This document shows positions 1 through 64,000 of a stretch of DNA of 64,000 bases, piece after piece. Numbering within the stretch: position 1 is the first letter of the stretch; every line of letters begins with the position of its first letter. The notes beneath the pieces were generated by a model. That model ran no database searches and had not been told where the DNA came from. It saw only the letters and a list, made by a program, of their open reading frames with translations. The position numbers and the translations under genes are program-made. The stretch lies in the NCBI RefSeq assembly GCF_014174405.1, contig NZ_JACEGA010000001.1, positions 742,001-806,000 on the forward strand, in the 5' to 3' direction. The DNA comes from Variimorphobacter saccharofermentans. GTDB lineage: Bacteria > Bacillota > Clostridia > Lachnospirales > Lachnospiraceae.

Positions 1-27
1 CAAGATGAAACAGGAGGAGATAAGACT

Positions 28-561
28 ATGAACATCAAAGGAACAAAAACTGAGAAAAATCTTGCAGCAGCATTTGCAGGGGAATCACAAGCAAGGAACA
101 AGTATACTTACTTTGCATCTGTGGCAAGAAAAGAAGGCTTTGAGCAAATCGCAGCAATTTTTGAAGAGACTGCTAATAACGAAAAGGAACACGCTAAGCT
201 ATGGTTTAAAGCGCTTGGCGAGCTGGGAGATACCGCAGCAAATTTACTTCATGCAGCAGAAGGTGAGAATTATGAGTGGACTGATATGTATGAGGGATTT
301 GCTAAGGATGCAGAGGAAGAAGGATTTACTGCCCTGGCTGCTCAGTTCAGAATGGTAGCTCAAATCGAGAAGGCTCATGAGGAAAGATATCGCGCACTCC
401 TTAAAAATGTAGAAATGCAACAGGTATTTGAGAAATCAGAAGAAACCATGTGGGAATGCCGTAACTGCGGACATCTAGTTATTGGTAAGAAAGCACCGAA
501 GGTATGTCCAGTATGTGCACATCCACAGAGCTTCTTTGAAGTTAGAAAAGAAAATTATTAA
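28..561 (+). CDS. rbr: Rubrerythrin
   Basis: This is a 177-residue rubrerythrin, a cytoplasmic peroxide-reducing non-haem iron protein of anaerobes. The N-terminal four-helix domain (about residues 1-135) carries the diiron ligands in motifs such as [21 protein letters not shown] and IEKAHEERY. The C-terminal rubredoxin-like knuckle (about 140-177) has two CxxC pairs, CRNC and CPVC, that hold one iron. Length and domain order match the classical family. An AGGAGG site lies about 10 bases before the ATG. The desulfoferrodoxin gene follows after 19 bases, so the two probably form an oxygen and peroxide defence operon. The upstream promoter is at or beyond the window edge. Confidence 0.97.
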
Positions 562-580
562 TTAAAGGAGGAAGTATATT

Positions 581-967
581 ATGTGTGGTAAGCAGAAATT
601 CTTTATATGTAAGCATTGCGGAAATTTGATTGGTTTAATTGATAACAAAGGTGTTCCGATGGTATGCTGTGGTGAAAAGATGACAGAGCTTGTTCCGAAC
701 ACAGTTGAAGCTTCCGTTGAAAAGCATTTACCGGTTGTTAAGGTTACTGGTAATAAGATTGAAGTAGAAATTGGTAGTGCTCCTCATCCTATGGAGGAAG
801 CACATCACATTGATTTTGTATATGTTGAGACAGAGAGAGGTGGCCAACGTAAATGCCTCAAGGTTGGTGAAGCACCCAAGGTAGTATTCAGCTTTGAAGA
901 GGATAAACCAGTTGCAGTTTATGCTTATTGTAACCTACATGGTCTGTGGAAGACTGATATAAAATAA
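581..967 (+). CDS. dfx: Desulfoferrodoxin / superoxide reductase
   Basis: This 128-residue protein reduces superoxide to peroxide, which the neighbouring rubrerythrin can then remove. The N-terminal desulforedoxin-type iron site is visible as CKHC followed by the adjacent pair VCC (about residues 10-30). The C-terminal superoxide reductase domain has the histidines in EKHLPVV and EEAHHIDF and the CNLHGLW motif, which supplies the Cys/His ligands of the catalytic iron. It therefore looks like the two-iron (2Fe-SOR) type. An AAAGGAGG site precedes the ATG. A rho-independent terminator follows directly, closing the two-gene unit. Confidence 0.97.
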   Translation: MCGKQKFFICKHCGNLIGLIDNKGVPMVCCGEKMTELVPNTVEASVEKHLPVVKVTGNKIEVEIGSAPHPMEEAHHIDFVYVETERGGQRKCLKVGEAPKVVFSFEEDKPVAVYAYCNLHGLWKTDIK

Positions 968-982
968 TATTACATAACTATC

Positions 983-1020
983 AGACCGCTTATCTTTAAT
1001 TAGACGAGCGGTCTTTTCTT
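983..1020 (+). terminator. Rho-independent terminator after dfx
   Basis: AGACCGCT (983-990) pairs with AGCGGTCT (1007-1014) and is followed by a T-rich tail. It ends the rubrerythrin-desulfoferrodoxin unit. Confidence 0.85.
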
Positions 1021-1121
1021 ATACTTTTTTACAGAGCGAGGATTATGGAAAAGCCACTGCGATCCTAGTAGGTCCAAACAGTACTCGTATTTAATACTAG
1101 CAGAGAAAAGGGGAGACTATA

Positions 1122-1670
1122 TTGAGGAATTTGCAACAATACAGAAAGTGCTTGATTGCTTTATGCAGTACAATATTATTACTTAGCGGATGTGGTGCGG
1201 TTAAACAGGAGGATATGTCCGGCTATGCTGTAGAGCTTCTTCAGTCAGTTACAATTGAATTTATTGATTCCAAGGGAATAGATAAGGGAAAACGCCTTAT
1301 CACAATTGATATTTCGGAGTTTCAAGAATTGGCAATAGAAAAGTATGAAGAATGGCTTCAGGATTCTTATGCTAATGAAGATACGGTATTAGTGGTCTTT
1401 ACGGATAATAAGGAACGATGGGCATCTTCTCAGGAGGCGAAGGATTATCTGAGTCAAAACGGTTACAATAATTTTGTGGAATCAGAGTATGATTGGACCT
1501 CCATCACAATAAGCAGAAAATCAGAAAAAGAATATATACATAGATCCGAAGTAATAAATATTGATATTTCATATCCATTCATCAGGTGTGCTGAAGGATT
1601 TGAAGTGCGAATGGAATATGGCGATGCCAAATGGAAGGTGATTGAGGTTGCTTCGACCTATATAAGTTAA
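1122..1670 (+). CDS. Putative lipoprotein, unknown function
   Basis: This 182-residue protein has a type II signal peptide: a basic start, a hydrophobic stretch, and the lipobox LLSGC at about residues 20-24. It should be anchored on the outer face of the membrane. The mature part is charged and soluble, with no catalytic motif I recognise. The start is TTG, chosen because an AAAGGGGAG site lies a few bases upstream and the signal peptide begins directly there. It stands alone between the dfx terminator and the TetR unit. Confidence 0.7.
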   Translation: MRNLQQYRKCLIALCSTILLLSGCGAVKQEDMSGYAVELLQSVTIEFIDSKGIDKGKRLITIDISEFQELAIEKYEEWLQDSYANEDTVLVVFTDNKERWASSQEAKDYLSQNGYNNFVESEYDWTSITISRKSEKEYIHRSEVINIDISYPFIRCAEGFEVRMEYGDAKWKVIEVASTYIS

Positions 1671-1736
1671 GAAGCTCATAGTATTGGGAGATAAGGGCGT
1701 TTTGTATGTATATGCCAGTATGCTAAGAAAAAATAC

Positions 1737-1785
1737 TTGACAAATATTGAGCAGATGCTTAATATATAGTTGAGCAGTTGCTCAA
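1737..1785 (+). promoter_or_regulatory. Promoter with two tandem TetR-type operators
   Basis: TTGACA (1737-1742) and TAATAT (1760-1765) are separated by exactly 17 bases. Two inverted repeats overlap them: TTGAGCA-GA-TGCTTAA (1747-1762, imperfect), inside the spacer and running into the -10, and TTGAGCA-GT-TGCTCAA (1770-1785, perfect), just downstream. Their centres are 23 bases apart. The arrangement predicts repression, most simply autoregulation by the TetR-family protein encoded 35 bases downstream. Confidence 0.8.
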
Positions 1786-1819
1786 TATATTGGATATGTG
1801 TTCGAGTATGGAGGATTGA

Positions 1820-2413
1820 ATGTCAAAGAAGGAAGAACAGTACGAAAAGCGTAAGTGGCAGATATTAGATATTGCATTGAATCATTTTATTCAGTATGGG
1901 TATCATGGAACATCCACCAGAAAAATAGCAGAAGATGCAGGGATAAGCTCAGGACTTATGTTTCATTATTTTCCTAATAAGCTGGCACTTTATGAAGCAT
2001 TAGTGGAGATCGGATGCGAAAAGCTGAAGATGGATGCCGGAGAAGATGAATCGCCGTTAGTTTTTTTTGAAAAACAAGTGGAATGGTTTCTATCGGTTGC
2101 AACCCGTAACAATTTTGCCTCAAGAATGTTCGTATTCATGGGCTTGGTGGCAATTAATGCAAAAACAGTATCAGAGCGGGCAGCTCAAATGATAAAGGAG
2201 AATGATATTGAGATAAAGAGTATTCCATACATTGAAAAGGGGCAGGAGCTAGGAATAATCAGACAGGGGGATCCGTTGACACTCTCTGCATTATTTTATA
2301 GCAGTATTCAGGGTTTTGCAGAAACGCTGGTAGCAAGAGATAATCTGATATTACCAGAAAAGGAATGGTTTTTAGCAATATTAAAAAATGATGAAAATGA
2401 TAGAATAGGGTGA
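1820..2413 (+). CDS. TetR/AcrR family transcriptional regulator
   Basis: This 197-residue repressor has an N-terminal helix-turn-helix of TetR type: ALNHFIQYGYHGTSTRKIA, then AGISSGLMFHYFPNKLALYEAL (about residues 12-62). The remaining helical domain is the variable ligand and dimer domain, which gives no clue to the inducer. An ATGGAGG site precedes the ATG. It is followed after five bases by the CPBP membrane protease gene and is very likely cotranscribed with it from the promoter at 1737, where tandem palindromes suggest that it represses its own operon. Confidence 0.93.
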   Translation: MSKKEEQYEKRKWQILDIALNHFIQYGYHGTSTRKIAEDAGISSGLMFHYFPNKLALYEALVEIGCEKLKMDAGEDESPLVFFEKQVEWFLSVATRNNFASRMFVFMGLVAINAKTVSERAAQMIKENDIEIKSIPYIEKGQELGIIRQGDPLTLSALFYSSIQGFAETLVARDNLILPEKEWFLAILKNDENDRIG

Positions 2414-2418
2414 AGTAA

Positions 2419-3252
2419 ATGAATAAACGAGATAAAATTGCGTTAGCCATATTTGTATTTGTGACTTTAACGGCCGGGATTTTTGGATATATGTTGGATC
2501 AGGTACTTACAGATCAGCCGGAAGGCAATTCATTGGGTATGGGGTTATGGCTGGTACTTCCGTTATTAACAGGTATTGTGCTACGAATCATTAACAAGGA
2601 TTTAAAAGAGATAGGTGCCAGAACTAATCTTAGGAATAATATAAAATGGTATGGCGTTGCTGTTCTTGTATACCCTTTCATCATGTTGATTAGTATCATT
2701 ATAGCGAAAGCTGGCGGTGGATTAACCATAGGAAAATTTGAATCAGGAGCATTATTTGCATTAATGCTTACCACATTTTTCGGAAGCTGTATCAAGAATA
2801 TATTCGAAGAATTTGCCTGGAGGGGATGTCTTGTTCCATACCTGGAAAAAACAAAGATGAACGATTGGCTTTTGTACTTTACCAGCGGACTGGTTTGGGG
2901 GATGTGGCATATTACATACTATATGTTCTTCTTGCCGGATGAATATTTTACAGAGACCAGCAGACCAATGATGGTAGTAATAGGAATTGTATTGATGATT
3001 TTCTGGTCGCCTCTGTTCGTAGAATTACGAAGGCTTACTAATTCCGTATGGCCCTGTGTTATCTTGCATGCAATGGAAGATGCAGTACCTACTTTGCTGT
3101 TTGTAACAACTGATGTGTTTCGAATTAAGAAAAGCTTATCTGTTATGATTGATCCCATATCTGGTTTTGTAACAACTGCGATATTGCTTCTTATTGGATT
3201 GAGCTTAAGAAAATATCGAATAAAGAAAAATTATGTTACCGGTGCTGGATGA
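2419..3252 (+). CDS. CPBP family intramembrane metalloprotease
   Basis: This is a 277-residue polytopic membrane protein of the CPBP/Abi (CAAX protease and bacteriocin-processing) family. The family signature is present: EEFAWR (E130, E131, R135) in a membrane segment, WHITYY in a later helix, and an ILHAMEDA histidine motif near residue 217. These are the residues proposed to form the metalloprotease site. I count about seven or eight hydrophobic segments. Family members process prenylated proteins or peptides or give bacteriocin self-immunity; the substrate here is unknown. It follows the TetR gene by five bases, so its expression is probably ligand-controlled. Confidence 0.88.
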   Translation: MNKRDKIALAIFVFVTLTAGIFGYMLDQVLTDQPEGNSLGMGLWLVLPLLTGIVLRIINKDLKEIGARTNLRNNIKWYGVAVLVYPFIMLISIIIAKAGGGLTIGKFESGALFALMLTTFFGSCIKNIFEEFAWRGCLVPYLEKTKMNDWLLYFTSGLVWGMWHITYYMFFLPDEYFTETSRPMMVVIGIVLMIFWSPLFVELRRLTNSVWPCVILHAMEDAVPTLLFVTTDVFRIKKSLSVMIDPISGFVTTAILLLIGLSLRKYRIKKNYVTGAG

Positions 3253-3338
3253 TAAATATGTGTTCAAATGAGCAATTACAATAGTAAACGATTAAAAAAT
3301 AATTGATTACAAATATTTGAGTGTGAGGAGGAAGAATA

Positions 3339-3713
3339 ATGTCAGCAATCATTGGTGCAGGGTTGTTTTCAATTGTAATATTAATAAGTATTCTCTTGAT
3401 TTGTGGATTACCATTAGGAGAATTAACGATGGGAGGACAGCATAAGGTCTTTCCTAAGAAGCTTCGAATAGCATTAGTAGGGCAGCTATTACTTCAGGTG
3501 TTTTTTGTGATAATAATATTACAGGCGGGAGGAATCATATCCCTTTGGTTTAGCCATAAAATCACTAGAATCATTTGCATTATAATGGCAGTATACCTGT
3601 CGCTAAATATCATTATGAATTTCATTTCAAAAAGCAAAAAAGAAAAATACATAATGACTCCATTATCGTTGTTTTCAGCAATCTGTTTTTGGATCACAGC
3701 TCTGCGAATGTAG
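3339..3713 (+). CDS. Small four-helix membrane protein, unknown function
   Basis: This 124-residue protein is almost entirely hydrophobic, with about four predicted transmembrane segments (roughly residues 4-26, 45-66, 75-98 and 105-123) joined by short basic loops. I see no motif that assigns a function. A strong GAGGAGG site lies eight bases before the ATG. It sits 86 bases after the CPBP protease and 18 bases before the NUDIX-kinase fusion, so it could belong to the same transcript. Confidence 0.72.
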   Translation: MSAIIGAGLFSIVILISILLICGLPLGELTMGGQHKVFPKKLRIALVGQLLLQVFFVIIILQAGGIISLWFSHKITRIICIIMAVYLSLNIIMNFISKSKKEKYIMTPLSLFSAICFWITALRM

Positions 3714-3731
3714 AAAAGTGAGGCAATTCTT

Positions 3732-5027
3732 ATGGATATCTTAATAGATTTGAAAAATTACAATACGAAAACTTCCGTATTCAAAAGGACAGCAGTAAGG
3801 GCCATCATATGTGACGGTGAAAAATATCTGTTCATATGCAGTAGGTACGGAGACGTCAAATTCCCGGGCGGTGGTGTGGAAAAGGGAGAACAGCTGGAGG
3901 AAGCGTTACTTCGTGAGGTTCAGGAAGAAACCGGTTATCAGGTAGATAGGGCAACCATCAGGAAATATGGAAGAGTACTTGAGAGAAGAAAGGGAGAATA
4001 TGAGGATATTCTTGAAATGGAATCCCTTTATTACTATTGTGAGGTAAAGTCTGAGATAGGAAAGAGAAATCTGGATACCTACGAAGAGGAATATCGTTAC
4101 GAAGCAGTATGGTTGACCTTGCAGGAAGCAATCGAGATGAATAAGAAAATGAAGGACCTCGAACGCTGTCCGTGGGTGACCAGAGAAACACAAGTAATGG
4201 AAAGACTAAGGGAAGAGAAGATCTTCTTTAATGATATTCTTCCATGTATACCGGATATTATGAAGGAAATGATAGAAGGATATTCCTTTGAAGTAGAATC
4301 CATCGGTTGTTCAGGAGCACATATCTATATGTTTGAGAATGATCTGGTACTGAAGGTGGAACAGAAAAAAAGCTCCTCCGATGAGGAATATCAGATGCTA
4401 CAATGGCTTCAGGGCAAGCTCCCGGTACCGGACATCAAATACTTCCACACGGGCGGAACGTTCAACTATCTTTTGATGACACGGCTTTATGGAAGGATGG
4501 CCTGCGATCCGGACATTATGTCTGACCTGGAACATATGGCAAGAGCATTAGCAAAGGGACTGAAGCAGTTGTGGCAGGTAGATATCACTGGTTGTCCAAG
4601 GATAGTAAATCTTGATTATCAACTGAGCAAAGCCTTGAGTAGAGTTGAAAATAATCTAATCGACATGGAGCAAGTGGAACCGGATACCTTTGGCGATAAT
4701 GGCTTTTCAAATCCCATGAAGCTATACGAATATCTAAGAGATAATAGACCGGAAAAAGAGAAGGCATTTGTGCATGGGGATTACTGCCTGCCGAATGTAT
4801 TCATTGAAAATAATGAGGTGTCTGGCTACTTAGATATTGGTAATAGCGGAGTGGGTGATAGATGGCAGGATATTGCTTTGGCGGTTCGTTCCATGAGATA
4901 TAATCTTGAGTTAATAGGAAAAGAAGAGACATATCCGGCATTGTATCAGATATTCTTTGAAGAACTGGGAATCGAGCCTGATGATAAGAAAATACGGTAC
5001 TATATACTATTAGATGAATTGTTTTAA
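3732..5027 (+). CDS. NUDIX hydrolase fused to APH(3')-like aminoglycoside phosphotransferase
   Basis: This 431-residue protein has two enzymes in one chain. Residues about 18-150 are a NUDIX (MutT-like) domain with a full Nudix box: GGVEKGE, seven residues, then REVQEETGY. From about residue 175 to the end it resembles the APH(3') kinase family: LQGKLPVPDIKYF, the Brenner motif HGDYCLPN, the metal-binding LDIGNSG, a WQDIALAVRSM helix, and the C-terminus YYILLDELF, the same ending I recall for APH(3')-IIIa. Both active sites look intact. The kinase half may phosphorylate an aminoglycoside or another small molecule. The NUDIX half may act on a nucleotide or a modified drug; this pairing is inference. 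A terminator follows. Confidence 0.85.
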   Translation: MDILIDLKNYNTKTSVFKRTAVRAIICDGEKYLFICSRYGDVKFPGGGVEKGEQLEEALLREVQEETGYQVDRATIRKYGRVLERRKGEYEDILEMESLYYYCEVKSEIGKRNLDTYEEEYRYEAVWLTLQEAIEMNKKMKDLERCPWVTRETQVMERLREEKIFFNDILPCIPDIMKEMIEGYSFEVESIGCSGAHIYMFENDLVLKVEQKKSSSDEEYQMLQWLQGKLPVPDIKYFHTGGTFNYLLMTRLYGRMACDPDIMSDLEHMARALAKGLKQLWQVDITGCPRIVNLDYQLSKALSRVENNLIDMEQVEPDTFGDNGFSNPMKLYEYLRDNRPEKEKAFVHGDYCLPNVFIENNEVSGYLDIGNSGVGDRWQDIALAVRSMRYNLELIGKEETYPALYQIFFEELGIEPDDKKIRYYILLDELF

Positions 5028-5044
5028 AAAATAGAAGTTTAGAG

Positions 5045-5074
5045 AGTCCTGCATTATATGTGTAGGACTTTTCT
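5045..5074 (+). terminator. Rho-independent terminator after NUDIX-APH gene
   Basis: AGTCCTGCA (5045-5053) pairs with TGTAGGACT (5061-5069, one G-T pair) around a seven-base loop, followed by TTTCT. Confidence 0.8.
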
Positions 5075-5454
5075 ATTAGAAAATATGCAATGAAGTATAG
5101 CCATAAGCTAAAAAACAGTCGTTTTTTGCACTTTGTCGGACTATTTATGCATAGAATATTGAGTACGTGACAGGATGTTGCTAAATTAATGTTATTAAAT
5201 AAGTCATACTCTGTTACTCTATATAATAATAATCTCGGTATCAGGCAATAGAAATAATGAAAATGGAGAGGAGGAATTATATTTTAAGAACGTCATCTTA
5301 TTTGTAGCATTATTAGTGGACGACTTTAACTAATGATATTTCTAGGATTGTGAGTATGTCAATGTAATAGATATGACTTATAACTTTAATAGGTATATTG
5401 GACGAATATTATTGCAAGACAAACTATTGTATAATTATGAAAAGAGAAATTTTT
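5075..5454. other. AT-rich intergenic region without a supported gene
   Basis: I find no convincing gene here. A strong Shine-Dalgarno-like GGAGAGGAGG lies near 5264-5273, but the reading frames after it stop within about 20 codons. This could be a decayed or very small gene, or a leader of the next gene. Confidence 0.4.
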
Positions 5455-6021
5455 ATGAAGAAAATAAAACTAAAAATATTTTCATTGCTTTTGGTTTTTT
5501 CATTTATTTTTATTAATAATAATGGGATTATTGTTAATGCGACGCAAATAACTAATCAAAAGAATATTTCTCAATATAATTTATCTTTAAAAGCAATTAC
5601 AAGCATAGCTGAGGATCCATATGAATCTAATAATAATATTAGTGAAGCTTATCCTTACTCAAAAACAAAAGTTTTGAGTGGTAATTCATTTATCGAAGGA
5701 TATAGAAATTCCAATATACATGTGTTAGGTGATGTGGACTTTTTCTACATAACATTAACAGCAGGTGTAACATATGATGTTGTTCTAAAGAATATATACG
5801 GTGAAGATAGACATATTTATTTGTGGAGGGATAATGGTAATGGAACATGGACTAGATGGAAAAAGTCTAATCAGGTTCCAGGACAACCGGAACACTATAG
5901 ATTTACACCATCAGTAAGTGGAATTTATTATATTGAAATTTCGGGAGGAGATCCCTATAGTCTATATTATTTCTTTGCCGTTGAGCGAAAGGGAACTATA
6001 AATACTAATCTCTGGCCATAA
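5455..6021 (+). CDS. Secreted protein with PPC-like (pre-peptidase C-terminal) domain
   Basis: This 188-residue exported protein begins MKKIKLKIFSLLLVF and has a clear Sec signal peptide ending near residue 30 (VNA). The mature part resembles a bacterial PPC beta-sandwich: YESNNNISEAYPY, then GDVDFFYITLTAGVTYDVVL, a middle strand region, and YRFTPSVSGIYYIEIS. PPC domains normally sit behind secreted proteases; here one stands alone with no catalytic domain. The start at 5455 is chosen over upstream in-frame codons because it opens the signal peptide, although the ribosome binding site is weak. The gene is more AT-rich than its neighbours, which may point to recent acquisition. Confidence 0.75.
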   Translation: MKKIKLKIFSLLLVFSFIFINNNGIIVNATQITNQKNISQYNLSLKAITSIAEDPYESNNNISEAYPYSKTKVLSGNSFIEGYRNSNIHVLGDVDFFYITLTAGVTYDVVLKNIYGEDRHIYLWRDNGNGTWTRWKKSNQVPGQPEHYRFTPSVSGIYYIEISGGDPYSLYYFFAVERKGTINTNLWP

Positions 6022-6094
6022 TACTTATATTATTTATAAGACAAAAGTAATGATTGTATACGGAAATTTCTAATGATAAGAGGAGGAAGAGTTA

Positions 6095-6943
6095 ATGCAA
6101 ACACAGGGACTCAATGGTATTCAAAATTATATTTATAACCCAACGACCGGGAAACTATCTACAAAGTCAAATGATCCGGCAGAACTTGAATTTTGTCGAC
6201 ATTTTAACGGAGAAGTTACCGATGCACTGGATGCTTCATACGAGGGAAAGAAAAAGGATATATTGAATTTCTATGAGCAGATGAGACATAATGGTATAAG
6301 TTTAATTCGTACCAAGCTTCAGGGAGAGGGTAAGTCAGAAGCGGATATTAATTCGGATTATGATCAGTGGATGAGACAAGAGGAATATGAGATAACCCTT
6401 GGAGTAGTGGATGCATTAACAAATAGAATTGCTTCGGGAGATATGGTTATTAATTATGTTTCAATACCAGATTTTACAGATGAAGATTATGAAAAGGCTA
6501 CTGATTTGACATCTGATTATACCTATACAGGGATGACTGGTATTGATACTGAACGCAATTCGGCTGAAATCGGTAACGGAACCGTTCTACATCTGAATGA
6601 AAAATTTAACTTAAAGGTTACATCGAATTCTGTTGAAGTTTGCATAAATGGAGAGAAGGAATATGAAAAAGCAGAATGGGATACGGCAAAGCTTTTTGCG
6701 GAAGCACTTAATCGATTTATACGATATGCCAATAACCAGATCATGTTCTCCTTATACACCCAGGAGGACAGTGATAAAGTCAGTACTCTCTTAAAGTCGA
6801 ACAATTTGGATATAGACAGGGAATTCACTATTAATGGTAAGTCGATGTCAGTTCAGGACGGAAAAATTATGAAGACTGTCCAAGAACCCTATTATTATTT
6901 GAACATGCCCCAGGATATTGTTGAGATGGCTATAAAACGATAA
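6095..6943 (+). CDS. Conserved-looking protein of unknown function
   Basis: This 282-residue soluble protein has no signal peptide or membrane segment. The N-terminus (QTQGLNGIQNYIYNPTTGKL) is Asn/Thr/Tyr-rich and the rest is acidic and probably mixed helix and strand. I recognise no domain or catalytic motif. An excellent AGAGGAGG site precedes the ATG, so it is surely translated. It is followed by a strong hairpin terminator and preceded by the PPC-like secreted protein, so it may be monocistronic. Confidence 0.7.
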   Translation: MQTQGLNGIQNYIYNPTTGKLSTKSNDPAELEFCRHFNGEVTDALDASYEGKKKDILNFYEQMRHNGISLIRTKLQGEGKSEADINSDYDQWMRQEEYEITLGVVDALTNRIASGDMVINYVSIPDFTDEDYEKATDLTSDYTYTGMTGIDTERNSAEIGNGTVLHLNEKFNLKVTSNSVEVCINGEKEYEKAEWDTAKLFAEALNRFIRYANNQIMFSLYTQEDSDKVSTLLKSNNLDIDREFTINGKSMSVQDGKIMKTVQEPYYYLNMPQDIVEMAIKR

Positions 6944-6995
6944 GAGATAGTACTTACAGTTACTGATATGATATCCATATAAATATTAATGGGTT

Positions 6996-7052
6996 AAAAA
7001 AACTTTTCTATTCTTTGTACATTTCTATGGTACAATAATAGAGAAGTTTTTT
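6996..7052. terminator. Hairpin terminator with A/T-rich arms
   Basis: An arm of A's followed by CTTTTCTATT (6996-7012) pairs, with one wobble, with AATAGAGAAG followed by T's (7037-7052). The T run at the 3' end suits the + strand. The matching A run at the left makes it potentially bidirectional. Confidence 0.75.
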
Positions 7053-7098
7053 GTTTTGAAAAGATTATATAGAAGAAGATATTTTAGGAGAAGATGTT

Positions 7099-7440
7099 AT
7101 GAACATACAGATATTTGGAACCAATAAATGCTTTGATACCAAGAAAGGAATGCGTTATTTTAAAGAGCGAAATATTAAGTTCCAGTTCATCGATCTGAAA
7201 GAAAAGGGAATGAGCAAAGGAGAGTATCAAAGTGTAAAGCAGGCAGTGGGCGGACTGGAGGCCATGATAAATCCTGATTGTAAGGATAAGGATACGCTGG
7301 CGTTAATTCAATATATGTCAGACGAGGATAAGGAAGAGAAGCTGTTAGAAAACCAACAGTTATTAAGAACTCCCATTGTTCGAAATGGCAGGCAGGCAAC
7401 AGTGGGATACTGCCCGGACATATGGAAGGCTTGGAATTAA
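7099..7440 (+). CDS. ArsC/Spx-family thioredoxin-fold protein
   Basis: This 113-residue protein belongs to the ArsC-like glutaredoxin-fold family (arsenate reductase, YffB and Spx relatives). It opens IQIFGTNKCFDTKK, placing a single cysteine at residue 11 in the position of the ArsC nucleophile. The LLRTPIVRNGRQATVGY segment near the end matches the family's cis-Pro strand and C-terminal turn. The CxxC form of Spx is absent. It could be a redox-active reductase or an adaptor. No arsenic resistance genes lie nearby, so an arsenate role is not supported by context. An AGGAGAAG site precedes the ATG. Confidence 0.82.
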   Translation: MNIQIFGTNKCFDTKKGMRYFKERNIKFQFIDLKEKGMSKGEYQSVKQAVGGLEAMINPDCKDKDTLALIQYMSDEDKEEKLLENQQLLRTPIVRNGRQATVGYCPDIWKAWN

Positions 7441-7452
7441 AAATTATGGAGA

Positions 7453-7634
7453 TGTAACATAATAAATATGCAGGGATTAATACTTACCATAATGCACTGT
7501 CAGAAGAACAACGTTGTTGAATTCTGTATGGATAGGACAAACTTTTATGTTTGTCTTAGACATACAGAATTTACAACTTGTACTTCTGTCTGTGTGTGAG
7601 GTAAGTTTAATCCCTGCTGATACATTATGTTACA
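7453..7634 (+). repeat. Family A hairpin element, copy 1
   Basis: This is a 182-bp long hairpin. Outer arms TGTAACATAAT (7453-7463) and ATTATGTTACA (7624-7634) continue through GCAGGGATTAA and TTAATCCCTGC to ACTTACC and GGTAAGT. The conserved asymmetric motif is ATAATGCACTGTC opposite GTCTGTGTGTGA. An inner stem (about 7510-7580) closes on TTTTAT. It lies between two convergent genes and may also terminate both. Confidence 0.85.
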
Positions 7635-7648
7635 GCCCCATAATTGCA

Positions 7649-7939
7649 TTATTCGATTGGCTCGTAGCGGTTGAAGATTTTGCTGGCACTACATACATGC
7701 TTGGTGCCATCAGAGTCTATAATAATATAGTCATTTTCTCCAATGAAGGTTCTTCCACGACTGTGGGTGATATAGGGACAATAGGTATTACCATCGGGTT
7801 GCTTTACCTTAAGTAAATGATCAGTAACTATCCAGCCCTTGGTTATTACATCGGACCATAGCTCGTAGCCATCCTCATATCCTTTATTAAATTCAAACTT
7901 ATAAACATCGGCTTCTAGACCTACTCTTCTACATCTCAT
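7649..7939 (-). CDS. Small protein of unknown function
   Basis: This minus-strand gene encodes 96 residues. It starts MRCRRVGLEADVYKF and has aromatic and acidic stretches such as GYEDGYELW and ENDYIIIDSDG. The composition suggests a compact beta-rich soluble fold, perhaps of the small PGDYG-like type, but I cannot assign it. An AAAGGGG ribosome site lies about seven bases before the ATG, which supports it as real. It is convergent with the ArsC-like gene, with hairpin element A1 between the two stops, and divergent from the GH16 gene. Confidence 0.72.
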   Translation of the reverse strand: MRCRRVGLEADVYKFEFNKGYEDGYELWSDVITKGWIVTDHLLKVKQPDGNTYCPYITHSRGRTFIGENDYIIIDSDGTKHVCSASKIFNRYEPIE

Positions 7940-8048
7940 AGAATCGCCCCTTTCAGTATTAATTATGTCTGTTACCCTCCTGATTACATTATAGCATAGA
8001 TATGGAAAATTGTAATCATAACATCCAAAAGTTTCTAATATGCAACTT

Positions 8049-8077
8049 TTGACATTATAATTGTCGGATTACATAAA
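8049..8077 (+). promoter_or_regulatory. Possible promoter for the GH16 gene
   Basis: TTGACA (8049-8054) is perfect. At 17 bases' distance is CATAAA (8072-8077), a four-of-six match to the -10. It sits in the divergent gap about 120 bases before the GH16 start. Confidence 0.4.
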
Positions 8078-8194
8078 AATAATAATTTCTATAATTATAA
8101 AAAACAGAAACTCTGGATGAAAAATGGAGACTTGTTGCAGTAACGGGTGGATGTTAAAATGGAGCAGTGCATTACAAGATGGGGGGAAAATGAA

Positions 8195-9145
8195 ATGAAA
8201 AGGGTTAAGCTAATAGTTCTATGTCTAATGATTGGTTGTTTAGGTACAGCATGTATTTCAAAAACAGAAGAGGTAGAAAGCTCACTTACAGCCTCAAGTA
8301 ATATGGTGTCTGAACAAGATAGAACACCTCAAGCGAAAACAGAGGATAAAAAAATAACAGATGAGAAAGTAGTAGATGAGACAGCTGCTGATCAGGAAAT
8401 AGCAGAAGAAAAAGTAGAAGATAAAGTAGAAGAAAAAGCAGAAGATAAGTCTATAGAAGCGGCTTCTGATGTGGACGTGAAAAGCAAAACCGAGGAGCAG
8501 TATAATATAGTGTTCCATCTGGACATGGATAATCATGATGCAGAGCGCATGCAGAAAGCGGACGGTTGGTCCAATGGGTCCATATTTGACTGTACCTGGC
8601 GTGCAGATAATATCACTTTTAATGATGGAATTATGACCTTAAGAATTGATACAGATGGTGAAAATACCTCTCCCAGGTGGTCGGGAGGAGAATATCGAAC
8701 CAATCAATTTTATCACTATGGAAAATATGAAGTAAGAATGAAGCCAATACGTAATGATGGAGTGGTGTCCTCCTTCTTTGTATACACAGGCCCCAGTGAT
8801 AATAATCCTTGGGATGAAATTGATATAGAGTTCGTGGGAAAAGACACGACGAAGGTGCAGTTTAATTATTTCACTAACGGAGTGGGTGGTCATGAGTTTA
8901 TCTATGATCTGGGTTTTGACGCCAGCGAGGAATTCCATGAGTATGGCTTTGAGTGGCAAGAGAATTCGATAACCTGGTATGTGGATGGGGTAGCGGTACA
9001 TACGGCTGATAAGGATATACCATCGACACCGGGAAAGATTATGATGAATGTGTGGCCGGGAATCGGTGTGGACCAATGGTTGAAACCCTTTGACGGGAAG
9101 GTTCCGCTGGAAGCACAGTATGACTGGATCCAATTTTCGGACTAG
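8195..9145 (+). CDS. GH16 family beta-glucanase lipoprotein (lichenase/laminarinase type)
   Basis: This 316-residue extracellular lipoprotein probably cleaves beta-1,3- or mixed-linkage beta-glucans. It has a type II signal peptide with lipobox LGTAC, then a highly charged Glu/Lys/Asp linker (about residues 45-95) that likely spaces the enzyme from the membrane. The catalytic GH16 domain contains the ExDxxE signature as DEIDIEF, giving E208 as nucleophile and E212 as acid/base. WYVDGVAVH and MNVWPG are further family motifs. The ATG at 8195 is preferred to an upstream GTG because GGGGGG lies eight bases before it and it starts the signal peptide. The sugar transporter downstream fits import of the products. 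Confidence 0.92.
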   Translation: MKRVKLIVLCLMIGCLGTACISKTEEVESSLTASSNMVSEQDRTPQAKTEDKKITDEKVVDETAADQEIAEEKVEDKVEEKAEDKSIEAASDVDVKSKTEEQYNIVFHLDMDNHDAERMQKADGWSNGSIFDCTWRADNITFNDGIMTLRIDTDGENTSPRWSGGEYRTNQFYHYGKYEVRMKPIRNDGVVSSFFVYTGPSDNNPWDEIDIEFVGKDTTKVQFNYFTNGVGGHEFIYDLGFDASEEFHEYGFEWQENSITWYVDGVAVHTADKDIPSTPGKIMMNVWPGIGVDQWLKPFDGKVPLEAQYDWIQFSD

Positions 9146-9205
9146 ACAATTTCGTCTCTATACATGTGATAACCTTAGATTATTCTTAAATAATAAGAGT
9201 TATAG

Positions 9206-9395
9206 GGGCTGTTGCATAATACATTTACAGGGAATATGACTTACCATAATGCACTGTCGGAAGAACAGATTGCTGATTTTATATGGATAAGGCGAACTTT
9301 TTTGTCCGCCTGAGACATATAAAATCAGCAATGTGTTACTTCCGTCTGTGTGTGAGGTAAGTCATATTCTCTGCACGTATATTATGCAACAGCCC
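9206..9395 (+). repeat. Family A hairpin element, copy 2
   Basis: This is a 190-bp hairpin with exact terminal arms GGGCTGTTGCATAAT (9206-9220) and ATTATGCAACAGCCC (9381-9395). The conserved ACTTACC-ATAATGCACTGTC-GGAAG motif lies opposite CTTCC-GTCTGTGTGTGA-GGTAAGT, and the inner stem closes on TTTTTT. A T run directly after the 3' arm means it could terminate transcription from the GH16 gene. Confidence 0.88.
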
Positions 9396-9466
9396 TTTTT
9401 TATAGTATAAGATAAAAAAATCACACCAATACATAAATCTGGACACCGCTAAAAGCCGGATTATCT

Positions 9467-9475
9467 TGATATAAT
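9467..9475 (+). promoter_or_regulatory. Extended -10 promoter before the parvulin gene
   Basis: TGATATAAT is a consensus -10 (TATAAT, 9470-9475) with the TGn extension. No good -35 lies 17 bases upstream. It is placed about 70 bases before the GTG start. Confidence 0.45.
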
Positions 9476-9543
9476 GGTATCAAAAGTGAAACGAATCGAT
9501 ATTGAGAAAGAGTATAATGAGAGCACAATTTGGAGGAGTAAAT

Positions 9544-10530
9544 GTGAAAAAGAATGGACATTTCATCAGCATAGGGCTGGTTCTAATAATTATGGCGCTC
9601 AGCCTTCTGGCTACAGGCTGCAGCACAGCGGTTAAAGCGAAATCTGAGACCTTGGTGTTAACAGTGGATGATACCAAGGTATATTTGAATGAAATGATGT
9701 ATCACGTGATGCTTGCGGAAATACAGGGAGAATTATATGCTTCCGTTCTTCAGAATGGGGAAGAGTATTGGGACATGGATGATGGAAATGGAGCTACCAT
9801 GGCGGAGGTTGCAAAGGATATGGCCATGGATAATGCAGTAAAATACCAGCTGTTCTATGACCTGGCAATGCAAGAGGGATATGAATTGACGGATGAGGAG
9901 AAGGCAATCTGTAAATCCCAGGCGGAAAACATCATGTTAAATATTCCGTCAGAGGTACTTCAGAGGCTGGAGTTATCGGAAGAGCAGCTTATTATCATTC
10001 TGAATAAGATTGCAATAGCGACCAGATATTATAATGATTTTGTGAAGGCATTGAACGTGGATGAAGCAGCGATTAAGGAAACCATTGATGCCGCGGATTA
10101 TCAGCAATACGATATGGAATACGTCTACGCTACAAAGGAGGAGCTTGCAGAGCTTGAAGAACTGAAAGAGGAGATAACGAATGCAACGGATTTTAATCAG
10201 CTATCGGATAAGACCAGTCTGAAAATCGGTGCATTATCCTTTATATCCGGTAAGGATACCTTTGGAGAGGAGACGAATCTGGAAGAAGAAATAGTGAACC
10301 TGAACCCTGGAGAGGTAAGCGATATTATTGAGACAGTGAAAGGGTATTATGTTATTAAGCTAAAGGATAACATCTCAAAGGATAGCTATGAGGCAGCAGT
10401 ATCCGATGCAGTGGAACGGGCACAGAATGAAGCCTTTGAATTGGCATATGAAAAACTTAAAAAAGAACATCAAATTACAATAAATAAAAAGATATGGGAA
10501 AAGGTAAAGGTAGGAGAAAATCTCAAATAA
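9544..10530 (+). CDS. PrsA-like peptidyl-prolyl isomerase lipoprotein (parvulin/PPIC)
   Basis: This 328-residue lipoprotein probably helps fold secreted proteins. It has a signal peptide with lipobox LLATGC, a SurA/PrsA-like helical N-region with the typical opening TLVLTVDDTKVYLNEM, and a C-terminal parvulin-like domain (about 190-285) with LKIGALSFISG, LNPGEVSDIIETVKGYYVIKL. The domain is short and may be weakly active or chaperone only. The start is GTG at 9544, chosen because GGAGGAG lies just upstream and it begins the signal peptide, although two in-frame starts lie farther up. It sits between a secreted glucanase and a sugar transporter. Confidence 0.83.
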   Translation: MKKNGHFISIGLVLIIMALSLLATGCSTAVKAKSETLVLTVDDTKVYLNEMMYHVMLAEIQGELYASVLQNGEEYWDMDDGNGATMAEVAKDMAMDNAVKYQLFYDLAMQEGYELTDEEKAICKSQAENIMLNIPSEVLQRLELSEEQLIIILNKIAIATRYYNDFVKALNVDEAAIKETIDAADYQQYDMEYVYATKEELAELEELKEEITNATDFNQLSDKTSLKIGALSFISGKDTFGEETNLEEEIVNLNPGEVSDIIETVKGYYVIKLKDNISKDSYEAAVSDAVERAQNEAFELAYEKLKKEHQITINKKIWEKVKVGENLK

Positions 10531-10620
10531 AAAAATGATACCTAATACAAAATTAAGACATTATATTCAATAAAGATATTCTGTATGATAAGGGTATGAA
10601 ATAAGGACGGAGGAAATGAA

Positions 10621-11583
10621 ATGGCTAAGGCTGCAGCTAAGACAAGTAACCTTCAGCCCCGTGTGAAGCTGGGAGCGAAAAGGACAATACATAAATGGTG
10701 GAATCAAAAATATCTACAATTCATGGTGCTGCCCGGTATTCTGTGGATGCTGATTTTTAACTACATACCTATGGGCGGAATTGTGATTGCATTTAAAAAG
10801 TTCAAGATTACAAAGCCGATTATGGATGCCCCATGGGTTGGGTTTAAATATTTCATAGATTTTTTTGAGGATTCAAACTTTGCAGATATTATGGTAAATA
10901 CAGTGGGTATCAGCTTACTGAAGCTGTTTATCGGATTTCCGCTACCTATTATATTTGCATTGCTGGTAAATGAAATTCGCGGTCAAAAGTTTAAAAGAAT
11001 TTCTCAGACCATATCATATCTGCCACACTTTCTTTCGTGGGTTGTGTTGGGAGGTATCTTAACTACCTGGCTGGCAAAGGATGGAGTGATTAATGATTTG
11101 CTGGTAGCTATTAAGGTGATTAAGGAACCGATTTCCTTCCTGGGTGAGCCTAAATATTTCTGGGGAATTTCATTGATTACGGACAGCTGGAAGGAGCTTG
11201 GGTGGTCCGCGATTATTTATCTGGCATCCATCGCCAGTATAGATCAGGAAATGTATGAGGCAGCTACGGTGGATGGGGCGTCAAAGATACAGAAGATATT
11301 ATATATTACAGTGCCCTCCATCACCGGAACCATAGCGATTATGCTGATTTTACAGGTGTCCTCCCTGTTAAACTCTAATTTTGACCAGATTATGATATTG
11401 AAGAACCAAATTAACGTTTCCAGAAGTCAGGTTATAGATACCTATGTATATCAGGTTGGTATGATGAACGGGAAATACTCCTATGCGACTGCAGTTGGTC
11501 TTTTTAAATCCATAATAGCGCTAATCTTGCTTCTTATCTCTAATAAGACCTGTAAGAAGCTGCTTGGAAGATCATTGTACTAG
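10621..11583 (+). CDS. lplB: Sugar ABC transporter permease, LplB family
   Basis: This 320-residue inner-membrane permease is one half of the channel of a carbohydrate ABC importer (CUT1-type, LplB/YtcP subfamily). It has about six transmembrane segments and the EAA loop as EMYEAATVDGASKIQKI, which docks the ATPase. FMVLPGILWMLIFNYIPMGG is the characteristic opening helix. A GGAGG site precedes the ATG. It is the first gene of a permease, permease, binding-protein operon. No ATPase gene lies nearby; such systems commonly share an MsmK-type ATPase encoded elsewhere. Confidence 0.92.
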   Translation: MAKAAAKTSNLQPRVKLGAKRTIHKWWNQKYLQFMVLPGILWMLIFNYIPMGGIVIAFKKFKITKPIMDAPWVGFKYFIDFFEDSNFADIMVNTVGISLLKLFIGFPLPIIFALLVNEIRGQKFKRISQTISYLPHFLSWVVLGGILTTWLAKDGVINDLLVAIKVIKEPISFLGEPKYFWGISLITDSWKELGWSAIIYLASIASIDQEMYEAATVDGASKIQKILYITVPSITGTIAIMLILQVSSLLNSNFDQIMILKNQINVSRSQVIDTYVYQVGMMNGKYSYATAVGLFKSIIALILLLISNKTCKKLLGRSLY

Positions 11584-11596
11584 AAAGGAGTATGGT

Positions 11597-12508
11597 ATGA
11601 GTAAGACAGGTAAAACAACAATAAAGCGTTCAAAGGGAACCATTGTATTTGATACGGTCAATATGATTATCATGATTACTTTCTGCTTTTTATGTTTATA
11701 TCCTATCTGGTATGTAATCGTGAACTCCTTTAATGATGCAAAGGATGCGATGATGGGGGGAATTTACTGGTGGCCGAGAGTATTCTCCTTAGAGAATTAT
11801 AGAACCGTCTTTGAAGACAGCAGTGTATTGCAATCGTTCAAGGTCACCATTGGGAAGACGTTATTAGGAACCGTAACCAATGTCTTCTTTACAGCAATGG
11901 TTGCATATCCGCTATCCAAAAAAGATTTAGTAGGAAGAAAGTGGTACATGGCTATCGGTACAGTGACCATGTTCTTCTCAGGAGGCTTGATACCGACCTT
12001 TATTCTATTCAAAAAAATGAATTTATTGAATAATTTCCTGGTATATATCATTCCTGCAGCATTTAACTTTTTTAACCTGTTAATATTTATTAACTTTTTC
12101 CGGGAAATACCTTCGGCTTTGGAGGAGGCAGCTAAAATTGACGGCGCCAACGATTTGAAGATATTCTTAAGAATTATAATTCCGTTATCCAAGCCGGTAC
12201 TCGCCACAATTGCATTGTTCTGCGGTGTAGGACAATGGAATGATTATTTCGGCGGTTTGATGTTCATGACAACCCGGGTGGATCTGGAACCGATTCAGAC
12301 TTATCTGTATAGAATGGTTGCTCAGGCCCAGTCGAGTCAGATGGCAAATATTTCATCAGCCGCTTCCAATATATCAACTCCGGAGACAACCTCTACGGCG
12401 ATAAAGTTAGCTACAATGGTAATAACAACTCTGCCTATATGCTGTGTTTATCCATTCCTGCAGAAGTATTTCGTAAAAGGAATGATGGTAGGCGCAGTTA
12501 AGGAATAA
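11597..12508 (+). CDS. Sugar ABC transporter permease, LplC/YtcP family
   Basis: This 303-residue protein is the second transmembrane subunit of the importer. It has about six helices and the EAA motif ALEEAAKIDGANDLKIF. The C-terminal PFLQKYFVKGMMVGAVKE is typical of the family. The ATG at 11597 is chosen because AAAGGAG ends seven bases upstream; an in-frame TTG at 11564 would overlap the previous gene. It is separated from lplB by 13 bases and from the binding protein by 32 bases, so one transcript is likely. Confidence 0.92.
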   Translation: MSKTGKTTIKRSKGTIVFDTVNMIIMITFCFLCLYPIWYVIVNSFNDAKDAMMGGIYWWPRVFSLENYRTVFEDSSVLQSFKVTIGKTLLGTVTNVFFTAMVAYPLSKKDLVGRKWYMAIGTVTMFFSGGLIPTFILFKKMNLLNNFLVYIIPAAFNFFNLLIFINFFREIPSALEEAAKIDGANDLKIFLRIIIPLSKPVLATIALFCGVGQWNDYFGGLMFMTTRVDLEPIQTYLYRMVAQAQSSQMANISSAASNISTPETTSTAIKLATMVITTLPICCVYPFLQKYFVKGMMVGAVKE

Positions 12509-12540
12509 ATGAAACTACATAGTTAAGAGGAGGAAAAATA

Positions 12541-14247
12541 ATGAAAAAGAGTTACAAAAAGCTTCTTACTCTCCTTTTAGTCCTTGCAATAGCTGTTACA
12601 TCCATTGGCTGTGCAAAAGGAGAAAAGACAGAGAAGGAAAACAATACTGCCCCAGCAGCGGAAGCTACGAAAGCTCCTGAAAGCTCAGATGGGGATGCAG
12701 ACTCAGAGGGGGACGCAGCAACAGAAGAATCCAGTGAAGTAGTTCCTGGATGGCAGGCTAATGCAGATGATAAAGTAGATTTCACCTGGTACCTTCACTT
12801 TTCCTGGTTCACAACACCATGGGGTGAAAATCTTGTATCCAAGACAATTACAGAAGAAACTGGTATTAATATTGAATTTATAGTACCTGCTGGTAATGAA
12901 GCAGAAAAGCTGAATTCTTTAATTGCTTCTGATTCTCTTCCAGATCTGATCACTCTGGGCTGGTATGAAAGCCAGGTAGGACAGATCATCGAAGATGAGA
13001 TGGTATACGCACTGGATGAATTAGCAGAACAATATGATCCTTATTGGTTCGAGGTTGCAGATCCTGGCCGTATAGGCTGGTTTACAGAGGAAGATGGACA
13101 TATCTATGGATATCCAAACTCATCCTTCTCACCTGCGGACTATGAGAAATACGACAATATCCCTTCTAACCAGACATTCCTGGTTCGTAAGGATATCTAT
13201 GAAGCAATCGGAAGTCCTGATATGACAACACCGGAGGGCTTTAAAGCAGCTGTAAAGGCAGCCGTTGAGAAATTCCCGGAAGTAAATGGTCAGTCATTAA
13301 TACCGATTGGTGCTCATGAGTTCTTTGCCAACGGTAATAATTCCTTTGATAATTTTTTATGCAACTTCTTAGCAATTCCTTATGAGAAGGATGGAAAGTT
13401 CTACGATAGATTTACTGATCCGGAGTTAGTAAGATGGTTAAAGACTTTCCGTGAATTAGGTGAAGAAGGATACTTAGCGGATGATATCTTTATTGATAAG
13501 AGAGTGCAGATGGAAGAGAAAATCGCACAGGGCCGCTACTTCTGCATGCTTTATCAGAGAACGGACTTAGCTTCCCAGCAGAAAATCCTATATGAAAATG
13601 ATCCTAATTCCATATACATTGCTGTGGATGGTCCCAAGAATTCCAACGGGGATGCGTATACTTTACCCGGTGGTGGTATCAATGGATGGACACTTACTAT
13701 GATTTCGAAGAATTGTGAGCGCCCTGATCGTGCGATTCAGTTGTTCTCTTACCTGATGAGCGAGCATGGACAGCTTATGACCTGGTTAGGCGTGGAAGGT
13801 GAGACATGGGATTATGTGGACGGTGTTCCTACCATGAAACAGGAAGTAAGGGATTTACTAAATTCCAATCGATCCGAATACGATAAGCTCTATGGAGCAG
13901 ACTCCTGCTATTGGATGTTCCAGGATAATGCTATGGCTCTTCAATGGTTACCTCCTACAGCAGAGCCTCTTGGTCAGATGGAAAGATGGACTTATCCTTA
14001 TGTTATAATTACATCTCAATACGAGGTTACACTTAAACCGGATTCAGAAGAGTCAGAAATACAATCCAAGGTTGATAATGAATGGGGTGTTGTTCTTCCG
14101 AAGCTACTCCTTGCGAAATCCGAGGCAGAATTTGATCAAATCTGGAATGAATTTATCCAGAAGAGAAATGATTGGGGTATGGAGAAAGTAATCAATAAGA
14201 AAACGGAGCTGATGAATGAAGCTAAAGCAAAGCTTGGAATTCAGTAA
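12541..14247 (+). CDS. Extracellular solute-binding lipoprotein, LplA-like
   Basis: This 568-residue lipoprotein captures the oligosaccharide or other ligand for the two permeases upstream. It has a type II signal peptide (lipobox SIGC), then an acidic Ala/Glu/Asp-rich linker (about residues 27-70), then a large family-1-like binding domain rich in Trp and Tyr. The size fits LplA-type binding proteins. AGAGGAGG precedes the ATG. It is followed by a hairpin (the core-less family A element) and then by the YesM/YesN pair that probably senses the same substrate. Confidence 0.92.
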   Translation: MKKSYKKLLTLLLVLAIAVTSIGCAKGEKTEKENNTAPAAEATKAPESSDGDADSEGDAATEESSEVVPGWQANADDKVDFTWYLHFSWFTTPWGENLVSKTITEETGINIEFIVPAGNEAEKLNSLIASDSLPDLITLGWYESQVGQIIEDEMVYALDELAEQYDPYWFEVADPGRIGWFTEEDGHIYGYPNSSFSPADYEKYDNIPSNQTFLVRKDIYEAIGSPDMTTPEGFKAAVKAAVEKFPEVNGQSLIPIGAHEFFANGNNSFDNFLCNFLAIPYEKDGKFYDRFTDPELVRWLKTFRELGEEGYLADDIFIDKRVQMEEKIAQGRYFCMLYQRTDLASQQKILYENDPNSIYIAVDGPKNSNGDAYTLPGGGINGWTLTMISKNCERPDRAIQLFSYLMSEHGQLMTWLGVEGETWDYVDGVPTMKQEVRDLLNSNRSEYDKLYGADSCYWMFQDNAMALQWLPPTAEPLGQMERWTYPYVIITSQYEVTLKPDSEESEIQSKVDNEWGVVLPKLLLAKSEAEFDQIWNEFIQKRNDWGMEKVINKKTELMNEAKAKLGIQ

Positions 14248-14262
14248 ACTAGATTAATACCC

Positions 14263-14349
14263 GAGAAAAGGGGTTGTTGCATAATGAAGAAGCAGGGATT
14301 ATGGCAAGCCATAATCCCTATAGCTTCATTTTGCAGCATCCTCTTTTTC
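14263..14349 (+). repeat. Core-less family A hairpin (copy 3, miniature)
   Basis: This 87-bp hairpin carries the outer arm of family A (GTTGTTGCATAAT, then GCAGGGATTATGGC) folding directly back through AA onto GCCATAATCCC and TTTTGCAGCATCC. The conserved core of about 110 bp found in the other copies is absent. It ends in CTCTTTTTCT and probably terminates the transporter operon. Confidence 0.78.
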
Positions 14350-14384
14350 TGGATTTTACGTTATAGTAATAATGAATCCATTTA

Positions 14385-14393
14385 TGTTATAAT
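14385..14393 (+). promoter_or_regulatory. Extended -10 promoter before the sensor kinase
   Basis: TGTTATAAT is a TATAAT box (14388-14393) with a TGn extension about 85 bases before the kinase ATG. The -35 is poor. Confidence 0.4.
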
Positions 14394-14476
14394 CAATAGG
14401 ATACGAGAAAGCTTGAACGCTTTATAATTTCGTGCAAACACTACCTTAAAACCAGGGCGACTTATATGGAGGCGGA

Positions 14477-16264
14477 ATGAACAGAATAAAGAAGTATTTT
14501 TCCTCTTTAAAACTTAATAAGAAAATTACACTCCTAATCATTATTACGATATTCGTACCAGTTGTTATTCTCTCTACGTTGTTTTTTCGGAATATCAAAG
14601 ATTCAAGGATTAAGGAAAAGAAGAAAAATATAGAAATGAATTTTGAGCAGAACTACGCAGAGATTCAGAAAAAGGTAGAAGTATGTATTATGTCAACACA
14701 GGTTATTATCAACAGCCAGAGCTTTTGGAACGAGTTAAGTGATTTTAACAGCTCGGAAAAGGTGGATATTAGTGACCTACTATATTTTTATAGGAATGAT
14801 GTAGCCAGTCTTGAAAAAATAGTAAACAGTAATCCTTATTTATATCAGATCAGAGTCTATGTGGATTCGGAAAAGCTTCCTGAGATGATGCCGATTCTTT
14901 ACCATAAGAAAAGAATGGAACGGCTATCCTGGGGGAAGAAGGATTTTGCTTCCGGGACCTGGCAGTTTGATTATGAGGATAGGATTTTTCCGGTTTACAT
15001 ATCACAGCCGAAGGAACGTCTGGTTTCCTATGTAACCAAAATAGAAGACTACAATGATACATTGGATGCGACAATTGAGGTTTCTACTAGGATGAATAGC
15101 ATGTTCCCGGATATGTACAGTACTTCAGATGAGGAATGGACCTGTTTTATTGATGAGAATGGACAGTTTTATTATGACACTGAAGCAGACAGCAAGTGGC
15201 TGGATTATGCGAAGAAAATTTATTCTGACAATCAGGATGTAGAGCAGGGTTACAGTGAAGAAAGTGTGATCAATCGTACTCCGGTTATTATCTGTCATAA
15301 ACCATTGAAGGAATTGAAGGGACATTTGATTAAAATCGTCTCCATTGAAGAGGAAATTGCTTCGGTAAACTGTTCCCGTAATATATTCGGGTTGTGCTTT
15401 CTTGTAATCTTTGTAGCGCTGATCTTTTTCCTGAATAAGATTGTCAAAATAGTTTTAAAGCAGTTTTATGCCGTTGTCAGTACAGTTCGTATTGTTCAGA
15501 AGGGCAATCTGGACGTGAGAGTAGCTCGTTGCGGTACTGATGAAATTGGTGAACTGGGACAACAGATTAATAAGATGCTCGATCGCATTACCCTGTTGAT
15601 GAATGAAAGCATTAAAAGAGAGGTCCTTGTTAAGGATTCAGAGATACGTGCGTTACAAAATCAGATTAATGCTCATTTTATATATAATGTTCTGGAATCC
15701 ATTAAAATGATGGCTGAGATTGATGAGCTTTATGAAATCTCTGATGCGGTAACCTCTCTGGGAAAGCTTCTGAGATACAGCATGAAGTGGGTCTCGAAGA
15801 ATGTTACGGTGGCGGAAGAAATCGAATACATAAAGAACTATCTGTCATTAGTTAATTTGCGCTTCGATTATGAGATATATCTAAGTCTTAATATTCCTGA
15901 GATAATCCTTAGCCAGGAAATACCTAAGATGTCGCTTCAGCCGATTATTGAAAATGCTATCTATCACGGAATAGAGGGAATTGCTGAAGATACAAATATA
16001 TATATGAAAGGTCTAATTTATGACGATTACTGTACAATTGAAATTACGGATGCCGGAAGAGGTATGAGCGAAGAGGAGATAATCGTGTTACAGAAAAAAA
16101 TAGAGGGCGAAATTGAGACAACCGGTAGCTCCGGTAATGGGATTGGATTAAAAAATGTACAGGACAGAATAAAGATAAGCTTTGGTAGCAATTATGGGAT
16201 CAGCATCGCATCAAAGAAGGACTGTTATACCAAAGTAATAGTGAAAATCCCGCTAATTCGCTGA
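14477..16264 (+). CDS. Sensor histidine kinase, YesM family
   Basis: This 595-residue membrane kinase has one transmembrane helix near residues 17-37, an extracellular sensing region of about 260 residues, a second helix near 300-322, a HAMP linker, and a LytS/YesM-type kinase domain. The phospho-acceptor is H400 in NAHFIYNVLESIKMM. The ATPase has the N box in IIENAIYHGIEG and glycine boxes in DAGRGMSEEE and GNGIGLKNV. GGAGG precedes the ATG. It is paired with the AraC-type regulator 65 bases downstream. By family precedent the pair senses an extracellular sugar and controls the adjacent transporter. Confidence 0.95.
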   Translation: MNRIKKYFSSLKLNKKITLLIIITIFVPVVILSTLFFRNIKDSRIKEKKKNIEMNFEQNYAEIQKKVEVCIMSTQVIINSQSFWNELSDFNSSEKVDISDLLYFYRNDVASLEKIVNSNPYLYQIRVYVDSEKLPEMMPILYHKKRMERLSWGKKDFASGTWQFDYEDRIFPVYISQPKERLVSYVTKIEDYNDTLDATIEVSTRMNSMFPDMYSTSDEEWTCFIDENGQFYYDTEADSKWLDYAKKIYSDNQDVEQGYSEESVINRTPVIICHKPLKELKGHLIKIVSIEEEIASVNCSRNIFGLCFLVIFVALIFFLNKIVKIVLKQFYAVVSTVRIVQKGNLDVRVARCGTDEIGELGQQINKMLDRITLLMNESIKREVLVKDSEIRALQNQINAHFIYNVLESIKMMAEIDELYEISDAVTSLGKLLRYSMKWVSKNVTVAEEIEYIKNYLSLVNLRFDYEIYLSLNIPEIILSQEIPKMSLQPIIENAIYHGIEGIAEDTNIYMKGLIYDDYCTIEITDAGRGMSEEEIIVLQKKIEGEIETTGSSGNGIGLKNVQDRIKISFGSNYGISIASKKDCYTKVIVKIPLIR

Positions 16265-16329
16265 TTAAGATAAATAAGGTATCTGTAAGGGTGTTCCTAT
16301 TTGATTGAATGTGAGAGGTGTAGTGTTTC

Positions 16330-17772
16330 ATGAAAAAACTTATGATTGTGGAAGACGAGAAAATGATTCGTCAGGGGATACAGGCTATGGTACAACGTTC
16401 ACCGGTTGAGGTGGAGGAAATTATTCTTTGTAAAAACGGGATAGAAGCATTGGAAGTAGCGAAAAACCAGAAGATTGATGTCATGATAACAGATATCCGG
16501 ATGCCCAAAATGGATGGTATCACATTAGTAAGAGAAATACAGACATTGCAATCTAAACCGAAGGTAGTAGTAATCAGTGGCTATGATGATTTCTCCTATG
16601 CAGTAGAAATGCTGCATTACGGCGCCAAGGAATATATCCTGAAGCCAGTGGACAGAGATAAGATTAATCAGCTATTGATCAGACTGGATCAGGAGATTAA
16701 GGAAGAGCAGGAACAGCAGATTAGCGTGGAGAAGATCAGCCACCAGCAGCTAAAATATATGCTGATGAATATATATTATGATGAGAAAGAAATAGCTGCA
16801 ATGGAGAATAGATTTAAGGATAGCTTTCTACATGGACAATATGTGGCTTGCTGTACCAACTTTAAATCTCTTACACCGCCATGTCTGAATGATGTGATTT
16901 ATCTGGAGGAAATTAACGGTCAAAGTGTATTTATTGTAAGTATAGAACAAAAGGAAGAATTACTAAGTAATTTATTAAAGGATCATTTCGTTGGTGTAAG
17001 TAAAGTACATAAGTCATTGAAGGAATTACGTCTGGCTTATGAGGAAGCCTTCCATGCCAGAAAGATTGCATTTACCACGGGAAGCTTTATAGTGGAGTAT
17101 AATCCGTCTGAAGGAGAGAAGGAGACAGTATCTGAGAAGGTACTGGATCAAATTGTGCAAATGATAGGAACGGATAAGCTGGATGCAGCGAATAAGATCC
17201 TGGTTCGTATTTTATACAAGACCAAGCAGGGATTCCTTGAGCCGGATCATTTTCGTTCGATTATGGAAACGATTGTTGATAAGATATCGGTAATTTACAG
17301 GAACCTTCTGGACCACGATATGGATCAGAGACCACTGAGAAATATATATGAATATGATACAGCAGGTAGTTATTTTGAAGTGATTACCAATTGGATCGAA
17401 GTAATTAACGAACGTATATCCACAGAGTTTGATGATTATAAGAACAAGCAGAAAATTCAGAAGGCAATTTCATTCATTCAGGATAACTACAATAAGAATT
17501 TGAATATGGCTATGGTATCTAATTATATCTCCATGAATTACTCGCTGTTTTCCTATGTATTTAAGCAATATACGGGAATGAATTTTGTCAACTACTTAAA
17601 AGCAATCCGTATTAATGAAGCAAAGAGACTACTGGAGGTTACAGATTACAAAATAATTGAAATCAGTAATTTAGTCGGTTATGAAAACGAAAAGCATTTT
17701 ATGAAAACATTTCGGAATGCCTGTGGGGTTTCTCCATCGGAATACCGTAAAAATGTACAGGTGGGCAAGTAA
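16330..17772 (+). CDS. Response regulator with AraC-type DNA-binding domain, YesN family
   Basis: This 480-residue regulator has a receiver domain (about 1-120) with acceptor D55 in ITDIRMPKMDG and the conserved lysine in YILKPVD. A long middle region of unknown role follows (about 125-370), then a C-terminal AraC helix-turn-helix pair (about 375-475) with MVSNYISMNYSLFSYVFKQ and IIEISNLVGYENEKHFMKTF. It receives phosphate from the YesM-like kinase upstream. The likely target is the LplB-type operon, but no defined operator can be named from this sequence. Hairpin element A4 follows the stop. Confidence 0.95.
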   Translation: MKKLMIVEDEKMIRQGIQAMVQRSPVEVEEIILCKNGIEALEVAKNQKIDVMITDIRMPKMDGITLVREIQTLQSKPKVVVISGYDDFSYAVEMLHYGAKEYILKPVDRDKINQLLIRLDQEIKEEQEQQISVEKISHQQLKYMLMNIYYDEKEIAAMENRFKDSFLHGQYVACCTNFKSLTPPCLNDVIYLEEINGQSVFIVSIEQKEELLSNLLKDHFVGVSKVHKSLKELRLAYEEAFHARKIAFTTGSFIVEYNPSEGEKETVSEKVLDQIVQMIGTDKLDAANKILVRILYKTKQGFLEPDHFRSIMETIVDKISVIYRNLLDHDMDQRPLRNIYEYDTAGSYFEVITNWIEVINERISTEFDDYKNKQKIQKAISFIQDNYNKNLNMAMVSNYISMNYSLFSYVFKQYTGMNFVNYLKAIRINEAKRLLEVTDYKIIEISNLVGYENEKHFMKTFRNACGVSPSEYRKNVQVGK

Positions 17773-17812
17773 TGACATGGTGTCACCATCTTGTTCTTAT
17801 AGCTTGATTTAC

Positions 17813-18030
17813 GGTTCAGCCTTGAACGATATCCGATGAAATCGAAGTGGGGGACTATGACTTACCATAATGCACTGTCGGGAGAACTTGTTGCTGGTTT
17901 TGTATGTCTCAGACGAATATTTATTGTTCGTATGAGACATACAAAATCAGTAACATGTCCTCCCGTCTGTGTGTGAGGTAAGCCATAGTCCCCCACTTCG
18001 ATTTCATCGGATACCATTCAAATATGAACC
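17813..18030 (+). repeat. Family A hairpin element, copy 4, with unrelated outer arms
   Basis: This is a 218-bp hairpin. The conserved core (CTTACC-ATAATGCACTGTC opposite GTCTGTGTGTGA-GGTAAG) and the inner stem (TTTTGTATGTCTCA opposite TGAGACATACAAAA) are those of family A. The outer arms are different from the other copies: a perfect 29-bp inverted repeat at 17831-17859 and 17984-18012, extended by GGTTCA (17813-17818) and TGAACC (18025-18030). Confidence 0.88.
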
Positions 18031-18253
18031 GAAATCACCAAATTTTCCAAATAAGAAAAAATTTCTCGAAATTCGCTTGATAATATGTTATAATCGCCTT
18101 ATCCATGAACTAACGCAATGGATATTTTGCTTGTATCATCGAATCATAGTCATTTCATATCGCACCATAGAACTGTATGAAGAATGGCTGCTTAAGATCG
18201 GTTATTGCATGGCTATGATACCAAGCATTTATATCGGGATTAGGAGGCAAGAC

Positions 18254-18655
18254 ATGCTCAACAATAATAAAATCAGACTTATGACAAAGCTTGCTGTATA
18301 TGAGAGTAAGAAGGGAAAAGAAGATATCCGCTTAAGTAAGTATTACAAAACAGATTATGTGAGATATCAGGTTCTTAAATCCATTATCAGTGCAACCTTT
18401 GCGTATTTATTGATTTTGGTCTTAGTATTTGTATATAAATCCGAATATATTATAAAAAATGCCGTTGGACTGGATTATAAGACGATTGGCACCAATCTTC
18501 TGGGAATATATATTGTTGTTGTTGCCGTATATGGACTGGGTTCTATGGTTGGATACTCCATACGGTATGACAGATCCAGAAAGAAATTATCCAAGTACTT
18601 TAGACTATTAAATCGGTTGAACAAAATCTATAAAGATGAGACACCTGAGTCTTAA
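18254..18655 (+). CDS. Small membrane protein of the c-di-AMP locus, unknown function
   Basis: This 133-residue protein has a basic cytoplasmic N-terminus, two transmembrane helices (about residues 45-67 and 78-102) and a basic C-terminal tail. I recognise no family. The start at 18254 is chosen because TAGGAGG lies seven bases upstream. An open frame extends back to 17969, but that stretch is the arm of hairpin A4 and is not expected to be coding. The next gene starts 18 bases after its stop, suggesting a shared transcript with cdaA and cdaR. Confidence 0.78.
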   Translation: MLNNNKIRLMTKLAVYESKKGKEDIRLSKYYKTDYVRYQVLKSIISATFAYLLILVLVFVYKSEYIIKNAVGLDYKTIGTNLLGIYIVVVAVYGLGSMVGYSIRYDRSRKKLSKYFRLLNRLNKIYKDETPES

Positions 18656-18673
18656 TTGGGGGAGGAAATCAGA

Positions 18674-19696
18674 ATGATGCCGTTACTGGTTTTTCGTGAA
18701 AGAGTAAAAAACATATATCACAGATATGATATATATATTAAACCTGTAATAAAATTTATATTTGCATTTATCGCATTTCAGATGATTAACAGAGAGATAG
18801 GCTATGATACCCGTTTAGAATCATTACCGGTTATTTTAGGATTATCTTTGCTTAGTGCCATTACCCCTTCTGCGGTAATGGTCCTATTGGCAACGGGAGT
18901 AGCCATATTGCATGTCTATGTGGCATCGCCTATTTTATCAATTATAATTGTTGTATTACTGCTTATTATTTACTTTTTATTTGCGCGATTTACCCCACAT
19001 TTGGGATACGTGCTGCTTGCGGTACCGATATTATATTTTCTGAAAGTACCCTATCTTATGCCTATATTATTAGGAATTGTATCTACTCCTATCGCCATCA
19101 TTCCTATGGCCTGTGGAGTGGTGGTTTACTATATTATCAGGGTAATTCAAACGGCTGTTACCATGCAGGTGAATACCACTGTGGATGATATTCTTCAACT
19201 CTATACCTATGTTATGGACAGCATAATTGATAATAAGCAAATGATACTATCCATTGTAATTTTTGCACTGATACTCATCGTAGTGTATTATGTGAGAAAG
19301 TTAAAATTTGATTATGCATTTGAAATATCGATTGCTGCCGGAGCTTTGGCCAGTATACTGGGATTTTTAATCAGCGACTTTTTATTTGGTCAGTCAGACA
19401 AGATTCTAAGCATGATATTAGGAACTCTTGCGTCTGCTGCCATTGTATATATCATTCAATTCTTCCAGTTGACTCTGGATTATTCCGGTGTAGAGAACGT
19501 ACAATTTGAAGATGACGTATATTATTATTATGTGAAAGCAGTACCCAAGGTGACGGTTACAACTCCTCAGATGAAGGTAAAGCATATTAATACAAAGAAC
19601 GCAGAAAAGGGATCGGTGAATGCAGCTCAGAATCAGGATGATTTAGAGGATGACGAAGAATATGATGATGAGGATGACGGTTATTCCGATAACTAG
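18674..19696 (+). CDS. Polytopic membrane protein of the c-di-AMP locus, unknown function
   Basis: This 340-residue protein has about nine or ten hydrophobic helices between residues 15 and 265. A cytoplasmic tail follows, ending in a very acidic run of Asp and Glu (LEDDEEYDDEDDGY). I cannot assign a function. ATG at 18674 is chosen because GGGGGAGG lies eight bases upstream, over a TTG at 18656. It lies between a small membrane protein and cdaA in one orientation, so a structural or regulatory role with the membrane-bound cyclase is possible but unproven. Confidence 0.78.
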   Translation: MMPLLVFRERVKNIYHRYDIYIKPVIKFIFAFIAFQMINREIGYDTRLESLPVILGLSLLSAITPSAVMVLLATGVAILHVYVASPILSIIIVVLLLIIYFLFARFTPHLGYVLLAVPILYFLKVPYLMPILLGIVSTPIAIIPMACGVVVYYIIRVIQTAVTMQVNTTVDDILQLYTYVMDSIIDNKQMILSIVIFALILIVVYYVRKLKFDYAFEISIAAGALASILGFLISDFLFGQSDKILSMILGTLASAAIVYIIQFFQLTLDYSGVENVQFEDDVYYYYVKAVPKVTVTTPQMKVKHINTKNAEKGSVNAAQNQDDLEDDEEYDDEDDGYSDN

Positions 19697-19780
19697 AGTG
19701 ATTCTGTAATAAGGATGACAATTCAGCCGGCAGCCGTGATAGGGAGACGTAACTAGAATATTTTTCAGGAGAGAAGGATT

Positions 19781-20644
19781 ATGGAGGGAATCAAGAAGTT
19801 TATAAACGACTATTTGGTGCGGTTATCAATTCCCAAGATTAACTTCACGGATATTATTGAAATATTAATACTCGCATATTTGATCTATCACGTTGTCAGG
19901 TGGATCAAGAATACAAGAGCGTGGTCGCTGGTAAAAGGACTTGTAGTGATCATGGCTTTCTGGCTTTTGGCTGTAATACTACAGTTGAATGTACTTCTAT
20001 GGATTATCACGAATACGATCAGTGTAGGAATCATAGCAATCGTCATCATCTTCCAGCCGGAATTTCGGAAAGCATTGGAGCAATTGGGTCAGAAGAATCT
20101 GGTAAGATCCTTCATAACCTTTGATGATTCGAAGAATCTAAGTGAGAAGTTCTCTGACCATACTCTGAATGAGATTGTTCGTGCGACCTTTGAACTGGCT
20201 AGAGCTAAGACCGGTGCATTGATTGTGATTGAACAGGATACTCCATTAGCGGAATATGAAAGCACCGGTATCAGTATCGACAGTCTTACCAGTAGTGAAC
20301 TGCTAATTAATATATTTGAACATAATACTCCTTTACATGACGGAGCAGTTATTATTCGAGGCAATCGAATTGTTGCCGCAACCTGTTATTTACCCTTGTC
20401 GGACAATATGCAGCTTAGTAAGGACCTGGGAACCAGACATCGTGCAGGAATCGGCATCAGTGAAGTGTCCGATAGCTTGACTATAATAGTATCAGAAGAA
20501 ACCGGCAAGGTATCCATAGCCAAGGGAGGTAAACTGATCCGCAACGTGGATGGTGATTATCTGAGGTCTAAATTGATTGATGCTCAGAAAAAAACTGTCG
20601 AGGTCAAGAAATTAAAGCTATGGAGGGGGAAGAATAAAGAATGA
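19781..20644 (+). CDS. cdaA: Diadenylate cyclase CdaA (DacA)
   Basis: This 287-residue membrane enzyme makes cyclic di-AMP from two ATP. Three N-terminal transmembrane helices (about 25-90) precede the DAC domain. The DGA motif is in LHDGAVII (D187) and the RHR motif in TRHRAGIG (R219-R221), so the active site looks complete. AGAAGGA precedes the ATG. Its last four bases overlap the start of cdaR, the usual CdaA-regulator arrangement in Firmicutes. Cyclic di-AMP normally controls potassium transport, osmolyte balance and wall homeostasis. The usual third gene, glmM, is not next in this window. Confidence 0.97.
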   Translation: MEGIKKFINDYLVRLSIPKINFTDIIEILILAYLIYHVVRWIKNTRAWSLVKGLVVIMAFWLLAVILQLNVLLWIITNTISVGIIAIVIIFQPEFRKALEQLGQKNLVRSFITFDDSKNLSEKFSDHTLNEIVRATFELARAKTGALIVIEQDTPLAEYESTGISIDSLTSSELLINIFEHNTPLHDGAVIIRGNRIVAATCYLPLSDNMQLSKDLGTRHRAGIGISEVSDSLTIIVSEETGKVSIAKGGKLIRNVDGDYLRSKLIDAQKKTVEVKKLKLWRGKNKE

Positions 20645-21867
20645 AAGAAAAGTTGACGAAAAACATCGGCTTGAAAATTCTGTCCGTTATTCTTGCCGCC
20701 ATTATGTGGCTTGTAATTACCAATGTGGATGATCCTGTGGTACCCGTGGATTTTCGTAATGTGCCGGTAACCATACTCAATGAAGAGGAAATTGCTTACC
20801 TGGATCAGGTTTATGAAATTGTAGAAGGCGAGACCATTGATTTTACTGTTGCTGCAAGAAGAACCATTGCTGATAACCTGGCAGTATCGGATTTTAAGGT
20901 TACAGCAGATTTTGCGAAGCTTTCGGATGTCAATGCTGTCACGATTAACATTTCCTGTCCCAGATATGGAGATGATGTAACCGTTATTGATGGCCTGTAT
21001 CAGGTTATGAAGATTAACCGGGAAGAGCTGGTGGAGAAGCATTTTAAGGTAAATGTAGTACTGAAGGGGGAACCCGCAGAGGGCTATTTTATCGGTGAGA
21101 AGACGGCCAGTACTATTCTCAGGGTATCAGGACCCAAAAGTAAAATCGAACGAATTAAGGATATTGTCGTAGAGGTGGATGTAGATCAGGTTTCAGGTTC
21201 CTTTAGAACGATAGAAGAGCCCAAAGCACTGGATGAAGAGGGGAATGAAATTGATGCCTCGAATCTGAAATTCAGTCAGAAAGCCGTTACCATATATATC
21301 GGTGTATACAAAACAAAAACAATTAATCTCCAGATTACAGCCAGCGGAAAGCCTGCAGAGGGCTATGTTATGACCAACATCGAATATGGACCGGAGACCA
21401 TTGAGGTGGCTGGTGATGATGAGGCACTAAGGAGTATTCAGTATTTATCCATAACAGAAAGTATCAGTGGAGCAACATCCTCCATAATAAAAGAGATAAA
21501 TCTGGAAGAAAAGCTACGGGAAGGTCTAGTGTTGGTAGGGGAGAATAAGACCGCTGCTATCAATATAACAATTGAAAAAAAGCAGACAAAGGAAATTAAT
21601 ATATGGCCTGGAGATATAGAGATAAGAGGAAAAGAGAATGACATGACGATTAACTTTATCTCCACCGGACCCATTACGATTAAACTAACAGGACCCGCAG
21701 CGGAACTTGATAAGTATGACAGAACGAATCTAAAACCTTATATTGATATTACCGGTTACACCACCGGTACATATACTCTTGATATTAAAGCAAATGTATC
21801 CGGTGATGTCTCGCTCTCTAACGTTCCGAAGGTTAGTATGTATCTGGCGAAAACTGAAAGTGAGTAG
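20641..21867 (+). CDS. cdaR: CdaR, YbbR-domain regulator of CdaA
   Basis: This 408-residue protein has one N-terminal membrane anchor (about residues 8-27, ILSVILAAIMWLVITNV) followed by about four YbbR beta-rich repeats exposed outside the cell. The repeats show recurrent motifs such as FKVNVVLKGEPAEGYFIG, NLQITASGKPAEGYVM and IKLTGPAAELDKYD. In other Firmicutes CdaR binds and modulates CdaA. It overlaps cdaA by ATGA, implying translational coupling, and is followed 21 bases later by an HPr-like gene. Confidence 0.94.
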   Translation: MKEKLTKNIGLKILSVILAAIMWLVITNVDDPVVPVDFRNVPVTILNEEEIAYLDQVYEIVEGETIDFTVAARRTIADNLAVSDFKVTADFAKLSDVNAVTINISCPRYGDDVTVIDGLYQVMKINREELVEKHFKVNVVLKGEPAEGYFIGEKTASTILRVSGPKSKIERIKDIVVEVDVDQVSGSFRTIEEPKALDEEGNEIDASNLKFSQKAVTIYIGVYKTKTINLQITASGKPAEGYVMTNIEYGPETIEVAGDDEALRSIQYLSITESISGATSSIIKEINLEEKLREGLVLVGENKTAAINITIEKKQTKEINIWPGDIEIRGKENDMTINFISTGPITIKLTGPAAELDKYDRTNLKPYIDITGYTTGTYTLDIKANVSGDVSLSNVPKVSMYLAKTESE

Positions 21868-21888
21868 TACATGGATAGGAGGTATATC

Positions 21889-22167
21889 ATGGTAAGTAGA
21901 AAGATAATGGTTAATATCCCGGCCGGTTTGCATTTGCGACCGATCAGCGTACTGTGTAATCGCTCCATTGACTTCCAATCAAGTATCAAATTAATCATTG
22001 GTGACAAATCAGTGAATGCGAAAAGTGTCATTGGTGTGTTATCTGCCTGTGTGAAAGAAGGAGATGAGATCGAACTCATCTGTGAAGGTCCGGATGAGGA
22101 GGAAGCATTAGAAGTACTCACCGATATGATCAAAGGCGGACTCGGTGATGAATTTATAAAAAAATAG
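21889..22167 (+). CDS. HPr-family phosphocarrier protein
   Basis: This 92-residue HPr-like protein keeps both regulatory residues at standard positions: H15 in AGLHLRP (PTS phosphorylation by enzyme I) and S46 in NAKS (HPr kinase site). That numbering supports the ATG at 21889, which has AGGAGG six bases upstream, over an in-frame ATG at 21871. The usual Ala after His15 is Leu. Acidic residues dominate the C-terminus. Genomes often carry a main ptsH elsewhere, so this may be a paralogue tied to the c-di-AMP operon. A promoter for the next unit begins directly after the stop. Confidence 0.9.
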   Translation: MVSRKIMVNIPAGLHLRPISVLCNRSIDFQSSIKLIIGDKSVNAKSVIGVLSACVKEGDEIELICEGPDEEEALEVLTDMIKGGLGDEFIKK

Positions 22168-22196
22168 TTGCCAAAGAAATTCCATAATGATATAAT
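22168..22196 (+). promoter_or_regulatory. Promoter of the leuA transcript
   Basis: TTGCCA (22168-22173), 17 bases, then TATAAT (22191-22196) preceded by TGA, an extended -10. It implies transcription beginning near 22203 and a 5' leader of about 395 nt. Confidence 0.78.
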
Positions 22197-22199
22197 TTA

Positions 22200-22598
22200 G
22201 GTCATTACATTTCCGTAATATGGATAATACCATAGGACGGAAAGGTAATGACCATTTACATATGGTTCTATCATTCATGTTTATTATAAGGTGTTCTCGT
22301 TGAGGATACCTCTACATATAAGTCATAACAGGATACAGCATACTTGAAGTGGTGACTGGAATATTGTTTATACTGAAGTAGATTACGAAGCTCTTGATTC
22401 TTTTCGTTGGTATAATCCAGGCATAATCAGGAGAAGTCGTATTTACTAATATAAAAATAGAGAAAGGACTTGATTTGGATGGGACTCGAATAGACAATGC
22501 CGTATTGTTCCTTGTAAAAATCTACAGCGTGATATATCGACTCCATGGCTAATATATTTTTTAAAATGGATTAGTATAAAGAATAGGAGGAATATATT
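22200..22598 (+). promoter_or_regulatory. Long structured 5' leader of leuA
   Basis: The transcript would open with a stem made of GGTCATTAC and TTTCCGT pairing with ACGGAAA and GTAATGACC (22200-22253). The rest holds short hairpins but no T-box sequence (no AGGGTGGNACCGCG) and no known riboswitch that I recognise. A frame from TTG near 22475, behind AAAGGA, could encode about 25 residues, without a run of leucines. Its regulatory mode is undetermined. Confidence 0.5.
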
Positions 22599-24266
22599 AT
22601 GTTGAATTATAAGAGATATCAAAGGAACCCGGTAATAAAGCTGGATGACAGACAATGGCCAAATAAACAGATCGAGAAGGCACCGATTTGGTGTAGTGTT
22701 GATTTGAGAGACGGTAATCAGGCTTTGATTGAGCCAATGGTTGTGGAAGAGAAGATAGAATTCTTCCAGTTGCTGGTGAAGCTTGGTTTTAAGGAGATTG
22801 AAGTAGGTTTTCCTTCCGCTTCCCAGATTGAATTTGACTTTTTAAGACAGTTAGTAGATCGTAAATTAATACCTGATGATGTAACGGTACAGGTATTGGT
22901 ACAATGCAGGGAGCATCTTCTGAAACGTACCTTTGAAGCGTTGGAGGGTGTGAAGCGTGCAATTGTCCACATCTACAACTCTACCTCAACCTTACAGCGT
23001 GATGTTGTATTCAATATGTCAAAGGAAGAAATAAAGCAGATTGCTGTAGAAGGGACAAAGCTGGTTAAGGAATATGCGAAAAAGTTCCCTGGCAAAATCA
23101 TACTGGAGTATTCCCCGGAAAGCTTCACAGGAACGGAAGTGGAATATGCCCTTGAAGTATGTACAGCTGTGCAGGACATATGGCAACCGACGACTGAGGA
23201 TAAGATCATATTCAATTTACCTGCAACCGTCGAGATGAATACACCGAATGTTTATGCGGATCAGATTGAATGGATGAATCGGAACTTTAAGAATCGTGAT
23301 ACGATTATCTTAAGTGTACATCCCCACAATGATCGTGGAACCGGCGTAGCTATCTCTGAATTAGCGTTACTTGCAGGAGCTGACAGAGTAGAAGGAACCT
23401 TATTTGGTAACGGCGAGAGAACCGGTAATGTGGATATTCTGACGCTGGCTTACAACATGTTTTCCCAAGGAATTAATCCTGAACTGGAAATAGATAATAT
23501 AAATGAGATAATTGAAGCTTATGAGCGTCTGTGTAAGATGAAGGTACATGAGAGACACCCCTATGCAGGAAAGCTGGTATTTACTGCATTTTCAGGATCT
23601 CATCAGGATGCTATTAATAAGGGTATTAAGGCGATGAAGGAACGTAACAGTAAGATCTGGGCTGTTCCCTATCTACCCATTGATCCTGCGGATATTGGAA
23701 GGCAGTATGAACCGATCGTTCGTATCAACAGCCAGTCCGGCAAGGGCGGTGTAGCATTTATCATGGAAACCTACTTCGGATTTAAGCTTCCTAAGGCAAT
23801 GCATAAGGAATTTGCAGATGTAATACAGGTATTATCCGAGAAGCAGGGCGAGGTATCTCCGGAACAGATTATGGAGGAATTCAAAGCCAATTATCTGGAT
23901 AAGAAGGAGCCCTTACATTTTAGAAAATGTAAGATTGAGGATTTATCCGATCGTGATGAAAGTAATACCAAAGCAACAGTTGTATATACCTATAACGGTG
24001 TGGAGAAGACCTTTGAAGCCACCGGTAATGGACCGATCGATGCAGTACATAACGGTTTGGAGAAGGAGCTTGGTGTTCACTTTAAAATCCTTGACTATAC
24101 AGAACATTCCTTAGCGGGTGGAGCAAATGCACAGGCTGCTGCCTATATACAAATGGTGGATTTAGCAAGCGGAAGAATGACCTTCGGTGTCGGTATAAGC
24201 TCCAACATCACAAGAGCTTCTCTGCGTGCCATCTTTAGTGCAATGAATCGATTGAACTTCAAATAA
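22599..24266 (+). CDS. leuA: 2-isopropylmalate synthase (long LeuA2-type)
   Basis: This 555-residue enzyme catalyses the first step of leucine synthesis, condensing acetyl-CoA with 2-ketoisovalerate. The N-terminal HMGL-like barrel (about 30-310) has VDLRDGNQAL with the metal-binding Asp, the HPHNDRGTG motif, and LFGNGERTGNVD. The C-terminal LeuA dimer domain (about 430-550) should give leucine feedback. Size and opening (YQRNPVIKLDDRQWPN) fit the roughly 560-residue LeuA2 branch more than the 510-residue branch. AGGAGG precedes the ATG. It stands alone: leuBCD are not adjacent. A long hairpin terminator follows. Confidence 0.95.
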   Translation: MLNYKRYQRNPVIKLDDRQWPNKQIEKAPIWCSVDLRDGNQALIEPMVVEEKIEFFQLLVKLGFKEIEVGFPSASQIEFDFLRQLVDRKLIPDDVTVQVLVQCREHLLKRTFEALEGVKRAIVHIYNSTSTLQRDVVFNMSKEEIKQIAVEGTKLVKEYAKKFPGKIILEYSPESFTGTEVEYALEVCTAVQDIWQPTTEDKIIFNLPATVEMNTPNVYADQIEWMNRNFKNRDTIILSVHPHNDRGTGVAISELALLAGADRVEGTLFGNGERTGNVDILTLAYNMFSQGINPELEIDNINEIIEAYERLCKMKVHERHPYAGKLVFTAFSGSHQDAINKGIKAMKERNSKIWAVPYLPIDPADIGRQYEPIVRINSQSGKGGVAFIMETYFGFKLPKAMHKEFADVIQVLSEKQGEVSPEQIMEEFKANYLDKKEPLHFRKCKIEDLSDRDESNTKATVVYTYNGVEKTFEATGNGPIDAVHNGLEKELGVHFKILDYTEHSLAGGANAQAAAYIQMVDLASGRMTFGVGISSNITRASLRAIFSAMNRLNFK

Positions 24267-24288
24267 AGTTAATAATTTGTACTATAAC

Positions 24289-24340
24289 GAAGGGTGTAAT
24301 GATGGATTCCAAAATAGGAAACCATCATTACACCCTTCTT
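24289..24340 (+). terminator. Long hairpin terminator after leuA
   Basis: A 17-bp perfect stem, GAAGGGTGTAATGATGG (24289-24305) with its complement at 24322-24338, with a short T tail. Confidence 0.75.
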
Positions 24341-24343
24341 AAC

Positions 24344-24394
24344 GGAAAAGAGTTAACGAAAAAGAGTTAACGAAAAAGAGTTAACGGAAAAGAG
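24344..24394 (+). repeat. Tandem 14-bp repeat
   Basis: About 3.5 copies of a 14-base unit, G(G/A)AAAAGAGTTAAC. The last partial unit GGAAAAGAG forms the outermost arm of the family B hairpin. Confidence 0.85.
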
Positions 24395-24595
24395 AGGTCC
24401 CCATATGGAGTGTGGGCAGTACCGTAAAACAAGCTCTATTTTCGGGAATTTCTGCATGCGTCTATTACGTTTCGCTCCTCCTTGATAGGAACGTCAGTCG
24501 CTCGCGAAACGAACTAGCATACAGAAATCCGCTCGAAAATAGGCTAATCGTTTTACGGTATCTGCCCACACTCCATATGGGGACCACTCTTTTCC
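24386..24595 (+). repeat. Family B long-hairpin element, copy 1
   Basis: This is a 210-bp inverted-repeat element. Arms run GGAAAAGAG-A-GGTCCCCATATGGAG inward and are matched by CTCCATATGGGGACC-A-CTCTTTTCC, with further pairing of CCGTAAAA and TTTTACGG. The centre is GC-richer (CGTTTCGC and GCGAAACG pairs). A 71-codon open frame inside is a product of the repeat: it has no ribosome site and its counterpart appears in copy 2 at 44.6 kb. Together with the tandem repeat it fills the 634-base gap before the next gene. Confidence 0.85.
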
Positions 24596-24900
24596 TGTCT
24601 ACGGCATATTATAGGGATGTGTTATAGGGATGTATCTGAGTATATTTCATGTATTGGCTTAAATAATGTAAGAATTTTCGATGCGGTTTGGCGATCAGAT
24701 AAAATATTACAATATGAATATTAATTAATTGAATTCATCTTTAAGTCATATAAAAGTCAGGTAAAGTGGAAAAACTATGGAAGCAAGGGATTGAGCAAAT
24801 TGGGCGTAACTTGACTAGATATCCCTTAAATGCTATAATGCCCTTGCTGTGGTTACAGAAAAAAGGATATAGAAATATCCCAAATGCATGGAGGTATGCT

Positions 24901-27225
24901 ATGAAAACGAGCGTTATTGTTCCATATCATAAAGGAGAAGCTTATCTTAGAGACTGTTTAAACAGCATTATCGAACATTCATCTCTAAATAATATTGAAA
25001 TCCTTCTCATTTGTGATCATGTCAGTCAGGATGATTTGCACGTTGTAGATGAATATAAAGAAAAACTGCCGCTTTCTATATATGAGCTGGACGGTAAGAC
25101 GGGTGTAGCTGCAGCAAGAAATATGGGAATTGCGAAGGCCACCGGAGATTATGTATATTTTTTGGACAGTGATGACTATCTGTATGGGAATGTACTGGAT
25201 CTACACCTGATAACGGAAGAGACTGGTTATGATATCATATATGGAAAGAGGGAATATACATGGTTCCAAAGAAGTGTATATCTGGCCTCCCTGGAAAAGA
25301 AGAGCTTAAATGATGAAGAAGCATCGGAAGAAGGTGAGTCAGATACTTCAGAGGATGTGAGTACTAACTCGGATCAGGAGGATGGATTCGGTGAAGATAC
25401 GTATGATACCACGGAAGATTACACAGAGGAGATGACCGAGGAAGATCTTGAGAATGAGATCATGGCACGGAAACGAAAAGCCTATCGGGCGCTGGTAAGT
25501 AAGAGAAAAGGAATGCGAAATATCTCCGTACTCGGGATCTATTTTAGGCGTAAATTTCTAATGGATAATGGTATTCTATTTCCTGAAAAACTGAAGTATT
25601 TTTCAGATGTACCATTTCTGGTAGAAGCAATGTCCAAGGCTGAGTTATTTTTATATCATACGGATGGAATATATATACAAAGAAAACATAATGATCCAAT
25701 TAACTCTCCATCCCTATCTCAGATTAAGGATCCGGATCGATTCTACGAGTTTATTGATGCATATTATGAGACGGTTCTTAGAATTCCGGAGGATATGGAC
25801 CTAAAAAGCAGAATTGCCATGAAATATATTAACTACTATGTCCGTGTACATGCTCCGAAACTAAAGAGAAGCTCCAATGATGCATGGCGTACGGACAAGT
25901 TCGAGCTGATGGGAAAGATTGCCAGAGACATAAATCCGGAGGTCATCCATAAGCTTAAAGGTTATAAAAAACGGATTATAAAGGCGCTGATAAAGAACAA
26001 TCTACTGAGATCACTTCGAATTGTAAAAATACATTTGGGTTATAAAAAACTAAAGAAAATCGTAAGGAAGAAGAAATCATTGGCGAAATTTCTTTATGAT
26101 CATATATTTTTGAAGCAAGAAGTGATGGAGAACTGGATATTATTTGAAAGCTTTTTTGGCAAAAGCTATTCGGGGAGTCCAAAGTATATTTATGAATATT
26201 TAGCAAAGAACTACCCGGGAGAATATAAATTCATCTGGGTTATTAATAAAAAAACCAATATTCCATATCCGCATAAAAAAATAAAAAGATTTAGTATAAG
26301 ATATTATTACTATCTGGCACGTTGCAAGTATGATGTTTTTAATGGCCGACAGCCGGAATGGATGGTTAAGAGGGAAGATAATGTCTTCTTGGAAACCTGG
26401 CATGGAACACCATTGAAAAAGCTGGTTTTTGATATTGATGATATCAGCTCTGCTACCCCAAAATACAAGCAACAGGTCTATAAGCAATCACGAATATGGG
26501 ATTACCTGATTGCACCAAATGCATTCAGTAGTGAGACCTTTCGCAGATGCTTTATGTTCGAAAAAGAGATATTGGAGACCGGATATCCTAGAAATGATCT
26601 TCTGCATAGTCCGAATAAAGACGAGATCGCGCTACAAATACGGGATAGAGTGGGAATTCCGAAGAATAAAAAGACGATTCTCTATGCACCGACCTGGAGG
26701 GATGATGAATTTTATGCGAAGGGACAGTATAAGTTTCAGCTTCAATTGGATATTGGTTTAATGAAGGAGCAATTAGGTGAGGAGTATGTCCTTCTATTAC
26801 GAACCCATTATTTTATAGCAGATTCCATCGATGTCAGTGAATACGGGGGATTTGCGTATAACGTAAGTAAATATGATGATATTACCGAGCTGTATCTGAT
26901 ATCGGACATCCTGATAACTGACTATTCCTCTGTCTTTTTTGATTATGCCAATTTGAAACGCCCCATGCTGTTTTTTACCTACGACCTGGAGAAGTACCGT
27001 GACACACTGAGAGGCTTTTATTTTGATATTGAAAGGGAAGTGCCGGGACCTTTGTTGTATACAACGGAGGAGGTCATAGATGCAATAAAGAACATTGAGA
27101 AGGTTTCCTGTGAATTTAACCAAAGATATGAGCAATTCTATCAAAGATTTTGTGAATGGGAAGATGGACATGCTGCTGAAAAAGTGGTAAAATCAGTCTT
27201 TAAGAGAAATAATAGTATTGCATAA
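24901..27225 (+). CDS. GT2 glycosyltransferase fused to CDP-glycerol glycerophosphotransferase (TagF-like)
   Basis: This 774-residue bifunctional cytoplasmic or peripheral enzyme works in surface-polymer assembly. Residues 1 to about 330 are a GT2 domain: TSVIVPYHKGEAYLRDCLNS and the DxD-type motif LDSDDYL. It is interrupted at about 138-187 by a strongly acidic, probably disordered insert. From about 411 to the end is a TagF-like domain with WHGTPLKK and LLRTHYF (both catalytic-type histidines) and TDYSSVFFDYA. It probably adds sugar and glycerol phosphate units to a teichoic-acid-like chain. ATG 24901 has GGAGG six bases upstream. A GTG at 24766 would add 45 residues and cannot be ruled out. 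Confidence 0.88.
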   Translation: MKTSVIVPYHKGEAYLRDCLNSIIEHSSLNNIEILLICDHVSQDDLHVVDEYKEKLPLSIYELDGKTGVAAARNMGIAKATGDYVYFLDSDDYLYGNVLDLHLITEETGYDIIYGKREYTWFQRSVYLASLEKKSLNDEEASEEGESDTSEDVSTNSDQEDGFGEDTYDTTEDYTEEMTEEDLENEIMARKRKAYRALVSKRKGMRNISVLGIYFRRKFLMDNGILFPEKLKYFSDVPFLVEAMSKAELFLYHTDGIYIQRKHNDPINSPSLSQIKDPDRFYEFIDAYYETVLRIPEDMDLKSRIAMKYINYYVRVHAPKLKRSSNDAWRTDKFELMGKIARDINPEVIHKLKGYKKRIIKALIKNNLLRSLRIVKIHLGYKKLKKIVRKKKSLAKFLYDHIFLKQEVMENWILFESFFGKSYSGSPKYIYEYLAKNYPGEYKFIWVINKKTNIPYPHKKIKRFSIRYYYYLARCKYDVFNGRQPEWMVKREDNVFLETWHGTPLKKLVFDIDDISSATPKYKQQVYKQSRIWDYLIAPNAFSSETFRRCFMFEKEILETGYPRNDLLHSPNKDEIALQIRDRVGIPKNKKTILYAPTWRDDEFYAKGQYKFQLQLDIGLMKEQLGEEYVLLLRTHYFIADSIDVSEYGGFAYNVSKYDDITELYLISDILITDYSSVFFDYANLKRPMLFFTYDLEKYRDTLRGFYFDIEREVPGPLLYTTEEVIDAIKNIEKVSCEFNQRYEQFYQRFCEWEDGHAAEKVVKSVFKRNNSIA

Positions 27226-27283
27226 TTTTAGAATACTCATTAAAATAAAGATAACTTTTTGAGTAGAAGATGAGAGGTAACGC

Positions 27284-28063
27284 GTGAAAAGAGTGCTGAA
27301 TAATTTTGGTAAATATCGGTTTCTATTGGGGGAACTTGTTAAAAAGGATATCAAACTGAAATACCGAAGATCCTATCTCGGTTTATTATGGACGCTTTTA
27401 GAGCCAATATTGACTACCATCGTATTAACCTTTGTATTCTCCGGCTGGTATGGAAAGGGAGGCAAGACCTTCCCTGTATATATCCTAACTGGAAGATTGT
27501 TATACACCTTTTTTGCAAATTCCACGAAAGCTGCGATGAAATCCATAAGAACAAATAGTGCGATGATTAAGAAGGTGTATGTACCAAAGTACATTTATCC
27601 GATTTCCTCCATATTATCGAACTATATCATTTTTTTGATTTCATTAATAGTTCTGTTCCTGTCAATGTTCGTATTTGATGTCACACCTACAATATATATA
27701 TTTCAGTCAATTATTCCATTGACCTTACTACTCATCCTATCCTTGGGTGTAGGTTTGATATTAGCGACCATGGCTGTATTTTTCCGCGATTTGGAATATC
27801 TTTGGAGTGTACTACTCATGATTGTTATGTACTCTTCCGCAATTTTTTACGATATGACGCAGCCGAAATTTGCAAGTAAAGAATGGGCATTGAAATTTAA
27901 CCCGCTGTTCGATATTATAAAGAATTTCAGGGATTGCATTTTATTCGGTACACCATTAAACCGGGAAGCACTGATAATATCTTCAATCTGTTCCATCGGC
28001 TCGCTTATTATTGGTATTGTGGTATTCTACAAGAAGCAGGATAAGTTTATTCTAAATATATAA
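27284..28063 (+). CDS. tagG: Polysaccharide/teichoic acid export ABC permease, TagG-like
   Basis: This 259-residue ABC-2 permease has about six membrane helices. The N-terminal LVKKDIKLKYRRSYLGLLWTL is the typical signature of TagG/RfbA exporters. It moves the lipid-linked polymer across the membrane using the ATPase encoded 31 bases downstream. The start is GTG with GAGAGG upstream. It lies between the GT2-TagF fusion and the ATPase in one operon. Confidence 0.92.
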   Translation: MKRVLNNFGKYRFLLGELVKKDIKLKYRRSYLGLLWTLLEPILTTIVLTFVFSGWYGKGGKTFPVYILTGRLLYTFFANSTKAAMKSIRTNSAMIKKVYVPKYIYPISSILSNYIIFLISLIVLFLSMFVFDVTPTIYIFQSIIPLTLLLILSLGVGLILATMAVFFRDLEYLWSVLLMIVMYSSAIFYDMTQPKFASKEWALKFNPLFDIIKNFRDCILFGTPLNREALIISSICSIGSLIIGIVVFYKKQDKFILNI

Positions 28064-28094
28064 TCATTGGAACAGATTAGAATTGGAGGATTGT

Positions 28095-28847
28095 GTGAAA
28101 GAGAAGGTTTTAACTGTCGATCATGTCGGTATGAAGTTCAACCTGATGGAACGCAAGGTAGACAATCTGAAGGAATACTTCATCAGAATGATAAAAAATG
28201 AACTTCGCTATCAGGAGTTCTGGGCATTAAAAGATATAACATTTTCCGTGAATAAGGGAGACCGACTCGGAATATTAGGATTAAACGGTGCAGGAAAAAG
28301 TACCTTATTGAAAATAATTGCCGGAGTACTTAAGGCGACGGAGGGAACGGTTTCGATAAAAGGAAAAATAGTCCCTTTGCTGGAGCTAGGGGCTGGCTTT
28401 GATCCGCAATATACCGGAGCGGAGAATATCTATTTGTACGGGGCCGTACTGGGTTATCCCAAGGATTTTATTAAGGAGAAGTATGATGAAATAATTGCTT
28501 TTTCGGAGTTGGGAGATTTTATTAATGTACCGGTAAAGAATTATTCCTCCGGTATGAAAGCAAGACTCGGCTTTTCCATTGCGACCGTGGTAGATCCGGA
28601 CATTCTGATTCTGGATGAGGTCCTATCGGTGGGAGATGCCAAATTCCGGAAGAAGAGTGAAAAGAAAATTAAATCAATGTTTGATAAAGGCGTAACCGTG
28701 TTATTTGTTTCCCATTCACTGGAGCAGGTAAACCGGTTATGTAACCGTGCCATCTTACTGGAAAAAGGAAAGTTGATTACGCAGGGATCTGTGGAAGAGG
28801 TAAGCGCAGTTTATGAATCGAAAATTAATGAGAATGGGAATAATTAA
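28095..28847 (+). CDS. tagH: Polysaccharide/teichoic acid export ATPase, TagH-like
   Basis: This 250-residue ATP-binding subunit has Walker A in GLNGAGKSTLLK, signature YSSGMKARLGFSIA, Walker B LILDEVLSVGD and switch His in FVSHSLEQV. NLKEYFIRMIKNE at the N-terminus is typical of the polysaccharide-export ATPases. GTG at 28095 is chosen because GGAGG ends five bases upstream, over TTG 28083. It lacks the C-terminal extension of long TagH or Wzt forms, so substrate recognition probably rests elsewhere. Confidence 0.93.
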   Translation: MKEKVLTVDHVGMKFNLMERKVDNLKEYFIRMIKNELRYQEFWALKDITFSVNKGDRLGILGLNGAGKSTLLKIIAGVLKATEGTVSIKGKIVPLLELGAGFDPQYTGAENIYLYGAVLGYPKDFIKEKYDEIIAFSELGDFINVPVKNYSSGMKARLGFSIATVVDPDILILDEVLSVGDAKFRKKSEKKIKSMFDKGVTVLFVSHSLEQVNRLCNRAILLEKGKLITQGSVEEVSAVYESKINENGNN

Positions 28848-28891
28848 GACAGCACATAATGAATTATGATAATGCAGAATGGAGGGAGATT

Positions 28892-29293
28892 ATGAAAAAA
28901 GTAATTACTTACGGAACCTATGATTTATTACATGTAGGGCACATTAATTTGCTCAGAAGAGCCAAGGAATTAGGTGATTATCTGATTGTTGTGCTTTCCT
29001 CGGATGAGTTTAATGCTATTAAACATAAAACAGCTTATCATAGCTATGAAGACCGGAAAATAATTCTAGAGGCAATTAAATATGTGGATGAAGTAATTCC
29101 AGAGTATACCTGGGAACAGAAAATTAAGGATGTCGTAGATAATCAGGTAGATGTCTTTGTTATGGGAGATGACTGGAAGGGTCAGTTTGATTTCCTGAAG
29201 GATTATTGTGAAGTGGTATATCTGCCCAGAACGGAAGGAATATCGACTACAAAGATTAAGCAGGACCTTAATCTCGGTGGGAAGAAGAACTAA
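28892..29293 (+). CDS. tagD: Glycerol-3-phosphate cytidylyltransferase TagD
   Basis: This 133-residue enzyme makes CDP-glycerol, the donor for TagF-type transferases. It carries the nucleotidyltransferase motifs YGTYDLLHVGHINLL (HxGH) and RTEGISTTKI, and the family length matches. ATG 28892 follows GGAGGG and starts at the conserved MKKVITYGTYD; the in-frame ATG 28859 is less likely. Its presence shows that the polymer made here contains glycerol phosphate. Confidence 0.95.
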   Translation: MKKVITYGTYDLLHVGHINLLRRAKELGDYLIVVLSSDEFNAIKHKTAYHSYEDRKIILEAIKYVDEVIPEYTWEQKIKDVVDNQVDVFVMGDDWKGQFDFLKDYCEVVYLPRTEGISTTKIKQDLNLGGKKN

Positions 29294-29318
29294 ATGTGAA
29301 AAGAGGACCACGTAGTAT

Positions 29319-30512
29319 ATGGTGAACCAAGTTAAGAAAAGAGTAAAGCAACTGCTTAAGATAGTGATACTGAATTGCTATAAAGCAGCAACACGTATTC
29401 TACCGGTTAATAAGCGTATTATCCTATTTGAAAGTAATCTGGGAAGGAATTATACCGGAAGCCCCAGGGCGATCTATGAAGAAATGGTTCGCCAGGGCTT
29501 GGACAAAAAGTACCGTTGCTACTTTATCCTTGAGGATCCGAATACACCAATTCCGGGAGCAGCATCAACTGTGAAGCGCTCCCGCTTTCGCTATTTCTAC
29601 CTATTTGCAGTGGCTGGTGTCTGGGTTTGTGATACCAGACTTCCGCAATATATTATCAAGCGACCGGAGTGTACCTATATTCAGACCTGGCATGGAACTC
29701 CTTTAAAGAAGCTGGCTCTTGACATGGACAGCGTCTATATGGCAGGAGAAGAGGAGATTGATAGTTACAAAAAGAATTTTTATGAGAATACACAGACCTG
29801 GGATTATCTGATATCTCAAAATCATTTTTCTACGGAGATTTTCCGCAGAGCCTTTGCGTTTAAAAAGGAAATGCTGGAGATCGGATATCCCAGAAATGAT
29901 GTTTTATTTAAGAAAAACAATCCTGAAGATGTCCGCGCCTTGAAGCAGGAACTTGGCCTTCCTCTTGATAAGAGGATTATTTTGTATGCTCCGACTTGGA
30001 GGGATAACGAGTTCTATGATAATGGAAAGTATAAGTTCAATTCACCGTTGAAATTTGATCTGTTAAAGGAAGCATTATCTAAGGATACGATAATGATTGT
30101 AAAATATCATTATCTGGTAATGGAACAGATTGACTGGAGTCCGTACAAGGGATTTATCTATCCCTGTGACTTAAGCTACGATATTTCCGCATTATATCTG
30201 GTTTCGGATATGTTAATAACGGATTATTCCTCCGTTATGTTTGATTATAGTATCCTAAGACGTCCGATGCTGTTCTACTGTTATGATCTGGAAGCATACA
30301 AGGATACATTACGTGGCTTTTATTTTGATTTTCTTGAGGAAGCTCCAGGACCGGTAACCTTCACCACGGAAGAGCTTATTGCTGCAATTCAGAATTATGA
30401 GGCAAGTACATATAGAGAAAAGCAGGAGGCATTTTGTCATAAGTATAACCATGCGGATGATGGAAATGCATCGAAGAAGGTTGTAGAACTGATTACCAAG
30501 ATAGCAGGGTAG
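29319..30512 (+). CDS. CDP-glycerol glycerophosphotransferase, TagF/TagB-like
   Basis: This 397-residue enzyme transfers glycerol phosphate from CDP-glycerol to a lipid-linked acceptor. Motifs are NYTGSPRAIYEEM near the start, WHGTPLKKLALDMD with the first essential-type His, IVKYHYLVM with the second, and TDYSSVMFDYS. The sequence closely parallels the C-terminal half of the fusion at 24901, so the two probably arose by duplication. It starts 25 bases after tagD. The ribosome site is weak (AAAAGAGG, about 12 bases away). Confidence 0.93.
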   Translation: MVNQVKKRVKQLLKIVILNCYKAATRILPVNKRIILFESNLGRNYTGSPRAIYEEMVRQGLDKKYRCYFILEDPNTPIPGAASTVKRSRFRYFYLFAVAGVWVCDTRLPQYIIKRPECTYIQTWHGTPLKKLALDMDSVYMAGEEEIDSYKKNFYENTQTWDYLISQNHFSTEIFRRAFAFKKEMLEIGYPRNDVLFKKNNPEDVRALKQELGLPLDKRIILYAPTWRDNEFYDNGKYKFNSPLKFDLLKEALSKDTIMIVKYHYLVMEQIDWSPYKGFIYPCDLSYDISALYLVSDMLITDYSSVMFDYSILRRPMLFYCYDLEAYKDTLRGFYFDFLEEAPGPVTFTTEELIAAIQNYEASTYREKQEAFCHKYNHADDGNASKKVVELITKIAG

Positions 30513-30545
30513 ATGTAATTAATCATATGATATTGGAGGTAGGTT

Positions 30546-31697
30546 GTGAAAAAAGTACTTGGATATTATCTTTTTGCCATCGTGTATTATATATGCAGGC
30601 TATTTCCAATGAAAAAGAAAAGTGTATTCTGTATTATGTCCCATGACGAAGGAGAAGGGGGTAATGTTGCTATTATTGCCAGACAACTTCAGGAACGGGA
30701 TCAGGGATATACTTTTTTCTATTTGAAAAAAAGTGATATTCATGCAGCAGAAGCTTTATCAGGAATATCTGCGTTATTGTCCTTTTTCTTTCGTAAGCCT
30801 TACGAAATGGCCAGGTCTGAGATCATATTATTGGATAACATATTTCTACCGTTTGCTTATCTTAGACGGAGAAAGAATACAAAGGTGGTTCAGCTTTGGC
30901 ATGGAACGGGTACTATTAAAAAGTTTGGCCAGGATGTTAATGTGGGTAAGCTAAAGGAGCTTGAGAACAAGGCGAACAGGAATATAACACATTTAATTGT
31001 AAACTCCGATAGTATGGTCGGATTATATGCCGGCGCCTTTGGAGTTTCCCATCAGGTGGTTTATCCAATTGGACTACCTAAGACGGATGATTTGCTTGAT
31101 CGTATTAATGCCCTTCGGGATACAAACTGGAATCGGGACAGGGAATATATTTATCAGAAGTATAGAATACCCGAGGAGAAGAAGCTGATCCTATATGCTC
31201 CAACCTTTCGGGATGTTGAGACAGAGAATGTTAGAATATTGGAGCTCATTGATGAGCTTGCCAGAGAGCTACCCAAGGAATACTGCATCGGTCTTCGCCT
31301 GCATCCATTTATTGCAGCCAAATTCGGAGAGAAGCAATTGAATCCTCGTATCTATCAATTATCCTTCGAGTCGGATGTCAATTCGTTGATGCTGGCTTCG
31401 GATATACTGATTACGGATTACTCGTCGATTATCTTTGAGTTTTGCCTCACCGAAAAGCCAATGCTGTTCTATGCTTATGATTATACGGAGTTCTCGAATC
31501 AGGGTAGAGGTTTTTACAGAAATTACGACACCTATGTACCTGGACCCGTTGCCTATTCCAGTAAAGAGGTGGTAGATATCATCAAGGAAGCCTCCTACGA
31601 TATGGAACGGATTCATAAGTTTAAGATGGAGCATTATGAATATCTGGATGGTAAGGCATCAGAGCGTCTCATATGCCTGTTAAGTGAGACGGATTAG
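30546..31697 (+). CDS. CDP-glycerol glycerophosphotransferase family protein, more divergent
   Basis: This 383-residue protein is the third TagF-like enzyme in the locus. It keeps WHGTGTIKKFG, LRLHPFIAAKFG and TDYSSIIFEFC, but the N-terminal half differs (MKKKSVFCIMSHDEGEGGN). It may be a primase, or use another acceptor or position. GTG start with GGAGG about eight bases upstream. It ends the + strand operon; a bidirectional hairpin separates it from the convergent LCP gene. Confidence 0.88.
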   Translation: MKKVLGYYLFAIVYYICRLFPMKKKSVFCIMSHDEGEGGNVAIIARQLQERDQGYTFFYLKKSDIHAAEALSGISALLSFFFRKPYEMARSEIILLDNIFLPFAYLRRRKNTKVVQLWHGTGTIKKFGQDVNVGKLKELENKANRNITHLIVNSDSMVGLYAGAFGVSHQVVYPIGLPKTDDLLDRINALRDTNWNRDREYIYQKYRIPEEKKLILYAPTFRDVETENVRILELIDELARELPKEYCIGLRLHPFIAAKFGEKQLNPRIYQLSFESDVNSLMLASDILITDYSSIIFEFCLTEKPMLFYAYDYTEFSNQGRGFYRNYDTYVPGPVAYSSKEVVDIIKEASYDMERIHKFKMEHYEYLDGKASERLICLLSETD

Positions 31698-31761
31698 AGA
31701 AAGATAACGAAAGATACCGGTATAAAAATGCTTGGGGTAGTTTGATATGCATTATAAAAAA

Positions 31762-31804
31762 GGAGTAATAACTTGAGTTTCATTGCCTTTCAAGTTATTG
31801 CTCC
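31762..31804. terminator. Bidirectional terminator between tag operon and LCP gene
   Basis: GGAGTAATAACTTGA (31762-31776) pairs with TCAAGTTATTGCTCC (31790-31804). CTTTAT follows on the + strand and a run of six T's on the - strand, serving both convergent units. Confidence 0.85.
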
Positions 31805-31859
31805 CTTTATATTATAGTAGAAATTATCAATAAAGTTTATTAATGAGCTATGGACTGGC

Positions 31860-32879
31860 TTACTGAGCACGAATGCCCTCCACATAGGAGGAGTACTCCT
31901 GGACAGTGTTGCTGGGTACATAACCGACCTCGTTATATAAGAACTCATGCAGCTTACTGACGTTATCCTGCAGATTGATGGGGAATACATAGGATACCTT
32001 CTTATAGGTATGTGCATCCTTCTCAAATGGAAAACCGGTCTGATCTACAATATCATAGGACATTACATCCTTTGCGAGCATCAGCAATTCGGTACTCTTG
32101 AGATTGGTCTGAATTTGTGGAAATAACTCATCGATTACGCCGTTTATCGTGGATAAATCCGAGGATTTTATCTTGTTAAAGATCTTCGTGATTACAATTC
32201 TCTGACGTTCTGTACGTTTGAAATCTCCACCTTTTGTATATCGGATTCTGGCGTAGGCAGTTGCCTGGGTACCATTGACTACCTGAGTACCGGCTGATTT
32301 TAAACCAGAAACATTCGTGCCGTTAATACGATTTAATTCGCGCACGTATCCATTGAGATACTTTAATTCATTTTCCTGAATATCCAGCTCGATGCCCCCA
32401 AGCATGTCCACCACATTCACTACTGCCTGAAAATTAACCGTTACATACTCCTTAATATCAAGATCGAAGTTGGTGTTCAGAGTACTTAAGGCGAGCGAGT
32501 AGCCACCCTTGAAGTAAGCAGCGTTAATTTTATTATAGCCTTCACCCGGAATATTTACATAGGTGTCACGATATACGGAAGCAAGCTTAACATCTTTCGT
32601 CTGATTATCAATGCTTGCGATAATGATAGTATCGCTGTGAGTGTCCTTATCCAACGCATTATCTCTGGAGTCAACACCGAAGATAGCGATATTACGGTAA
32701 CCTGTGACAACCTCTACTTCTTCATTTTGTTGAATGTATTCATCATCCTCGTCATTATATTGTATTTTATTCATCATATTATTCATTTTAAATACGACGA
32801 CAAGAACCGCTAATATGAATACTTCTAATAATAATATAGCGATTAATCTGCCTTTTTTCTTCTTTTTTTCTTTTGCCAT
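31860..32879 (-). CDS. LCP (LytR-CpsA-Psr) family cell-wall polymer ligase
   Basis: This 339-residue membrane-anchored enzyme attaches teichoic acid or capsule from its lipid carrier to peptidoglycan. It has a lysine-rich cytoplasmic start, one transmembrane helix (about 11-31), and the extracellular LCP domain. Family motifs are FGVDSRDN, HSDTIIIASID, LASVYRDTYV, AYFKGGYSLAL, AYARIRYTKGGDFKRTERQR. The arginines bind the pyrophosphate of the lipid donor. It lies 48 bases downstream of the initiating sugar transferase and is convergent with the tag-like operon, fitting a final attachment step. Confidence 0.95.
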   Translation of the reverse strand: MAKEKKKKKGRLIAILLLEVFILAVLVVVFKMNNMMNKIQYNDEDDEYIQQNEEVEVVTGYRNIAIFGVDSRDNALDKDTHSDTIIIASIDNQTKDVKLASVYRDTYVNIPGEGYNKINAAYFKGGYSLALSTLNTNFDLDIKEYVTVNFQAVVNVVDMLGGIELDIQENELKYLNGYVRELNRINGTNVSGLKSAGTQVVNGTQATAYARIRYTKGGDFKRTERQRIVITKIFNKIKSSDLSTINGVIDELFPQIQTNLKSTELLMLAKDVMSYDIVDQTGFPFEKDAHTYKKVSYVFPINLQDNVSKLHEFLYNEVGYVPSNTVQEYSSYVEGIRAQ

Positions 32880-32927
32880 AGTAACTTAAAACCTTGCCTT
32901 TCTGTAATGCTGTGTTAATCGTATACG

Positions 32928-34349
32928 TCAATAAGCATTTTTGTTAATAAAGCCCTTGAAAATGGTTAAAAACAGTATTTTAATATCAAGTCCCAGAGTC
33001 CAGTTCTCTATATAATACAAGTCATGGTCAATTCGCTTTCGGATGGAGGTATCGCCGCGATAGCCATTGATCTGCGCCCATCCCGTCATACCGGGAGAAA
33101 CCTGATGCTTTATCATATAGCGGGGAATTTCCTCCTTGAATTTTTCTACAAAGAACGGCCTTTCCGGTCTTGGACCGACCAGACTCATATCTCCCTTAAG
33201 GATATTAAATAATTGGGGCAGCTCGTCTATGCTTGTCTTACGAATGAATTTACCAATACCCGTAACACGTGGATCCCGTTTGGTAGTCCATGCCTTTTTC
33301 TCATCCTTCTCCGACTGGACCTCCATAGAACGGAATTTATACATTTTAAATTCTTTATTGTGCTTTCCAATTCGAATCTGTGAAAATATCACAGGGCCGG
33401 GGGAGGTTATCTTAATAATAATCGCCACCAGTAGCATCGGAATGGAAAACAGGAGTAGAGCTAAGGAAGCTCCGAGAATGTCAACAAGTCGTTTGATAAT
33501 CCTGTTATAGGTGTTACTGAGAGGTACATTACGGATATTAATAACCGGTAAGCCATACAAATCTTCCGTATAGGGCTTGGTAGGGATAAAGCCATAATAA
33601 TCTGGAACGAATTTAGTATGAACACCGGATTTTTCACATATGTTTACTATGTTCTCCAGCTTTTCGTATTCATTAATACTTAAGGTAATCGCAATTTCAT
33701 CCAGGCTCATCTTAGATAAGAACGATTCTAAGTGCGTAATGGTTCCAATTACGGGAACCTTTTTATACATGGTACCAATTTCCATGTTATCATCCAGAAT
33801 TCCATGAATATAGTATCCCCATTGAGGATTAGCGAAAATTCGATCAATATATGCTTCAGCAGCATGTCCATAACCAACAAGGATCACATGCTTCAGGTTA
33901 TAGCCCTTACGGCGTGCAACCTTCAGTGCATAGGACAGTGCCATACGAGAAATGATATTAAACAGGATATTCATACTAAAGAATAATCCTAGAAACTTTC
34001 TGGAAATCTGAAATTCCTTAGTAAGGTATAAGAATGAGAAATAAAATGCAATACCGAAGATATTTGCTAATATAATATTCAAAATCTCAGTCCATCTACG
34101 CTTTCCGCGCTTTGGAGTATAAAGGCGGCAAAAGTAATAGATAAATAAATATACAGGCACTAAGAATAATAAGCTTTGTGCATATACCTCTACAGGGTAG
34201 AAGGTACCAGGTTCTACTCGAAAAAAGTGTAGCTTTGTCAGCGGACTATAAAAACGCAAATAATATGTGAGTAGATAAGCAATCACTATAATGATGGCAT
34301 CCATAAGAACATGGACTCTGTTTAACATTTTCTGATTATCTTTTATCAT
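32928..34349 (-). CDS. Undecaprenyl-phosphate sugar-1-phosphate transferase (CpsE/WbaP type)
   Basis: This 473-residue membrane enzyme starts a polysaccharide by placing a hexose-1-phosphate on undecaprenyl phosphate. The N-terminal half has four or five membrane helices followed by a Rossmann-like CoA-binding-type domain (HVILVGYGHAAEAYIDRI). The C-terminal bacterial sugar transferase domain (about 285-473) has KRLVDILGASLALLLFS, SPGPVIFSQIRIG, YKFRSM, TSIDELPQLFNILKGDMSLVGPRP. AGGGG precedes the ATG. It is the first gene of a two-gene minus-strand unit with the LCP ligase. Confidence 0.95.
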   Translation of the reverse strand: MIKDNQKMLNRVHVLMDAIIIVIAYLLTYYLRFYSPLTKLHFFRVEPGTFYPVEVYAQSLLFLVPVYLFIYYFCRLYTPKRGKRRWTEILNIILANIFGIAFYFSFLYLTKEFQISRKFLGLFFSMNILFNIISRMALSYALKVARRKGYNLKHVILVGYGHAAEAYIDRIFANPQWGYYIHGILDDNMEIGTMYKKVPVIGTITHLESFLSKMSLDEIAITLSINEYEKLENIVNICEKSGVHTKFVPDYYGFIPTKPYTEDLYGLPVINIRNVPLSNTYNRIIKRLVDILGASLALLLFSIPMLLVAIIIKITSPGPVIFSQIRIGKHNKEFKMYKFRSMEVQSEKDEKKAWTTKRDPRVTGIGKFIRKTSIDELPQLFNILKGDMSLVGPRPERPFFVEKFKEEIPRYMIKHQVSPGMTGWAQINGYRGDTSIRKRIDHDLYYIENWTLGLDIKILFLTIFKGFINKNAY

Positions 34350-34686
34350 ATCGACCCCTACTTTGTGGTGTTATGCTTGTGATTAACTTCTCTACTATAA
34401 TACATGATTAAGCAGATTTCAACAATAATAATTTTATTAAGATTCTATAACGAAAACGGAAAAGCTTTACAGAAACATGATAATATTCTATTATTAGTAT
34501 GAATTTCTACAGTAAAAATCATGCGATGAAACAACAGGATAACATAGGCAGCTATATCAACTTTTTGTTGCCTTAAGGTAATAAATTTTTCTGTATATTT
34601 TCACAAACTTTACACAATATGCTGATAAACTATGAAATAACAAAAGATGAAAATGATATATGACAATAGAGGAAAGGAGAATGGAT
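34350..34686. other. Divergent intergenic region
   Basis: This AT-rich gap separates the sugar transferase (-) from htrA (+) and must hold both promoters. I could not fix a convincing -35/-10 pair on either strand, and no gene or hairpin is supported. Confidence 0.4.
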
Positions 34687-36279
34687 ATGTCAGAATTCGA
34701 TCGAGACAATCAGAATCCGGGAGGAAATCAAAACAACAATAGCAATAAGGTTCCGGAGTACAGCTTCTGGGCTGAGCAGATCAGTAATAACCAAATCAAT
34801 ACCAATAACAATCCCAGTCCGAATTCTTGGGGTGCTAATAATAATCCCTACCAATATCAACATAATGCAGATCCTTATTCAAGTAACGTAAATCCTTATT
34901 CCAATAATGTAAATCCTTATTCCAATAACGTAAATCCTTATTCAGGTAACGTAGATTCTTATTCCAATAATATGAACGCCTATCCTAATAATATGAATGG
35001 CTTTCCAATAAAAGAAGAGGGTAAGAAAGAAAAGAAGAAAAGAGGAAAAGGCAGTAAAATTCTTCGCTACCTTGCAAAGGCAGTATGCTTTGGAGTAATT
35101 GCCGGTATCAGTTTTCTGCTGATAGAGCAACTCTTCTATGTTATTAATCCGGATGTAGAAAGAGTCGGGATTTTTACCGGTACCCGTAAGGAGGAGGAAG
35201 AGGAGAAGTTCCATATTGGTTATACGGAAGAGGCGCAGGTTAAGACGGCGTTACACTCAGAAGTCAGCAATGTTATTGGTTCCACAGTACCCTCAATTGT
35301 CTCCATTACCAGCGTAACGAATCAACCCACTGAATGGTTTGGACAGCGCTTCAATGAAGAATATCAGGGAAGCGGTTCTGGAATTATTGTAGGGGAAAAT
35401 GAAAATGAACTATTAATTGCAACGAATAATCATGTTGTTGCCGGAACCGATGTTATCACAGTTACCTTTACGGACGGCGCTGAAGCCAACGCTGTTATTA
35501 AGGGAACGGATGCAACAGCAGATCTGGCTGTAATTGCGGTGGATATTACCTCCGTGAAGAAAGCAACCCGTGAGGCAATTAAGATTGCAAAATTAGGAAG
35601 CTCGGATAAGGTTAAGGTTGGTGAAATGGCAATTGCCATTGGCAATGCTTTGGGTTATGGACAATCAGTAACGGTTGGGTATATCAGTGCAAAGGACCGG
35701 GAAGTGGAGGTTAGTGATGGATACAACAACAAAACCATGGTTCTGTTACAAACGGATGCAGCAATTAACCCCGGTAACAGTGGTGGTGCTCTGCTGAATA
35801 CCGATGGAGAGGTTATAGGAATTAATACCGTCAAATACGCTTCCAACGAGGTAGAGGGTATGGGTTATGCAATCCCTATCTCCAGAGCGATTCCGATTAT
35901 CAATGAGCTGATGAGCCGCGAGATACTTAAGGAAGAAGAACAAGGCTTTCTTGGTATTGTTGGAAATGATGTAACGGAAGATGTAGCAGAAATCTATAAT
36001 ATGCCAATCGGTGTATTTATCAATCAGATAGCAGAGGGTGGAGCTGCTGAGAAAGCAGGGCTGATGGCAGGAGATATTATTGTGAAGGTTAATGATATAG
36101 AAGTAACTGCGATTACCCAGTTAAGAGATTATGTTACAAGCTTAAGAGTAGGTACGGATGTTGAGATTACCTATATGCGTAATACCGATGGAACATACGA
36201 GAAAGAAAAGGTGACGGTAACATTGGGATCAAATCCGGAGCTGAAGAAGAATGAGGATAAAGCAGCCGATGATAACTAA
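34687..36279 (+). CDS. htrA: HtrA/DegP-type membrane-anchored serine protease
   Basis: This 530-residue envelope protease degrades or refolds damaged exported proteins. A cytoplasmic Asn-rich N-terminus (about 1-115) carries repeats of NPYSNNV type, then a lysine-rich stop and one transmembrane helix (about 127-147). The trypsin-like domain has the triad H249 (NNHVVAG), D279 (ATADLAVI) and S365 (NPGNSGGAL). One PDZ domain follows (about 410-500). The ATG at 34687 has AAAGGAG seven bases upstream; ATG 34660 and 34681 are less well placed. The Asn/Tyr/Pro repeat region is unusual for the family and easily recombinable. Confidence 0.94.
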   Translation: MSEFDRDNQNPGGNQNNNSNKVPEYSFWAEQISNNQINTNNNPSPNSWGANNNPYQYQHNADPYSSNVNPYSNNVNPYSNNVNPYSGNVDSYSNNMNAYPNNMNGFPIKEEGKKEKKKRGKGSKILRYLAKAVCFGVIAGISFLLIEQLFYVINPDVERVGIFTGTRKEEEEEKFHIGYTEEAQVKTALHSEVSNVIGSTVPSIVSITSVTNQPTEWFGQRFNEEYQGSGSGIIVGENENELLIATNNHVVAGTDVITVTFTDGAEANAVIKGTDATADLAVIAVDITSVKKATREAIKIAKLGSSDKVKVGEMAIAIGNALGYGQSVTVGYISAKDREVEVSDGYNNKTMVLLQTDAAINPGNSGGALLNTDGEVIGINTVKYASNEVEGMGYAIPISRAIPIINELMSREILKEEEQGFLGIVGNDVTEDVAEIYNMPIGVFINQIAEGGAAEKAGLMAGDIIVKVNDIEVTAITQLRDYVTSLRVGTDVEITYMRNTDGTYEKEKVTVTLGSNPELKKNEDKAADDN

Positions 36280-36363
36280 GATAAAGCAGGGAGAATTAAG
36301 TAATACCGGTATGATCCTGTAGAATAAAGTAGATTAATAGCGTAATTGAATACTGAGAGAATT

Positions 36364-36474
36364 GACGGGGTGTTATAATATATTCGACAGACGTCAGAAC
36401 CGCATTCACTTGCTGCATGACATTACAAACAGCATGGACTCTGACTTTGGAAATATATATGATGACACCCCGTC
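36364..36474. repeat. Long imperfect palindrome (element C)
   Basis: In the 392-base gap between htrA and clpX, GACGGGGTGT (36364-36373) pairs with ACACCCCGTC (36465-36474). The pairing continues imperfectly through ATATATT and GTCAGA to an inner TGCTG/CAGCA hairpin. No T run follows, so it is not a simple terminator. I see only one copy in the window. Confidence 0.65.
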
Positions 36475-36671
36475 TGACTTATATGGGCACAAATGTATTA
36501 CTTTTATATGACGAAATACCAGATTTATAATGAAAATTTAATAAAAGCTTTAAAAAGGTCTATTGTGCGAAGGTATATGTTAATATATAATAAAAAATAA
36601 AATGGAATGTAAAAAAATGTACTCTTTTACGGGTACGGTTACTATGGTTTAGATCTACGAGGAGGATACAG

Positions 36672-38096
36672 ATGAATAAAGACGATAACAACAAAGATGA
36701 GTTCAATATAGATGACCACAAGAATACGGATCATAAGGATGATCCTGATCATTATGAGGAGATCTGTTATTTGTGCAGAAGACCGGAAAGTAAAGCGGGA
36801 AAAATGATTCATATTCCGAATCAGATCTGTATTTGTCCGGATTGTTTGCAAAAGACCTTTGATACCATTAACAAAGGCGACAATCCATATATGCAGATGA
36901 TGGGCTTTTCGCCTAATATGATGAATATACCAAATCTACAAAATGAGATTCCGAAGGCTCAGAAGTTAAAGAAGAAACCAAAGGAGAATACCGATAATAA
37001 AGTGTTTGACAGAAAGAGCGTACCTGCCCCGCATATCCTGAAAGCGATGCTGGATGAATATATTATTGGGCAGGAGCGTGCGAAAAAAGCAATTTCGGTA
37101 GCAGTCTATAATCATTACAAGAGAATTAGTACCGGTGCTCATCCCGATGTTGAGATTGAAAAATCCAATATGCTGATGATCGGACCGACCGGTAGCGGTA
37201 AAACCTATCTGGTAAAAACACTTGCCAAGCTCATGAATGTGCCGCTGGCCATCACTGATGCTACATCCCTGACAGAGGCCGGCTATATCGGAGATGATGT
37301 GGAGAGCGTCATATCAAAGCTTCTACAGGCAGCAGGCAATGATGTCGAGAAAGCAGAGCACGGTATCGTATTTATTGACGAAATTGATAAAATAGCCAAA
37401 AAACGGAACACCAACAGCAGAGATGTCAGTGGAGAGTCCGTACAGCAGGGATTACTAAAGCTGTTGGAGGGAAGTGACATAGAGGTACCGGTGGGCGCTA
37501 CTTCAAAAAATGCTATGGTGCCCCTGGCGACAGTGAATACCTCCAATATTTTATTTATCTGTGGTGGTGCATTCCCGGATCTGGATAGAATTATCAAAGC
37601 TCGACTGAATAAACAGACCATGATAGGCTTTAAGGCTGAAGTCAAGGATAAGGATGAGGATGATAGTAATATTCTTCAGCAGGTGAATTTGGATGACCTG
37701 AGAGAATACGGAATGATACCGGAATTCTTAGGAAGATTACCGATTATGTTTACACTGGAAGGGCTCTCTCAGGATATGCTGATTAAGGTGTTATTGGAGC
37801 CAAAGAATGCCATATTGAAGCAATATAAAAAACTATTAGAAATGGATGAGGTAGATCTTCAGTTTGCGCCGGATGCATTGGAAGCAATTGCAGAAAAGGC
37901 CATGGAGAAGAAAACAGGAGCCAGAGCATTGCGTGCAATTCTGGAAGATATCATGTTAGATATCATGTACGAAATTCCTAAGGATGATAATATAGGAAAG
38001 GTTGTTATCACGAAGGAATACATTGAAGGAAAAGGTGTTCCCTACATCGAAATGAGGGGTGTCGGAAATCAGAAAATGCTCGCAATGAATAATTAA
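36672..38096 (+). CDS. clpX: Divergent ClpX-like AAA+ unfoldase
   Basis: This 474-residue protein is a ClpX-family ATPase that unfolds proteins for ClpP. After an acidic, Asp/His-rich extension of about 30 residues comes a zinc-binding domain with CYLC and CPDC. A linker with Met/Asn-rich sequence follows, then the AAA+ module: Walker A GPTGSGKT, pore loop GYIGDD, Walker B IVFIDEIDKIA, sensor and arginine-finger region IPEFLGRLP. The IGF loop for ClpP docking is kept (TMIGFKAEV), but the RKH pore loop is replaced by ATSKNAMVP. It is longer than usual and not beside clpP or lon, so it may be a second ClpX with altered substrates. Confidence 0.88.
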   Translation: MNKDDNNKDEFNIDDHKNTDHKDDPDHYEEICYLCRRPESKAGKMIHIPNQICICPDCLQKTFDTINKGDNPYMQMMGFSPNMMNIPNLQNEIPKAQKLKKKPKENTDNKVFDRKSVPAPHILKAMLDEYIIGQERAKKAISVAVYNHYKRISTGAHPDVEIEKSNMLMIGPTGSGKTYLVKTLAKLMNVPLAITDATSLTEAGYIGDDVESVISKLLQAAGNDVEKAEHGIVFIDEIDKIAKKRNTNSRDVSGESVQQGLLKLLEGSDIEVPVGATSKNAMVPLATVNTSNILFICGGAFPDLDRIIKARLNKQTMIGFKAEVKDKDEDDSNILQQVNLDDLREYGMIPEFLGRLPIMFTLEGLSQDMLIKVLLEPKNAILKQYKKLLEMDEVDLQFAPDALEAIAEKAMEKKTGARALRAILEDIMLDIMYEIPKDDNIGKVVITKEYIEGKGVPYIEMRGVGNQKMLAMNN

Positions 38097-38110
38097 TATT
38101 AGGGGTGAGG

Positions 38111-38431
38111 ATGGTGTCGTTACTATCAAAGCTGTTTCATAAACTAAGCCGGGATGACGAGTATTATTATATGGATGAGGATGAATATAATAAGGAAGTA
38201 TATAATGAGGAAGAGGAAGATTTGTATTCTGATTCAGTGGATCCTTCAGAGCAGGAGCCGCGATTTCATGATAATATGACAGAACCAGTATCGGAGTCGG
38301 ATGAAGAAGAGGAGGAATATGAGATCGTAGAGAGAGAAATCCTCCCTGCTAAGATCATTTGCCCTGATTGTGGCGGTATCACTCTGGAAGGATTAGACTT
38401 CTGTGATAAGTGTGGGGGTGAACTGCAATAA
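38111..38431 (+). CDS. Small acidic protein with C-terminal zinc ribbon
   Basis: This 106-residue protein has a basic start (MVSLLSKLFHKLSR), a long acidic middle dominated by Glu, Asp and Tyr, and a C-terminal CPDC...CDKC zinc ribbon. No enzymatic motif is visible. ATG 38111 follows AGGGGTGAGG directly and a GTG at 38114 is nearly as good. It begins 14 bases after the clpX-like gene and is probably cotranscribed. It could be an adaptor for that ATPase, which is inference only. Confidence 0.78.
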   Translation: MVSLLSKLFHKLSRDDEYYYMDEDEYNKEVYNEEEEDLYSDSVDPSEQEPRFHDNMTEPVSESDEEEEEYEIVEREILPAKIICPDCGGITLEGLDFCDKCGGELQ

Positions 38432-38492
38432 AACCCCAGTCTGGACTATATTACTTTACCACATAATTACTTTACCGTAGTAAAAGATTTTG

Positions 38493-38521
38493 TTGACAAA
38501 GTATTTATATGAGGTTATTAT
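38493..38521 (+). promoter_or_regulatory. Promoter of livK
   Basis: TTGACA (38493-38498), 17 bases, TATTAT (38516-38521). It implies a leader of about 225 nt before livK. The leader contains GGGCCC and paired GA-rich stretches but no riboswitch that I can name. Confidence 0.78.
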
Positions 38522-38753
38522 ATATGCAGAATAAAGGCGTTCGGGATACATGACAGATTGTTTTCTGTTATCGCACAAGGACGTCTTATTGTTTTTAAGG
38601 ATACTCATTTACTATATTATATAGGAAGGAGTATCAATTGTTTTAGGAGGGTAGTGTTGAAGGGCCCTAATTTTTATAAAGGATGATATACCTTCACACA
38701 GCTAAATTTAGAGGGGACCCAATTAGAGGGTTCAATAGAATGGAGGATTATTT

Positions 38754-39917
38754 ATGAAGAAAATGAAAAAAGTAATCAGTCTTGTATTAGGGCTGAGTAT
38801 GGTTGCTGCAAGCCTTACTGCTTGTGGTACAAAAGCTTCTAATGGTGGAGACACCTTAGTAATCGGCGGTATTGGACCTTTAACCGGCGGAGCTGCAGTA
38901 TATGGACAGAACGTTAAAAATGGTGCAGAATTGGCTGCGAAAGAGATTAATGCAGCAGGCGGCATCAATGGAGTAAAGATTGAGTTTAAGTTTGAAGATG
39001 ATGAAGCAGACGGTGAAAAGGCTGTTAATGCTTACAACACATTAAAGGATGCGGGAATGAAGATTCTTATGGGAACAGTTACCTCCGGTGCATGTGCATC
39101 TGTAATTGAGAAGACCAATGAGGATAAGATGTTCCAGTTAACTCCTTCCGCTTCTTCTACTGACGTATTAAAGTATGGTAACGCCTTCCAGGTATGCTTT
39201 ACCGATCCTAACCAGGGTATTGCATCCGCGAAGTACATCGGTGAGAAAGCGTTGGCTACAAAGGTTGCTATTATCTATGATAGCTCCGATATTTATTCTT
39301 CCGGTATCTACGAGAAATTCGTTGAGGAAGCTAAGAACCAGAATTTCGAAATCGTTGCTGCAGAAGCATTTACTGCTGACAGCAAATCCGATTTCTCCGT
39401 TCAGCTCCAGAAAGCAAAGGATAACGGCGCTGAGTTAGTATTCCTTCCTATTTACTATACAGAAGCAACCTTAATCTTAACTCAGGCAGCTTCTCTTGAT
39501 TATAAACCAATCTTCTTCGGTTGTGATGGTCTTGATGGTATCCTTGGTGTAGAAAACTTTGATACGTCATTAGCAGAAGGTGTTATGTTACTTACTCCTT
39601 TCGCAGCAGATTCCGATGATGAGAAAACTCAGAAGTTTGTAGCTGACTATAAAGCAGCATATAATAACGAAGTTCCTAACCAGTTTGCAGCAGATGCTTA
39701 TGATGCAATGTACATTATCAAAGCTGCTATTGAGAAGGCTGATGTGAAGGCAGACATGAGTGTTGCAGAGATGGGCGATGCATTAAAGGCAGCTATGACG
39801 CAGATAAGTGTAGATGGCTTAACAGGTGCAGGTATGACATGGTCAGCAACTGGCGAGGTTAATAAAGCTCCTATAGCAGTTGTAATTAAAGATGGGACAT
39901 ATGTCACTGCAGAGTAA
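38754..39917 (+). CDS. livK: Branched-chain amino acid ABC transporter binding lipoprotein LivK
   Basis: This 387-residue lipoprotein (lipobox LTAC, about residues 20-23) is the extracellular receptor of a HAAT-type importer for Leu, Ile, Val or a similar amino acid. It opens the mature fold with LVIGGIGPLTGGAAVYGQNVKNGAELAAKEIN and has VTSGACASVIE and FFGCDGLDG, typical of the periplasmic-binding-protein type I family. A GGAGG site precedes the ATG. A terminator-like hairpin separates it from livH, so the receptor is likely made in excess over the membrane subunits. Confidence 0.95.
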   Translation: MKKMKKVISLVLGLSMVAASLTACGTKASNGGDTLVIGGIGPLTGGAAVYGQNVKNGAELAAKEINAAGGINGVKIEFKFEDDEADGEKAVNAYNTLKDAGMKILMGTVTSGACASVIEKTNEDKMFQLTPSASSTDVLKYGNAFQVCFTDPNQGIASAKYIGEKALATKVAIIYDSSDIYSSGIYEKFVEEAKNQNFEIVAAEAFTADSKSDFSVQLQKAKDNGAELVFLPIYYTEATLILTQAASLDYKPIFFGCDGLDGILGVENFDTSLAEGVMLLTPFAADSDDEKTQKFVADYKAAYNNEVPNQFAADAYDAMYIIKAAIEKADVKADMSVAEMGDALKAAMTQISVDGLTGAGMTWSATGEVNKAPIAVVIKDGTYVTAE

Positions 39918-39970
39918 TTAGAGTCTGCTTTTAATACAATTCGTTTCAATAGCAAATTACTATGATTTAT

Positions 39971-40010
39971 AGAAACATACAGAGGTGTACTACTCCCCTG
40001 TATGTTTCTT
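39971..40010 (+). terminator. Hairpin terminator/attenuator after livK
   Basis: AGAAACATACAG (39971-39982) pairs with CTGTATGTTTCT (39999-40010), then T, A, TG. It probably ends most livK transcripts. Confidence 0.7.
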
Positions 40011-40046
40011 ATGTTAAAGGATAAAAATTGGAAAATTTAGAGTGGT

Positions 40047-40075
40047 TTTACAGAAGCTAGAAACTGTAGTACAAT
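40047..40075 (+). promoter_or_regulatory. Internal promoter for livHMGF
   Basis: TTTACA (40047-40052), 17 bases, TACAAT (40070-40075); each box matches five of six consensus bases. It lies between the livK terminator and livH. Confidence 0.6.
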
Positions 40076-40202
40076 GTAATTTGGAGTTGTATCAGTACGA
40101 CTCCTATGCTAAAATACAGTATACGAAATTATATACCACTAGTTTTGAAATATCATTTGTATTATGATTTTATATGAGTAATTCGCTTTGCAAATTTGTG
40201 AC

Positions 40203-40253
40203 CTACAAGTTTTTAACAAGAAAACCATCGGTTTTTTTGTTAAAAACCTGTAG
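40203..40253 (+). promoter_or_regulatory. Strong hairpin in the livH leader
   Basis: CTACAAGTTTTTAACAAG-AAAACC pairs with GGTTTT-TTTGTTAAAAACCTGTAG around ATC, a stem of about 23 bp ending 26 bases before livH. No terminal T tract follows. It may stabilise the mRNA or control livH translation. Confidence 0.6.
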
Positions 40254-40279
40254 ACTTCGTAGAAAGGCATGGTATTTAT

Positions 40280-41161
40280 ATGAGTTTTATTTCTTATTTA
40301 ATTAAAGGAATAAGTTTAGGAAGTGTATATTCAATCATTGCATTGGGATATACGATGGTTTACGGTATTGCAAAGATGCTGAATTTTGCACATGGTGATG
40401 TAATTATGGTGGGTGGCTTTGTGACCTTTACCATTATGAGTACCATGGGGTTAAATCCGATTATTGCCGTGTTGATTTCGATTATATTTTGCACGATATT
40501 GGGAGTGACAATAGAGCGTATTGCATATAAACCACTTAGAAAAGCATCCTCACTGGCAGTGCTCATTACAGCAATCGGCGTAAGTTACTTCCTGCAGAAC
40601 ATTGCGCTTCTGATCTTTGGTGCAGATACAAAATCCTTTACTTCAGTTGTTAATGTTCCGGCTTTGAAGCTGGCGGGAGGGGAACTCACAATAGCTGGTG
40701 AAATTCTTGTTACAATTCCTGTCTGTATTCTGATTATGATTGGATTAACTGTATTTGTAAAGAAATCCAAGACAGGCCGTGGTATGGTAGCGGTATCCGA
40801 GGATAAGGATGCTGCGGTACTCATGGGTGTCAATGTTAATAAAACGATTGCGATTACCTTTGCCATAGGATCCGCTTTGGCAGCAGTTGCAAGTGTTCTT
40901 ATGTTTTCTTCATATCCAAGTCTTAACTCCACCTCAGGTGCCATGCCTGGTATTAAGGCATTTGTTGCGGCAGTATTTGGCGGAATCGGCTCCATTCCAG
41001 GTGCAATGATAGGTGGAATTCTGCTGGGAGTGATTGAGATCTTAGGCAGAGCATATATTTCTTCACAACTTGCAGATGCGATTGTGTTTTTAATACTGAT
41101 ATTGGTATTACTAGTGAAGCCAACGGGTATTCTCGGTAAAAAGATGAAAGAGAAAGTGTAG
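40280..41161 (+). CDS. livH: Branched-chain amino acid ABC permease LivH
   Basis: This 293-residue permease has about eight membrane helices. Family motifs include GLSLGSVYSIIALGYTMVYGI-like GISLGSVYSIIALGYTMVYG, LNFAHGDVIMVGGF, and the C-terminal FGGIGSIPGAMIGGILLGVIE. It pairs with LivM to form the translocation pore. The ribosome site is weak and a large hairpin sits just upstream. The stop is followed within seven bases by the next start. Confidence 0.95.
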   Translation: MSFISYLIKGISLGSVYSIIALGYTMVYGIAKMLNFAHGDVIMVGGFVTFTIMSTMGLNPIIAVLISIIFCTILGVTIERIAYKPLRKASSLAVLITAIGVSYFLQNIALLIFGADTKSFTSVVNVPALKLAGGELTIAGEILVTIPVCILIMIGLTVFVKKSKTGRGMVAVSEDKDAAVLMGVNVNKTIAITFAIGSALAAVASVLMFSSYPSLNSTSGAMPGIKAFVAAVFGGIGSIPGAMIGGILLGVIEILGRAYISSQLADAIVFLILILVLLVKPTGILGKKMKEKV

Positions 41162-41167
41162 GTGTGG

Positions 41168-42253
41168 ATGATGAAGATAAAAGCATTTAATCAATTAAAT
41201 AAATCTACACGTAGCAATATCATTACAATAGGCATCATTATTCTTGTCTATGTTATTTGTCAGATTATGATTGCTGCCGGACTTATGACAAATCTTATGA
41301 AGGGATTGCTGGTACCGTTTTGTTATTATTCTATCCTGGCGGTATCGTTGAATTTAACAGTTGGTATTTTGGGAGAGCTTAGTCTGGGACATGCCGGATT
41401 TATGTGTGTTGGTGCCTTTTCTGGAGCCTTCTTCTCCAAAGTAATGGTCAATGTGATTGAGAATTCAGTTATACGATATATTCTGGCCATTCTTATTGGT
41501 GCGGTAGTAGCGGCTTTATTTGGCTGCCTCATTGGTGTCGTAGTATTACGACTTCGTGGTGATTATCTCGCTATTGTTACGTTGGCGTTCGGTGAAATTG
41601 TAAAGAATATAATTAATGTATTATATATTGGTAAGGATGACAGTGGTCTTCACTTCTCGACAAAGGATGCAATATCCTTAAATCTTGATGAGAACGGAGA
41701 GGTTATTGTAAACGGTGCCAAGGGTATTGTTGGAACACCCAATGATACAACCTTAACAATTGCCGTAATATTACTTATCTTAACTTATATCATTATTAGC
41801 AACCTGATTCATTCCCGTTCCGGGCGTGCGATTATGGCTATTCGTGATAATCGTATTGCAGCAGAATCCGTAGGTATTGATATAACGAAATTTAAAATTC
41901 TTGCATTTGCAACCTCTGCTGCCATGGCAGGAATTGCAGGTGTACTTTACTCACATAACATATCAAGCTTAACAGCATCTCCGAAGAATTTTGGTTATAA
42001 TATGTCCATCATGATTTTAGTATTTGTTGTTCTTGGTGGTATCGGTAATATCAGAGGTTCCATCATCGCTGCAATAATATTGACTTTATTGCCGGAGTAC
42101 TTGCGTTTTATGCAGGATTACCGTATGTTGATTTATGCAGTGGTACTGATTGTAATGATGATATTCAACTGGAATCCGACTTGTGTTGCATGGCGTAACA
42201 ATCACTCGCTGAAGAAGTATCTGGAGTCCAGAAAGAAAGCGAAGGAGGCGTAA
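41168..42253 (+). CDS. livM: Branched-chain amino acid ABC permease LivM
   Basis: This 361-residue permease has nine or ten membrane helices. Motifs: LTVGILGELSLGHAGFMCVGAF, LRGDYLAIVTLAFGEI, GRAIMAIRDNRIAAESVGI and VVLGGIGNIRGSIIAA. Tandem ATGs at 41168 and 41171 both lie close after AGGTG; GTG 41162 is also in frame. It is cotranscribed with livH (gap of six bases) and livG (gap of four bases). Confidence 0.95.
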   Translation: MMKIKAFNQLNKSTRSNIITIGIIILVYVICQIMIAAGLMTNLMKGLLVPFCYYSILAVSLNLTVGILGELSLGHAGFMCVGAFSGAFFSKVMVNVIENSVIRYILAILIGAVVAALFGCLIGVVVLRLRGDYLAIVTLAFGEIVKNIINVLYIGKDDSGLHFSTKDAISLNLDENGEVIVNGAKGIVGTPNDTTLTIAVILLILTYIIISNLIHSRSGRAIMAIRDNRIAAESVGIDITKFKILAFATSAAMAGIAGVLYSHNISSLTASPKNFGYNMSIMILVFVVLGGIGNIRGSIIAAIILTLLPEYLRFMQDYRMLIYAVVLIVMMIFNWNPTCVAWRNNHSLKKYLESRKKAKEA

Positions 42254-42257
42254 GAGT

Positions 42258-43016
42258 ATGGCTATTTTATCTGTAAAAAACTTAGGTATCTCCTTCGGTG
42301 GTTTGCGTGCGGTTGATTCATTTAACATAACGATCGAGCAGGGAGAACTATATGGCTTAATCGGGCCCAATGGTGCCGGTAAAACTACGATATTCAACCT
42401 TCTGACCGGTGTATACAAGCCGGACACAGGGCTTATTGAATTAGATGGCAGGAACATCACAGGATTGAGTACCATTGAAATAAATAAAGCAGGAATCGCA
42501 AGAACCTTCCAGAACATCCGTCTGTTCAAGGATCTGTCCGTACTTGATAATGTGAAGGTTGGTCTTCATAATGACTATAAGTACTCCACGTTTTCAGGTG
42601 TATTAAGGCTTCCTTCGTATTTTAAGAAGGAAAAGCAAATGGATGAGCGTGCCTATGATATATTAAAGGTATTTAATCTGGACAAGGAAGCGCATTTATT
42701 ATCAGCAAACCTTCCATATGGAAAGCAAAGAAAGCTGGAAATAGCAAGAGCCTTAGCAACCAATCCCAAGCTTTTACTTTTGGATGAGCCGGCAGCTGGT
42801 ATGAACCCAGCCGAGACGGACGAGCTGATGGAAACCATCACATTAATTCGTAAGAAATATCAAGTTACAATCCTATTGATTGAGCATGATATGAAGTTAG
42901 TAGCCGGTATCTGTGAGAAGATCTTTGTACTTAACTTCGGAATGGAGCTGGCAAACGGATTACCACAGGAGGTTCTGAATAACCCCGAGGTAATTAAGGC
43001 ATATCTTGGTGAATAG
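42258..43016 (+). CDS. livG: Branched-chain amino acid ABC ATPase LivG
   Basis: This 252-residue ATPase energises the Liv importer. Walker A is GPNGAGKTTIF, Walker B LLLDEPAAGMNP, and the switch His is in LIEHDMKLV. The ABC signature is degenerate (NLPYGKQRKLEIARAL), as is usual for LivG. The C-terminal VLNNPEVIKAYLGE is typical. GGAGG lies before the ATG and overlaps the end of livM. Confidence 0.96.
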   Translation: MAILSVKNLGISFGGLRAVDSFNITIEQGELYGLIGPNGAGKTTIFNLLTGVYKPDTGLIELDGRNITGLSTIEINKAGIARTFQNIRLFKDLSVLDNVKVGLHNDYKYSTFSGVLRLPSYFKKEKQMDERAYDILKVFNLDKEAHLLSANLPYGKQRKLEIARALATNPKLLLLDEPAAGMNPAETDELMETITLIRKKYQVTILLIEHDMKLVAGICEKIFVLNFGMELANGLPQEVLNNPEVIKAYLGE

Positions 43017-43030
43017 GAAGGTGAATTGAT

Positions 43031-43741
43031 ATGGCGATGCTGGAAATCAAAAATTTACAAGTATATTATGGTATGATACATGCGATTAAGGATGTCTCTT
43101 TTGAGGTAAATGAAGGAGAGGTAATTGCATTAATCGGTGCGAATGGTGCCGGCAAAACGACAATCCTGCATACGGTTACGGGACTGATTGCTGCGAAGGG
43201 CGGAGAGGTTCTGTATGAGGGAGTTGATCTTCAGAAGATTGCGCCTCACAAGATCGTATCACAGGGTATTGCACATGTTCCTGAGGGAAGACATGTATTT
43301 TCCCAGCTAACAGTATATGAAAATCTATTGATGGGTGCATATACTAGAAAGGATAAGTCTGAGGTAGAGGAATCCTTAGAGAACGTATATAAAAGATTCC
43401 CGAGACTGAAGGAACGACAGAGGCAATATGCCGGAACCTTAAGTGGTGGAGAACAGCAGATGTTAGCTATGGGACGTGCATTAATGTCCAAGCCAAAGAT
43501 TGTTCTTATGGATGAGCCTTCCATGGGTCTTTCCCCGATTCTCGTAGAAGAAATATTCGACATTATTCAAAGCATCAGTAAGAGCGGAACTACGGTTCTG
43601 CTGGTTGAGCAGAATGCTAAGAAAGCATTAGGCATTGCTGACCGCGCCTACGTACTGGAAACAGGTAAAATTGTACTTAGTGGTGATGCAAAGAAATTAA
43701 TGGATGACGAATCAGTGAAAAAAGCTTATCTGGGAGAATAA
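43031..43741 (+). CDS. livF: Branched-chain amino acid ABC ATPase LivF
   Basis: This 236-residue second ATPase forms the heterodimer with LivG. Walker A GANGAGKTTIL, signature LSGGEQQMLAMGRAL, Walker B VLMDEPSMGLSP and VPEGRHVFSQLTV, a LivF hallmark, are all present. The tail VKKAYLGE ends it. It starts 14 bases after livG and completes a five-component importer. Confidence 0.96.
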   Translation: MAMLEIKNLQVYYGMIHAIKDVSFEVNEGEVIALIGANGAGKTTILHTVTGLIAAKGGEVLYEGVDLQKIAPHKIVSQGIAHVPEGRHVFSQLTVYENLLMGAYTRKDKSEVEESLENVYKRFPRLKERQRQYAGTLSGGEQQMLAMGRALMSKPKIVLMDEPSMGLSPILVEEIFDIIQSISKSGTTVLLVEQNAKKALGIADRAYVLETGKIVLSGDAKKLMDDESVKKAYLGE

Positions 43742-43801
43742 ATTATATAGTAGCATTCACATACTAATTTATGTGCCGTTCGGCGGCAGATGGAGGTTAT
43801 T

Positions 43802-44422
43802 ATGAATAAGTATGTTATTACGATTGCAAGAGGATATGGTAGCGGTGGAAGAACGATAGGAAAGATGCTGTCAGAGAAGCTGGGAATTCCCTATTATGAC
43901 AGGGATCTGCTCCGATTAGCTTCTGATGATAGCGGTATCAATCAGGCTTTGTTTGCTAAGGCAGATGAGAAACTGAAAAAAAGCCTGCTATTTCGAATCG
44001 CAAGCAACGTATACAAAGGAGAATTAATTCCTCCGGATAGTGATGATTTTGTTTCGAATGATAACCTGTTTAATTACCAGGCGAAAATAATCAAAGAGTT
44101 AGCCAATACCGAATCCTGTATCATCATTGGCCGATGCGCTGATTATGTATTGAAGGATTACGAGAATGTAATAAAAGTATTCGTCCATGCTCCAATGGAG
44201 GATTGTATTAAGACCTTAAAGGAAATGACAGGCAAATCAGATAAGGAAATTGAGAAGCAGATTCTCTCCATTGACAAGCACCGTGCAGAATATTACAAGT
44301 ATTACACAGGAAGAGACTGGAAGAACGCAGAAAACTATGATCTGTGCCTGAACAGCAGTCGTCTTGGCTTTGATAAATGTGTGGAGATTGTTCAGAGCTA
44401 TATGGACATTCGTTTCCGATAA
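43802..44422 (+). CDS. Cytidylate kinase-like family protein
   Basis: This 206-residue P-loop protein belongs to the cytidylate-kinase-like (AAA_17/Cmk2) family. It opens with ITIARGYGSGGRTIGKML, where the glycine loop replaces a classical Walker A. YYDRDLLRLAS and IIIGRCADYVL follow. It resembles nucleoside monophosphate kinases but lacks their full lid, and members of unknown specificity are frequent in Clostridia. ATG 43802 is chosen over 43790 because GGAGG lies between them. It is 60 bases after livF and has its own strong hairpin terminator. Confidence 0.85.
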   Translation: MNKYVITIARGYGSGGRTIGKMLSEKLGIPYYDRDLLRLASDDSGINQALFAKADEKLKKSLLFRIASNVYKGELIPPDSDDFVSNDNLFNYQAKIIKELANTESCIIIGRCADYVLKDYENVIKVFVHAPMEDCIKTLKEMTGKSDKEIEKQILSIDKHRAEYYKYYTGRDWKNAENYDLCLNSSRLGFDKCVEIVQSYMDIRFR

Positions 44423-44454
44423 AACATGAAATAAATTAAAATTGAATTTAATTA

Positions 44455-44518
44455 TGCCCCAATAAGTTAGATAACGCAGCAGAAATTTGCCTGCCATGTT
44501 ACCTAACCTATTGGGGTA
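44455..44518 (+). terminator. Long hairpin terminator
   Basis: TGCCCCAATA-GTTAG-TAAC (44455-44475) pairs with GTTA-CTAAC-TATTGGGGTA (44498-44518). It ends in TATTATAG and is the first item in a 543-base gap that then holds element B2. Confidence 0.65.
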
Positions 44519-44597
44519 TTATAGTTTTCACCACATTTAACTTGATTATCAACAATTAATCTTATAATTGAACCATTGTATTTTATTGCCATAGACA

Positions 44598-44813
44598 GGA
44601 TAAGAGGGCCCATACATTGGGGGGGGTGTAGGCAGATACCGGAAAATGATTAGCCTATTTTCGAGTGAGTAACTGCATGCTAGTTCGTTTCGCGAGCGAC
44701 CGACGCAACTATCAGGGAGGAGCGAAACGTAATAGACGCATGCAGGAACTCCCGAAAATAGTGCTTGTTTTCCGGTACTGCCTACACCCTCCAATGTATG
44801 GGCTCTCTTATCC
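44598..44813 (-). repeat. Family B long-hairpin element, copy 2 (inverted)
   Basis: This 216-bp element matches copy 1 read on the other strand. Outer arms GGATAAGAG (44598-44606) and CTCTTATCC (44805-44813) correspond to GGAAAAGAG and CTCTTTTCC in copy 1. Inner arms GTGTAGGCAG/CTGCCTACAC and CCGGAAAA/TTTTCCGG also change together with copy 1. The 82-codon frame within it is homologous to that in copy 1 but lacks a ribosome site. Confidence 0.85.
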
Positions 44814-44815
44814 GT

Positions 44816-44887
44816 CCGGTTTAGAAATACCCACCGGTTTAGAAATACCCACCGGTTTAGAAATATCCACCAGTTTAGAAATTGCAG
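44816..44887 (+). repeat. Tandem 18-bp repeat
   Basis: Three near-perfect and one degenerate copy of CCGGTTTAGAAATACCCA start two bases after element B2. Confidence 0.85.
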
Positions 44888-44965
44888 GTATTGATAAGGT
44901 TGAAATTGTGTGTTATACTTTACTGCAAAAATTAGAAAAAGGCTTTGCCAGGAAAGAGGTATAAG

Positions 44966-46153
44966 ATGATATCAGAGAAAATGATGGGATTTGTTAAGAA
45001 CAGCTCAGTAATTCGAGCAATGTTTGAGGAAGGAAAACGATTAGCTGGAATCTATGGAGAAGAGAATGTATATGACTTTAGTCTCGGTAATCCCAGTGTG
45101 GAACCTCCCGTTGAAATCAAGGAAGCTTTACTGCAGGTAATCAATGAGGAAAATCCGAATCTGGTTCATGGATACATGAATAATTCAGGCTATGAAGATG
45201 TCAGAGAAACGATCGCTAATTCCATTAACAGCAAATTTCATACCGCCTTTCATCTGGAAAATATCATTATGACCGTAGGAGCAGCAGGTGGATTAAATGT
45301 AATACTGAAGACTCTGCTGAATCCGGGAGAAGAAGTAATTGTATTTGCTCCTTTCTTTGGTGAGTACCGCAATTATGTAAGCAATTATGATGGTAAGCTG
45401 GTAACCGTATCTCCGAATACAGTAGATTTTCAGCCTAATTTGGAAGAGTTTGAAAAGGTAATTACGAAAAATACAAAGGTTGTTATCGTGAATACACCCA
45501 ACAATCCGACAGGTGTGGTGTATTCAGAGGAGACGATAAAGAAGCTTGCAGAGATACTGAACAAGAAGCAAAAGGAATTCCAGACTTCGATTTATCTTAT
45601 CTCAGATGAACCATACCGTGAGTTGGTATATGATGGTGCTGAGGTACCTTATATTACAAAATACTATAATAATACCATAGTTGGTTATTCCTTTAGTAAA
45701 TCCTTATCACTTCCAGGAGAAAGAATTGGTTATCTGGTTATTCCAAAGGAAGTAGATGATTACGAGGATGTAGTAGAGGCAGCCAATGTGGCAACCAGAA
45801 TTCTGGGTTATGTCAATGCACCATCCCTGATTCAAAGGGCAGTTGCAAAATGTCTTGATTCGAAAGTGGATATTGAGATATATAATCGTAACCGTGAATT
45901 ACTGTATCATAATCTGGTATCTTACGGATATCAATGTGTGAAACCGCAAGGAGCGTTTTATCTGTTTGTAAAGGCTCCGGGAGGAGATGACAAGGCATTT
46001 GCGGAGGCAGCAAAGAAACATAATATCCTAATAGTGCCAGGCTTCTCTTTTGGTTGTCCGGGATTTTTCAGAATGGCATATTGTGTTGATTATGCGATGA
46101 TTGAAAGATCTCTTCCAGGATTGAAGAAGCTGGCGGAAGAATTCGGTTTATAA
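44966..46153 (+). CDS. Pyridoxal-phosphate aminotransferase, class I (AspC-like)
   Basis: This 395-residue fold-type I aminotransferase transfers an amino group using PLP. NTPNNPTGVVY binds the cofactor, SDEPYREL holds the Asp/Tyr pair, and the Schiff-base lysine is in SFSKSLSLPGERIGY. R in FFRMAYC binds the substrate carboxylate. AspB/AspC-type enzymes usually act on aspartate or aromatic amino acids; specificity is not clear. ATG 44966 follows GGAAAGAGG by six bases. HisC lies about 100 bases downstream. Confidence 0.92.
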   Translation: MISEKMMGFVKNSSVIRAMFEEGKRLAGIYGEENVYDFSLGNPSVEPPVEIKEALLQVINEENPNLVHGYMNNSGYEDVRETIANSINSKFHTAFHLENIIMTVGAAGGLNVILKTLLNPGEEVIVFAPFFGEYRNYVSNYDGKLVTVSPNTVDFQPNLEEFEKVITKNTKVVIVNTPNNPTGVVYSEETIKKLAEILNKKQKEFQTSIYLISDEPYRELVYDGAEVPYITKYYNNTIVGYSFSKSLSLPGERIGYLVIPKEVDDYEDVVEAANVATRILGYVNAPSLIQRAVAKCLDSKVDIEIYNRNRELLYHNLVSYGYQCVKPQGAFYLFVKAPGGDDKAFAEAAKKHNILIVPGFSFGCPGFFRMAYCVDYAMIERSLPGLKKLAEEFGL

Positions 46154-46249
46154 AGTATTCAACCAGAATAGTAATATTAGGTACGATAGAAATGCTGAGA
46201 AAGGAAAATACATAGTGGGAGGTAGTGTCCCGCCATGTAAGGATTATAT

Positions 46250-47314
46250 ATGAAGCCATGGGAAAAGAATATTCGTAAAGTGGTACCCTATGTTCCGGGT
46301 GAACAACCGAACAAAAAGGATATGGTGAAGCTTAATACCAATGAGAATCCCTATCCTCCTGCACCCGGTGTAGAAAAAGTCCTTAAGGATATGGATTCTG
46401 ATACATTAAGATTATATCCGGACCCAACAATCAAATTGTTAGTTGACGAACTGGCTCATTTTTATCACCTTAATTCTGATCAGGTATTTGTAGGAGTGGG
46501 TTCCGATGACGTACTGGCAGTGGCATTCTTGACCTTCTTTAACTCCCCCAGTCCAGTGCTGTTCCCGGATATCACCTATTCCTTCTATCCAGTGTGGTGT
46601 GATCTGTATCGAATTCCCTATGAAGTACAGGCATTGGATGAGAATTTCTGCATCGTTAAAGAGGATTATAATAAACCGAATGGAGGTATTGTGATTGCGA
46701 ATCCCAATGCACCGACCGCATTATATGCAGATCTGTCGGTTATTGAGGATATTATTGCTCACAATAAGGATGTCATTGTCATTCTGGATGAAGCATACAT
46801 TGATTTTGGCGGTGCTTCAGCGCTCCCGCTTATTGAAAAATATGATAATCTGCTTGTGGTTCAGACCTTCTCAAAGTCCCGATCCATGGCAGGTATGCGA
46901 ATAGGATATGCAATGGGAAATCCGGAGCTGATTAAGGCGATGAACGACGTTAAGTATTCCATTAACTCCTATACTATGAATCGCACTGCTATCCTTGCAG
47001 GTGCGGAAGCAGTTCGGGACGTAACGTACTTTAATGATAATATTCAGAGAATTATAAAAACCAGAACATGGACGGAAGAGGCATTAACGGATTTGGGCTT
47101 TTCCTTTCCGAAGTCAAGTGCTAATTTCTTATTTGCAACTCATAATAAGATTCCTGCAAAGGTTATATTCCAGGCTCTCCGCGAGAGGGATATCTATGTA
47201 CGGTATTTTAATGCCCCTCGAATAGATAATTATTTACGAATAACAATCGGTACGGAAGAGGACATGAGAAAACTGGTAGAGTTCTTAAAAGGATTTATTG
47301 AGAACTATAAATAG
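46250..47314 (+). CDS. hisC: Histidinol-phosphate aminotransferase HisC
   Basis: This 354-residue PLP enzyme converts imidazole-acetol phosphate and glutamate to histidinol phosphate, or acts on related aromatic substrates. VKLNTNENPYPP is the HisC signature near the start. IANPNAPTALY, LDEAYIDFGG and TFSKSRSMAGMRIGY (active lysine) follow. The C-terminal NYLRITIGTEEDMRKLVEFL is typical. It is isolated from other his genes, so a paralogous role in aromatic amino acid synthesis is possible. AAGGA precedes the ATG. Confidence 0.92.
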   Translation: MKPWEKNIRKVVPYVPGEQPNKKDMVKLNTNENPYPPAPGVEKVLKDMDSDTLRLYPDPTIKLLVDELAHFYHLNSDQVFVGVGSDDVLAVAFLTFFNSPSPVLFPDITYSFYPVWCDLYRIPYEVQALDENFCIVKEDYNKPNGGIVIANPNAPTALYADLSVIEDIIAHNKDVIVILDEAYIDFGGASALPLIEKYDNLLVVQTFSKSRSMAGMRIGYAMGNPELIKAMNDVKYSINSYTMNRTAILAGAEAVRDVTYFNDNIQRIIKTRTWTEEALTDLGFSFPKSSANFLFATHNKIPAKVIFQALRERDIYVRYFNAPRIDNYLRITIGTEEDMRKLVEFLKGFIENYK

Positions 47315-47406
47315 GCCAATAGTCTTATTATGCATTTTGCCCCTATTAAATAGGTACAAATTGTTATATGATATTCTTAACCATTTTTGTGCTGGGGGGA
47401 CAGTGA

Positions 47407-47814
47407 ATGAAAATATTAATTGCTGAAGATGATTTCATCAGTAGAAAGTTTATGCTGAGGTTCTTGTCGAAGTATGGAGAATGCGATGTAACGGTGGATG
47501 GAACGGAAGCAGTGGAAGCGTTTACAATGGCGCTGGAAGCAAAGGAAGGTTATGATCTGGTTTGCCTTGACATAATGATGCCGGTAATGGATGGTTATCA
47601 GGCATTAAAGAAAATACGCGATATTGAAAAGGAAATGCAGATACCGGAAGAAAAGGCAGCGAAGATTATTATGACCACAGCTCTAAGCGAAGGGAAGAAT
47701 GTAACAAAAGCATTTTCTCTTGGCTGTACAGCATATGCTGGGAAACCGATTGATCAGGAGAAGTTCGAGAATGTACTTCGTAAGCTGGACTTGATTGGGA
47801 GCAATGACGAATGA
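47407..47814 (+). CDS. Single-domain response regulator (CheY-like)
   Basis: This 135-residue protein is only a receiver domain. The acidic pair is AEDD near residue 7, the acceptor is D55 in CLDIMMPVMDG, the Thr is in IMTTALSEG and the Lys in AYAGKPID. It has no output domain, so it acts by protein contact or as a phosphate sink. No kinase or chemotaxis gene lies nearby. GGGGGGA is about seven bases upstream. It overlaps queH by four bases (ATGA). Confidence 0.92.
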   Translation: MKILIAEDDFISRKFMLRFLSKYGECDVTVDGTEAVEAFTMALEAKEGYDLVCLDIMMPVMDGYQALKKIRDIEKEMQIPEEKAAKIIMTTALSEGKNVTKAFSLGCTAYAGKPIDQEKFENVLRKLDLIGSNDE

Positions 47815-48458
47815 ATTATCAAAAGGAATTGGAGAAGATCATCCATAGGATAGAGAATGAGAGGATTTATCCAAAATTATTAATACACAGCTGCTGTGCA
47901 CCTTGCAGCAGTTATGTTTTAGAATATTTGACAAAATATTTTTCCATCACAATATTCTATTATAACCCTAATATTTATCCGGAAGAAGAATATCGTAGGA
48001 GAGTAGAGGAGCAGATTCAGTTAATACGTTCCATGCCGCTGCCCTCCAAAGTACAATTTATACCGGGTGAATATCTGCCCGAGGTCTATTATCAGAAGAT
48101 AAAGGGGTTGGAGAAGGAACCGGAAGGTGGGGAACGCTGCTTTTCCTGCTATGAGCTTCGTCTAAGAGAAGCCGCTAAGCAAGCAAAGGATGGAGGATTT
48201 GATTATTTTACTACAACACTATCCATCAGTCCCCATAAGAATGCAGAGAAACTCAATGAAATTGGTCAAAGCTTAGCTGCAGAGTACGGAGTAAAGTATT
48301 TGCCTTCTGATTTTAAGAAAAACAATGGGTATAAGCGTTCTATAGAGCTATCTAAGGAGTATGATTTATATCGTCAGGATTACTGTGGCTGCATCTATTC
48401 GAGGCAGGAAAGAGAACGCAGTAAGGCTGAGAATGCATCATTGGTTACGGGAGGCTAA
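47811..48458 (+). CDS. queH: Epoxyqueuosine reductase QueH
   Basis: This 215-residue enzyme carries out the last step of queuosine tRNA modification in organisms lacking QueG. Diagnostic cysteines appear in LIHSCCAPCSSYVLEYL, in ERCFSCYELRL and in DYCGCIYSRQERE, and YNPNIYPEEEYRRR is a family motif. These hold the iron-sulphur cluster and redox pair. It is translationally coupled to the CheY-like gene, an arrangement with no clear functional meaning. Confidence 0.94.
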   Translation: MNYQKELEKIIHRIENERIYPKLLIHSCCAPCSSYVLEYLTKYFSITIFYYNPNIYPEEEYRRRVEEQIQLIRSMPLPSKVQFIPGEYLPEVYYQKIKGLEKEPEGGERCFSCYELRLREAAKQAKDGGFDYFTTTLSISPHKNAEKLNEIGQSLAAEYGVKYLPSDFKKNNGYKRSIELSKEYDLYRQDYCGCIYSRQERERSKAENASLVTGG

Positions 48459-48511
48459 CGATTACGAGGCAGTTCTGATGTACGGATTTCAGTACAGGAA
48501 CGGAGGAAACG

Positions 48512-48724
48512 ATGAGATGTCCATCATGTGGAAGTGATTACTGTCATATAATAGAAGAAACAGAATCGAAAATTAAAGGCTATGGAATATTTAAAGGTTG
48601 CTGCGGTTATCTCATATTAGGTCCTATAGGCTGGCTATGCGGACTTTGCGGTATGGGAGAGGGACGAACAACAAGAAAAGCCTACTGGGTATGCAACCAC
48701 TGTGGGAAGAAATTTCGGGTATAA
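48512..48724 (+). CDS. Small zinc-ribbon protein
   Basis: This 70-residue protein has a CPSC pair at the start and a CNHC pair at the end, framing a hydrophobic glycine- and cysteine-rich centre (FKGCCGYLILGPIGWLCGLCGMGEG). It could be membrane-associated. ACGGAGG precedes the ATG. The next start follows its stop within two bases, so the two are likely coupled. Function unknown. Confidence 0.8.
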   Translation: MRCPSCGSDYCHIIEETESKIKGYGIFKGCCGYLILGPIGWLCGLCGMGEGRTTRKAYWVCNHCGKKFRV

Positions 48725-48726
48725 TT

Positions 48727-49110
48727 ATGAAGGATACGACGAAGGAAAAGAGTAAACAGAATTCTTGTTGGCTCTGGTGGATGATGCTGGGTGAGAAAAC
48801 CGGCTGTCATCAGCTGCCTGAGCGTAGTTTCTTTATCAAAGGTTATCAATTCCCGGTCTGTGCCAGATGCACTGGAGTTCTAGTCGGATATCTGATTGCC
48901 ATGCCGGTATTTGCCCTGAAGGGTATCTGTGTAACAGTTTCAATTATGGGAACCGTAATTATGTTCCTTGATTGGATGTTTCAAGCAACCGGAATAAAGC
49001 AGTCTACGAATAGTAGAAGATTTATTACAGGCTTGCTAGGTGGTTTCGGAATTATGTCGGTACAGTTATATCTGATCAGTAAAGTAATTAATAGAGTATG
49101 TCACAATTAA
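48727..49110 (+). CDS. DUF2085 family membrane protein
   Basis: This 127-residue protein matches DUF2085: CHQLPERSFFIKGYQFPVCARCTGVLVGY near the start, here seen as CHQLPERSF and PVCARCTG. The cysteines and histidine could bind a metal. Two or three membrane helices follow. ATG 48727 is two bases after the preceding stop. An open frame extends upstream to 48598, but that part overlaps the zinc-ribbon gene in another frame. A terminator follows. Confidence 0.85.
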   Translation: MKDTTKEKSKQNSCWLWWMMLGEKTGCHQLPERSFFIKGYQFPVCARCTGVLVGYLIAMPVFALKGICVTVSIMGTVIMFLDWMFQATGIKQSTNSRRFITGLLGGFGIMSVQLYLISKVINRVCHN

Positions 49111-49129
49111 ATAGAAGTAAACAGGAACA

Positions 49130-49170
49130 AGGATTATCGTGAGGAGTATAATAGAACGATAATCCTTTTT
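49130..49170 (+). terminator. Rho-independent terminator
   Basis: AGGATTATCGT (49130-49140) pairs with ACGATAATCCT (49156-49166) and is followed by TTTT. Confidence 0.88.
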
Positions 49171-49220
49171 GATTCAAATAATAGTATGAATAGAAATGCT
49201 ATTATTTTCAAACTACCCAG

Positions 49221-49275
49221 TTGACAAAATATAGTTCGGTGATTATAATGTAATAGCAAATGATAATTATTATCA
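49221..49275 (+). promoter_or_regulatory. feo promoter with Fur box
   Basis: A perfect promoter, TTGACA (49221-49226), 17 bases, TATAAT (49244-49249), is followed by TGATAAT-T-ATTATCA (49261-49275), the 7-1-7 Fur consensus, placed around +5. Iron-loaded Fur should block transcription of feoAB. Confidence 0.9.
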
Positions 49276-49369
49276 ATAAGAATACGCAAGATGCCTGAAT
49301 AGAAGAACCGTTTAGTAAAGCAAATTTACTTTCGCCCGGGTATACTTGATATGAAAGAGGATGTTCATT

Positions 49370-49597
49370 ATGACTTTAAAAAATGGAGTAATAGGGTCCA
49401 GCTACACTGTTTCTTCCCTGGACCTTGATCTTGTTACTATGAGAAGATTGGAAGCCCTGGGATTAACAAAGGGAACAAAAGTAAGAATATTAAATCGTAA
49501 TCGCGTTGGCTCTGTCATATTAATGGTAAGAGGAAGCAGATTGGCCTTGGGAAGCAAAATCGCAGGAGCAATATTAACGAAGGAGGCATCGGCATGA
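49370..49597 (+). CDS. feoA: Ferrous iron transport protein FeoA
   Basis: This 75-residue SH3-like protein supports FeoB. MRRLEALGLTKGTKVRILNRN and VRGSRLALGSKIAGAI are family motifs. ATG 49370 is chosen because AGAGG ends nine bases upstream; ATG 49361 would abut the ribosome site. Its stop overlaps the FeoB start by four bases, giving translational coupling. It is controlled by the Fur-box promoter upstream. Confidence 0.95.
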   Translation: MTLKNGVIGSSYTVSSLDLDLVTMRRLEALGLTKGTKVRILNRNRVGSVILMVRGSRLALGSKIAGAILTKEASA

Positions 49598-51648
49598 GAG
49601 AAGAGCTACAGGTAGGATTTGTCGGTAATCCGAATTGCGGGAAGACTACACTTTTCAATGCATATACTGGTGCAAATTTAAAGGTGGCAAACTGGCCCGG
49701 AGTTACGGTTGAGAAAAAGGAAGGGGCCTTTAAATATCATGACCATAAGTTCAAGCTTGTAGACTTGCCCGGAATTTACAGCCTGACCTCCTATACCATG
49801 GAAGAAAGACTAACCAGAGAGTATATCCTGGATTCTAATGTGGATGTTATTGTCAATGTAGTGGATGCCTCCAGTTTAGAGCGTAATCTATATCTGACAC
49901 TGCAGTTAATTGAGCTGGGAAAGCCGATTATACTGGCGTTGAATATGATGGATATTGTAGAAGAGAGAGGAATGGAGATCGATCTTCACAGACTTCCGGA
50001 GATGCTAGGAGTGCCGGTTATTCCGGTATCGGCGCGAAAGAAGACTGGACTGGATATCCTTATGCATACGGTATCCCATCATAAGGATAAAGGCTTTGAT
50101 CATAATCTTGAGCATCATCATGCCAATCTTTCCATTAAGGAGATCCGTCATAAGCATCAGCATCATAATGAATATCCGGTAGTATATAGTGATGAAATAG
50201 AAGATAAAATTGATGAAGTAAGTGAACTGTTACATAGCAAATACGGAAATGTCAATAATCTGAGATGGCATGCGATTAAAATTTTGGAGCTGGATCAGGG
50301 TATCCTGGAAAAATACCCTCTCAAGCTAACCGGTGTTGTCGATCATAGTTATGAAAGTGAAATCATTAATCAAAAGTATGATTTTATTGAGGAAATCATC
50401 GAAGAGGTTCTTGTGAACAAGAGTAAGAAGTCGGAAGCAACGGATCGTATTGATGGTATATTAACTCATCGATACCTTGGACTTCCTATATTCCTTGGAA
50501 TCATGGCACTCATTTTTCTCCTGACATTTCAGATCGGTGATTTCTTAAAGGGAGGATTTGAGGTTGCACTGGATGCGTTCTCGGTAACAACCTTGAATTT
50601 CCTGGTTAAAATAAATGCAAGCGACTTTGTTACCTCTCTTATTGTTGATGGAATTATTGCGGGAGTTGGAGGAATATTGACCTTCCTTCCCAATATATTT
50701 ATTCTCTTCCTGGCTCTTGCATACTTAGAGGATAGCGGATATATGGCGAGAGTGGCATATGTTATGGATGGGATAATGGGTAAACTGGGATTGTCCGGAA
50801 GGGCGTTTATCCCTATGTTGTTAGGATTTGGATGTACCGTTCCTGCAATTATGGCCTCAAGATCTCTTGAAAATATGCAGGATCGCCGTAAAACAATACT
50901 GGTAACGCCATTCATGTCCTGTAGTGCCAGATTACCCATATATGTCCTGTTTTCAGAAATGTTTTTTGAGGACATGGCGGTGGTAGCAGCATTTTCCATG
51001 TATTTAATCGGGATCGTAGTTGCTATTATCGTTGCATATGTTATGAAGGATAGGAAGGAGCTTAATGCAGGGAACACGCTGTTAATTGAGCTTCCTGAAT
51101 ATAAATCTCCCAATGTAAGAACGATATTAATCTATGCGTGGGAGAAGGTGAAGGAGTACTTAACTAAGGCCGGAACTACGATTTTCGCAGCTTCAGTAGT
51201 AATCTGGTTTGTTCTGAACTTTGGACCATCAGGCATGGTAAGCGATATGTCCCAAAGCTTTGGAGCCATCATTGGAAAGGCTATCGCTCCGGTACTGGCA
51301 CCCGCCGGTCTTGGCCTATGGCAGATTGTAGTGGCATTAATATCCGGAGTGGCTGCCAAGGAGGTAGTAGTATCCAGCTTCAGTGTATTGTTTGAAATTA
51401 ATAATATTACCTCTCCTGACGGTATGACAAGCCTTATGGGAATATTAGGCCAGTATGGTTTTGGAGCTTTAAATGCTTATTCGTTAATGGTATTCAGCTT
51501 ACTGTATATACCATGCGTTGCCACAATCGGAGTAATACAGAGGGAAATGAGATCCATTAAATGGACTGTGTTCACCGTTGTGTTCCAGCTCGGTGTGGCA
51601 CTGCTGATGTCGACACTGATTTATCAGATTGGAAGTCTGTTTCTATAA
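49594..51648 (+). CDS. feoB: Ferrous iron transporter FeoB
   Basis: This 684-residue iron(II) importer has an N-terminal GTPase domain: G1 GNPNCGKTT, G3 DLPG, G4 NMMD. A helical guanine-dissociation region and about eight to ten membrane helices follow, with gating motifs such as LLGFGCTVPAIMASR. Between the G domain and the membrane part (about residues 165-195) lies a histidine-rich stretch with HHKDKGFDH, EHHHANL and RHKHQHH. That stretch could bind metal and is richer than usual in the family. Regulation is by the Fur box before feoA. Confidence 0.96.
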   Translation: MREELQVGFVGNPNCGKTTLFNAYTGANLKVANWPGVTVEKKEGAFKYHDHKFKLVDLPGIYSLTSYTMEERLTREYILDSNVDVIVNVVDASSLERNLYLTLQLIELGKPIILALNMMDIVEERGMEIDLHRLPEMLGVPVIPVSARKKTGLDILMHTVSHHKDKGFDHNLEHHHANLSIKEIRHKHQHHNEYPVVYSDEIEDKIDEVSELLHSKYGNVNNLRWHAIKILELDQGILEKYPLKLTGVVDHSYESEIINQKYDFIEEIIEEVLVNKSKKSEATDRIDGILTHRYLGLPIFLGIMALIFLLTFQIGDFLKGGFEVALDAFSVTTLNFLVKINASDFVTSLIVDGIIAGVGGILTFLPNIFILFLALAYLEDSGYMARVAYVMDGIMGKLGLSGRAFIPMLLGFGCTVPAIMASRSLENMQDRRKTILVTPFMSCSARLPIYVLFSEMFFEDMAVVAAFSMYLIGIVVAIIVAYVMKDRKELNAGNTLLIELPEYKSPNVRTILIYAWEKVKEYLTKAGTTIFAASVVIWFVLNFGPSGMVSDMSQSFGAIIGKAIAPVLAPAGLGLWQIVVALISGVAAKEVVVSSFSVLFEINNITSPDGMTSLMGILGQYGFGALNAYSLMVFSLLYIPCVATIGVIQREMRSIKWTVFTVVFQLGVALLMSTLIYQIGSLFL

Positions 51649-51757
51649 GAGATGTGCTTCGATCAAAGCGTTCCTATCTAACATATAATAAATAGGAAAT
51701 TATCATTTCTTAAGTGATAGGTGCATGTATTGGAAAGGATGAAAGGAGGAAATAAGA

Positions 51758-51925
51758 ATGGCAGAAATCATCATTGTTTCATTAATTGTCGCTTACACAG
51801 GATTTGTCATCTATAAGAAGGCCAAGGACAGGAAGGAAGGAAAATCCTGCTGTGGGGGTTGTTCCTCCTGTCCTGGCGAAGCAAAATGTAATAGGGAACG
51901 ATTATTAATTAAGAAAAGTAAATAA
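51758..51925 (+). CDS. FeoB-associated Cys-rich membrane protein
   Basis: This 55-residue gene encodes MAEIIIVSLIVAYTGFVIYK, a single membrane helix, then a basic segment and the cysteine cluster SCCGGCSSCPGEAKC, and a basic tail. Its position after feoB and its composition match the FeoB-associated Cys-rich membrane protein family, which has an unclear role in iron handling. AAAGGAGG lies about nine bases before the ATG. It is cotranscribed with or close behind feoB and is followed by hairpin A5. Confidence 0.88.
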   Translation: MAEIIIVSLIVAYTGFVIYKKAKDRKEGKSCCGGCSSCPGEAKCNRERLLIKKSK

Positions 51926-51933
51926 ATGGATCA

Positions 51934-52121
51934 GGGCTGTTGTATTTTGTATAAGCAGGGATTATAACTTTCCTCAAGTACTGACAGAAGTACAGTTTGT
52001 TAATTCGGTATGTCTCAAACGAACATTAAGTTCGTTCTGTTCATACAGAATTCAACAACATTATTTCTGACAGTGCATTATGGAAAGCGATAATCCCTAC
52101 ATTTATATAGTGCGGCAGCCC
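51934..52121 (-). repeat. Family A hairpin element, copy 5 (inverted, most diverged)
   Basis: This 188-bp hairpin lies in the 396-base gap before dgt. Arms GGGCTG/CAGCCC and GCAGGGATTAT/ATAATCCC are shared with other copies. The conserved motif is on the minus strand (GACAGTGCATTAT on +). The pair next to it is CTTTCC/GGAAAG here instead of CTTACC/GGTAAG, a compensatory change. The opposite strand of the motif is diverged. Confidence 0.8.
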
Positions 52122-52321
52122 TGTTGTTTATATTAAGGGAAGAGCTGATATTTTATATAGGTAGCAAGCATTTGAAATAATTTTAAAAATAAAAAAGGAA
52201 ATAGGAAGACCTTGTAGAATATTAGTAGTATAGGCCTAGAAGAGAATTTCGGCGATGATTATGGAAATAATGACTGTTAATACTTGCGATTACTCCCAAG
52301 TTTTCTGAAAGGAGGAATTGA

Positions 52322-53344
52322 ATGGAGTTTGGTATGAATATCAGACAGAAACTGGAGCAGAGAGAACATGAGATATTGAGTCCCTTTGCAGCGTTTTCAG
52401 ATCAATCACAGGGTTGTGAGATATATGAAGAACCGTGTGACATTCGACCAATTTATCAGAGAGACAGGGATAAGATATTACATTCGAAGGCATTTCGCAG
52501 GCTGAAGCATAAAACACAGGTATTTCTTGCTCCAGAGGGTGATCATTATCGTACAAGACTCACTCATACTCTGGAGGTGTCGCAGATAGCTCGAACGATT
52601 GCAAAAGCATTGCTGCTGAATGAAGACCTGACAGAAGCGATTGCTTTGGGACATGATCTGGGCCATACGCCATTTGGACATGCCGGGGAACGAGCATTAA
52701 ACCGTATCTGTCCTGGCGGATTCGAGCACCATTTGCAGAGTATCCGCGTGGTCGAGGTGATTGAGAAGCATGGAAAGGGGCTTAACCTCTCCAGGGAGGT
52801 ACGGGATGGGATACTAAATCACAAGTCAGCAGGAAATCCTTCCACGCTTGAAGGAAAGATTGTACGTATTTGTGACAAAATTGCTTACATTAATCATGAT
52901 ATTGATGATGCGATTCGCGGGCAGATTATGAGAGAAGAGGATATCCCAAGAGAATTTACCGATGTGTTGGGTCATAGCCTGGGAGAGCGTTTGGATACAT
53001 TGGTACATGATATCATTACGAATAGTGAGAACCACAATGATATCATCATGTCACCTAAGATTAAGGATGCAATGCAAAAGCTTAGAGAGTATATGTTCAA
53101 AAGCGTATATATGAATAAAAAGGCGAAAAGCCAAGAGGAGCAGGCAGAACGACTTCTGGAACAGCTCTTTGTATATTATCAGGAGCATTTGGAGCTTTTA
53201 CCGAAAGAATATTTAAATCGCATGGAACAACGACAGGAGCCCTCCTATCGTGCAGTCTGCGATTATATTGCCGGTATGACGGATACCTATGCCGTATCAA
53301 AATTCAAGGAATTGATGATACCATCCTCCTGGAGTGTATATTAA
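52322..53344 (+). CDS. dgt: dGTP triphosphohydrolase-like HD protein
   Basis: This 340-residue HD-domain enzyme hydrolyses dNTPs to nucleoside and triphosphate. Metal ligands appear in RTRLTHTLEVSQIARTIA, GHDLGHTPFGHAGE and, later, ICDKIAYINHDIDDA. YQRDRDKILHSKAFRRLKHKTQVF is typical of the short dGTPase-like branch. GGAGG lies five bases before the ATG at 52322. It precedes dnaG and rpoD, the common order in Clostridia, linking nucleotide pools to replication priming. Confidence 0.94.
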   Translation: MEFGMNIRQKLEQREHEILSPFAAFSDQSQGCEIYEEPCDIRPIYQRDRDKILHSKAFRRLKHKTQVFLAPEGDHYRTRLTHTLEVSQIARTIAKALLLNEDLTEAIALGHDLGHTPFGHAGERALNRICPGGFEHHLQSIRVVEVIEKHGKGLNLSREVRDGILNHKSAGNPSTLEGKIVRICDKIAYINHDIDDAIRGQIMREEDIPREFTDVLGHSLGERLDTLVHDIITNSENHNDIIMSPKIKDAMQKLREYMFKSVYMNKKAKSQEEQAERLLEQLFVYYQEHLELLPKEYLNRMEQRQEPSYRAVCDYIAGMTDTYAVSKFKELMIPSSWSVY

Positions 53345-53389
53345 TATAGTTTTACAGAAGAGGGCGAGTTTACATGGAAGGAGTATACA

Positions 53390-55171
53390 ATGTTTTATTC
53401 GGACGAGCTAGTGGAAGAAATCAGAAGTAAGAATGATATTGTAAGTGTAATTGGCTCCTACATAAGATTGCAGAAAAAGGGCAGTAATCATATGGGGTTA
53501 TGTCCCTTTCATAATGAGAAGACTCCCTCCTTTTCCGTTAGTCCGACCAAACAGATGTATCATTGCTTCGGATGTGGAGTCGGAGGCAATGTATTTACCT
53601 TTATTATGGAGTATGAAAACTTTACCTTTGTCGAAGCGTTAAAGTTCTTAGCAGAACGTGCCGGAGTAGCCCTGCCGGAGAGGGAATACTCAGAGGAAGC
53701 TAAGAGGCAGTCAGATATGAGAGCCAGGCTTCTTGAGGTGAATAAGCAGGCAGCGAAGTATTTTTATTACCAGCTGATATCTCCCAGAGGACAGGCAGCC
53801 CATGATTATTTGGTTCAGCGAGGATTAACAGAGGAGACGATCAAGCAATTTGGATTGGGCTATTCCAACAAATATAGTGATGATTTATATAAATACTTAA
53901 AAGGCCAGGGTTATGAGGATGAGTTTCTTAAGACGTCAGGTCTGGTAACCATTGACGAGAGAAAAGGAGCAACGGACAAGTTCTGGAATCGGGTAATGTT
54001 TCCGATTATGGATGCTAATCACCGGGTGATCGGCTTCGGTGGCCGTGTGATGGGCGATGGAATGCCAAAGTATGTGAATTCTCCGGAGACGTTGATATTT
54101 GATAAAAGCCGAAACCTTTATGGTTTGAATTTCGCAAGAGCCTCCCGTAAACAGTATTTATTGATTTGTGAAGGCTATATGGATGTCATAGCACTGCATC
54201 AGGCAGGCTTTACCAATGCAGTTGCCGCTTTGGGAACAGCATTTACAATATTTCATGCAAACTTATTAAAACGTTATACCAATGAAGTGCTATTAACCTT
54301 TGATAGTGATTCTGCAGGAACGCAGGCTGCACTTCGGGCAATACCAATTCTGAAGGAAGCCGGACTAACGGTGAAGGTGATTAATATGAAGCCTTACAAG
54401 GATCCGGATGAATTCATTAAGGCTCTGGGAGCAGAGGAATATGCTAAGAGAATTGCAGAGGCGAGAAACAGCTTTTTCTTTGAAATCGATGTACTACAAT
54501 CGGAGTATGATATGGCAGATCCGGAGCAGAAGACAAAGTTCTTCCACGAAACGGCTAAGAAGCTGCTAGGTTTTACAGAGGAGCTCGAACGGAACTTCTA
54601 TCTGGATGCCGTGGCTAAGAATTATCAGATTGATGTGGAACAGCTTCGTAAGGTGGTTAATAAGCTGGGTTCTCAGATCGTTGTCGGACTTGGTGAGCCA
54701 AGAGAATATCATACGGATGCTAATAGAGGTAAGAAGACGACGGAGGATGGAATTTCAAAGTCGCAGAAATTACTGCTGACCTGGTTGATAGAGGATAATA
54801 CCTTGTTCGATAAGGTGGCAGAGATTATTGGTCCGGAGGATTTTACCGAGGGTATCTATCATGAAGTAGCGGTCCAGGTATTTGATCAATATGAGAAGGA
54901 GAAGACGGTTAACCCTGCAAAGATTATTAACTGCTTTCAAAGCAAGGAGGAACAATCTGAAGCAGCTGCCCTGTTTTCTGCCGGTATACGAGGAGAAATG
55001 GATGATGCCGGATGGCAGAAGGCCTTATCAGATACCATTATGCGTATTAAGGAGAATAGTCTGGATATGAAGAGCCAGAAGGCGATAGAAGCTAATGATA
55101 CTGAGCTGCTTATGCGAATTATTGCAGAAAAGACACAATTAAAAAAGCATAAATTTTCATTTCACAATTAA
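53390..55171 (+). CDS. dnaG: DNA primase DnaG
   Basis: This 593-residue primase makes RNA primers at the replication fork. The zinc-binding domain has CPFHNEKTPSF and CFGCGVGG. The RNA polymerase core has the DnaG motif RVIGFGGRVMGD, and the TOPRIM acidic residues lie in LLICEGYMDVIAL and LTFDSDSAGTQAA. The C-terminal part should bind the DnaB helicase. GGAAGGAG precedes the ATG. Confidence 0.97.
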   Translation: MFYSDELVEEIRSKNDIVSVIGSYIRLQKKGSNHMGLCPFHNEKTPSFSVSPTKQMYHCFGCGVGGNVFTFIMEYENFTFVEALKFLAERAGVALPEREYSEEAKRQSDMRARLLEVNKQAAKYFYYQLISPRGQAAHDYLVQRGLTEETIKQFGLGYSNKYSDDLYKYLKGQGYEDEFLKTSGLVTIDERKGATDKFWNRVMFPIMDANHRVIGFGGRVMGDGMPKYVNSPETLIFDKSRNLYGLNFARASRKQYLLICEGYMDVIALHQAGFTNAVAALGTAFTIFHANLLKRYTNEVLLTFDSDSAGTQAALRAIPILKEAGLTVKVINMKPYKDPDEFIKALGAEEYAKRIAEARNSFFFEIDVLQSEYDMADPEQKTKFFHETAKKLLGFTEELERNFYLDAVAKNYQIDVEQLRKVVNKLGSQIVVGLGEPREYHTDANRGKKTTEDGISKSQKLLLTWLIEDNTLFDKVAEIIGPEDFTEGIYHEVAVQVFDQYEKEKTVNPAKIINCFQSKEEQSEAAALFSAGIRGEMDDAGWQKALSDTIMRIKENSLDMKSQKAIEANDTELLMRIIAEKTQLKKHKFSFHN

Positions 55172-55284
55172 CCAGTACCAGTGTTCTGCTGAACACGGCG
55201 AATAGGCAGGGACCTAGTAGAAACTGCATATTTCATCAAATGATGGTTAAAATATAAAAAGAGTTTAAGAAGGAAGGATTATCT

Positions 55285-56379
55285 ATGGACGAAAATATAG
55301 TAAAGTTTACGGAAAGACTGAAGGAGTTATTGGCTTTTGCCGAGAAGAAGAAAAATGTGCTTGAATTTCAGGAGGTAAATGATTTTTTCGCAGATATGGA
55401 GCTGGATGCTCAACGTATAGAAAAAATCTACGATTTCCTGGACAAGCATAATGTAGACGTTCTTCGTATTTCCGAAGAAGATGAGGAAGATATTATTCTG
55501 GATGATGACGAAGAGATGGAGCCCATAGATCTATCAGTTCCGGAGGGTATTAATATTGATGATCCGGTCCGTATGTATCTGAAGGAGATTGGTAAGGTTC
55601 CCCTTCTGAATGCGGACGAGGAAATTGAGCTGGCAAGAAAGATGGAAGACGGTGATGACTATGCGAAGAAACGTCTTGCAGAAGCAAACCTGCGTCTGGT
55701 TGTCAGCATAGCTAAGCGTTATGTTGGACGAGGCATGTTGTTCTTGGATTTGATTCAGGAAGGTAACCTTGGTTTGATTAAGGCCGTGGAGAAGTTTGAT
55801 TATCGCAAGGGTTATAAATTCAGTACTTATGCAACCTGGTGGATCAGACAAGCAATTACCAGAGCAATTGCGGATCAGGCGAGAACCATCCGTATTCCGG
55901 TTCATATGGTCGAGACAATTAATAAATTAACCCGTGTTCAAAGACAATTATTACAGGAGTTAGGCAGAGAACCATCTCCAGAGGAGATTTCCGAGGTTAT
56001 GAATATGTCCGTTGACCGTGTCAGAGAAATTCAAAAGATATCTCAGGAACCGGTATCCCTGGAAACACCCATTGGTGAAGAGGAAGACAGCCACTTAGGC
56101 GATTTTATACAGGATGACAATGTTCCGGTTCCGGCAGATGCCGCTGCATTTACCTTACTGAAGGAGCAGCTGGTGGAAGTACTTGGAACTCTGACCGAAC
56201 GAGAGCAAAAGGTACTTCGTCTTCGTTTCGGTCTGGATGATGGCAGGGCACGTACATTGGAAGAGGTAGGTAAGGAATTCAATGTTACGAGAGAACGTAT
56301 CCGTCAGATCGAAGCTAAGGCATTGCGTAAGCTAAGACATCCCAGCCGTAGCAGAAAGCTGAGGGATTATCTGGAGTAA
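55285..56379 (+). CDS. rpoD: RNA polymerase primary sigma factor RpoD/SigA
   Basis: This 364-residue sigma-70 directs housekeeping transcription. Region 1.1-like acidic sequence opens it ([15 protein letters not shown]). Region 1.2 is [16 protein letters not shown]; region 2 has [39 protein letters not shown] (core binding and -10 recognition), here cited in part. Region 3 follows, and region 4 has [29 protein letters not shown] (-35 recognition). It belongs to the dgt-dnaG-rpoD cluster. A terminator follows. Confidence 0.98.
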
Positions 56380-56412
56380 TTCACCTGGGTAAGTAATAAG
56401 AATTATAAAAAG

Positions 56413-56463
56413 AAGGACAGGGTTCCGTTACTAAGATAGTCGGGAGCAAGTCCTTTCTTTTTT
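56413..56463 (+). terminator. Terminator after rpoD
   Basis: AAGGAC (56413-56418) pairs with GTCCTT (56450-56455) around a large loop. TTCTTTTTT follows. Confidence 0.65.
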
Positions 56464-56620
56464 GAATGGATTATGGAATTATTATTCTGCTGATAAGCCT
56501 GCACATAGCATTAATTTATTATGGAAAATATTACATACCTATGTTAACATATTAATACGGTGTTTCGTTTAGAATGTCATTATATGATAGAATTTTATAA
56601 GTGCTATAGTTGTAGAAGTT

Positions 56621-56629
56621 TGATATAAT
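56621..56629 (+). promoter_or_regulatory. Extended -10 promoter before trmK
   Basis: TGATATAAT, a TATAAT box (56624-56629) with the TGn extension, 67 bases before the trmK ATG. The -35 is not clear. Confidence 0.5.
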
Positions 56630-56695
56630 AAAGAATTTTATCACGCTATAAAGATTTGTTTTACTATAAATTTGATTAAGAAAAGGACTCACAAT

Positions 56696-57412
56696 ATGCA
56701 ACTTTCAGATCGTTTGCTGGCAGTTACAAAGCTCGTTACACCGGGAAACCGCGTAGCGGATGTGGGATGTGACCATGCCTATACCTCCATTTTTCTGGTG
56801 GAACAGGGAATATCACCCTACGTAATTGCCATGGATGTGAATCAGGGACCCATTGACAGAGCGAGGGAAAATATCATTCGATATGGACAAAAGGCTTATA
56901 TCGATGTTCGTAAATCCAATGGTCTGGAAAAGCTGGAGCCAGGAGAAGCAGATACCGTTCTCATTGCAGGAATGGGCGGAAGACTGACCCTGCAGATTCT
57001 GTCGGATTATCCGAAGGTAACAGCAAGTATTCGGGAATTGGTACTACAGCCACAGTCAGAAATTCATCTGGTTCGCAGGACACTACAGGATATGGGATTT
57101 CTCATCGTGAAGGAAAATATGCTTAAAGAAGACGGTAAATATTATGTTATGATGAGGGCGGTGCCAAAGGTTCTGATCGAAGATGAATGCCCCTATGTAC
57201 TTACAGAAGATGAACATTATTATTATGGCCGTCAGCTATTGGAGCAGAGAAATTCTGTATTGGTCGAGTATTTAGAATGGGAGAAGGAGCTTTCAGAGAA
57301 CATAGTATCAACACTTTCCAAAGAAACAACGGAGAATGCGGATCAACGAAAACAAGAAATAAAGGATAAGCTGGATCTGATTAAGAAAGGACTTGGGTAT
57401 TATAGGTATTAG
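56696..57412 (+). CDS. trmK: tRNA (adenine(22)-N1)-methyltransferase TrmK
   Basis: This 238-residue SAM-dependent enzyme methylates A22 of tRNA. The SAM-binding motif is RVADVGCDHAYTSIFL, followed by AMDVNQGPIDRAREN and IAGMGGRL. VLQPQSEIHLVRR is typical of the COG2384 family. ATG 56696 is chosen because AAAGGA precedes it and the family usually opens LSDRLLAVTKLV; TTG 56672 would add eight residues. Its place after rpoD is a known Firmicute synteny. Confidence 0.92.
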   Translation: MQLSDRLLAVTKLVTPGNRVADVGCDHAYTSIFLVEQGISPYVIAMDVNQGPIDRARENIIRYGQKAYIDVRKSNGLEKLEPGEADTVLIAGMGGRLTLQILSDYPKVTASIRELVLQPQSEIHLVRRTLQDMGFLIVKENMLKEDGKYYVMMRAVPKVLIEDECPYVLTEDEHYYYGRQLLEQRNSVLVEYLEWEKELSENIVSTLSKETTENADQRKQEIKDKLDLIKKGLGYYRY

Positions 57413-57457
57413 TTTTGCAATTACCTATACCATGATAAAAAATGAAAGGAAATGCGT

Positions 57458-59122
57458 ATGAATACAAATATGAAGGTTGAGATTAATGGTTCTGTGTATG
57501 AATATCCGAAGAACATATCCCTGCTTGAGATTAGTAAGGATTTTCAGAAGGATTATAGCGATCAGATTATTCTTGCTTTTGTGAATAATAAGCTTAGGGA
57601 ATTATTTAAATATGTAAGTAAAGATTGTAAGATCAGTTTTGTCACCATAGGAGATGATGCCGGACATAAAACCTATGTACGAGGAATCATATTGGTTATG
57701 TTAAAAGCTTTCTATGCAGAATTTGGCTCTGTGAACATAGAAAAGGTATCTGTTGAATATACCATCGGAAATGGACTATTTTGTGATTATGTAGGAAAGG
57801 TTCCCTTAACAAAGGAGCGCATCCAGGCAGTCAAGAATAGAATGAAGGAATTGATTGAACGGGATATTCCTTTTGTTAAAAGGAGTGTCGGAACGGATGA
57901 TGCCATCGAGCTATTCCGTCAATACGGGATGTACGATAAGGAAAAGCTGTTCCGTTACCGTCGAGTATCCAAAGCGAATATATATAGTCTGGATGGATTT
58001 GAGGATTATTACTATGGATATATGCCACCTAGCTCCGGCATGCTGAAATACTTTGATCTTATGCAATATGATGATGGGTTTATGTTAATTCTACCCAACA
58101 AGAAAACGCCTACAGTGGTGGACAAGTTTGTGCCACAGGTTAAGCTGTATGAAACACTTAAGGAAGCAAACCAATGGGTTAAAATGATGGATATACCCAA
58201 TGTGGGAGCTTTAAACGATGCCAATGCCAGTGGGAAGATGAATGAGTTGATCTTGGTACAGGAGGCACTTCAGGAGAAGAAGATCAGTGATATAGCGGAA
58301 ACCATAAAAAAGGCTGGTGGCAAGAAATTTATCATGATAGCCGGTCCCTCCTCCTCTGGTAAGACCACTTTTTCCTATCGGCTGAGTATCCAGTTAAAAG
58401 CACATGGGTTGAAGCCCCATCCGATTGCAGTGGATAATTACTTTGTGGATCGGGAAAATACTCCCAAGGATGAGAAGGGTAATTATAATTTTGAAAGTCT
58501 CCAAGCGATTGATCTTGAGCAGTTCAATAAGGATATGACGGATTTATTAAATGGAAAAACAGTAGAGATTCCTTATTTCAACTTTGTATCAGGTAAAAGA
58601 GAGTATAAAGGGAACTTCCTAAAGCTAGGACCGGAGGATATTCTGGTAATTGAAGGAATTCACGGATTAAATGATGCCCTTTCCTATTCCCTGCCAAGGG
58701 AAAGTAAGTTTAAGATATATATCAGTGCCTTGACCTCACTGAATATTGACGAGCATAATAGAATATCAACTACGGATGGGCGACTCATACGCCGTATGGT
58801 ACGAGATGCACGAACCAGAGGCGCTTCAGCGCAAGCAACCATCCGGATGTGGCCATCTGTACGAAGGGGAGAGGAGGAGAATATCTTCCCATTCCAGGAG
58901 GATGCCGATGTTATGTTCAACTCCGCATTAATCTATGAACTCGCTGTATTAAAGCAATATGCAGAACCGATCTTGTTTGGTATTGACCGGAATTGTGAAG
59001 AGTACGTGGAAGCAAAGAGACTACTCAAATTCCTAGACTACTTTATCGGTGCACCAAGCGAAGCGGTTCCGAAGAACTCCATATTGAAGGAATTTGTTGG
59101 CGGAAGCTGCTTCAAAGTATGA
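57458..59122 (+). CDS. Uridine kinase-like nucleoside kinase with TGS/threonyl-tRNA-editing-like N-terminus
   Basis: This 554-residue protein combines an N-terminal ubiquitin-like TGS fold (KVEINGSVYEYPKNISLLEI), a middle domain resembling the ThrRS second additional domain, and a C-terminal uridine-kinase-like P-loop domain. The last has Walker A IAGPSSSGKTTF, HPIAVDNYFVDRENTP and VIEGIHGLND. Such proteins are common in Clostridia and are annotated as nucleoside kinases; the function of the N-terminal part is not known. ATG 57458 fits AAAGGA seven bases upstream better than ATG 57452. Hairpin A6 follows and could terminate it. Confidence 0.88.
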   Translation: MNTNMKVEINGSVYEYPKNISLLEISKDFQKDYSDQIILAFVNNKLRELFKYVSKDCKISFVTIGDDAGHKTYVRGIILVMLKAFYAEFGSVNIEKVSVEYTIGNGLFCDYVGKVPLTKERIQAVKNRMKELIERDIPFVKRSVGTDDAIELFRQYGMYDKEKLFRYRRVSKANIYSLDGFEDYYYGYMPPSSGMLKYFDLMQYDDGFMLILPNKKTPTVVDKFVPQVKLYETLKEANQWVKMMDIPNVGALNDANASGKMNELILVQEALQEKKISDIAETIKKAGGKKFIMIAGPSSSGKTTFSYRLSIQLKAHGLKPHPIAVDNYFVDRENTPKDEKGNYNFESLQAIDLEQFNKDMTDLLNGKTVEIPYFNFVSGKREYKGNFLKLGPEDILVIEGIHGLNDALSYSLPRESKFKIYISALTSLNIDEHNRISTTDGRLIRRMVRDARTRGASAQATIRMWPSVRRGEEENIFPFQEDADVMFNSALIYELAVLKQYAEPILFGIDRNCEEYVEAKRLLKFLDYFIGAPSEAVPKNSILKEFVGGSCFKV

Positions 59123-59141
59123 GATTGGAATAAAAAGAAGA

Positions 59142-59328
59142 GGCTGTTGCAAAAATTTATCAGCAGGGCATATAACTTACCTCACACACAGACGGAAGTA
59201 CATATTACTGATTTTGTATGTCTCATGCGAATATAAATACTCGCATGAGACATACAAAACACAGCAATAAGTTCTTCCGACAGTGCATTATGGTAAGTTA
59301 TATGCCCTGCATATTTTATGCAACAGCC
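59142..59328 (-). repeat. Family A hairpin element, copy 6 (inverted)
   Basis: This 187-bp hairpin has terminal arms GGCTGTTGCA (59142-59151) and TGCAACAGCC (59319-59328). ACTTACC and GGTAAGT flank the conserved motif, here as CTCACACACAGAC on the left and GACAGTGCATTAT on the right, so it points opposite to copies 1, 2 and 4. The inner stem is GTATGTCTCATGCGA with TCGCATGAGACATAC. A T-rich stretch follows. Confidence 0.88.
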
Positions 59329-59340
59329 GTTCTTTTTATT

Positions 59341-59440
59341 AGCGCGTACGCGCTGTTAAGTGCGAATTAGAAGGTGATGTGCTATCAAGTGCGAATTAGA
59401 AGGTGATGTGCTATCAAGTGCGTATTAGCGAAGAGATGAT
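59341..59440. repeat. Perfect 14-bp palindrome and 29-bp tandem repeat
   Basis: AGCGCGTACGCGCT (59341-59354) is a perfect palindrome. Right after it, a 29-base unit beginning AAGTGCGAATTAG and ending GTGCTATC occurs twice exactly (59358-59386 and 59387-59415). A degenerate third copy starts at 59416. Confidence 0.85.
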
Positions 59441-59462
59441 TTGATAGAGTGAACTTGTATAA

Positions 59463-59499
59463 GATAAAAACGGAGATACTCGTGGAGCGAGTTTCTCCG
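59463..59499 (-). terminator. Terminator of rnpB
   Basis: On the minus strand, CGGAGAAACTCG (59499-59488) pairs with CGAGTATCTCCG (59482-59471) and is followed by TTTTTATC. Confidence 0.85.
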
Positions 59500-59524
59500 A
59501 TTATTAATTTTTGCAATAATGGTT

Positions 59525-59907
59525 GTATGAGCAGCACGATAAGCCGGGTTCTGTCTTGAATGGTCATCTATCTTGACCACATGTTACCATGTGGCTCAAG
59601 TATCCGCTTTCGCAAATACTACGCGACCTACCCTAAAGCACGGCGGGCAACCGTATCGCTTTATGTTCGGTCTTGCTTCGGGTGGGGTTTACATCTGCCT
59701 CTGTTGTTACCAACAAAGCGGTGGTCTCTTAAGCCACCTTTCCATCCTTACCAAAGATCATATCTGACAGGTCAGATATGATTTGGCGGTTTATTTCTGT
59801 TGCACTAGCCTTGGAGTCGCCTCCACCGGACGTTATCCGGCACCCTGCCCTGTGAAGCCCGGACTTTCCTCACCTCATAAAAGGCGCGACCATCTGTGCT
59901 ACTCACA
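59525..59907 (-). ncRNA. rnpB: RNase P RNA
   Basis: This is the catalytic RNA of RNase P, which trims the 5' ends of tRNA precursors. On the minus strand the 5' part holds the universal GAGGAAAGTCCGGGCT followed by CACAGGGCAGGGTGCC, and the 3' part ends ACAGAACCCGGCTTAT. P1 is formed by TGAGTAGCAC at the 5' end and GTGCTGCTCA at the 3' end. The length of about 383 nt is normal. The 5' end is placed about seven bases from the -10 and the 3' end by P1 pairing, each within a few bases. Open frames in this stretch are not genes. Confidence 0.96.
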
Positions 59908-59913
59908 GGTTGT

Positions 59914-59942
59914 ATTCTACCATGGGCAAGAATAAAAGTAAA
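59914..59942 (-). promoter_or_regulatory. Promoter of rnpB
   Basis: On the minus strand, TTTACT (59942-59937), 17 bases, TAGAAT (59919-59914) with a TGG extension just before the -10. This predicts a start near 59907, matching the P1 helix. Confidence 0.8.
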
Positions 59943-60162
59943 TGAAAATTAGTGGAATAAGTCAAATGTGTTGCAGTACTATTAGGATGTACTCCTTTGT
60001 ATCATGGGGAATTTCTTGATATTAAGAAAAATTTAAAGATTTCCTGTTATTGATATGTTAAGATAAGAAAAGATGAAATGTATTAGGATAAAGAATCACT
60101 GAAAGAGATTTATACCAATGGAGAGGTTACATTATATATATGAGTACTAGGAGGGATTATGG

Positions 60163-60864
60163 ATGGAACAGGTCGGAATTTTAGTTGTAGATGATGATAC
60201 GGATATTGCTGATCTGGTAGAAATTCATTTGGTAAGTGAGGGATATCAGGTCCATAAGGCGAATTGCGCCCGGGAGGGATTACAGATATTAGACAATGAG
60301 GATATTAAGCTTGTGATTCTGGACATTATGATGCCTGGAATGGACGGTCTTACGATGTGTAAGAAAATCAGGGAGAAGAGTACCATTCCCATTATTATGC
60401 TCAGCGCTAAGTCCACTGATCTGGATAAAATAATCGGGCTTGGAACCGGAGCAGACGATTATGTCATTAAACCGTTCAATCCTTTGGAATTGACCGCTAG
60501 AGTAAAGTCACAGCTCCGTAGATATACCAAGTTTAATCCAAGCTCTCATGACGAGAAGCAGGATAAGGAAATTGTCCTTGATCATCTTATTATCAACAAG
60601 GAAAATCATCGCGTCAATGCATATGGTAAAGATGTGAAACTAACACCAATAGAATTTGATATATTGTATCTTTTGGCAAGCAATGTAGGACGTGTATTCT
60701 CAACGGATGACATCTTTGAACGGGTATGGAATGAAAAAATGTATGAAGCAAATAATACCGTCATGGTGCATATCCGACGGATACGAGAAAAGATTGAAAT
60801 GGATTCAAGAAATGCACAGATAATAAAGACAGTGTGGGGAGTTGGATATAAAATTGAAGAATAA
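60163..60864 (+). CDS. OmpR/PhoB-family response regulator
   Basis: This 233-residue regulator has a receiver domain (about 1-118) with acceptor D54 in ILDIMMPGMDG, switch residues in MLSAKS and YVIKPFNPLEL, and a C-terminal winged helix (about 135-232) with LTPIEFDILYLLASN and VMVHIRRIREKIE. It resembles the VanR-like branch. AGGAGGG lies eight bases upstream. The kinase frame begins before this gene ends, so the two are coupled. The stimulus is unknown. Confidence 0.95.
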   Translation: MEQVGILVVDDDTDIADLVEIHLVSEGYQVHKANCAREGLQILDNEDIKLVILDIMMPGMDGLTMCKKIREKSTIPIIMLSAKSTDLDKIIGLGTGADDYVIKPFNPLELTARVKSQLRRYTKFNPSSHDEKQDKEIVLDHLIINKENHRVNAYGKDVKLTPIEFDILYLLASNVGRVFSTDDIFERVWNEKMYEANNTVMVHIRRIREKIEMDSRNAQIIKTVWGVGYKIEE

Positions 60865-61945
60865 TAGTATATTAAAAAGCTTTCGCTTTGAGATTGTGCT
60901 ATACAGTCTGCTTAGCTTATTATATACACTGTTGTCCTTAGCTATGATCTATGTTGGTATTTATATTATTTTCCATATGAACCTTCAACAGCTGTCAGGA
61001 GCCACTGCTGTCTTAGCAACCATCGTAATGGCGGGAATGGGGCTTCTTCTATTTGTTGTCTATTTTCTTCTGCTCAGTAAGAAATTTATCAATTACATTA
61101 AAAAGATTTCTGAGGGGATTAGTGAGATATCCCATGGTAACTTTGATAATCGGATTGATATTCGTAATGGGGATGAGTTTGCGCTAATTGCTGACAAGCT
61201 AAATCAAATGGCGGATGACATCAAAAGAATTATGGAGAATGAACGTAAAAGTGAAATTGCCAAAAATGAGCTGATAACCAGTATTGCCCATGATTTACGC
61301 ACACCGCTGACCTCGATTATCGGGTATTTAGATCTGGTATCCTCTAAGGAGTTATCCCATGATACACAGATGAAGTACATAGGAATTGTATATAACAAGT
61401 CAAAACGTCTGGAAAAGCTGATTGAGGATTTGTTTACCTTCACAAAGTTTAATTTTGGAGAGGTTAAGGCTTCCTATAGAGAAGTAGATATGGTAAAGCT
61501 TATGAACCAGCTGATTGATGAGTTCTATCCCAGCTTTGCAGAAAATCAGTTGGAATATGCGTTTAAGACGGAGAGCAGTTCGGCGATAATCACTGCTGAC
61601 GGAGATTTACTTGCAAGAGCCTTTGCAAATCTCATTAGTAATGCAATTAAATATGGTAAAGAAGGGAAAAACATATTAATTGAGCTGAAAAAGTCAGAAG
61701 ATGGTGTAATCATTGAGATAACCAATTATGGAGGAATGATACCGCAAGAGGATTTAGAACGAATATTCCAGCGCTTCTACCGGGTTGAGAGCTCCAGGTC
61801 CCGTGAAACAGGAGGAAGTGGTCTTGGTCTGGCCATTGCAGCAAGTATTGTTGAAATGCATGGTGGTAAAATTGTTGCGAGAAGTGATGAGAAGGAGACT
61901 ACCTTCACGGTACGACTAAAATCATTTCCTGCATTAGAGAACTAA
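60854..61945 (+). CDS. Sensor histidine kinase, OmpR-system partner
   Basis: This 363-residue membrane kinase has two transmembrane helices (about 12-38 and 50-75) with only a very short external loop, a HAMP linker, the H box in SIAHDLRTPLTSIIGYL, and the ATPase with NLISNAIKYG, then RVESSRSRETGGSGLGLAIA. The small external part suggests sensing within the membrane or through a partner protein, as in VanS-like or BceS-like kinases. TTG at 60854 is proposed, overlapping the regulator gene; TTG 60842 is the alternative. A palindrome follows the stop. Confidence 0.92.
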   Translation: MKNNSILKSFRFEIVLYSLLSLLYTLLSLAMIYVGIYIIFHMNLQQLSGATAVLATIVMAGMGLLLFVVYFLLLSKKFINYIKKISEGISEISHGNFDNRIDIRNGDEFALIADKLNQMADDIKRIMENERKSEIAKNELITSIAHDLRTPLTSIIGYLDLVSSKELSHDTQMKYIGIVYNKSKRLEKLIEDLFTFTKFNFGEVKASYREVDMVKLMNQLIDEFYPSFAENQLEYAFKTESSSAIITADGDLLARAFANLISNAIKYGKEGKNILIELKKSEDGVIIEITNYGGMIPQEDLERIFQRFYRVESSRSRETGGSGLGLAIAASIVEMHGGKIVARSDEKETTFTVRLKSFPALEN

Positions 61946-61993
61946 AGAGAACTAAGATTATTACTGTACAGACCAGGCTGAATATGCCATAAA

Positions 61994-62083
61994 CAAATTG
62001 AACCATCGATAATTCTACAATCAGGCCGATACATTTCGAATGTAGGATAGATGCCTGTTAGAATTTCCGATGGCTTCAATTTG
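61994..62083. repeat. Imperfect palindrome between convergent genes (element D)
   Basis: CAAATTGAA-CCATCG (61994-62008) pairs with CGATGG-TTCAATTTG (62068-62083). Internal pairs ATTCTA/TAGAAT and CAGGC/GCCTG enclose a small ACATTTCGAATGT hairpin. No strong T tract follows on either strand. Confidence 0.65.
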
Positions 62084-62175
62084 CGAAACTATGAAAACGG
62101 AAGAAGAAAAAATATATTGATATTATACCACATAATTCAAATAAAGGTAGTCTTTTTTTTAAAATTAAAAAAATG

Positions 62176-62976
62176 TTAACATTTACAATTTTCTCTATAT
62201 TCTAATACTCTTTTCGATATACGAAGCTTCTGAAATAAAGAAGCATAAGTAATCTCGTCCATTCCATCTATAAAATTCTGCGGAAAATTCTTGTGAATTC
62301 CTTTGTTTTTTAATATAAGTGAAGCTTTGTTATATGCGATCGCAGCTTCTGCTTCTGTTGAATAACGACCTATCAGATAATCTCCATTCAGATGTATTTT
62401 AGCAATGTATAGAGGCTTGCCTTTATGCTGCTTTCTTATTACACCATGAAAATGATTGATAATATTGACGTTATGATACCGGAAGTCATAGGGATCACCA
62501 TTGACAAACTCATAGTCCCTTCCTAGTACAGCATAATTCTTAATTCCATAACGGGAAAGAATATTAACCTGCATTCCGTAATCCGATACAAAGAGGTGAC
62601 CGCCCCGCTTTAGAATCTTATGATGGGCATAATAAAACAGATCCTCAGCATCGAACTTCAGACAGTAATCAGGATCAATATAATATAAGAAGTAACGCTT
62701 CTTAATATAAATGGGATTTTTAAAGTAAATGTTGTTATCTCTAAAGTTAATAAGAACGACCCATTTGTGGAAGCTTAGGATACAGGAAGGGGGATAATCC
62801 TCAATACCCCATTCAGAAGGGAGTGTTAGTATTTCTGAGGCCAGTAAATATGCCTGGTTTGCCTGAGCTTCAGTAATATAACTCCCGAGACTGATATGCT
62901 TCCCGTGATACGTAATGGACGCTCTGTAATAATTACTACCGTCCTTCTTCGTTGCTGAATATACTCCCGGTAACAA
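62176..62976 (-). CDS. Protein with two AP2-like domains
   Basis: This 266-residue minus-strand protein has two AP2/ERF-like segments. The first, at residues 4-50, is GVYSATKKDGSNYYRASITY then LGSYITEAQANQAYLLASEIL. The second, at about 187-240, is HGVIRKQHKGKPLYIAKIHL then IGRYSTEAEAAIAYNKASLIL. Between them, YDFRYHNVNIINH resembles the end of an HNH homing-endonuclease domain, but no catalytic HNH set is clear. It may be a DNA-binding protein derived from an AP2-HNH endonuclease. The start is TTG, supported by a near-perfect GGAGGTGAT eight bases before it. Confidence 0.72.
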   Translation of the reverse strand: MLPGVYSATKKDGSNYYRASITYHGKHISLGSYITEAQANQAYLLASEILTLPSEWGIEDYPPSCILSFHKWVVLINFRDNNIYFKNPIYIKKRYFLYYIDPDYCLKFDAEDLFYYAHHKILKRGGHLFVSDYGMQVNILSRYGIKNYAVLGRDYEFVNGDPYDFRYHNVNIINHFHGVIRKQHKGKPLYIAKIHLNGDYLIGRYSTEAEAAIAYNKASLILKNKGIHKNFPQNFIDGMDEITYASLFQKLRISKRVLEYRENCKC

Positions 62977-63362
62977 TGAGGTATCACCTCCACTTTGTAA
63001 TCGATTACCAATTAGCTTAATTATAGCTGATTACAGCCTGAATCGCAAGAAGCGACAAAATCTCAGCGTAGCCAGGGAACTATTTCGGACCGACATATAA
63101 AATGTTAACGAAATATTAAATTCCATATATGTAGAACGGCCCTATTTTCAATGAATTCCGTACTAGCGTAGTAGAAAAATGCATAAAATTGAGAGAGTGT
63201 AAGTAAAATATTTAATAAATAGTTAACAAATTGTTAAAATTATCTTGTGAAAAATATATAAATTGAATTCGTATATGCGATGAAAGATTAGCATAATTAA
63301 CAGTTGATGGAAAATGAAGGTAATCGATTATCATGGCAAATAACGAAAATAGGGTCTAGTTA
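62977..63362. other. AT-rich divergent intergenic region
   Basis: This very AT-rich stretch separates the AP2-like gene from the last gene. It holds several GTTAAC-like and TTGTTAA motifs and no gene that I can support. Confidence 0.4.
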
Positions 63363-63391
63363 TTGACATGAAAAATTTGGTTGAATATAAT
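63363..63391 (+). promoter_or_regulatory. Promoter of the last gene
   Basis: TTGACA (63363-63368), 17 bases, TATAAT (63386-63391), a full consensus match, about 80 bases before the ATG. Confidence 0.85.
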
Positions 63392-63473
63392 GCATGATAG
63401 CGTTACCAATTATACCAGAAAATGGAAACGCAAATTACTTATGATGGAAAATATAAGAAAAGAGGAAAGGTTT

Positions 63474-64000
63474 ATGTCTATAATAAATTCGTTTCTTCAA
63501 AAGAGAAAAATGCATGAAAACCATCATGGCATCTTTATGGTTGCGATTGCATATATTCTGTCCTTTGTAATGCTGGTTCTTGGATCTGATGTATTTTATA
63601 ATATCAATTCCGCAGCCGCAGGCATTAACATGGTTACTGAAGAAGAAACAAACGAAGCCACGAATAATGAAGTAGTGGTAGGACAAATAATGAAGGCTAA
63701 TTTACAGCAGGTACAGCTTGTTAATCCCTATGGAATAGCAGCTGGCCAGGATAACAGTGCAGATACTCAGGGTAGTATCCAGCCACAAGGAATGGATACA
63801 CCTAAGAAATCTATTCAGATTAGTACGACATCTGAAGCTGCTGTCAATGATTTTCAACCTGAGAATCAGGATACCATATGGCTCTTAGGTAACGCTATGA
63901 GTGGTGCTGAATATGATATCCTTATGGATCAGGCGGCGGAAAAGGTATTGCTGGACAAAAAGAGCAAGAAGGACAAGAAGTCAGACAAGAACAAGAAGGA
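63474..64000 (+). CDS. Exported or membrane-anchored protein, truncated by window edge
   Basis: The gene is open to the last base (at least 175 codons). It starts MSIINSFLQKRKMHENHHG, then has a hydrophobic segment (about residues 21-41, FMVAIAYILSFVMLVLG) that is either a signal peptide or an anchor, and a Gln/Asn/Thr-rich external part. The last visible stretch is extremely lysine-rich (KKSKKDKKSDKNKK). No domain is recognisable; a wall hydrolase or other domain may follow. ATG 63474 has GAGGAAAGG upstream; an in-frame ATG at 63441 is the alternative. A consensus promoter precedes it. Confidence 0.75.
   Translation, partial: MSIINSFLQKRKMHENHHGIFMVAIAYILSFVMLVLGSDVFYNINSAAAGINMVTEEETNEATNNEVVVGQIMKANLQQVQLVNPYGIAAGQDNSADTQGSIQPQGMDTPKKSIQISTTSEAAVNDFQPENQDTIWLLGNAMSGAEYDILMDQAAEKVLLDKKSKKDKKSDKNKK

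Follow-up and report, generated by a model that had tools for sequence, protein, structure and literature searches.

A dispersed hairpin family of about 190 bp at gene ends of a Lachnospiraceae genus, with a conserved core and signs of selection on one folded strand

Small interspersed hairpins, among them the Correia elements (CE), also called NEMIS, are common, and whether selection acts on the folded strand is usually left open. The pneumococcal repeats BOX, RUP and SPRITE are small, strongly folded and over-represented between convergent genes, SPRITE resembling a terminator, and the movement of MITEs by resident insertion sequences through shared ends is discussed for them in the sections of that account drawn on here (PMC3049150). 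According to the same sections, the neisserial CE are hairpins that become RNase III targets when transcribed, while ERIC acts via a transcribed hairpin in an orientation-dependent manner (PMC3049150). Hairpins or terminators are given as the insertion sites of IS1272/IS1182-type elements in the excerpts used of two further accounts (PMC5678879; PMC4923244). The hairpin family described here (Family A) was first noted in a stretch of 64,000 nucleotides from Variimorphobacter saccharofermentans (the window), and with roughly 100 copies in one genome and further ones in 24 relatives, strand selection can be tested directly.

The five full copies and one coreless copy listed by the first-pass annotation are all present (Table 1), in a family that proves larger than was noted then. 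The outcomes that the annotation had named as refuting its proposal include the absence of further copies in the genome and identity to an Rfam family. About 100 places were found: the 19-base core pattern, with up to three mismatches, has 100 genome matches compared to one for its reversed control, and the partner motif is present within five edits in 99 of the 100 copies and within three edits in 94. Near-identical copies (97% and 96% identity) occur at unrelated genome places, and the median element length is 192 bp (87 copies). At curated Rfam thresholds no match covers the elements in the window, where RNase P alone is found; a permissive search of six loci gives miRNA-like matches, all below gathering, which look like generic hairpin matches. 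Copy 2 served as query of the genome search and as reference fold, and its predicted RNA fold (9200-9400) has -115.6 kcal/mol (z = -20.7, 0/200 shuffles as good). A model search of related genomes, which the annotation had proposed, with no more than 22 candidates scored in each genome, matches the element in 24 of the 33 further genomes of the genus and in none of 111 genomes outside it; among the genomes searched, Family A is confined to one Lachnospiraceae genus. Cores in the relatives were placed automatically, 2 of 83 loci having no readable core and a few (e.g. L264, L287, L312) seeming misplaced. No match was obtained in phages and plasmids (blastn, copy 2 as query) or in viral contigs (one exact pattern searched), and the titles and abstract beginnings of the open-licence PMC papers searched hold no account of this element.

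The nearly unchanged core described earlier is retained, apart from a degraded 3' core in copy 4. Copy 5 was misread as divergent: like copy 4 it is inverted relative to copies 1-3, so that its core is intact and the apparent difference is one of orientation. The plan of an outer and an inner stem is also present, with the qualification that the outer stem of copy 3, whose outer limits were set by the inverted repeat, is unrelated to that of the other copies. Copy 4 is flanked by a small ORF (after a gene at 49594-51648) and an HD-domain gene (52322-53344), and copy 5 by a uridine-kinase-like gene and the RNase P RNA gene. The claim that all copies are intergenic stands in the window insofar as no long gene is interrupted, but genome-wide 4 of 99 copies are spanned by ORFs of at least 60 aa, these being plain ORFs not confirmed as genes. 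Five genome loci outside the window (L161, L162, L166, L168, L172) carry coreless copies like the one within it. As coreless copies are dispersed too, the core would be dispensable for spread, unless each of them lost it in place.

Table 1. Family A features in the window (R1, search model)
Feature	Position	Strand	Remarks
Family A copy 1	7448..7639	+	Core on + strand; R1 match 7475-7612 +, 135.3 bits
Family A copy 2	9205..9395	+	R1 match 9232-9369 +, 152.8 bits
Copy 2 5' core CTTACCATAATGCACTGTC	9240..9258	+	19-base pattern at 100 genome places
Copy 2 3' core GTCTGTGTGTGAGGTAAG	9344..9361	+	Partner motif in 99/100 copies within 5 edits
Coreless short hairpin	14263..14349	.	Fits deletion between ATTATG direct repeats of full element
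Family A copy 3	17809..18034	+	R1 match 17853-17990 +, 142.9 bits
Family A copy 4	51934..52121	-	Inverted; R1 match 51960-52095 -, 103.1 bits
Family A copy 5	59141..59328	-	Inverted, intact core; R1 match 59168-59305 -, 157.5 bits

The neighbours of 99 copies are convergent in 40 cases, tandem in 24+31 and divergent in 4, and the median distance of the element is 20 bp to gene 3' ends and 142 bp to 5' ends (ORF-based figures, with approximate element borders). Two such gene 3' ends, sites X and Y, were examined across 28 and 22 genomes respectively, the element-free ones being orthologous sites of other species. Where neither element nor remnant is present, a compact hairpin with a T-rich tail is found in 19 of 23 genomes at site X and in 12 of 19 at site Y (2.0 and 1.2 expected from shuffles), seven of the latter having none; the elements themselves and long-range stems are left out of these counts. 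The terminator-like hairpins of the element-free relatives are unrelated to Family A. A search of 80 dnaG loci with R1 gave nothing convincing (a stray match at L189, E 0.34), many loci being too short for both sites; neighbouring genes were located in 11 of these loci, and the copy 5 site was read in eight and the copy 4 site in six. Near copy 2 a single promoter-like match occurs where shuffles give 1.6 on average, and a terminator scan, blind to loops so large, found none.

The element ends were analysed in 87 of the 99 copies, in which both ends have at most six mismatches from one of three end types. Target-site duplications, envisaged by the first-pass annotation, are practically absent, with at least four bases duplicated in just 2 of 87 copies (both four bases; null mean 0.78), and the flanks are complementary at 5.72 of 10 positions compared to 5.01 when shuffled (sd 0.11). 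In a comparison with three resident IS1182-family copies, their left end GGGGCTGTCGCA matches the element end GGGGCTGTTGCA at 11 of 12 bases and the right ends have 10 of 12 bases in common, while the subfamily with GGGGATGTTTCA ends fits less well. The near-identical dispersed copies, the IS1182-like inverted ends and the relatives' sites without the element all support the MITE reading proposed at the outset. The presence of the element does not, however, track that of an autonomous one: of the 34 genus genomes, 3 have an IS1182-family transposase above the curated cut-off (11 if E <= 0.001 is accepted), whereas 25 have the element. One genome, G015, has such a transposase above the cut-off and no element match, and the IS1182-family copy of another, G008, appears to have other ends.

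The core motif, earlier described as unpaired, is largely paired, although with mismatches. The R of ATAATRCAC faces U, so both G and A pair there, the counts being 37 G-U and 22 A-U in 59 copies, and 49 and 14 of 65 in a second set. Mean pairwise difference in 73 copies is 0.051 and 0.030 for the two core parts, compared to 0.315, 0.368 and 0.238 for the outer, mid and inner stems, and across species the core is kept alongside freely changing mid-stems. That the stems vary and yet stay paired is confirmed: genus-wide, 91.0% of cells are paired (73.0% shuffled, 30.7-49.1% slid) and double changes occur in 43 of 50 pairs, figures for which the structure was derived from the same alignment. The row sets were A2 (59 of 99 copies) and A3 (55 of 99), the remainder dropped for length and redundancy, and A4 (57 of 81 relative copies and eight from the own genome).

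A second line of evidence, new here, comes from the strand on which the wobble pairs lie. With the core excluded, G-U pairs of the own genome fall on the + strand of the element 227 times and on the - strand 83 times, + being favoured in 65 copies and - in 7, with 19 ties (91 of the 99 copies, with at most three edits in the 3' core and a length of at least 90). In the relatives, likewise without the core, the counts are 143 and 25, with + favoured in 49 copies, - in 2 and 13 ties (64 of 81 copies, with at most four mismatches and at least 5/10 stem matches). A + strand excess is found in 17 of 18 genomes, several of these with few pairs, and both directions of wobble mutation are biased (columns 13:2 and 17:3 in the genus, 14:3 and 16:4 in the own genome). 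The outer stem in the own genome is without such a bias (28 G-U and 43 A-C; 147 and 122 in a second count). The excess is alike for either direction of replication (91/36 and 136/47), and wobble type shows no signal relative to the direction of neighbouring genes; the strand bias is a property of the element, independent of local transcription or replication. Cores agree with the direction of local transcription in 24 cases and oppose it in 31, likewise without bias, and core decay is equal in both transcription orientations (0.96 and 0.93 mismatches), so that no cis-acting transcript function is visible by core orientation, core decay or wobble type relative to neighbouring genes. The + strand of the element is demonstrably under structural constraint, and the asymmetry bears signs of selection for folding on one strand, as expected of a functional RNA, which adds new evidence to the RNA-motif reading of the first-pass annotation.

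On balance, we consider Family A to be a non-autonomous, MITE-like hairpin of about 190 bp that takes the place of terminators and bears a motif in single-strand form, probably RNA; the mobilising enzyme, the terminator activity and the core function are what we infer from the above comparisons. An IS1182-type transposase would, with reasonable probability, recognise the GGGGCTGTnGCA ends and move the element by replacing stem-loops at terminators, and the inserted hairpin would then, about as probably, serve its neighbours as transcript end. The + strand, folded as RNA rather more plausibly than as single-stranded DNA, would carry the conserved TAATGCAC/GTGTGTGA motif, and a putative host or element-linked protein may read this motif, whereby the core would be kept while the stems drift with compensation. 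Recombination between inverted arms or between copies would flip the inner module, or swap it, inside the retained outer hairpin. If this is right, some of the gene ends across a whole genus would be mobile parts with a shared core, and one easily tested system would join transposon targeting to transcription termination and to RNA-protein recognition. Possible, though doubtful, is that the mobile unit is a structured RNA or single strand colonising terminators, in which a GGGG..CCCC-bounded inner module inserts into or replaces the tips of gene-end hairpins, is kept by strand-specific selection on the putatively protein-bound motif, and is flipped or swapped while the outer hairpins are retained; further long-hairpin families of the genus would then be parallel versions with other cores.

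It is rather unlikely that Family A is a passive MITE family homogenised by conversion between copies and arms, with the core as the most converted and functionless tract. The warning that arm-to-arm conversion could keep the arms complementary is nevertheless justified in part: two copies (c2147965 and c2498212) have arms from different subfamilies, and at two syntenic sites the inner module is that of another subfamily within the same outer hairpin (L300/L316) or is flipped within alignable outer arms (c34892/L289). Shared-site orientation is the same in 11 and inverted in 11 of 22 cross-genome DNA pairs, which are not all independent, 10 of them matching on one flank only and one including L264 with its apparently misplaced core; among the 12 pairs with both flanks matching it is six and six. 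Conversion does not, however, predict an excess of G-U over A-C on one strand in nearly all genomes and from both mutation directions, nor a core conserved across species beside freely changed mid-stems.

We give an equally low probability to a constraint on single-stranded DNA, with a recombinase or transposase acting strand-specifically on the + hairpin, as with IS200/IS605 ends and integron attC sites. Enzymes of these types choose the strand by the defined bulges it has when folded on its own, and the bias indeed belongs to the element rather than to local transcription. Against this, G-T stabilises DNA hairpins less than G-U stabilises RNA, the inverted ends, like the hairpin sites, are consistent with a DDE transposase, and the own genome has one Y1 transposase match, strong, full-length and taken as IS200-like, whereas three genomes with weaker, longer Y1 proteins taken as RAYT-like (G002, G005, G018) have no element matches, the IS200-like and RAYT-like labels being judged by score and length. 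Leading- and lagging-strand mutational biases exist, but an asymmetry of mutational origin, such as cytosine deamination on one strand, is very improbable and was rejected, since replication orientation makes little difference to the excess, and both A-to-G and C-to-U changes give rise to it. A REP/BIME-like system in which a RAYT protein spreads the palindromes is suggested by dispersed palindromes near gene ends and candidate RAYT Y1 proteins in some genus members, but can practically be dismissed, as the own genome (incomplete) has about 100 copies and no RAYT-type Y1 match, its single, strong one being IS200-like, and as the element differs from REPs in length and ends.

Compared by description only, BOX, RUP and SPRITE lie to about 61-63% on the leading strand, whereas by replication bins 39 of 100 Family A copies do so, and neither a strand-specific wobble bias nor a genus-wide core is described for them in the sections consulted (PMC3049150). 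For CE and ERIC, again by description only, the same sections describe neither a terminator-slot position nor a genus-wide core (PMC3049150). With the IS1272/IS1182 family, Family A shares the end GGGGCTGTnGC, which the resident IS1182-family copies also have, and the absence of target duplication. In contrast to that family, for which few of the genus members with Family A have a match above the cut-off, the element is about 190 bp long and without a transposase gene, and forms as a whole a single hairpin with a conserved core.

Family A consists of MITE-like hairpins from a single genus and is lodged in terminator slots. All six copies claimed by the first-pass annotation, five full and one coreless, are present in the window. 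The divergence ascribed there to copy 5 disappears, since it and copy 4 lie in the orientation opposite to copies 1-3; copy 4 has a degraded 3' core. Copy 2 folds as a single long hairpin, far better than shuffles, and as a blastn query gives at least 78 matches on both strands of its own genome (best 40 of 155 candidates scored). The further copies on which the status as a family depended do exist, bringing it to about 100 places in all: 100 match the 19-base core pattern (59 forward, 41 reverse; control 1), and in 99 of these the 3' partner motif lies within 5 edits. A covariance model built from 55 copies (R1) recovers most of them and a few extra (best 150 of 2116 candidates scored, both strands counted). 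One direct tandem pair suggests a local duplication, and a second long-hairpin family, B, occupies about ten places in the genome when searched with a DNA query.

Features of the window and of contig C1 of the same genome (G000)
Feature	Position	Remarks
Window	G000:C1:742001-806000	genome 4.16 Mb, 4 contigs
Family B	window 24386-24595 and 44598-44813	mutually opposite orientation; second long-hairpin family, different core
RNase P RNA (class A)	window 59524-59905, - strand	adjoins copy 5
Family A tandem	L099:957-1332 (G000:C1:2850835-2851136)	direct tandem of two very similar elements, core starts 164 bp apart

The element has a median length of 192 bp in the 87 copies with both ends placeable. 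Its outer arm reads GGGGCTGTTGCATAAT, with variants, and is followed by a mid-stem with the terminal sequence GACTTACC, by the core (ATAATRCACTGTC), by an inner stem and apical loop, and by the mirror parts with GTCTGTGTGTGAGG. Among 73 copies the core halves have mean pairwise differences of 0.051 and 0.030; elsewhere these are 0.315 (outer 16 bases), 0.368 (mid-stem) and 0.238 (first part of the inner stem). The R of the core lies opposite U, and both R states pair. In the six coreless copies read (the window copy and loci L161, L162, L166, L168 and L172) the middle is about GGGATTATGGTAAGYCATAATCCC, which fits a deletion between ATTATG direct repeats, one in the mid-stem and one in the core; a pattern search gave, among the matches listed, additional candidate places away from known full copies. 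Core-to-core length, measured from the 5' to the 3' core end, is 120-124 in most own copies; others cluster at 142/143, and some range as high as 180. The apical stem seems to lengthen through palindromic units, for example GCGAATATTTATATTCGC.

The search of related genomes called for by the first-pass annotation found the element in 24 of 33 other genomes of the genus, hence with its own genome in at least 25 of 145, and in none of 111 genomes outside the genus (R1, E <= 0.01; with the best 22 candidates scored per genome, misses are possible). The nearest records by DnaG, a list from which the own genome is possibly absent, include a Herbinix sp. MAG (83%), a Bacillota MAG (80%) and Mobilitalea sibirica (78%). 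In the 81 of 83 loci that could be read, TAATGCAC, GTGTGTGAGG and an apical motif, CG(A/G)AC..GTnCGA..RCATACA, are mostly kept, while the stems are replaced from one species to another.

As judged from ORFs, 40 of 99 own copies lie between convergent genes, 55 between tandem and 4 between divergent ones; 3' ends make up 135 of the 198 adjacent gene ends, at a median distance of 20 bp, and an ORF of at least 60 aa spans four copies. Relatives show a similar distribution: of 23 copies with long flanks, 13 lie between convergent genes, 8 between tandem genes and 1 between divergent ones, and 1 has one side unread. Two gene ends carrying the element in the own genome were compared across the genus. 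Of 28 genomes compared at site X, three (own, G009 and G031) contain a full element according to R1, and inspection by eye adds remnants in G016 and G010. Of 22 compared at site Y, R1 finds it in two (own and G012), and G008 retains a remnant. Where neither element nor remnant occurs, a compact hairpin followed by a T-rich tail, varying in sequence between species by eye, is found in 19 of 23 genomes at X (expectation 2.0) and in 12 of 19 at Y (expectation 1.2). At the site Y gene end of two species (L367 and L385, from G009 and G020) yet another long hairpin, the third kind, with sequence around GAAGTACGTAATGGTACATAAG / CTAAGTACCAACGACTTC, was seen by eye in a slot taken by family A elsewhere. 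In the dnaG region of relatives no element was found at the site of copy 5 (8 loci read) or copy 4 (6 loci read), and three loci (L183, L187, L192) have other hairpins at the latter. In the C1 stretches covered, GC skew reverses near 2.0 Mb, and the contig thus seems to start near the origin; element orientation is 24 forward and 26 reverse in its first half, 35 and 15 in its second.

The mover we infer is probably an IS1182-type enzyme. The target-site duplications proposed earlier as a check were absent from the element ends examined, and the flanks show complementarity above shuffles. By published accounts, IS1272 (IS1182 family) replaces stem-loops without duplication (PMC5678879) and has terminators among its targets (PMC4923244). 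The three IS1182-family copies of the own genome have the ends GGGGCTGTCGC. That IS1182 is the only motor is doubted, since IS1182 exceeds the cut-off in 3 of 34 genus genomes and the copy in G008 apparently has other ends.

Elements also change in place. Core orientation was the same in 11 and opposite in 11 of 22 cross-genome DNA pairs with a common flank, some falling in the same trio of genomes, and 6 against 6 in the 12 where both flanks match. Among the 16 pairs aligned, the core is flipped while the outer arms align (c34892/L289), an inner module of another subfamily sits within the same outer hairpin (L300/L316), or both arms of the mid-stem have changed around a nearly identical inner part (L136/L143). 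Most others have arms without clear descent and may represent independent insertions at a favoured site. Two own copies combine arms from different subfamilies. The caveat that arm-to-arm conversion could keep the arms complementary thus holds in part: flipped cores, swapped inner modules and mixed-subfamily arms make recombination between arms and between copies likely, and this partly explains the sequence sameness, but it gives no strand bias.

In the genus alignment (65 sequences, 57 from relatives and 8 own) 91.0% of cells in 50 pairs are paired versus 73.0% shuffled and 30.7-49.1% slid, the slid control favouring the structure because this was derived from the same alignment; 43 of the 50 pairs show changes on both sides. 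Wobble type is an independent test, as upkeep at the DNA level or copying between arms predicts equal numbers of G-T and A-C mismatches. Among 59 own copies the inner stem contains 117 G-U and 19 A-C (columns 20 versus 2, with 6 tied); in the mid-stem the two types number 41 and 19, and in the outer stem 28 and 43. When the core is excluded and each strand folded, G-U pairs number 227 on the + strand, which carries the core as in copies 1-3, versus 83 on the - strand (91 own copies), and 143 versus 25 in relatives (64 copies, 18 other genomes), although copies related by descent are not independent events. The lean to + recurs in 17 of these 18 genomes, several with few pairs, G011 being opposite (1 and 2); in the outer stem relatives lean (127 and 65) and own copies hardly do (147 and 122). 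The excess is drawn alike from GC-majority and AU-majority columns, and it is seen whichever way the element lies relative to replication or to tandem genes. The + strand therefore appears to be under selection for folding. The strand bias alone fits RNA or single-stranded DNA; the strand-specific structural constraint on the core more likely acts on RNA. For the element we infer a terminator function and a reader of the core. Like BOX and RUP, described in PMC3049150, family A consists of interspersed hairpin elements; it is a member of neither.
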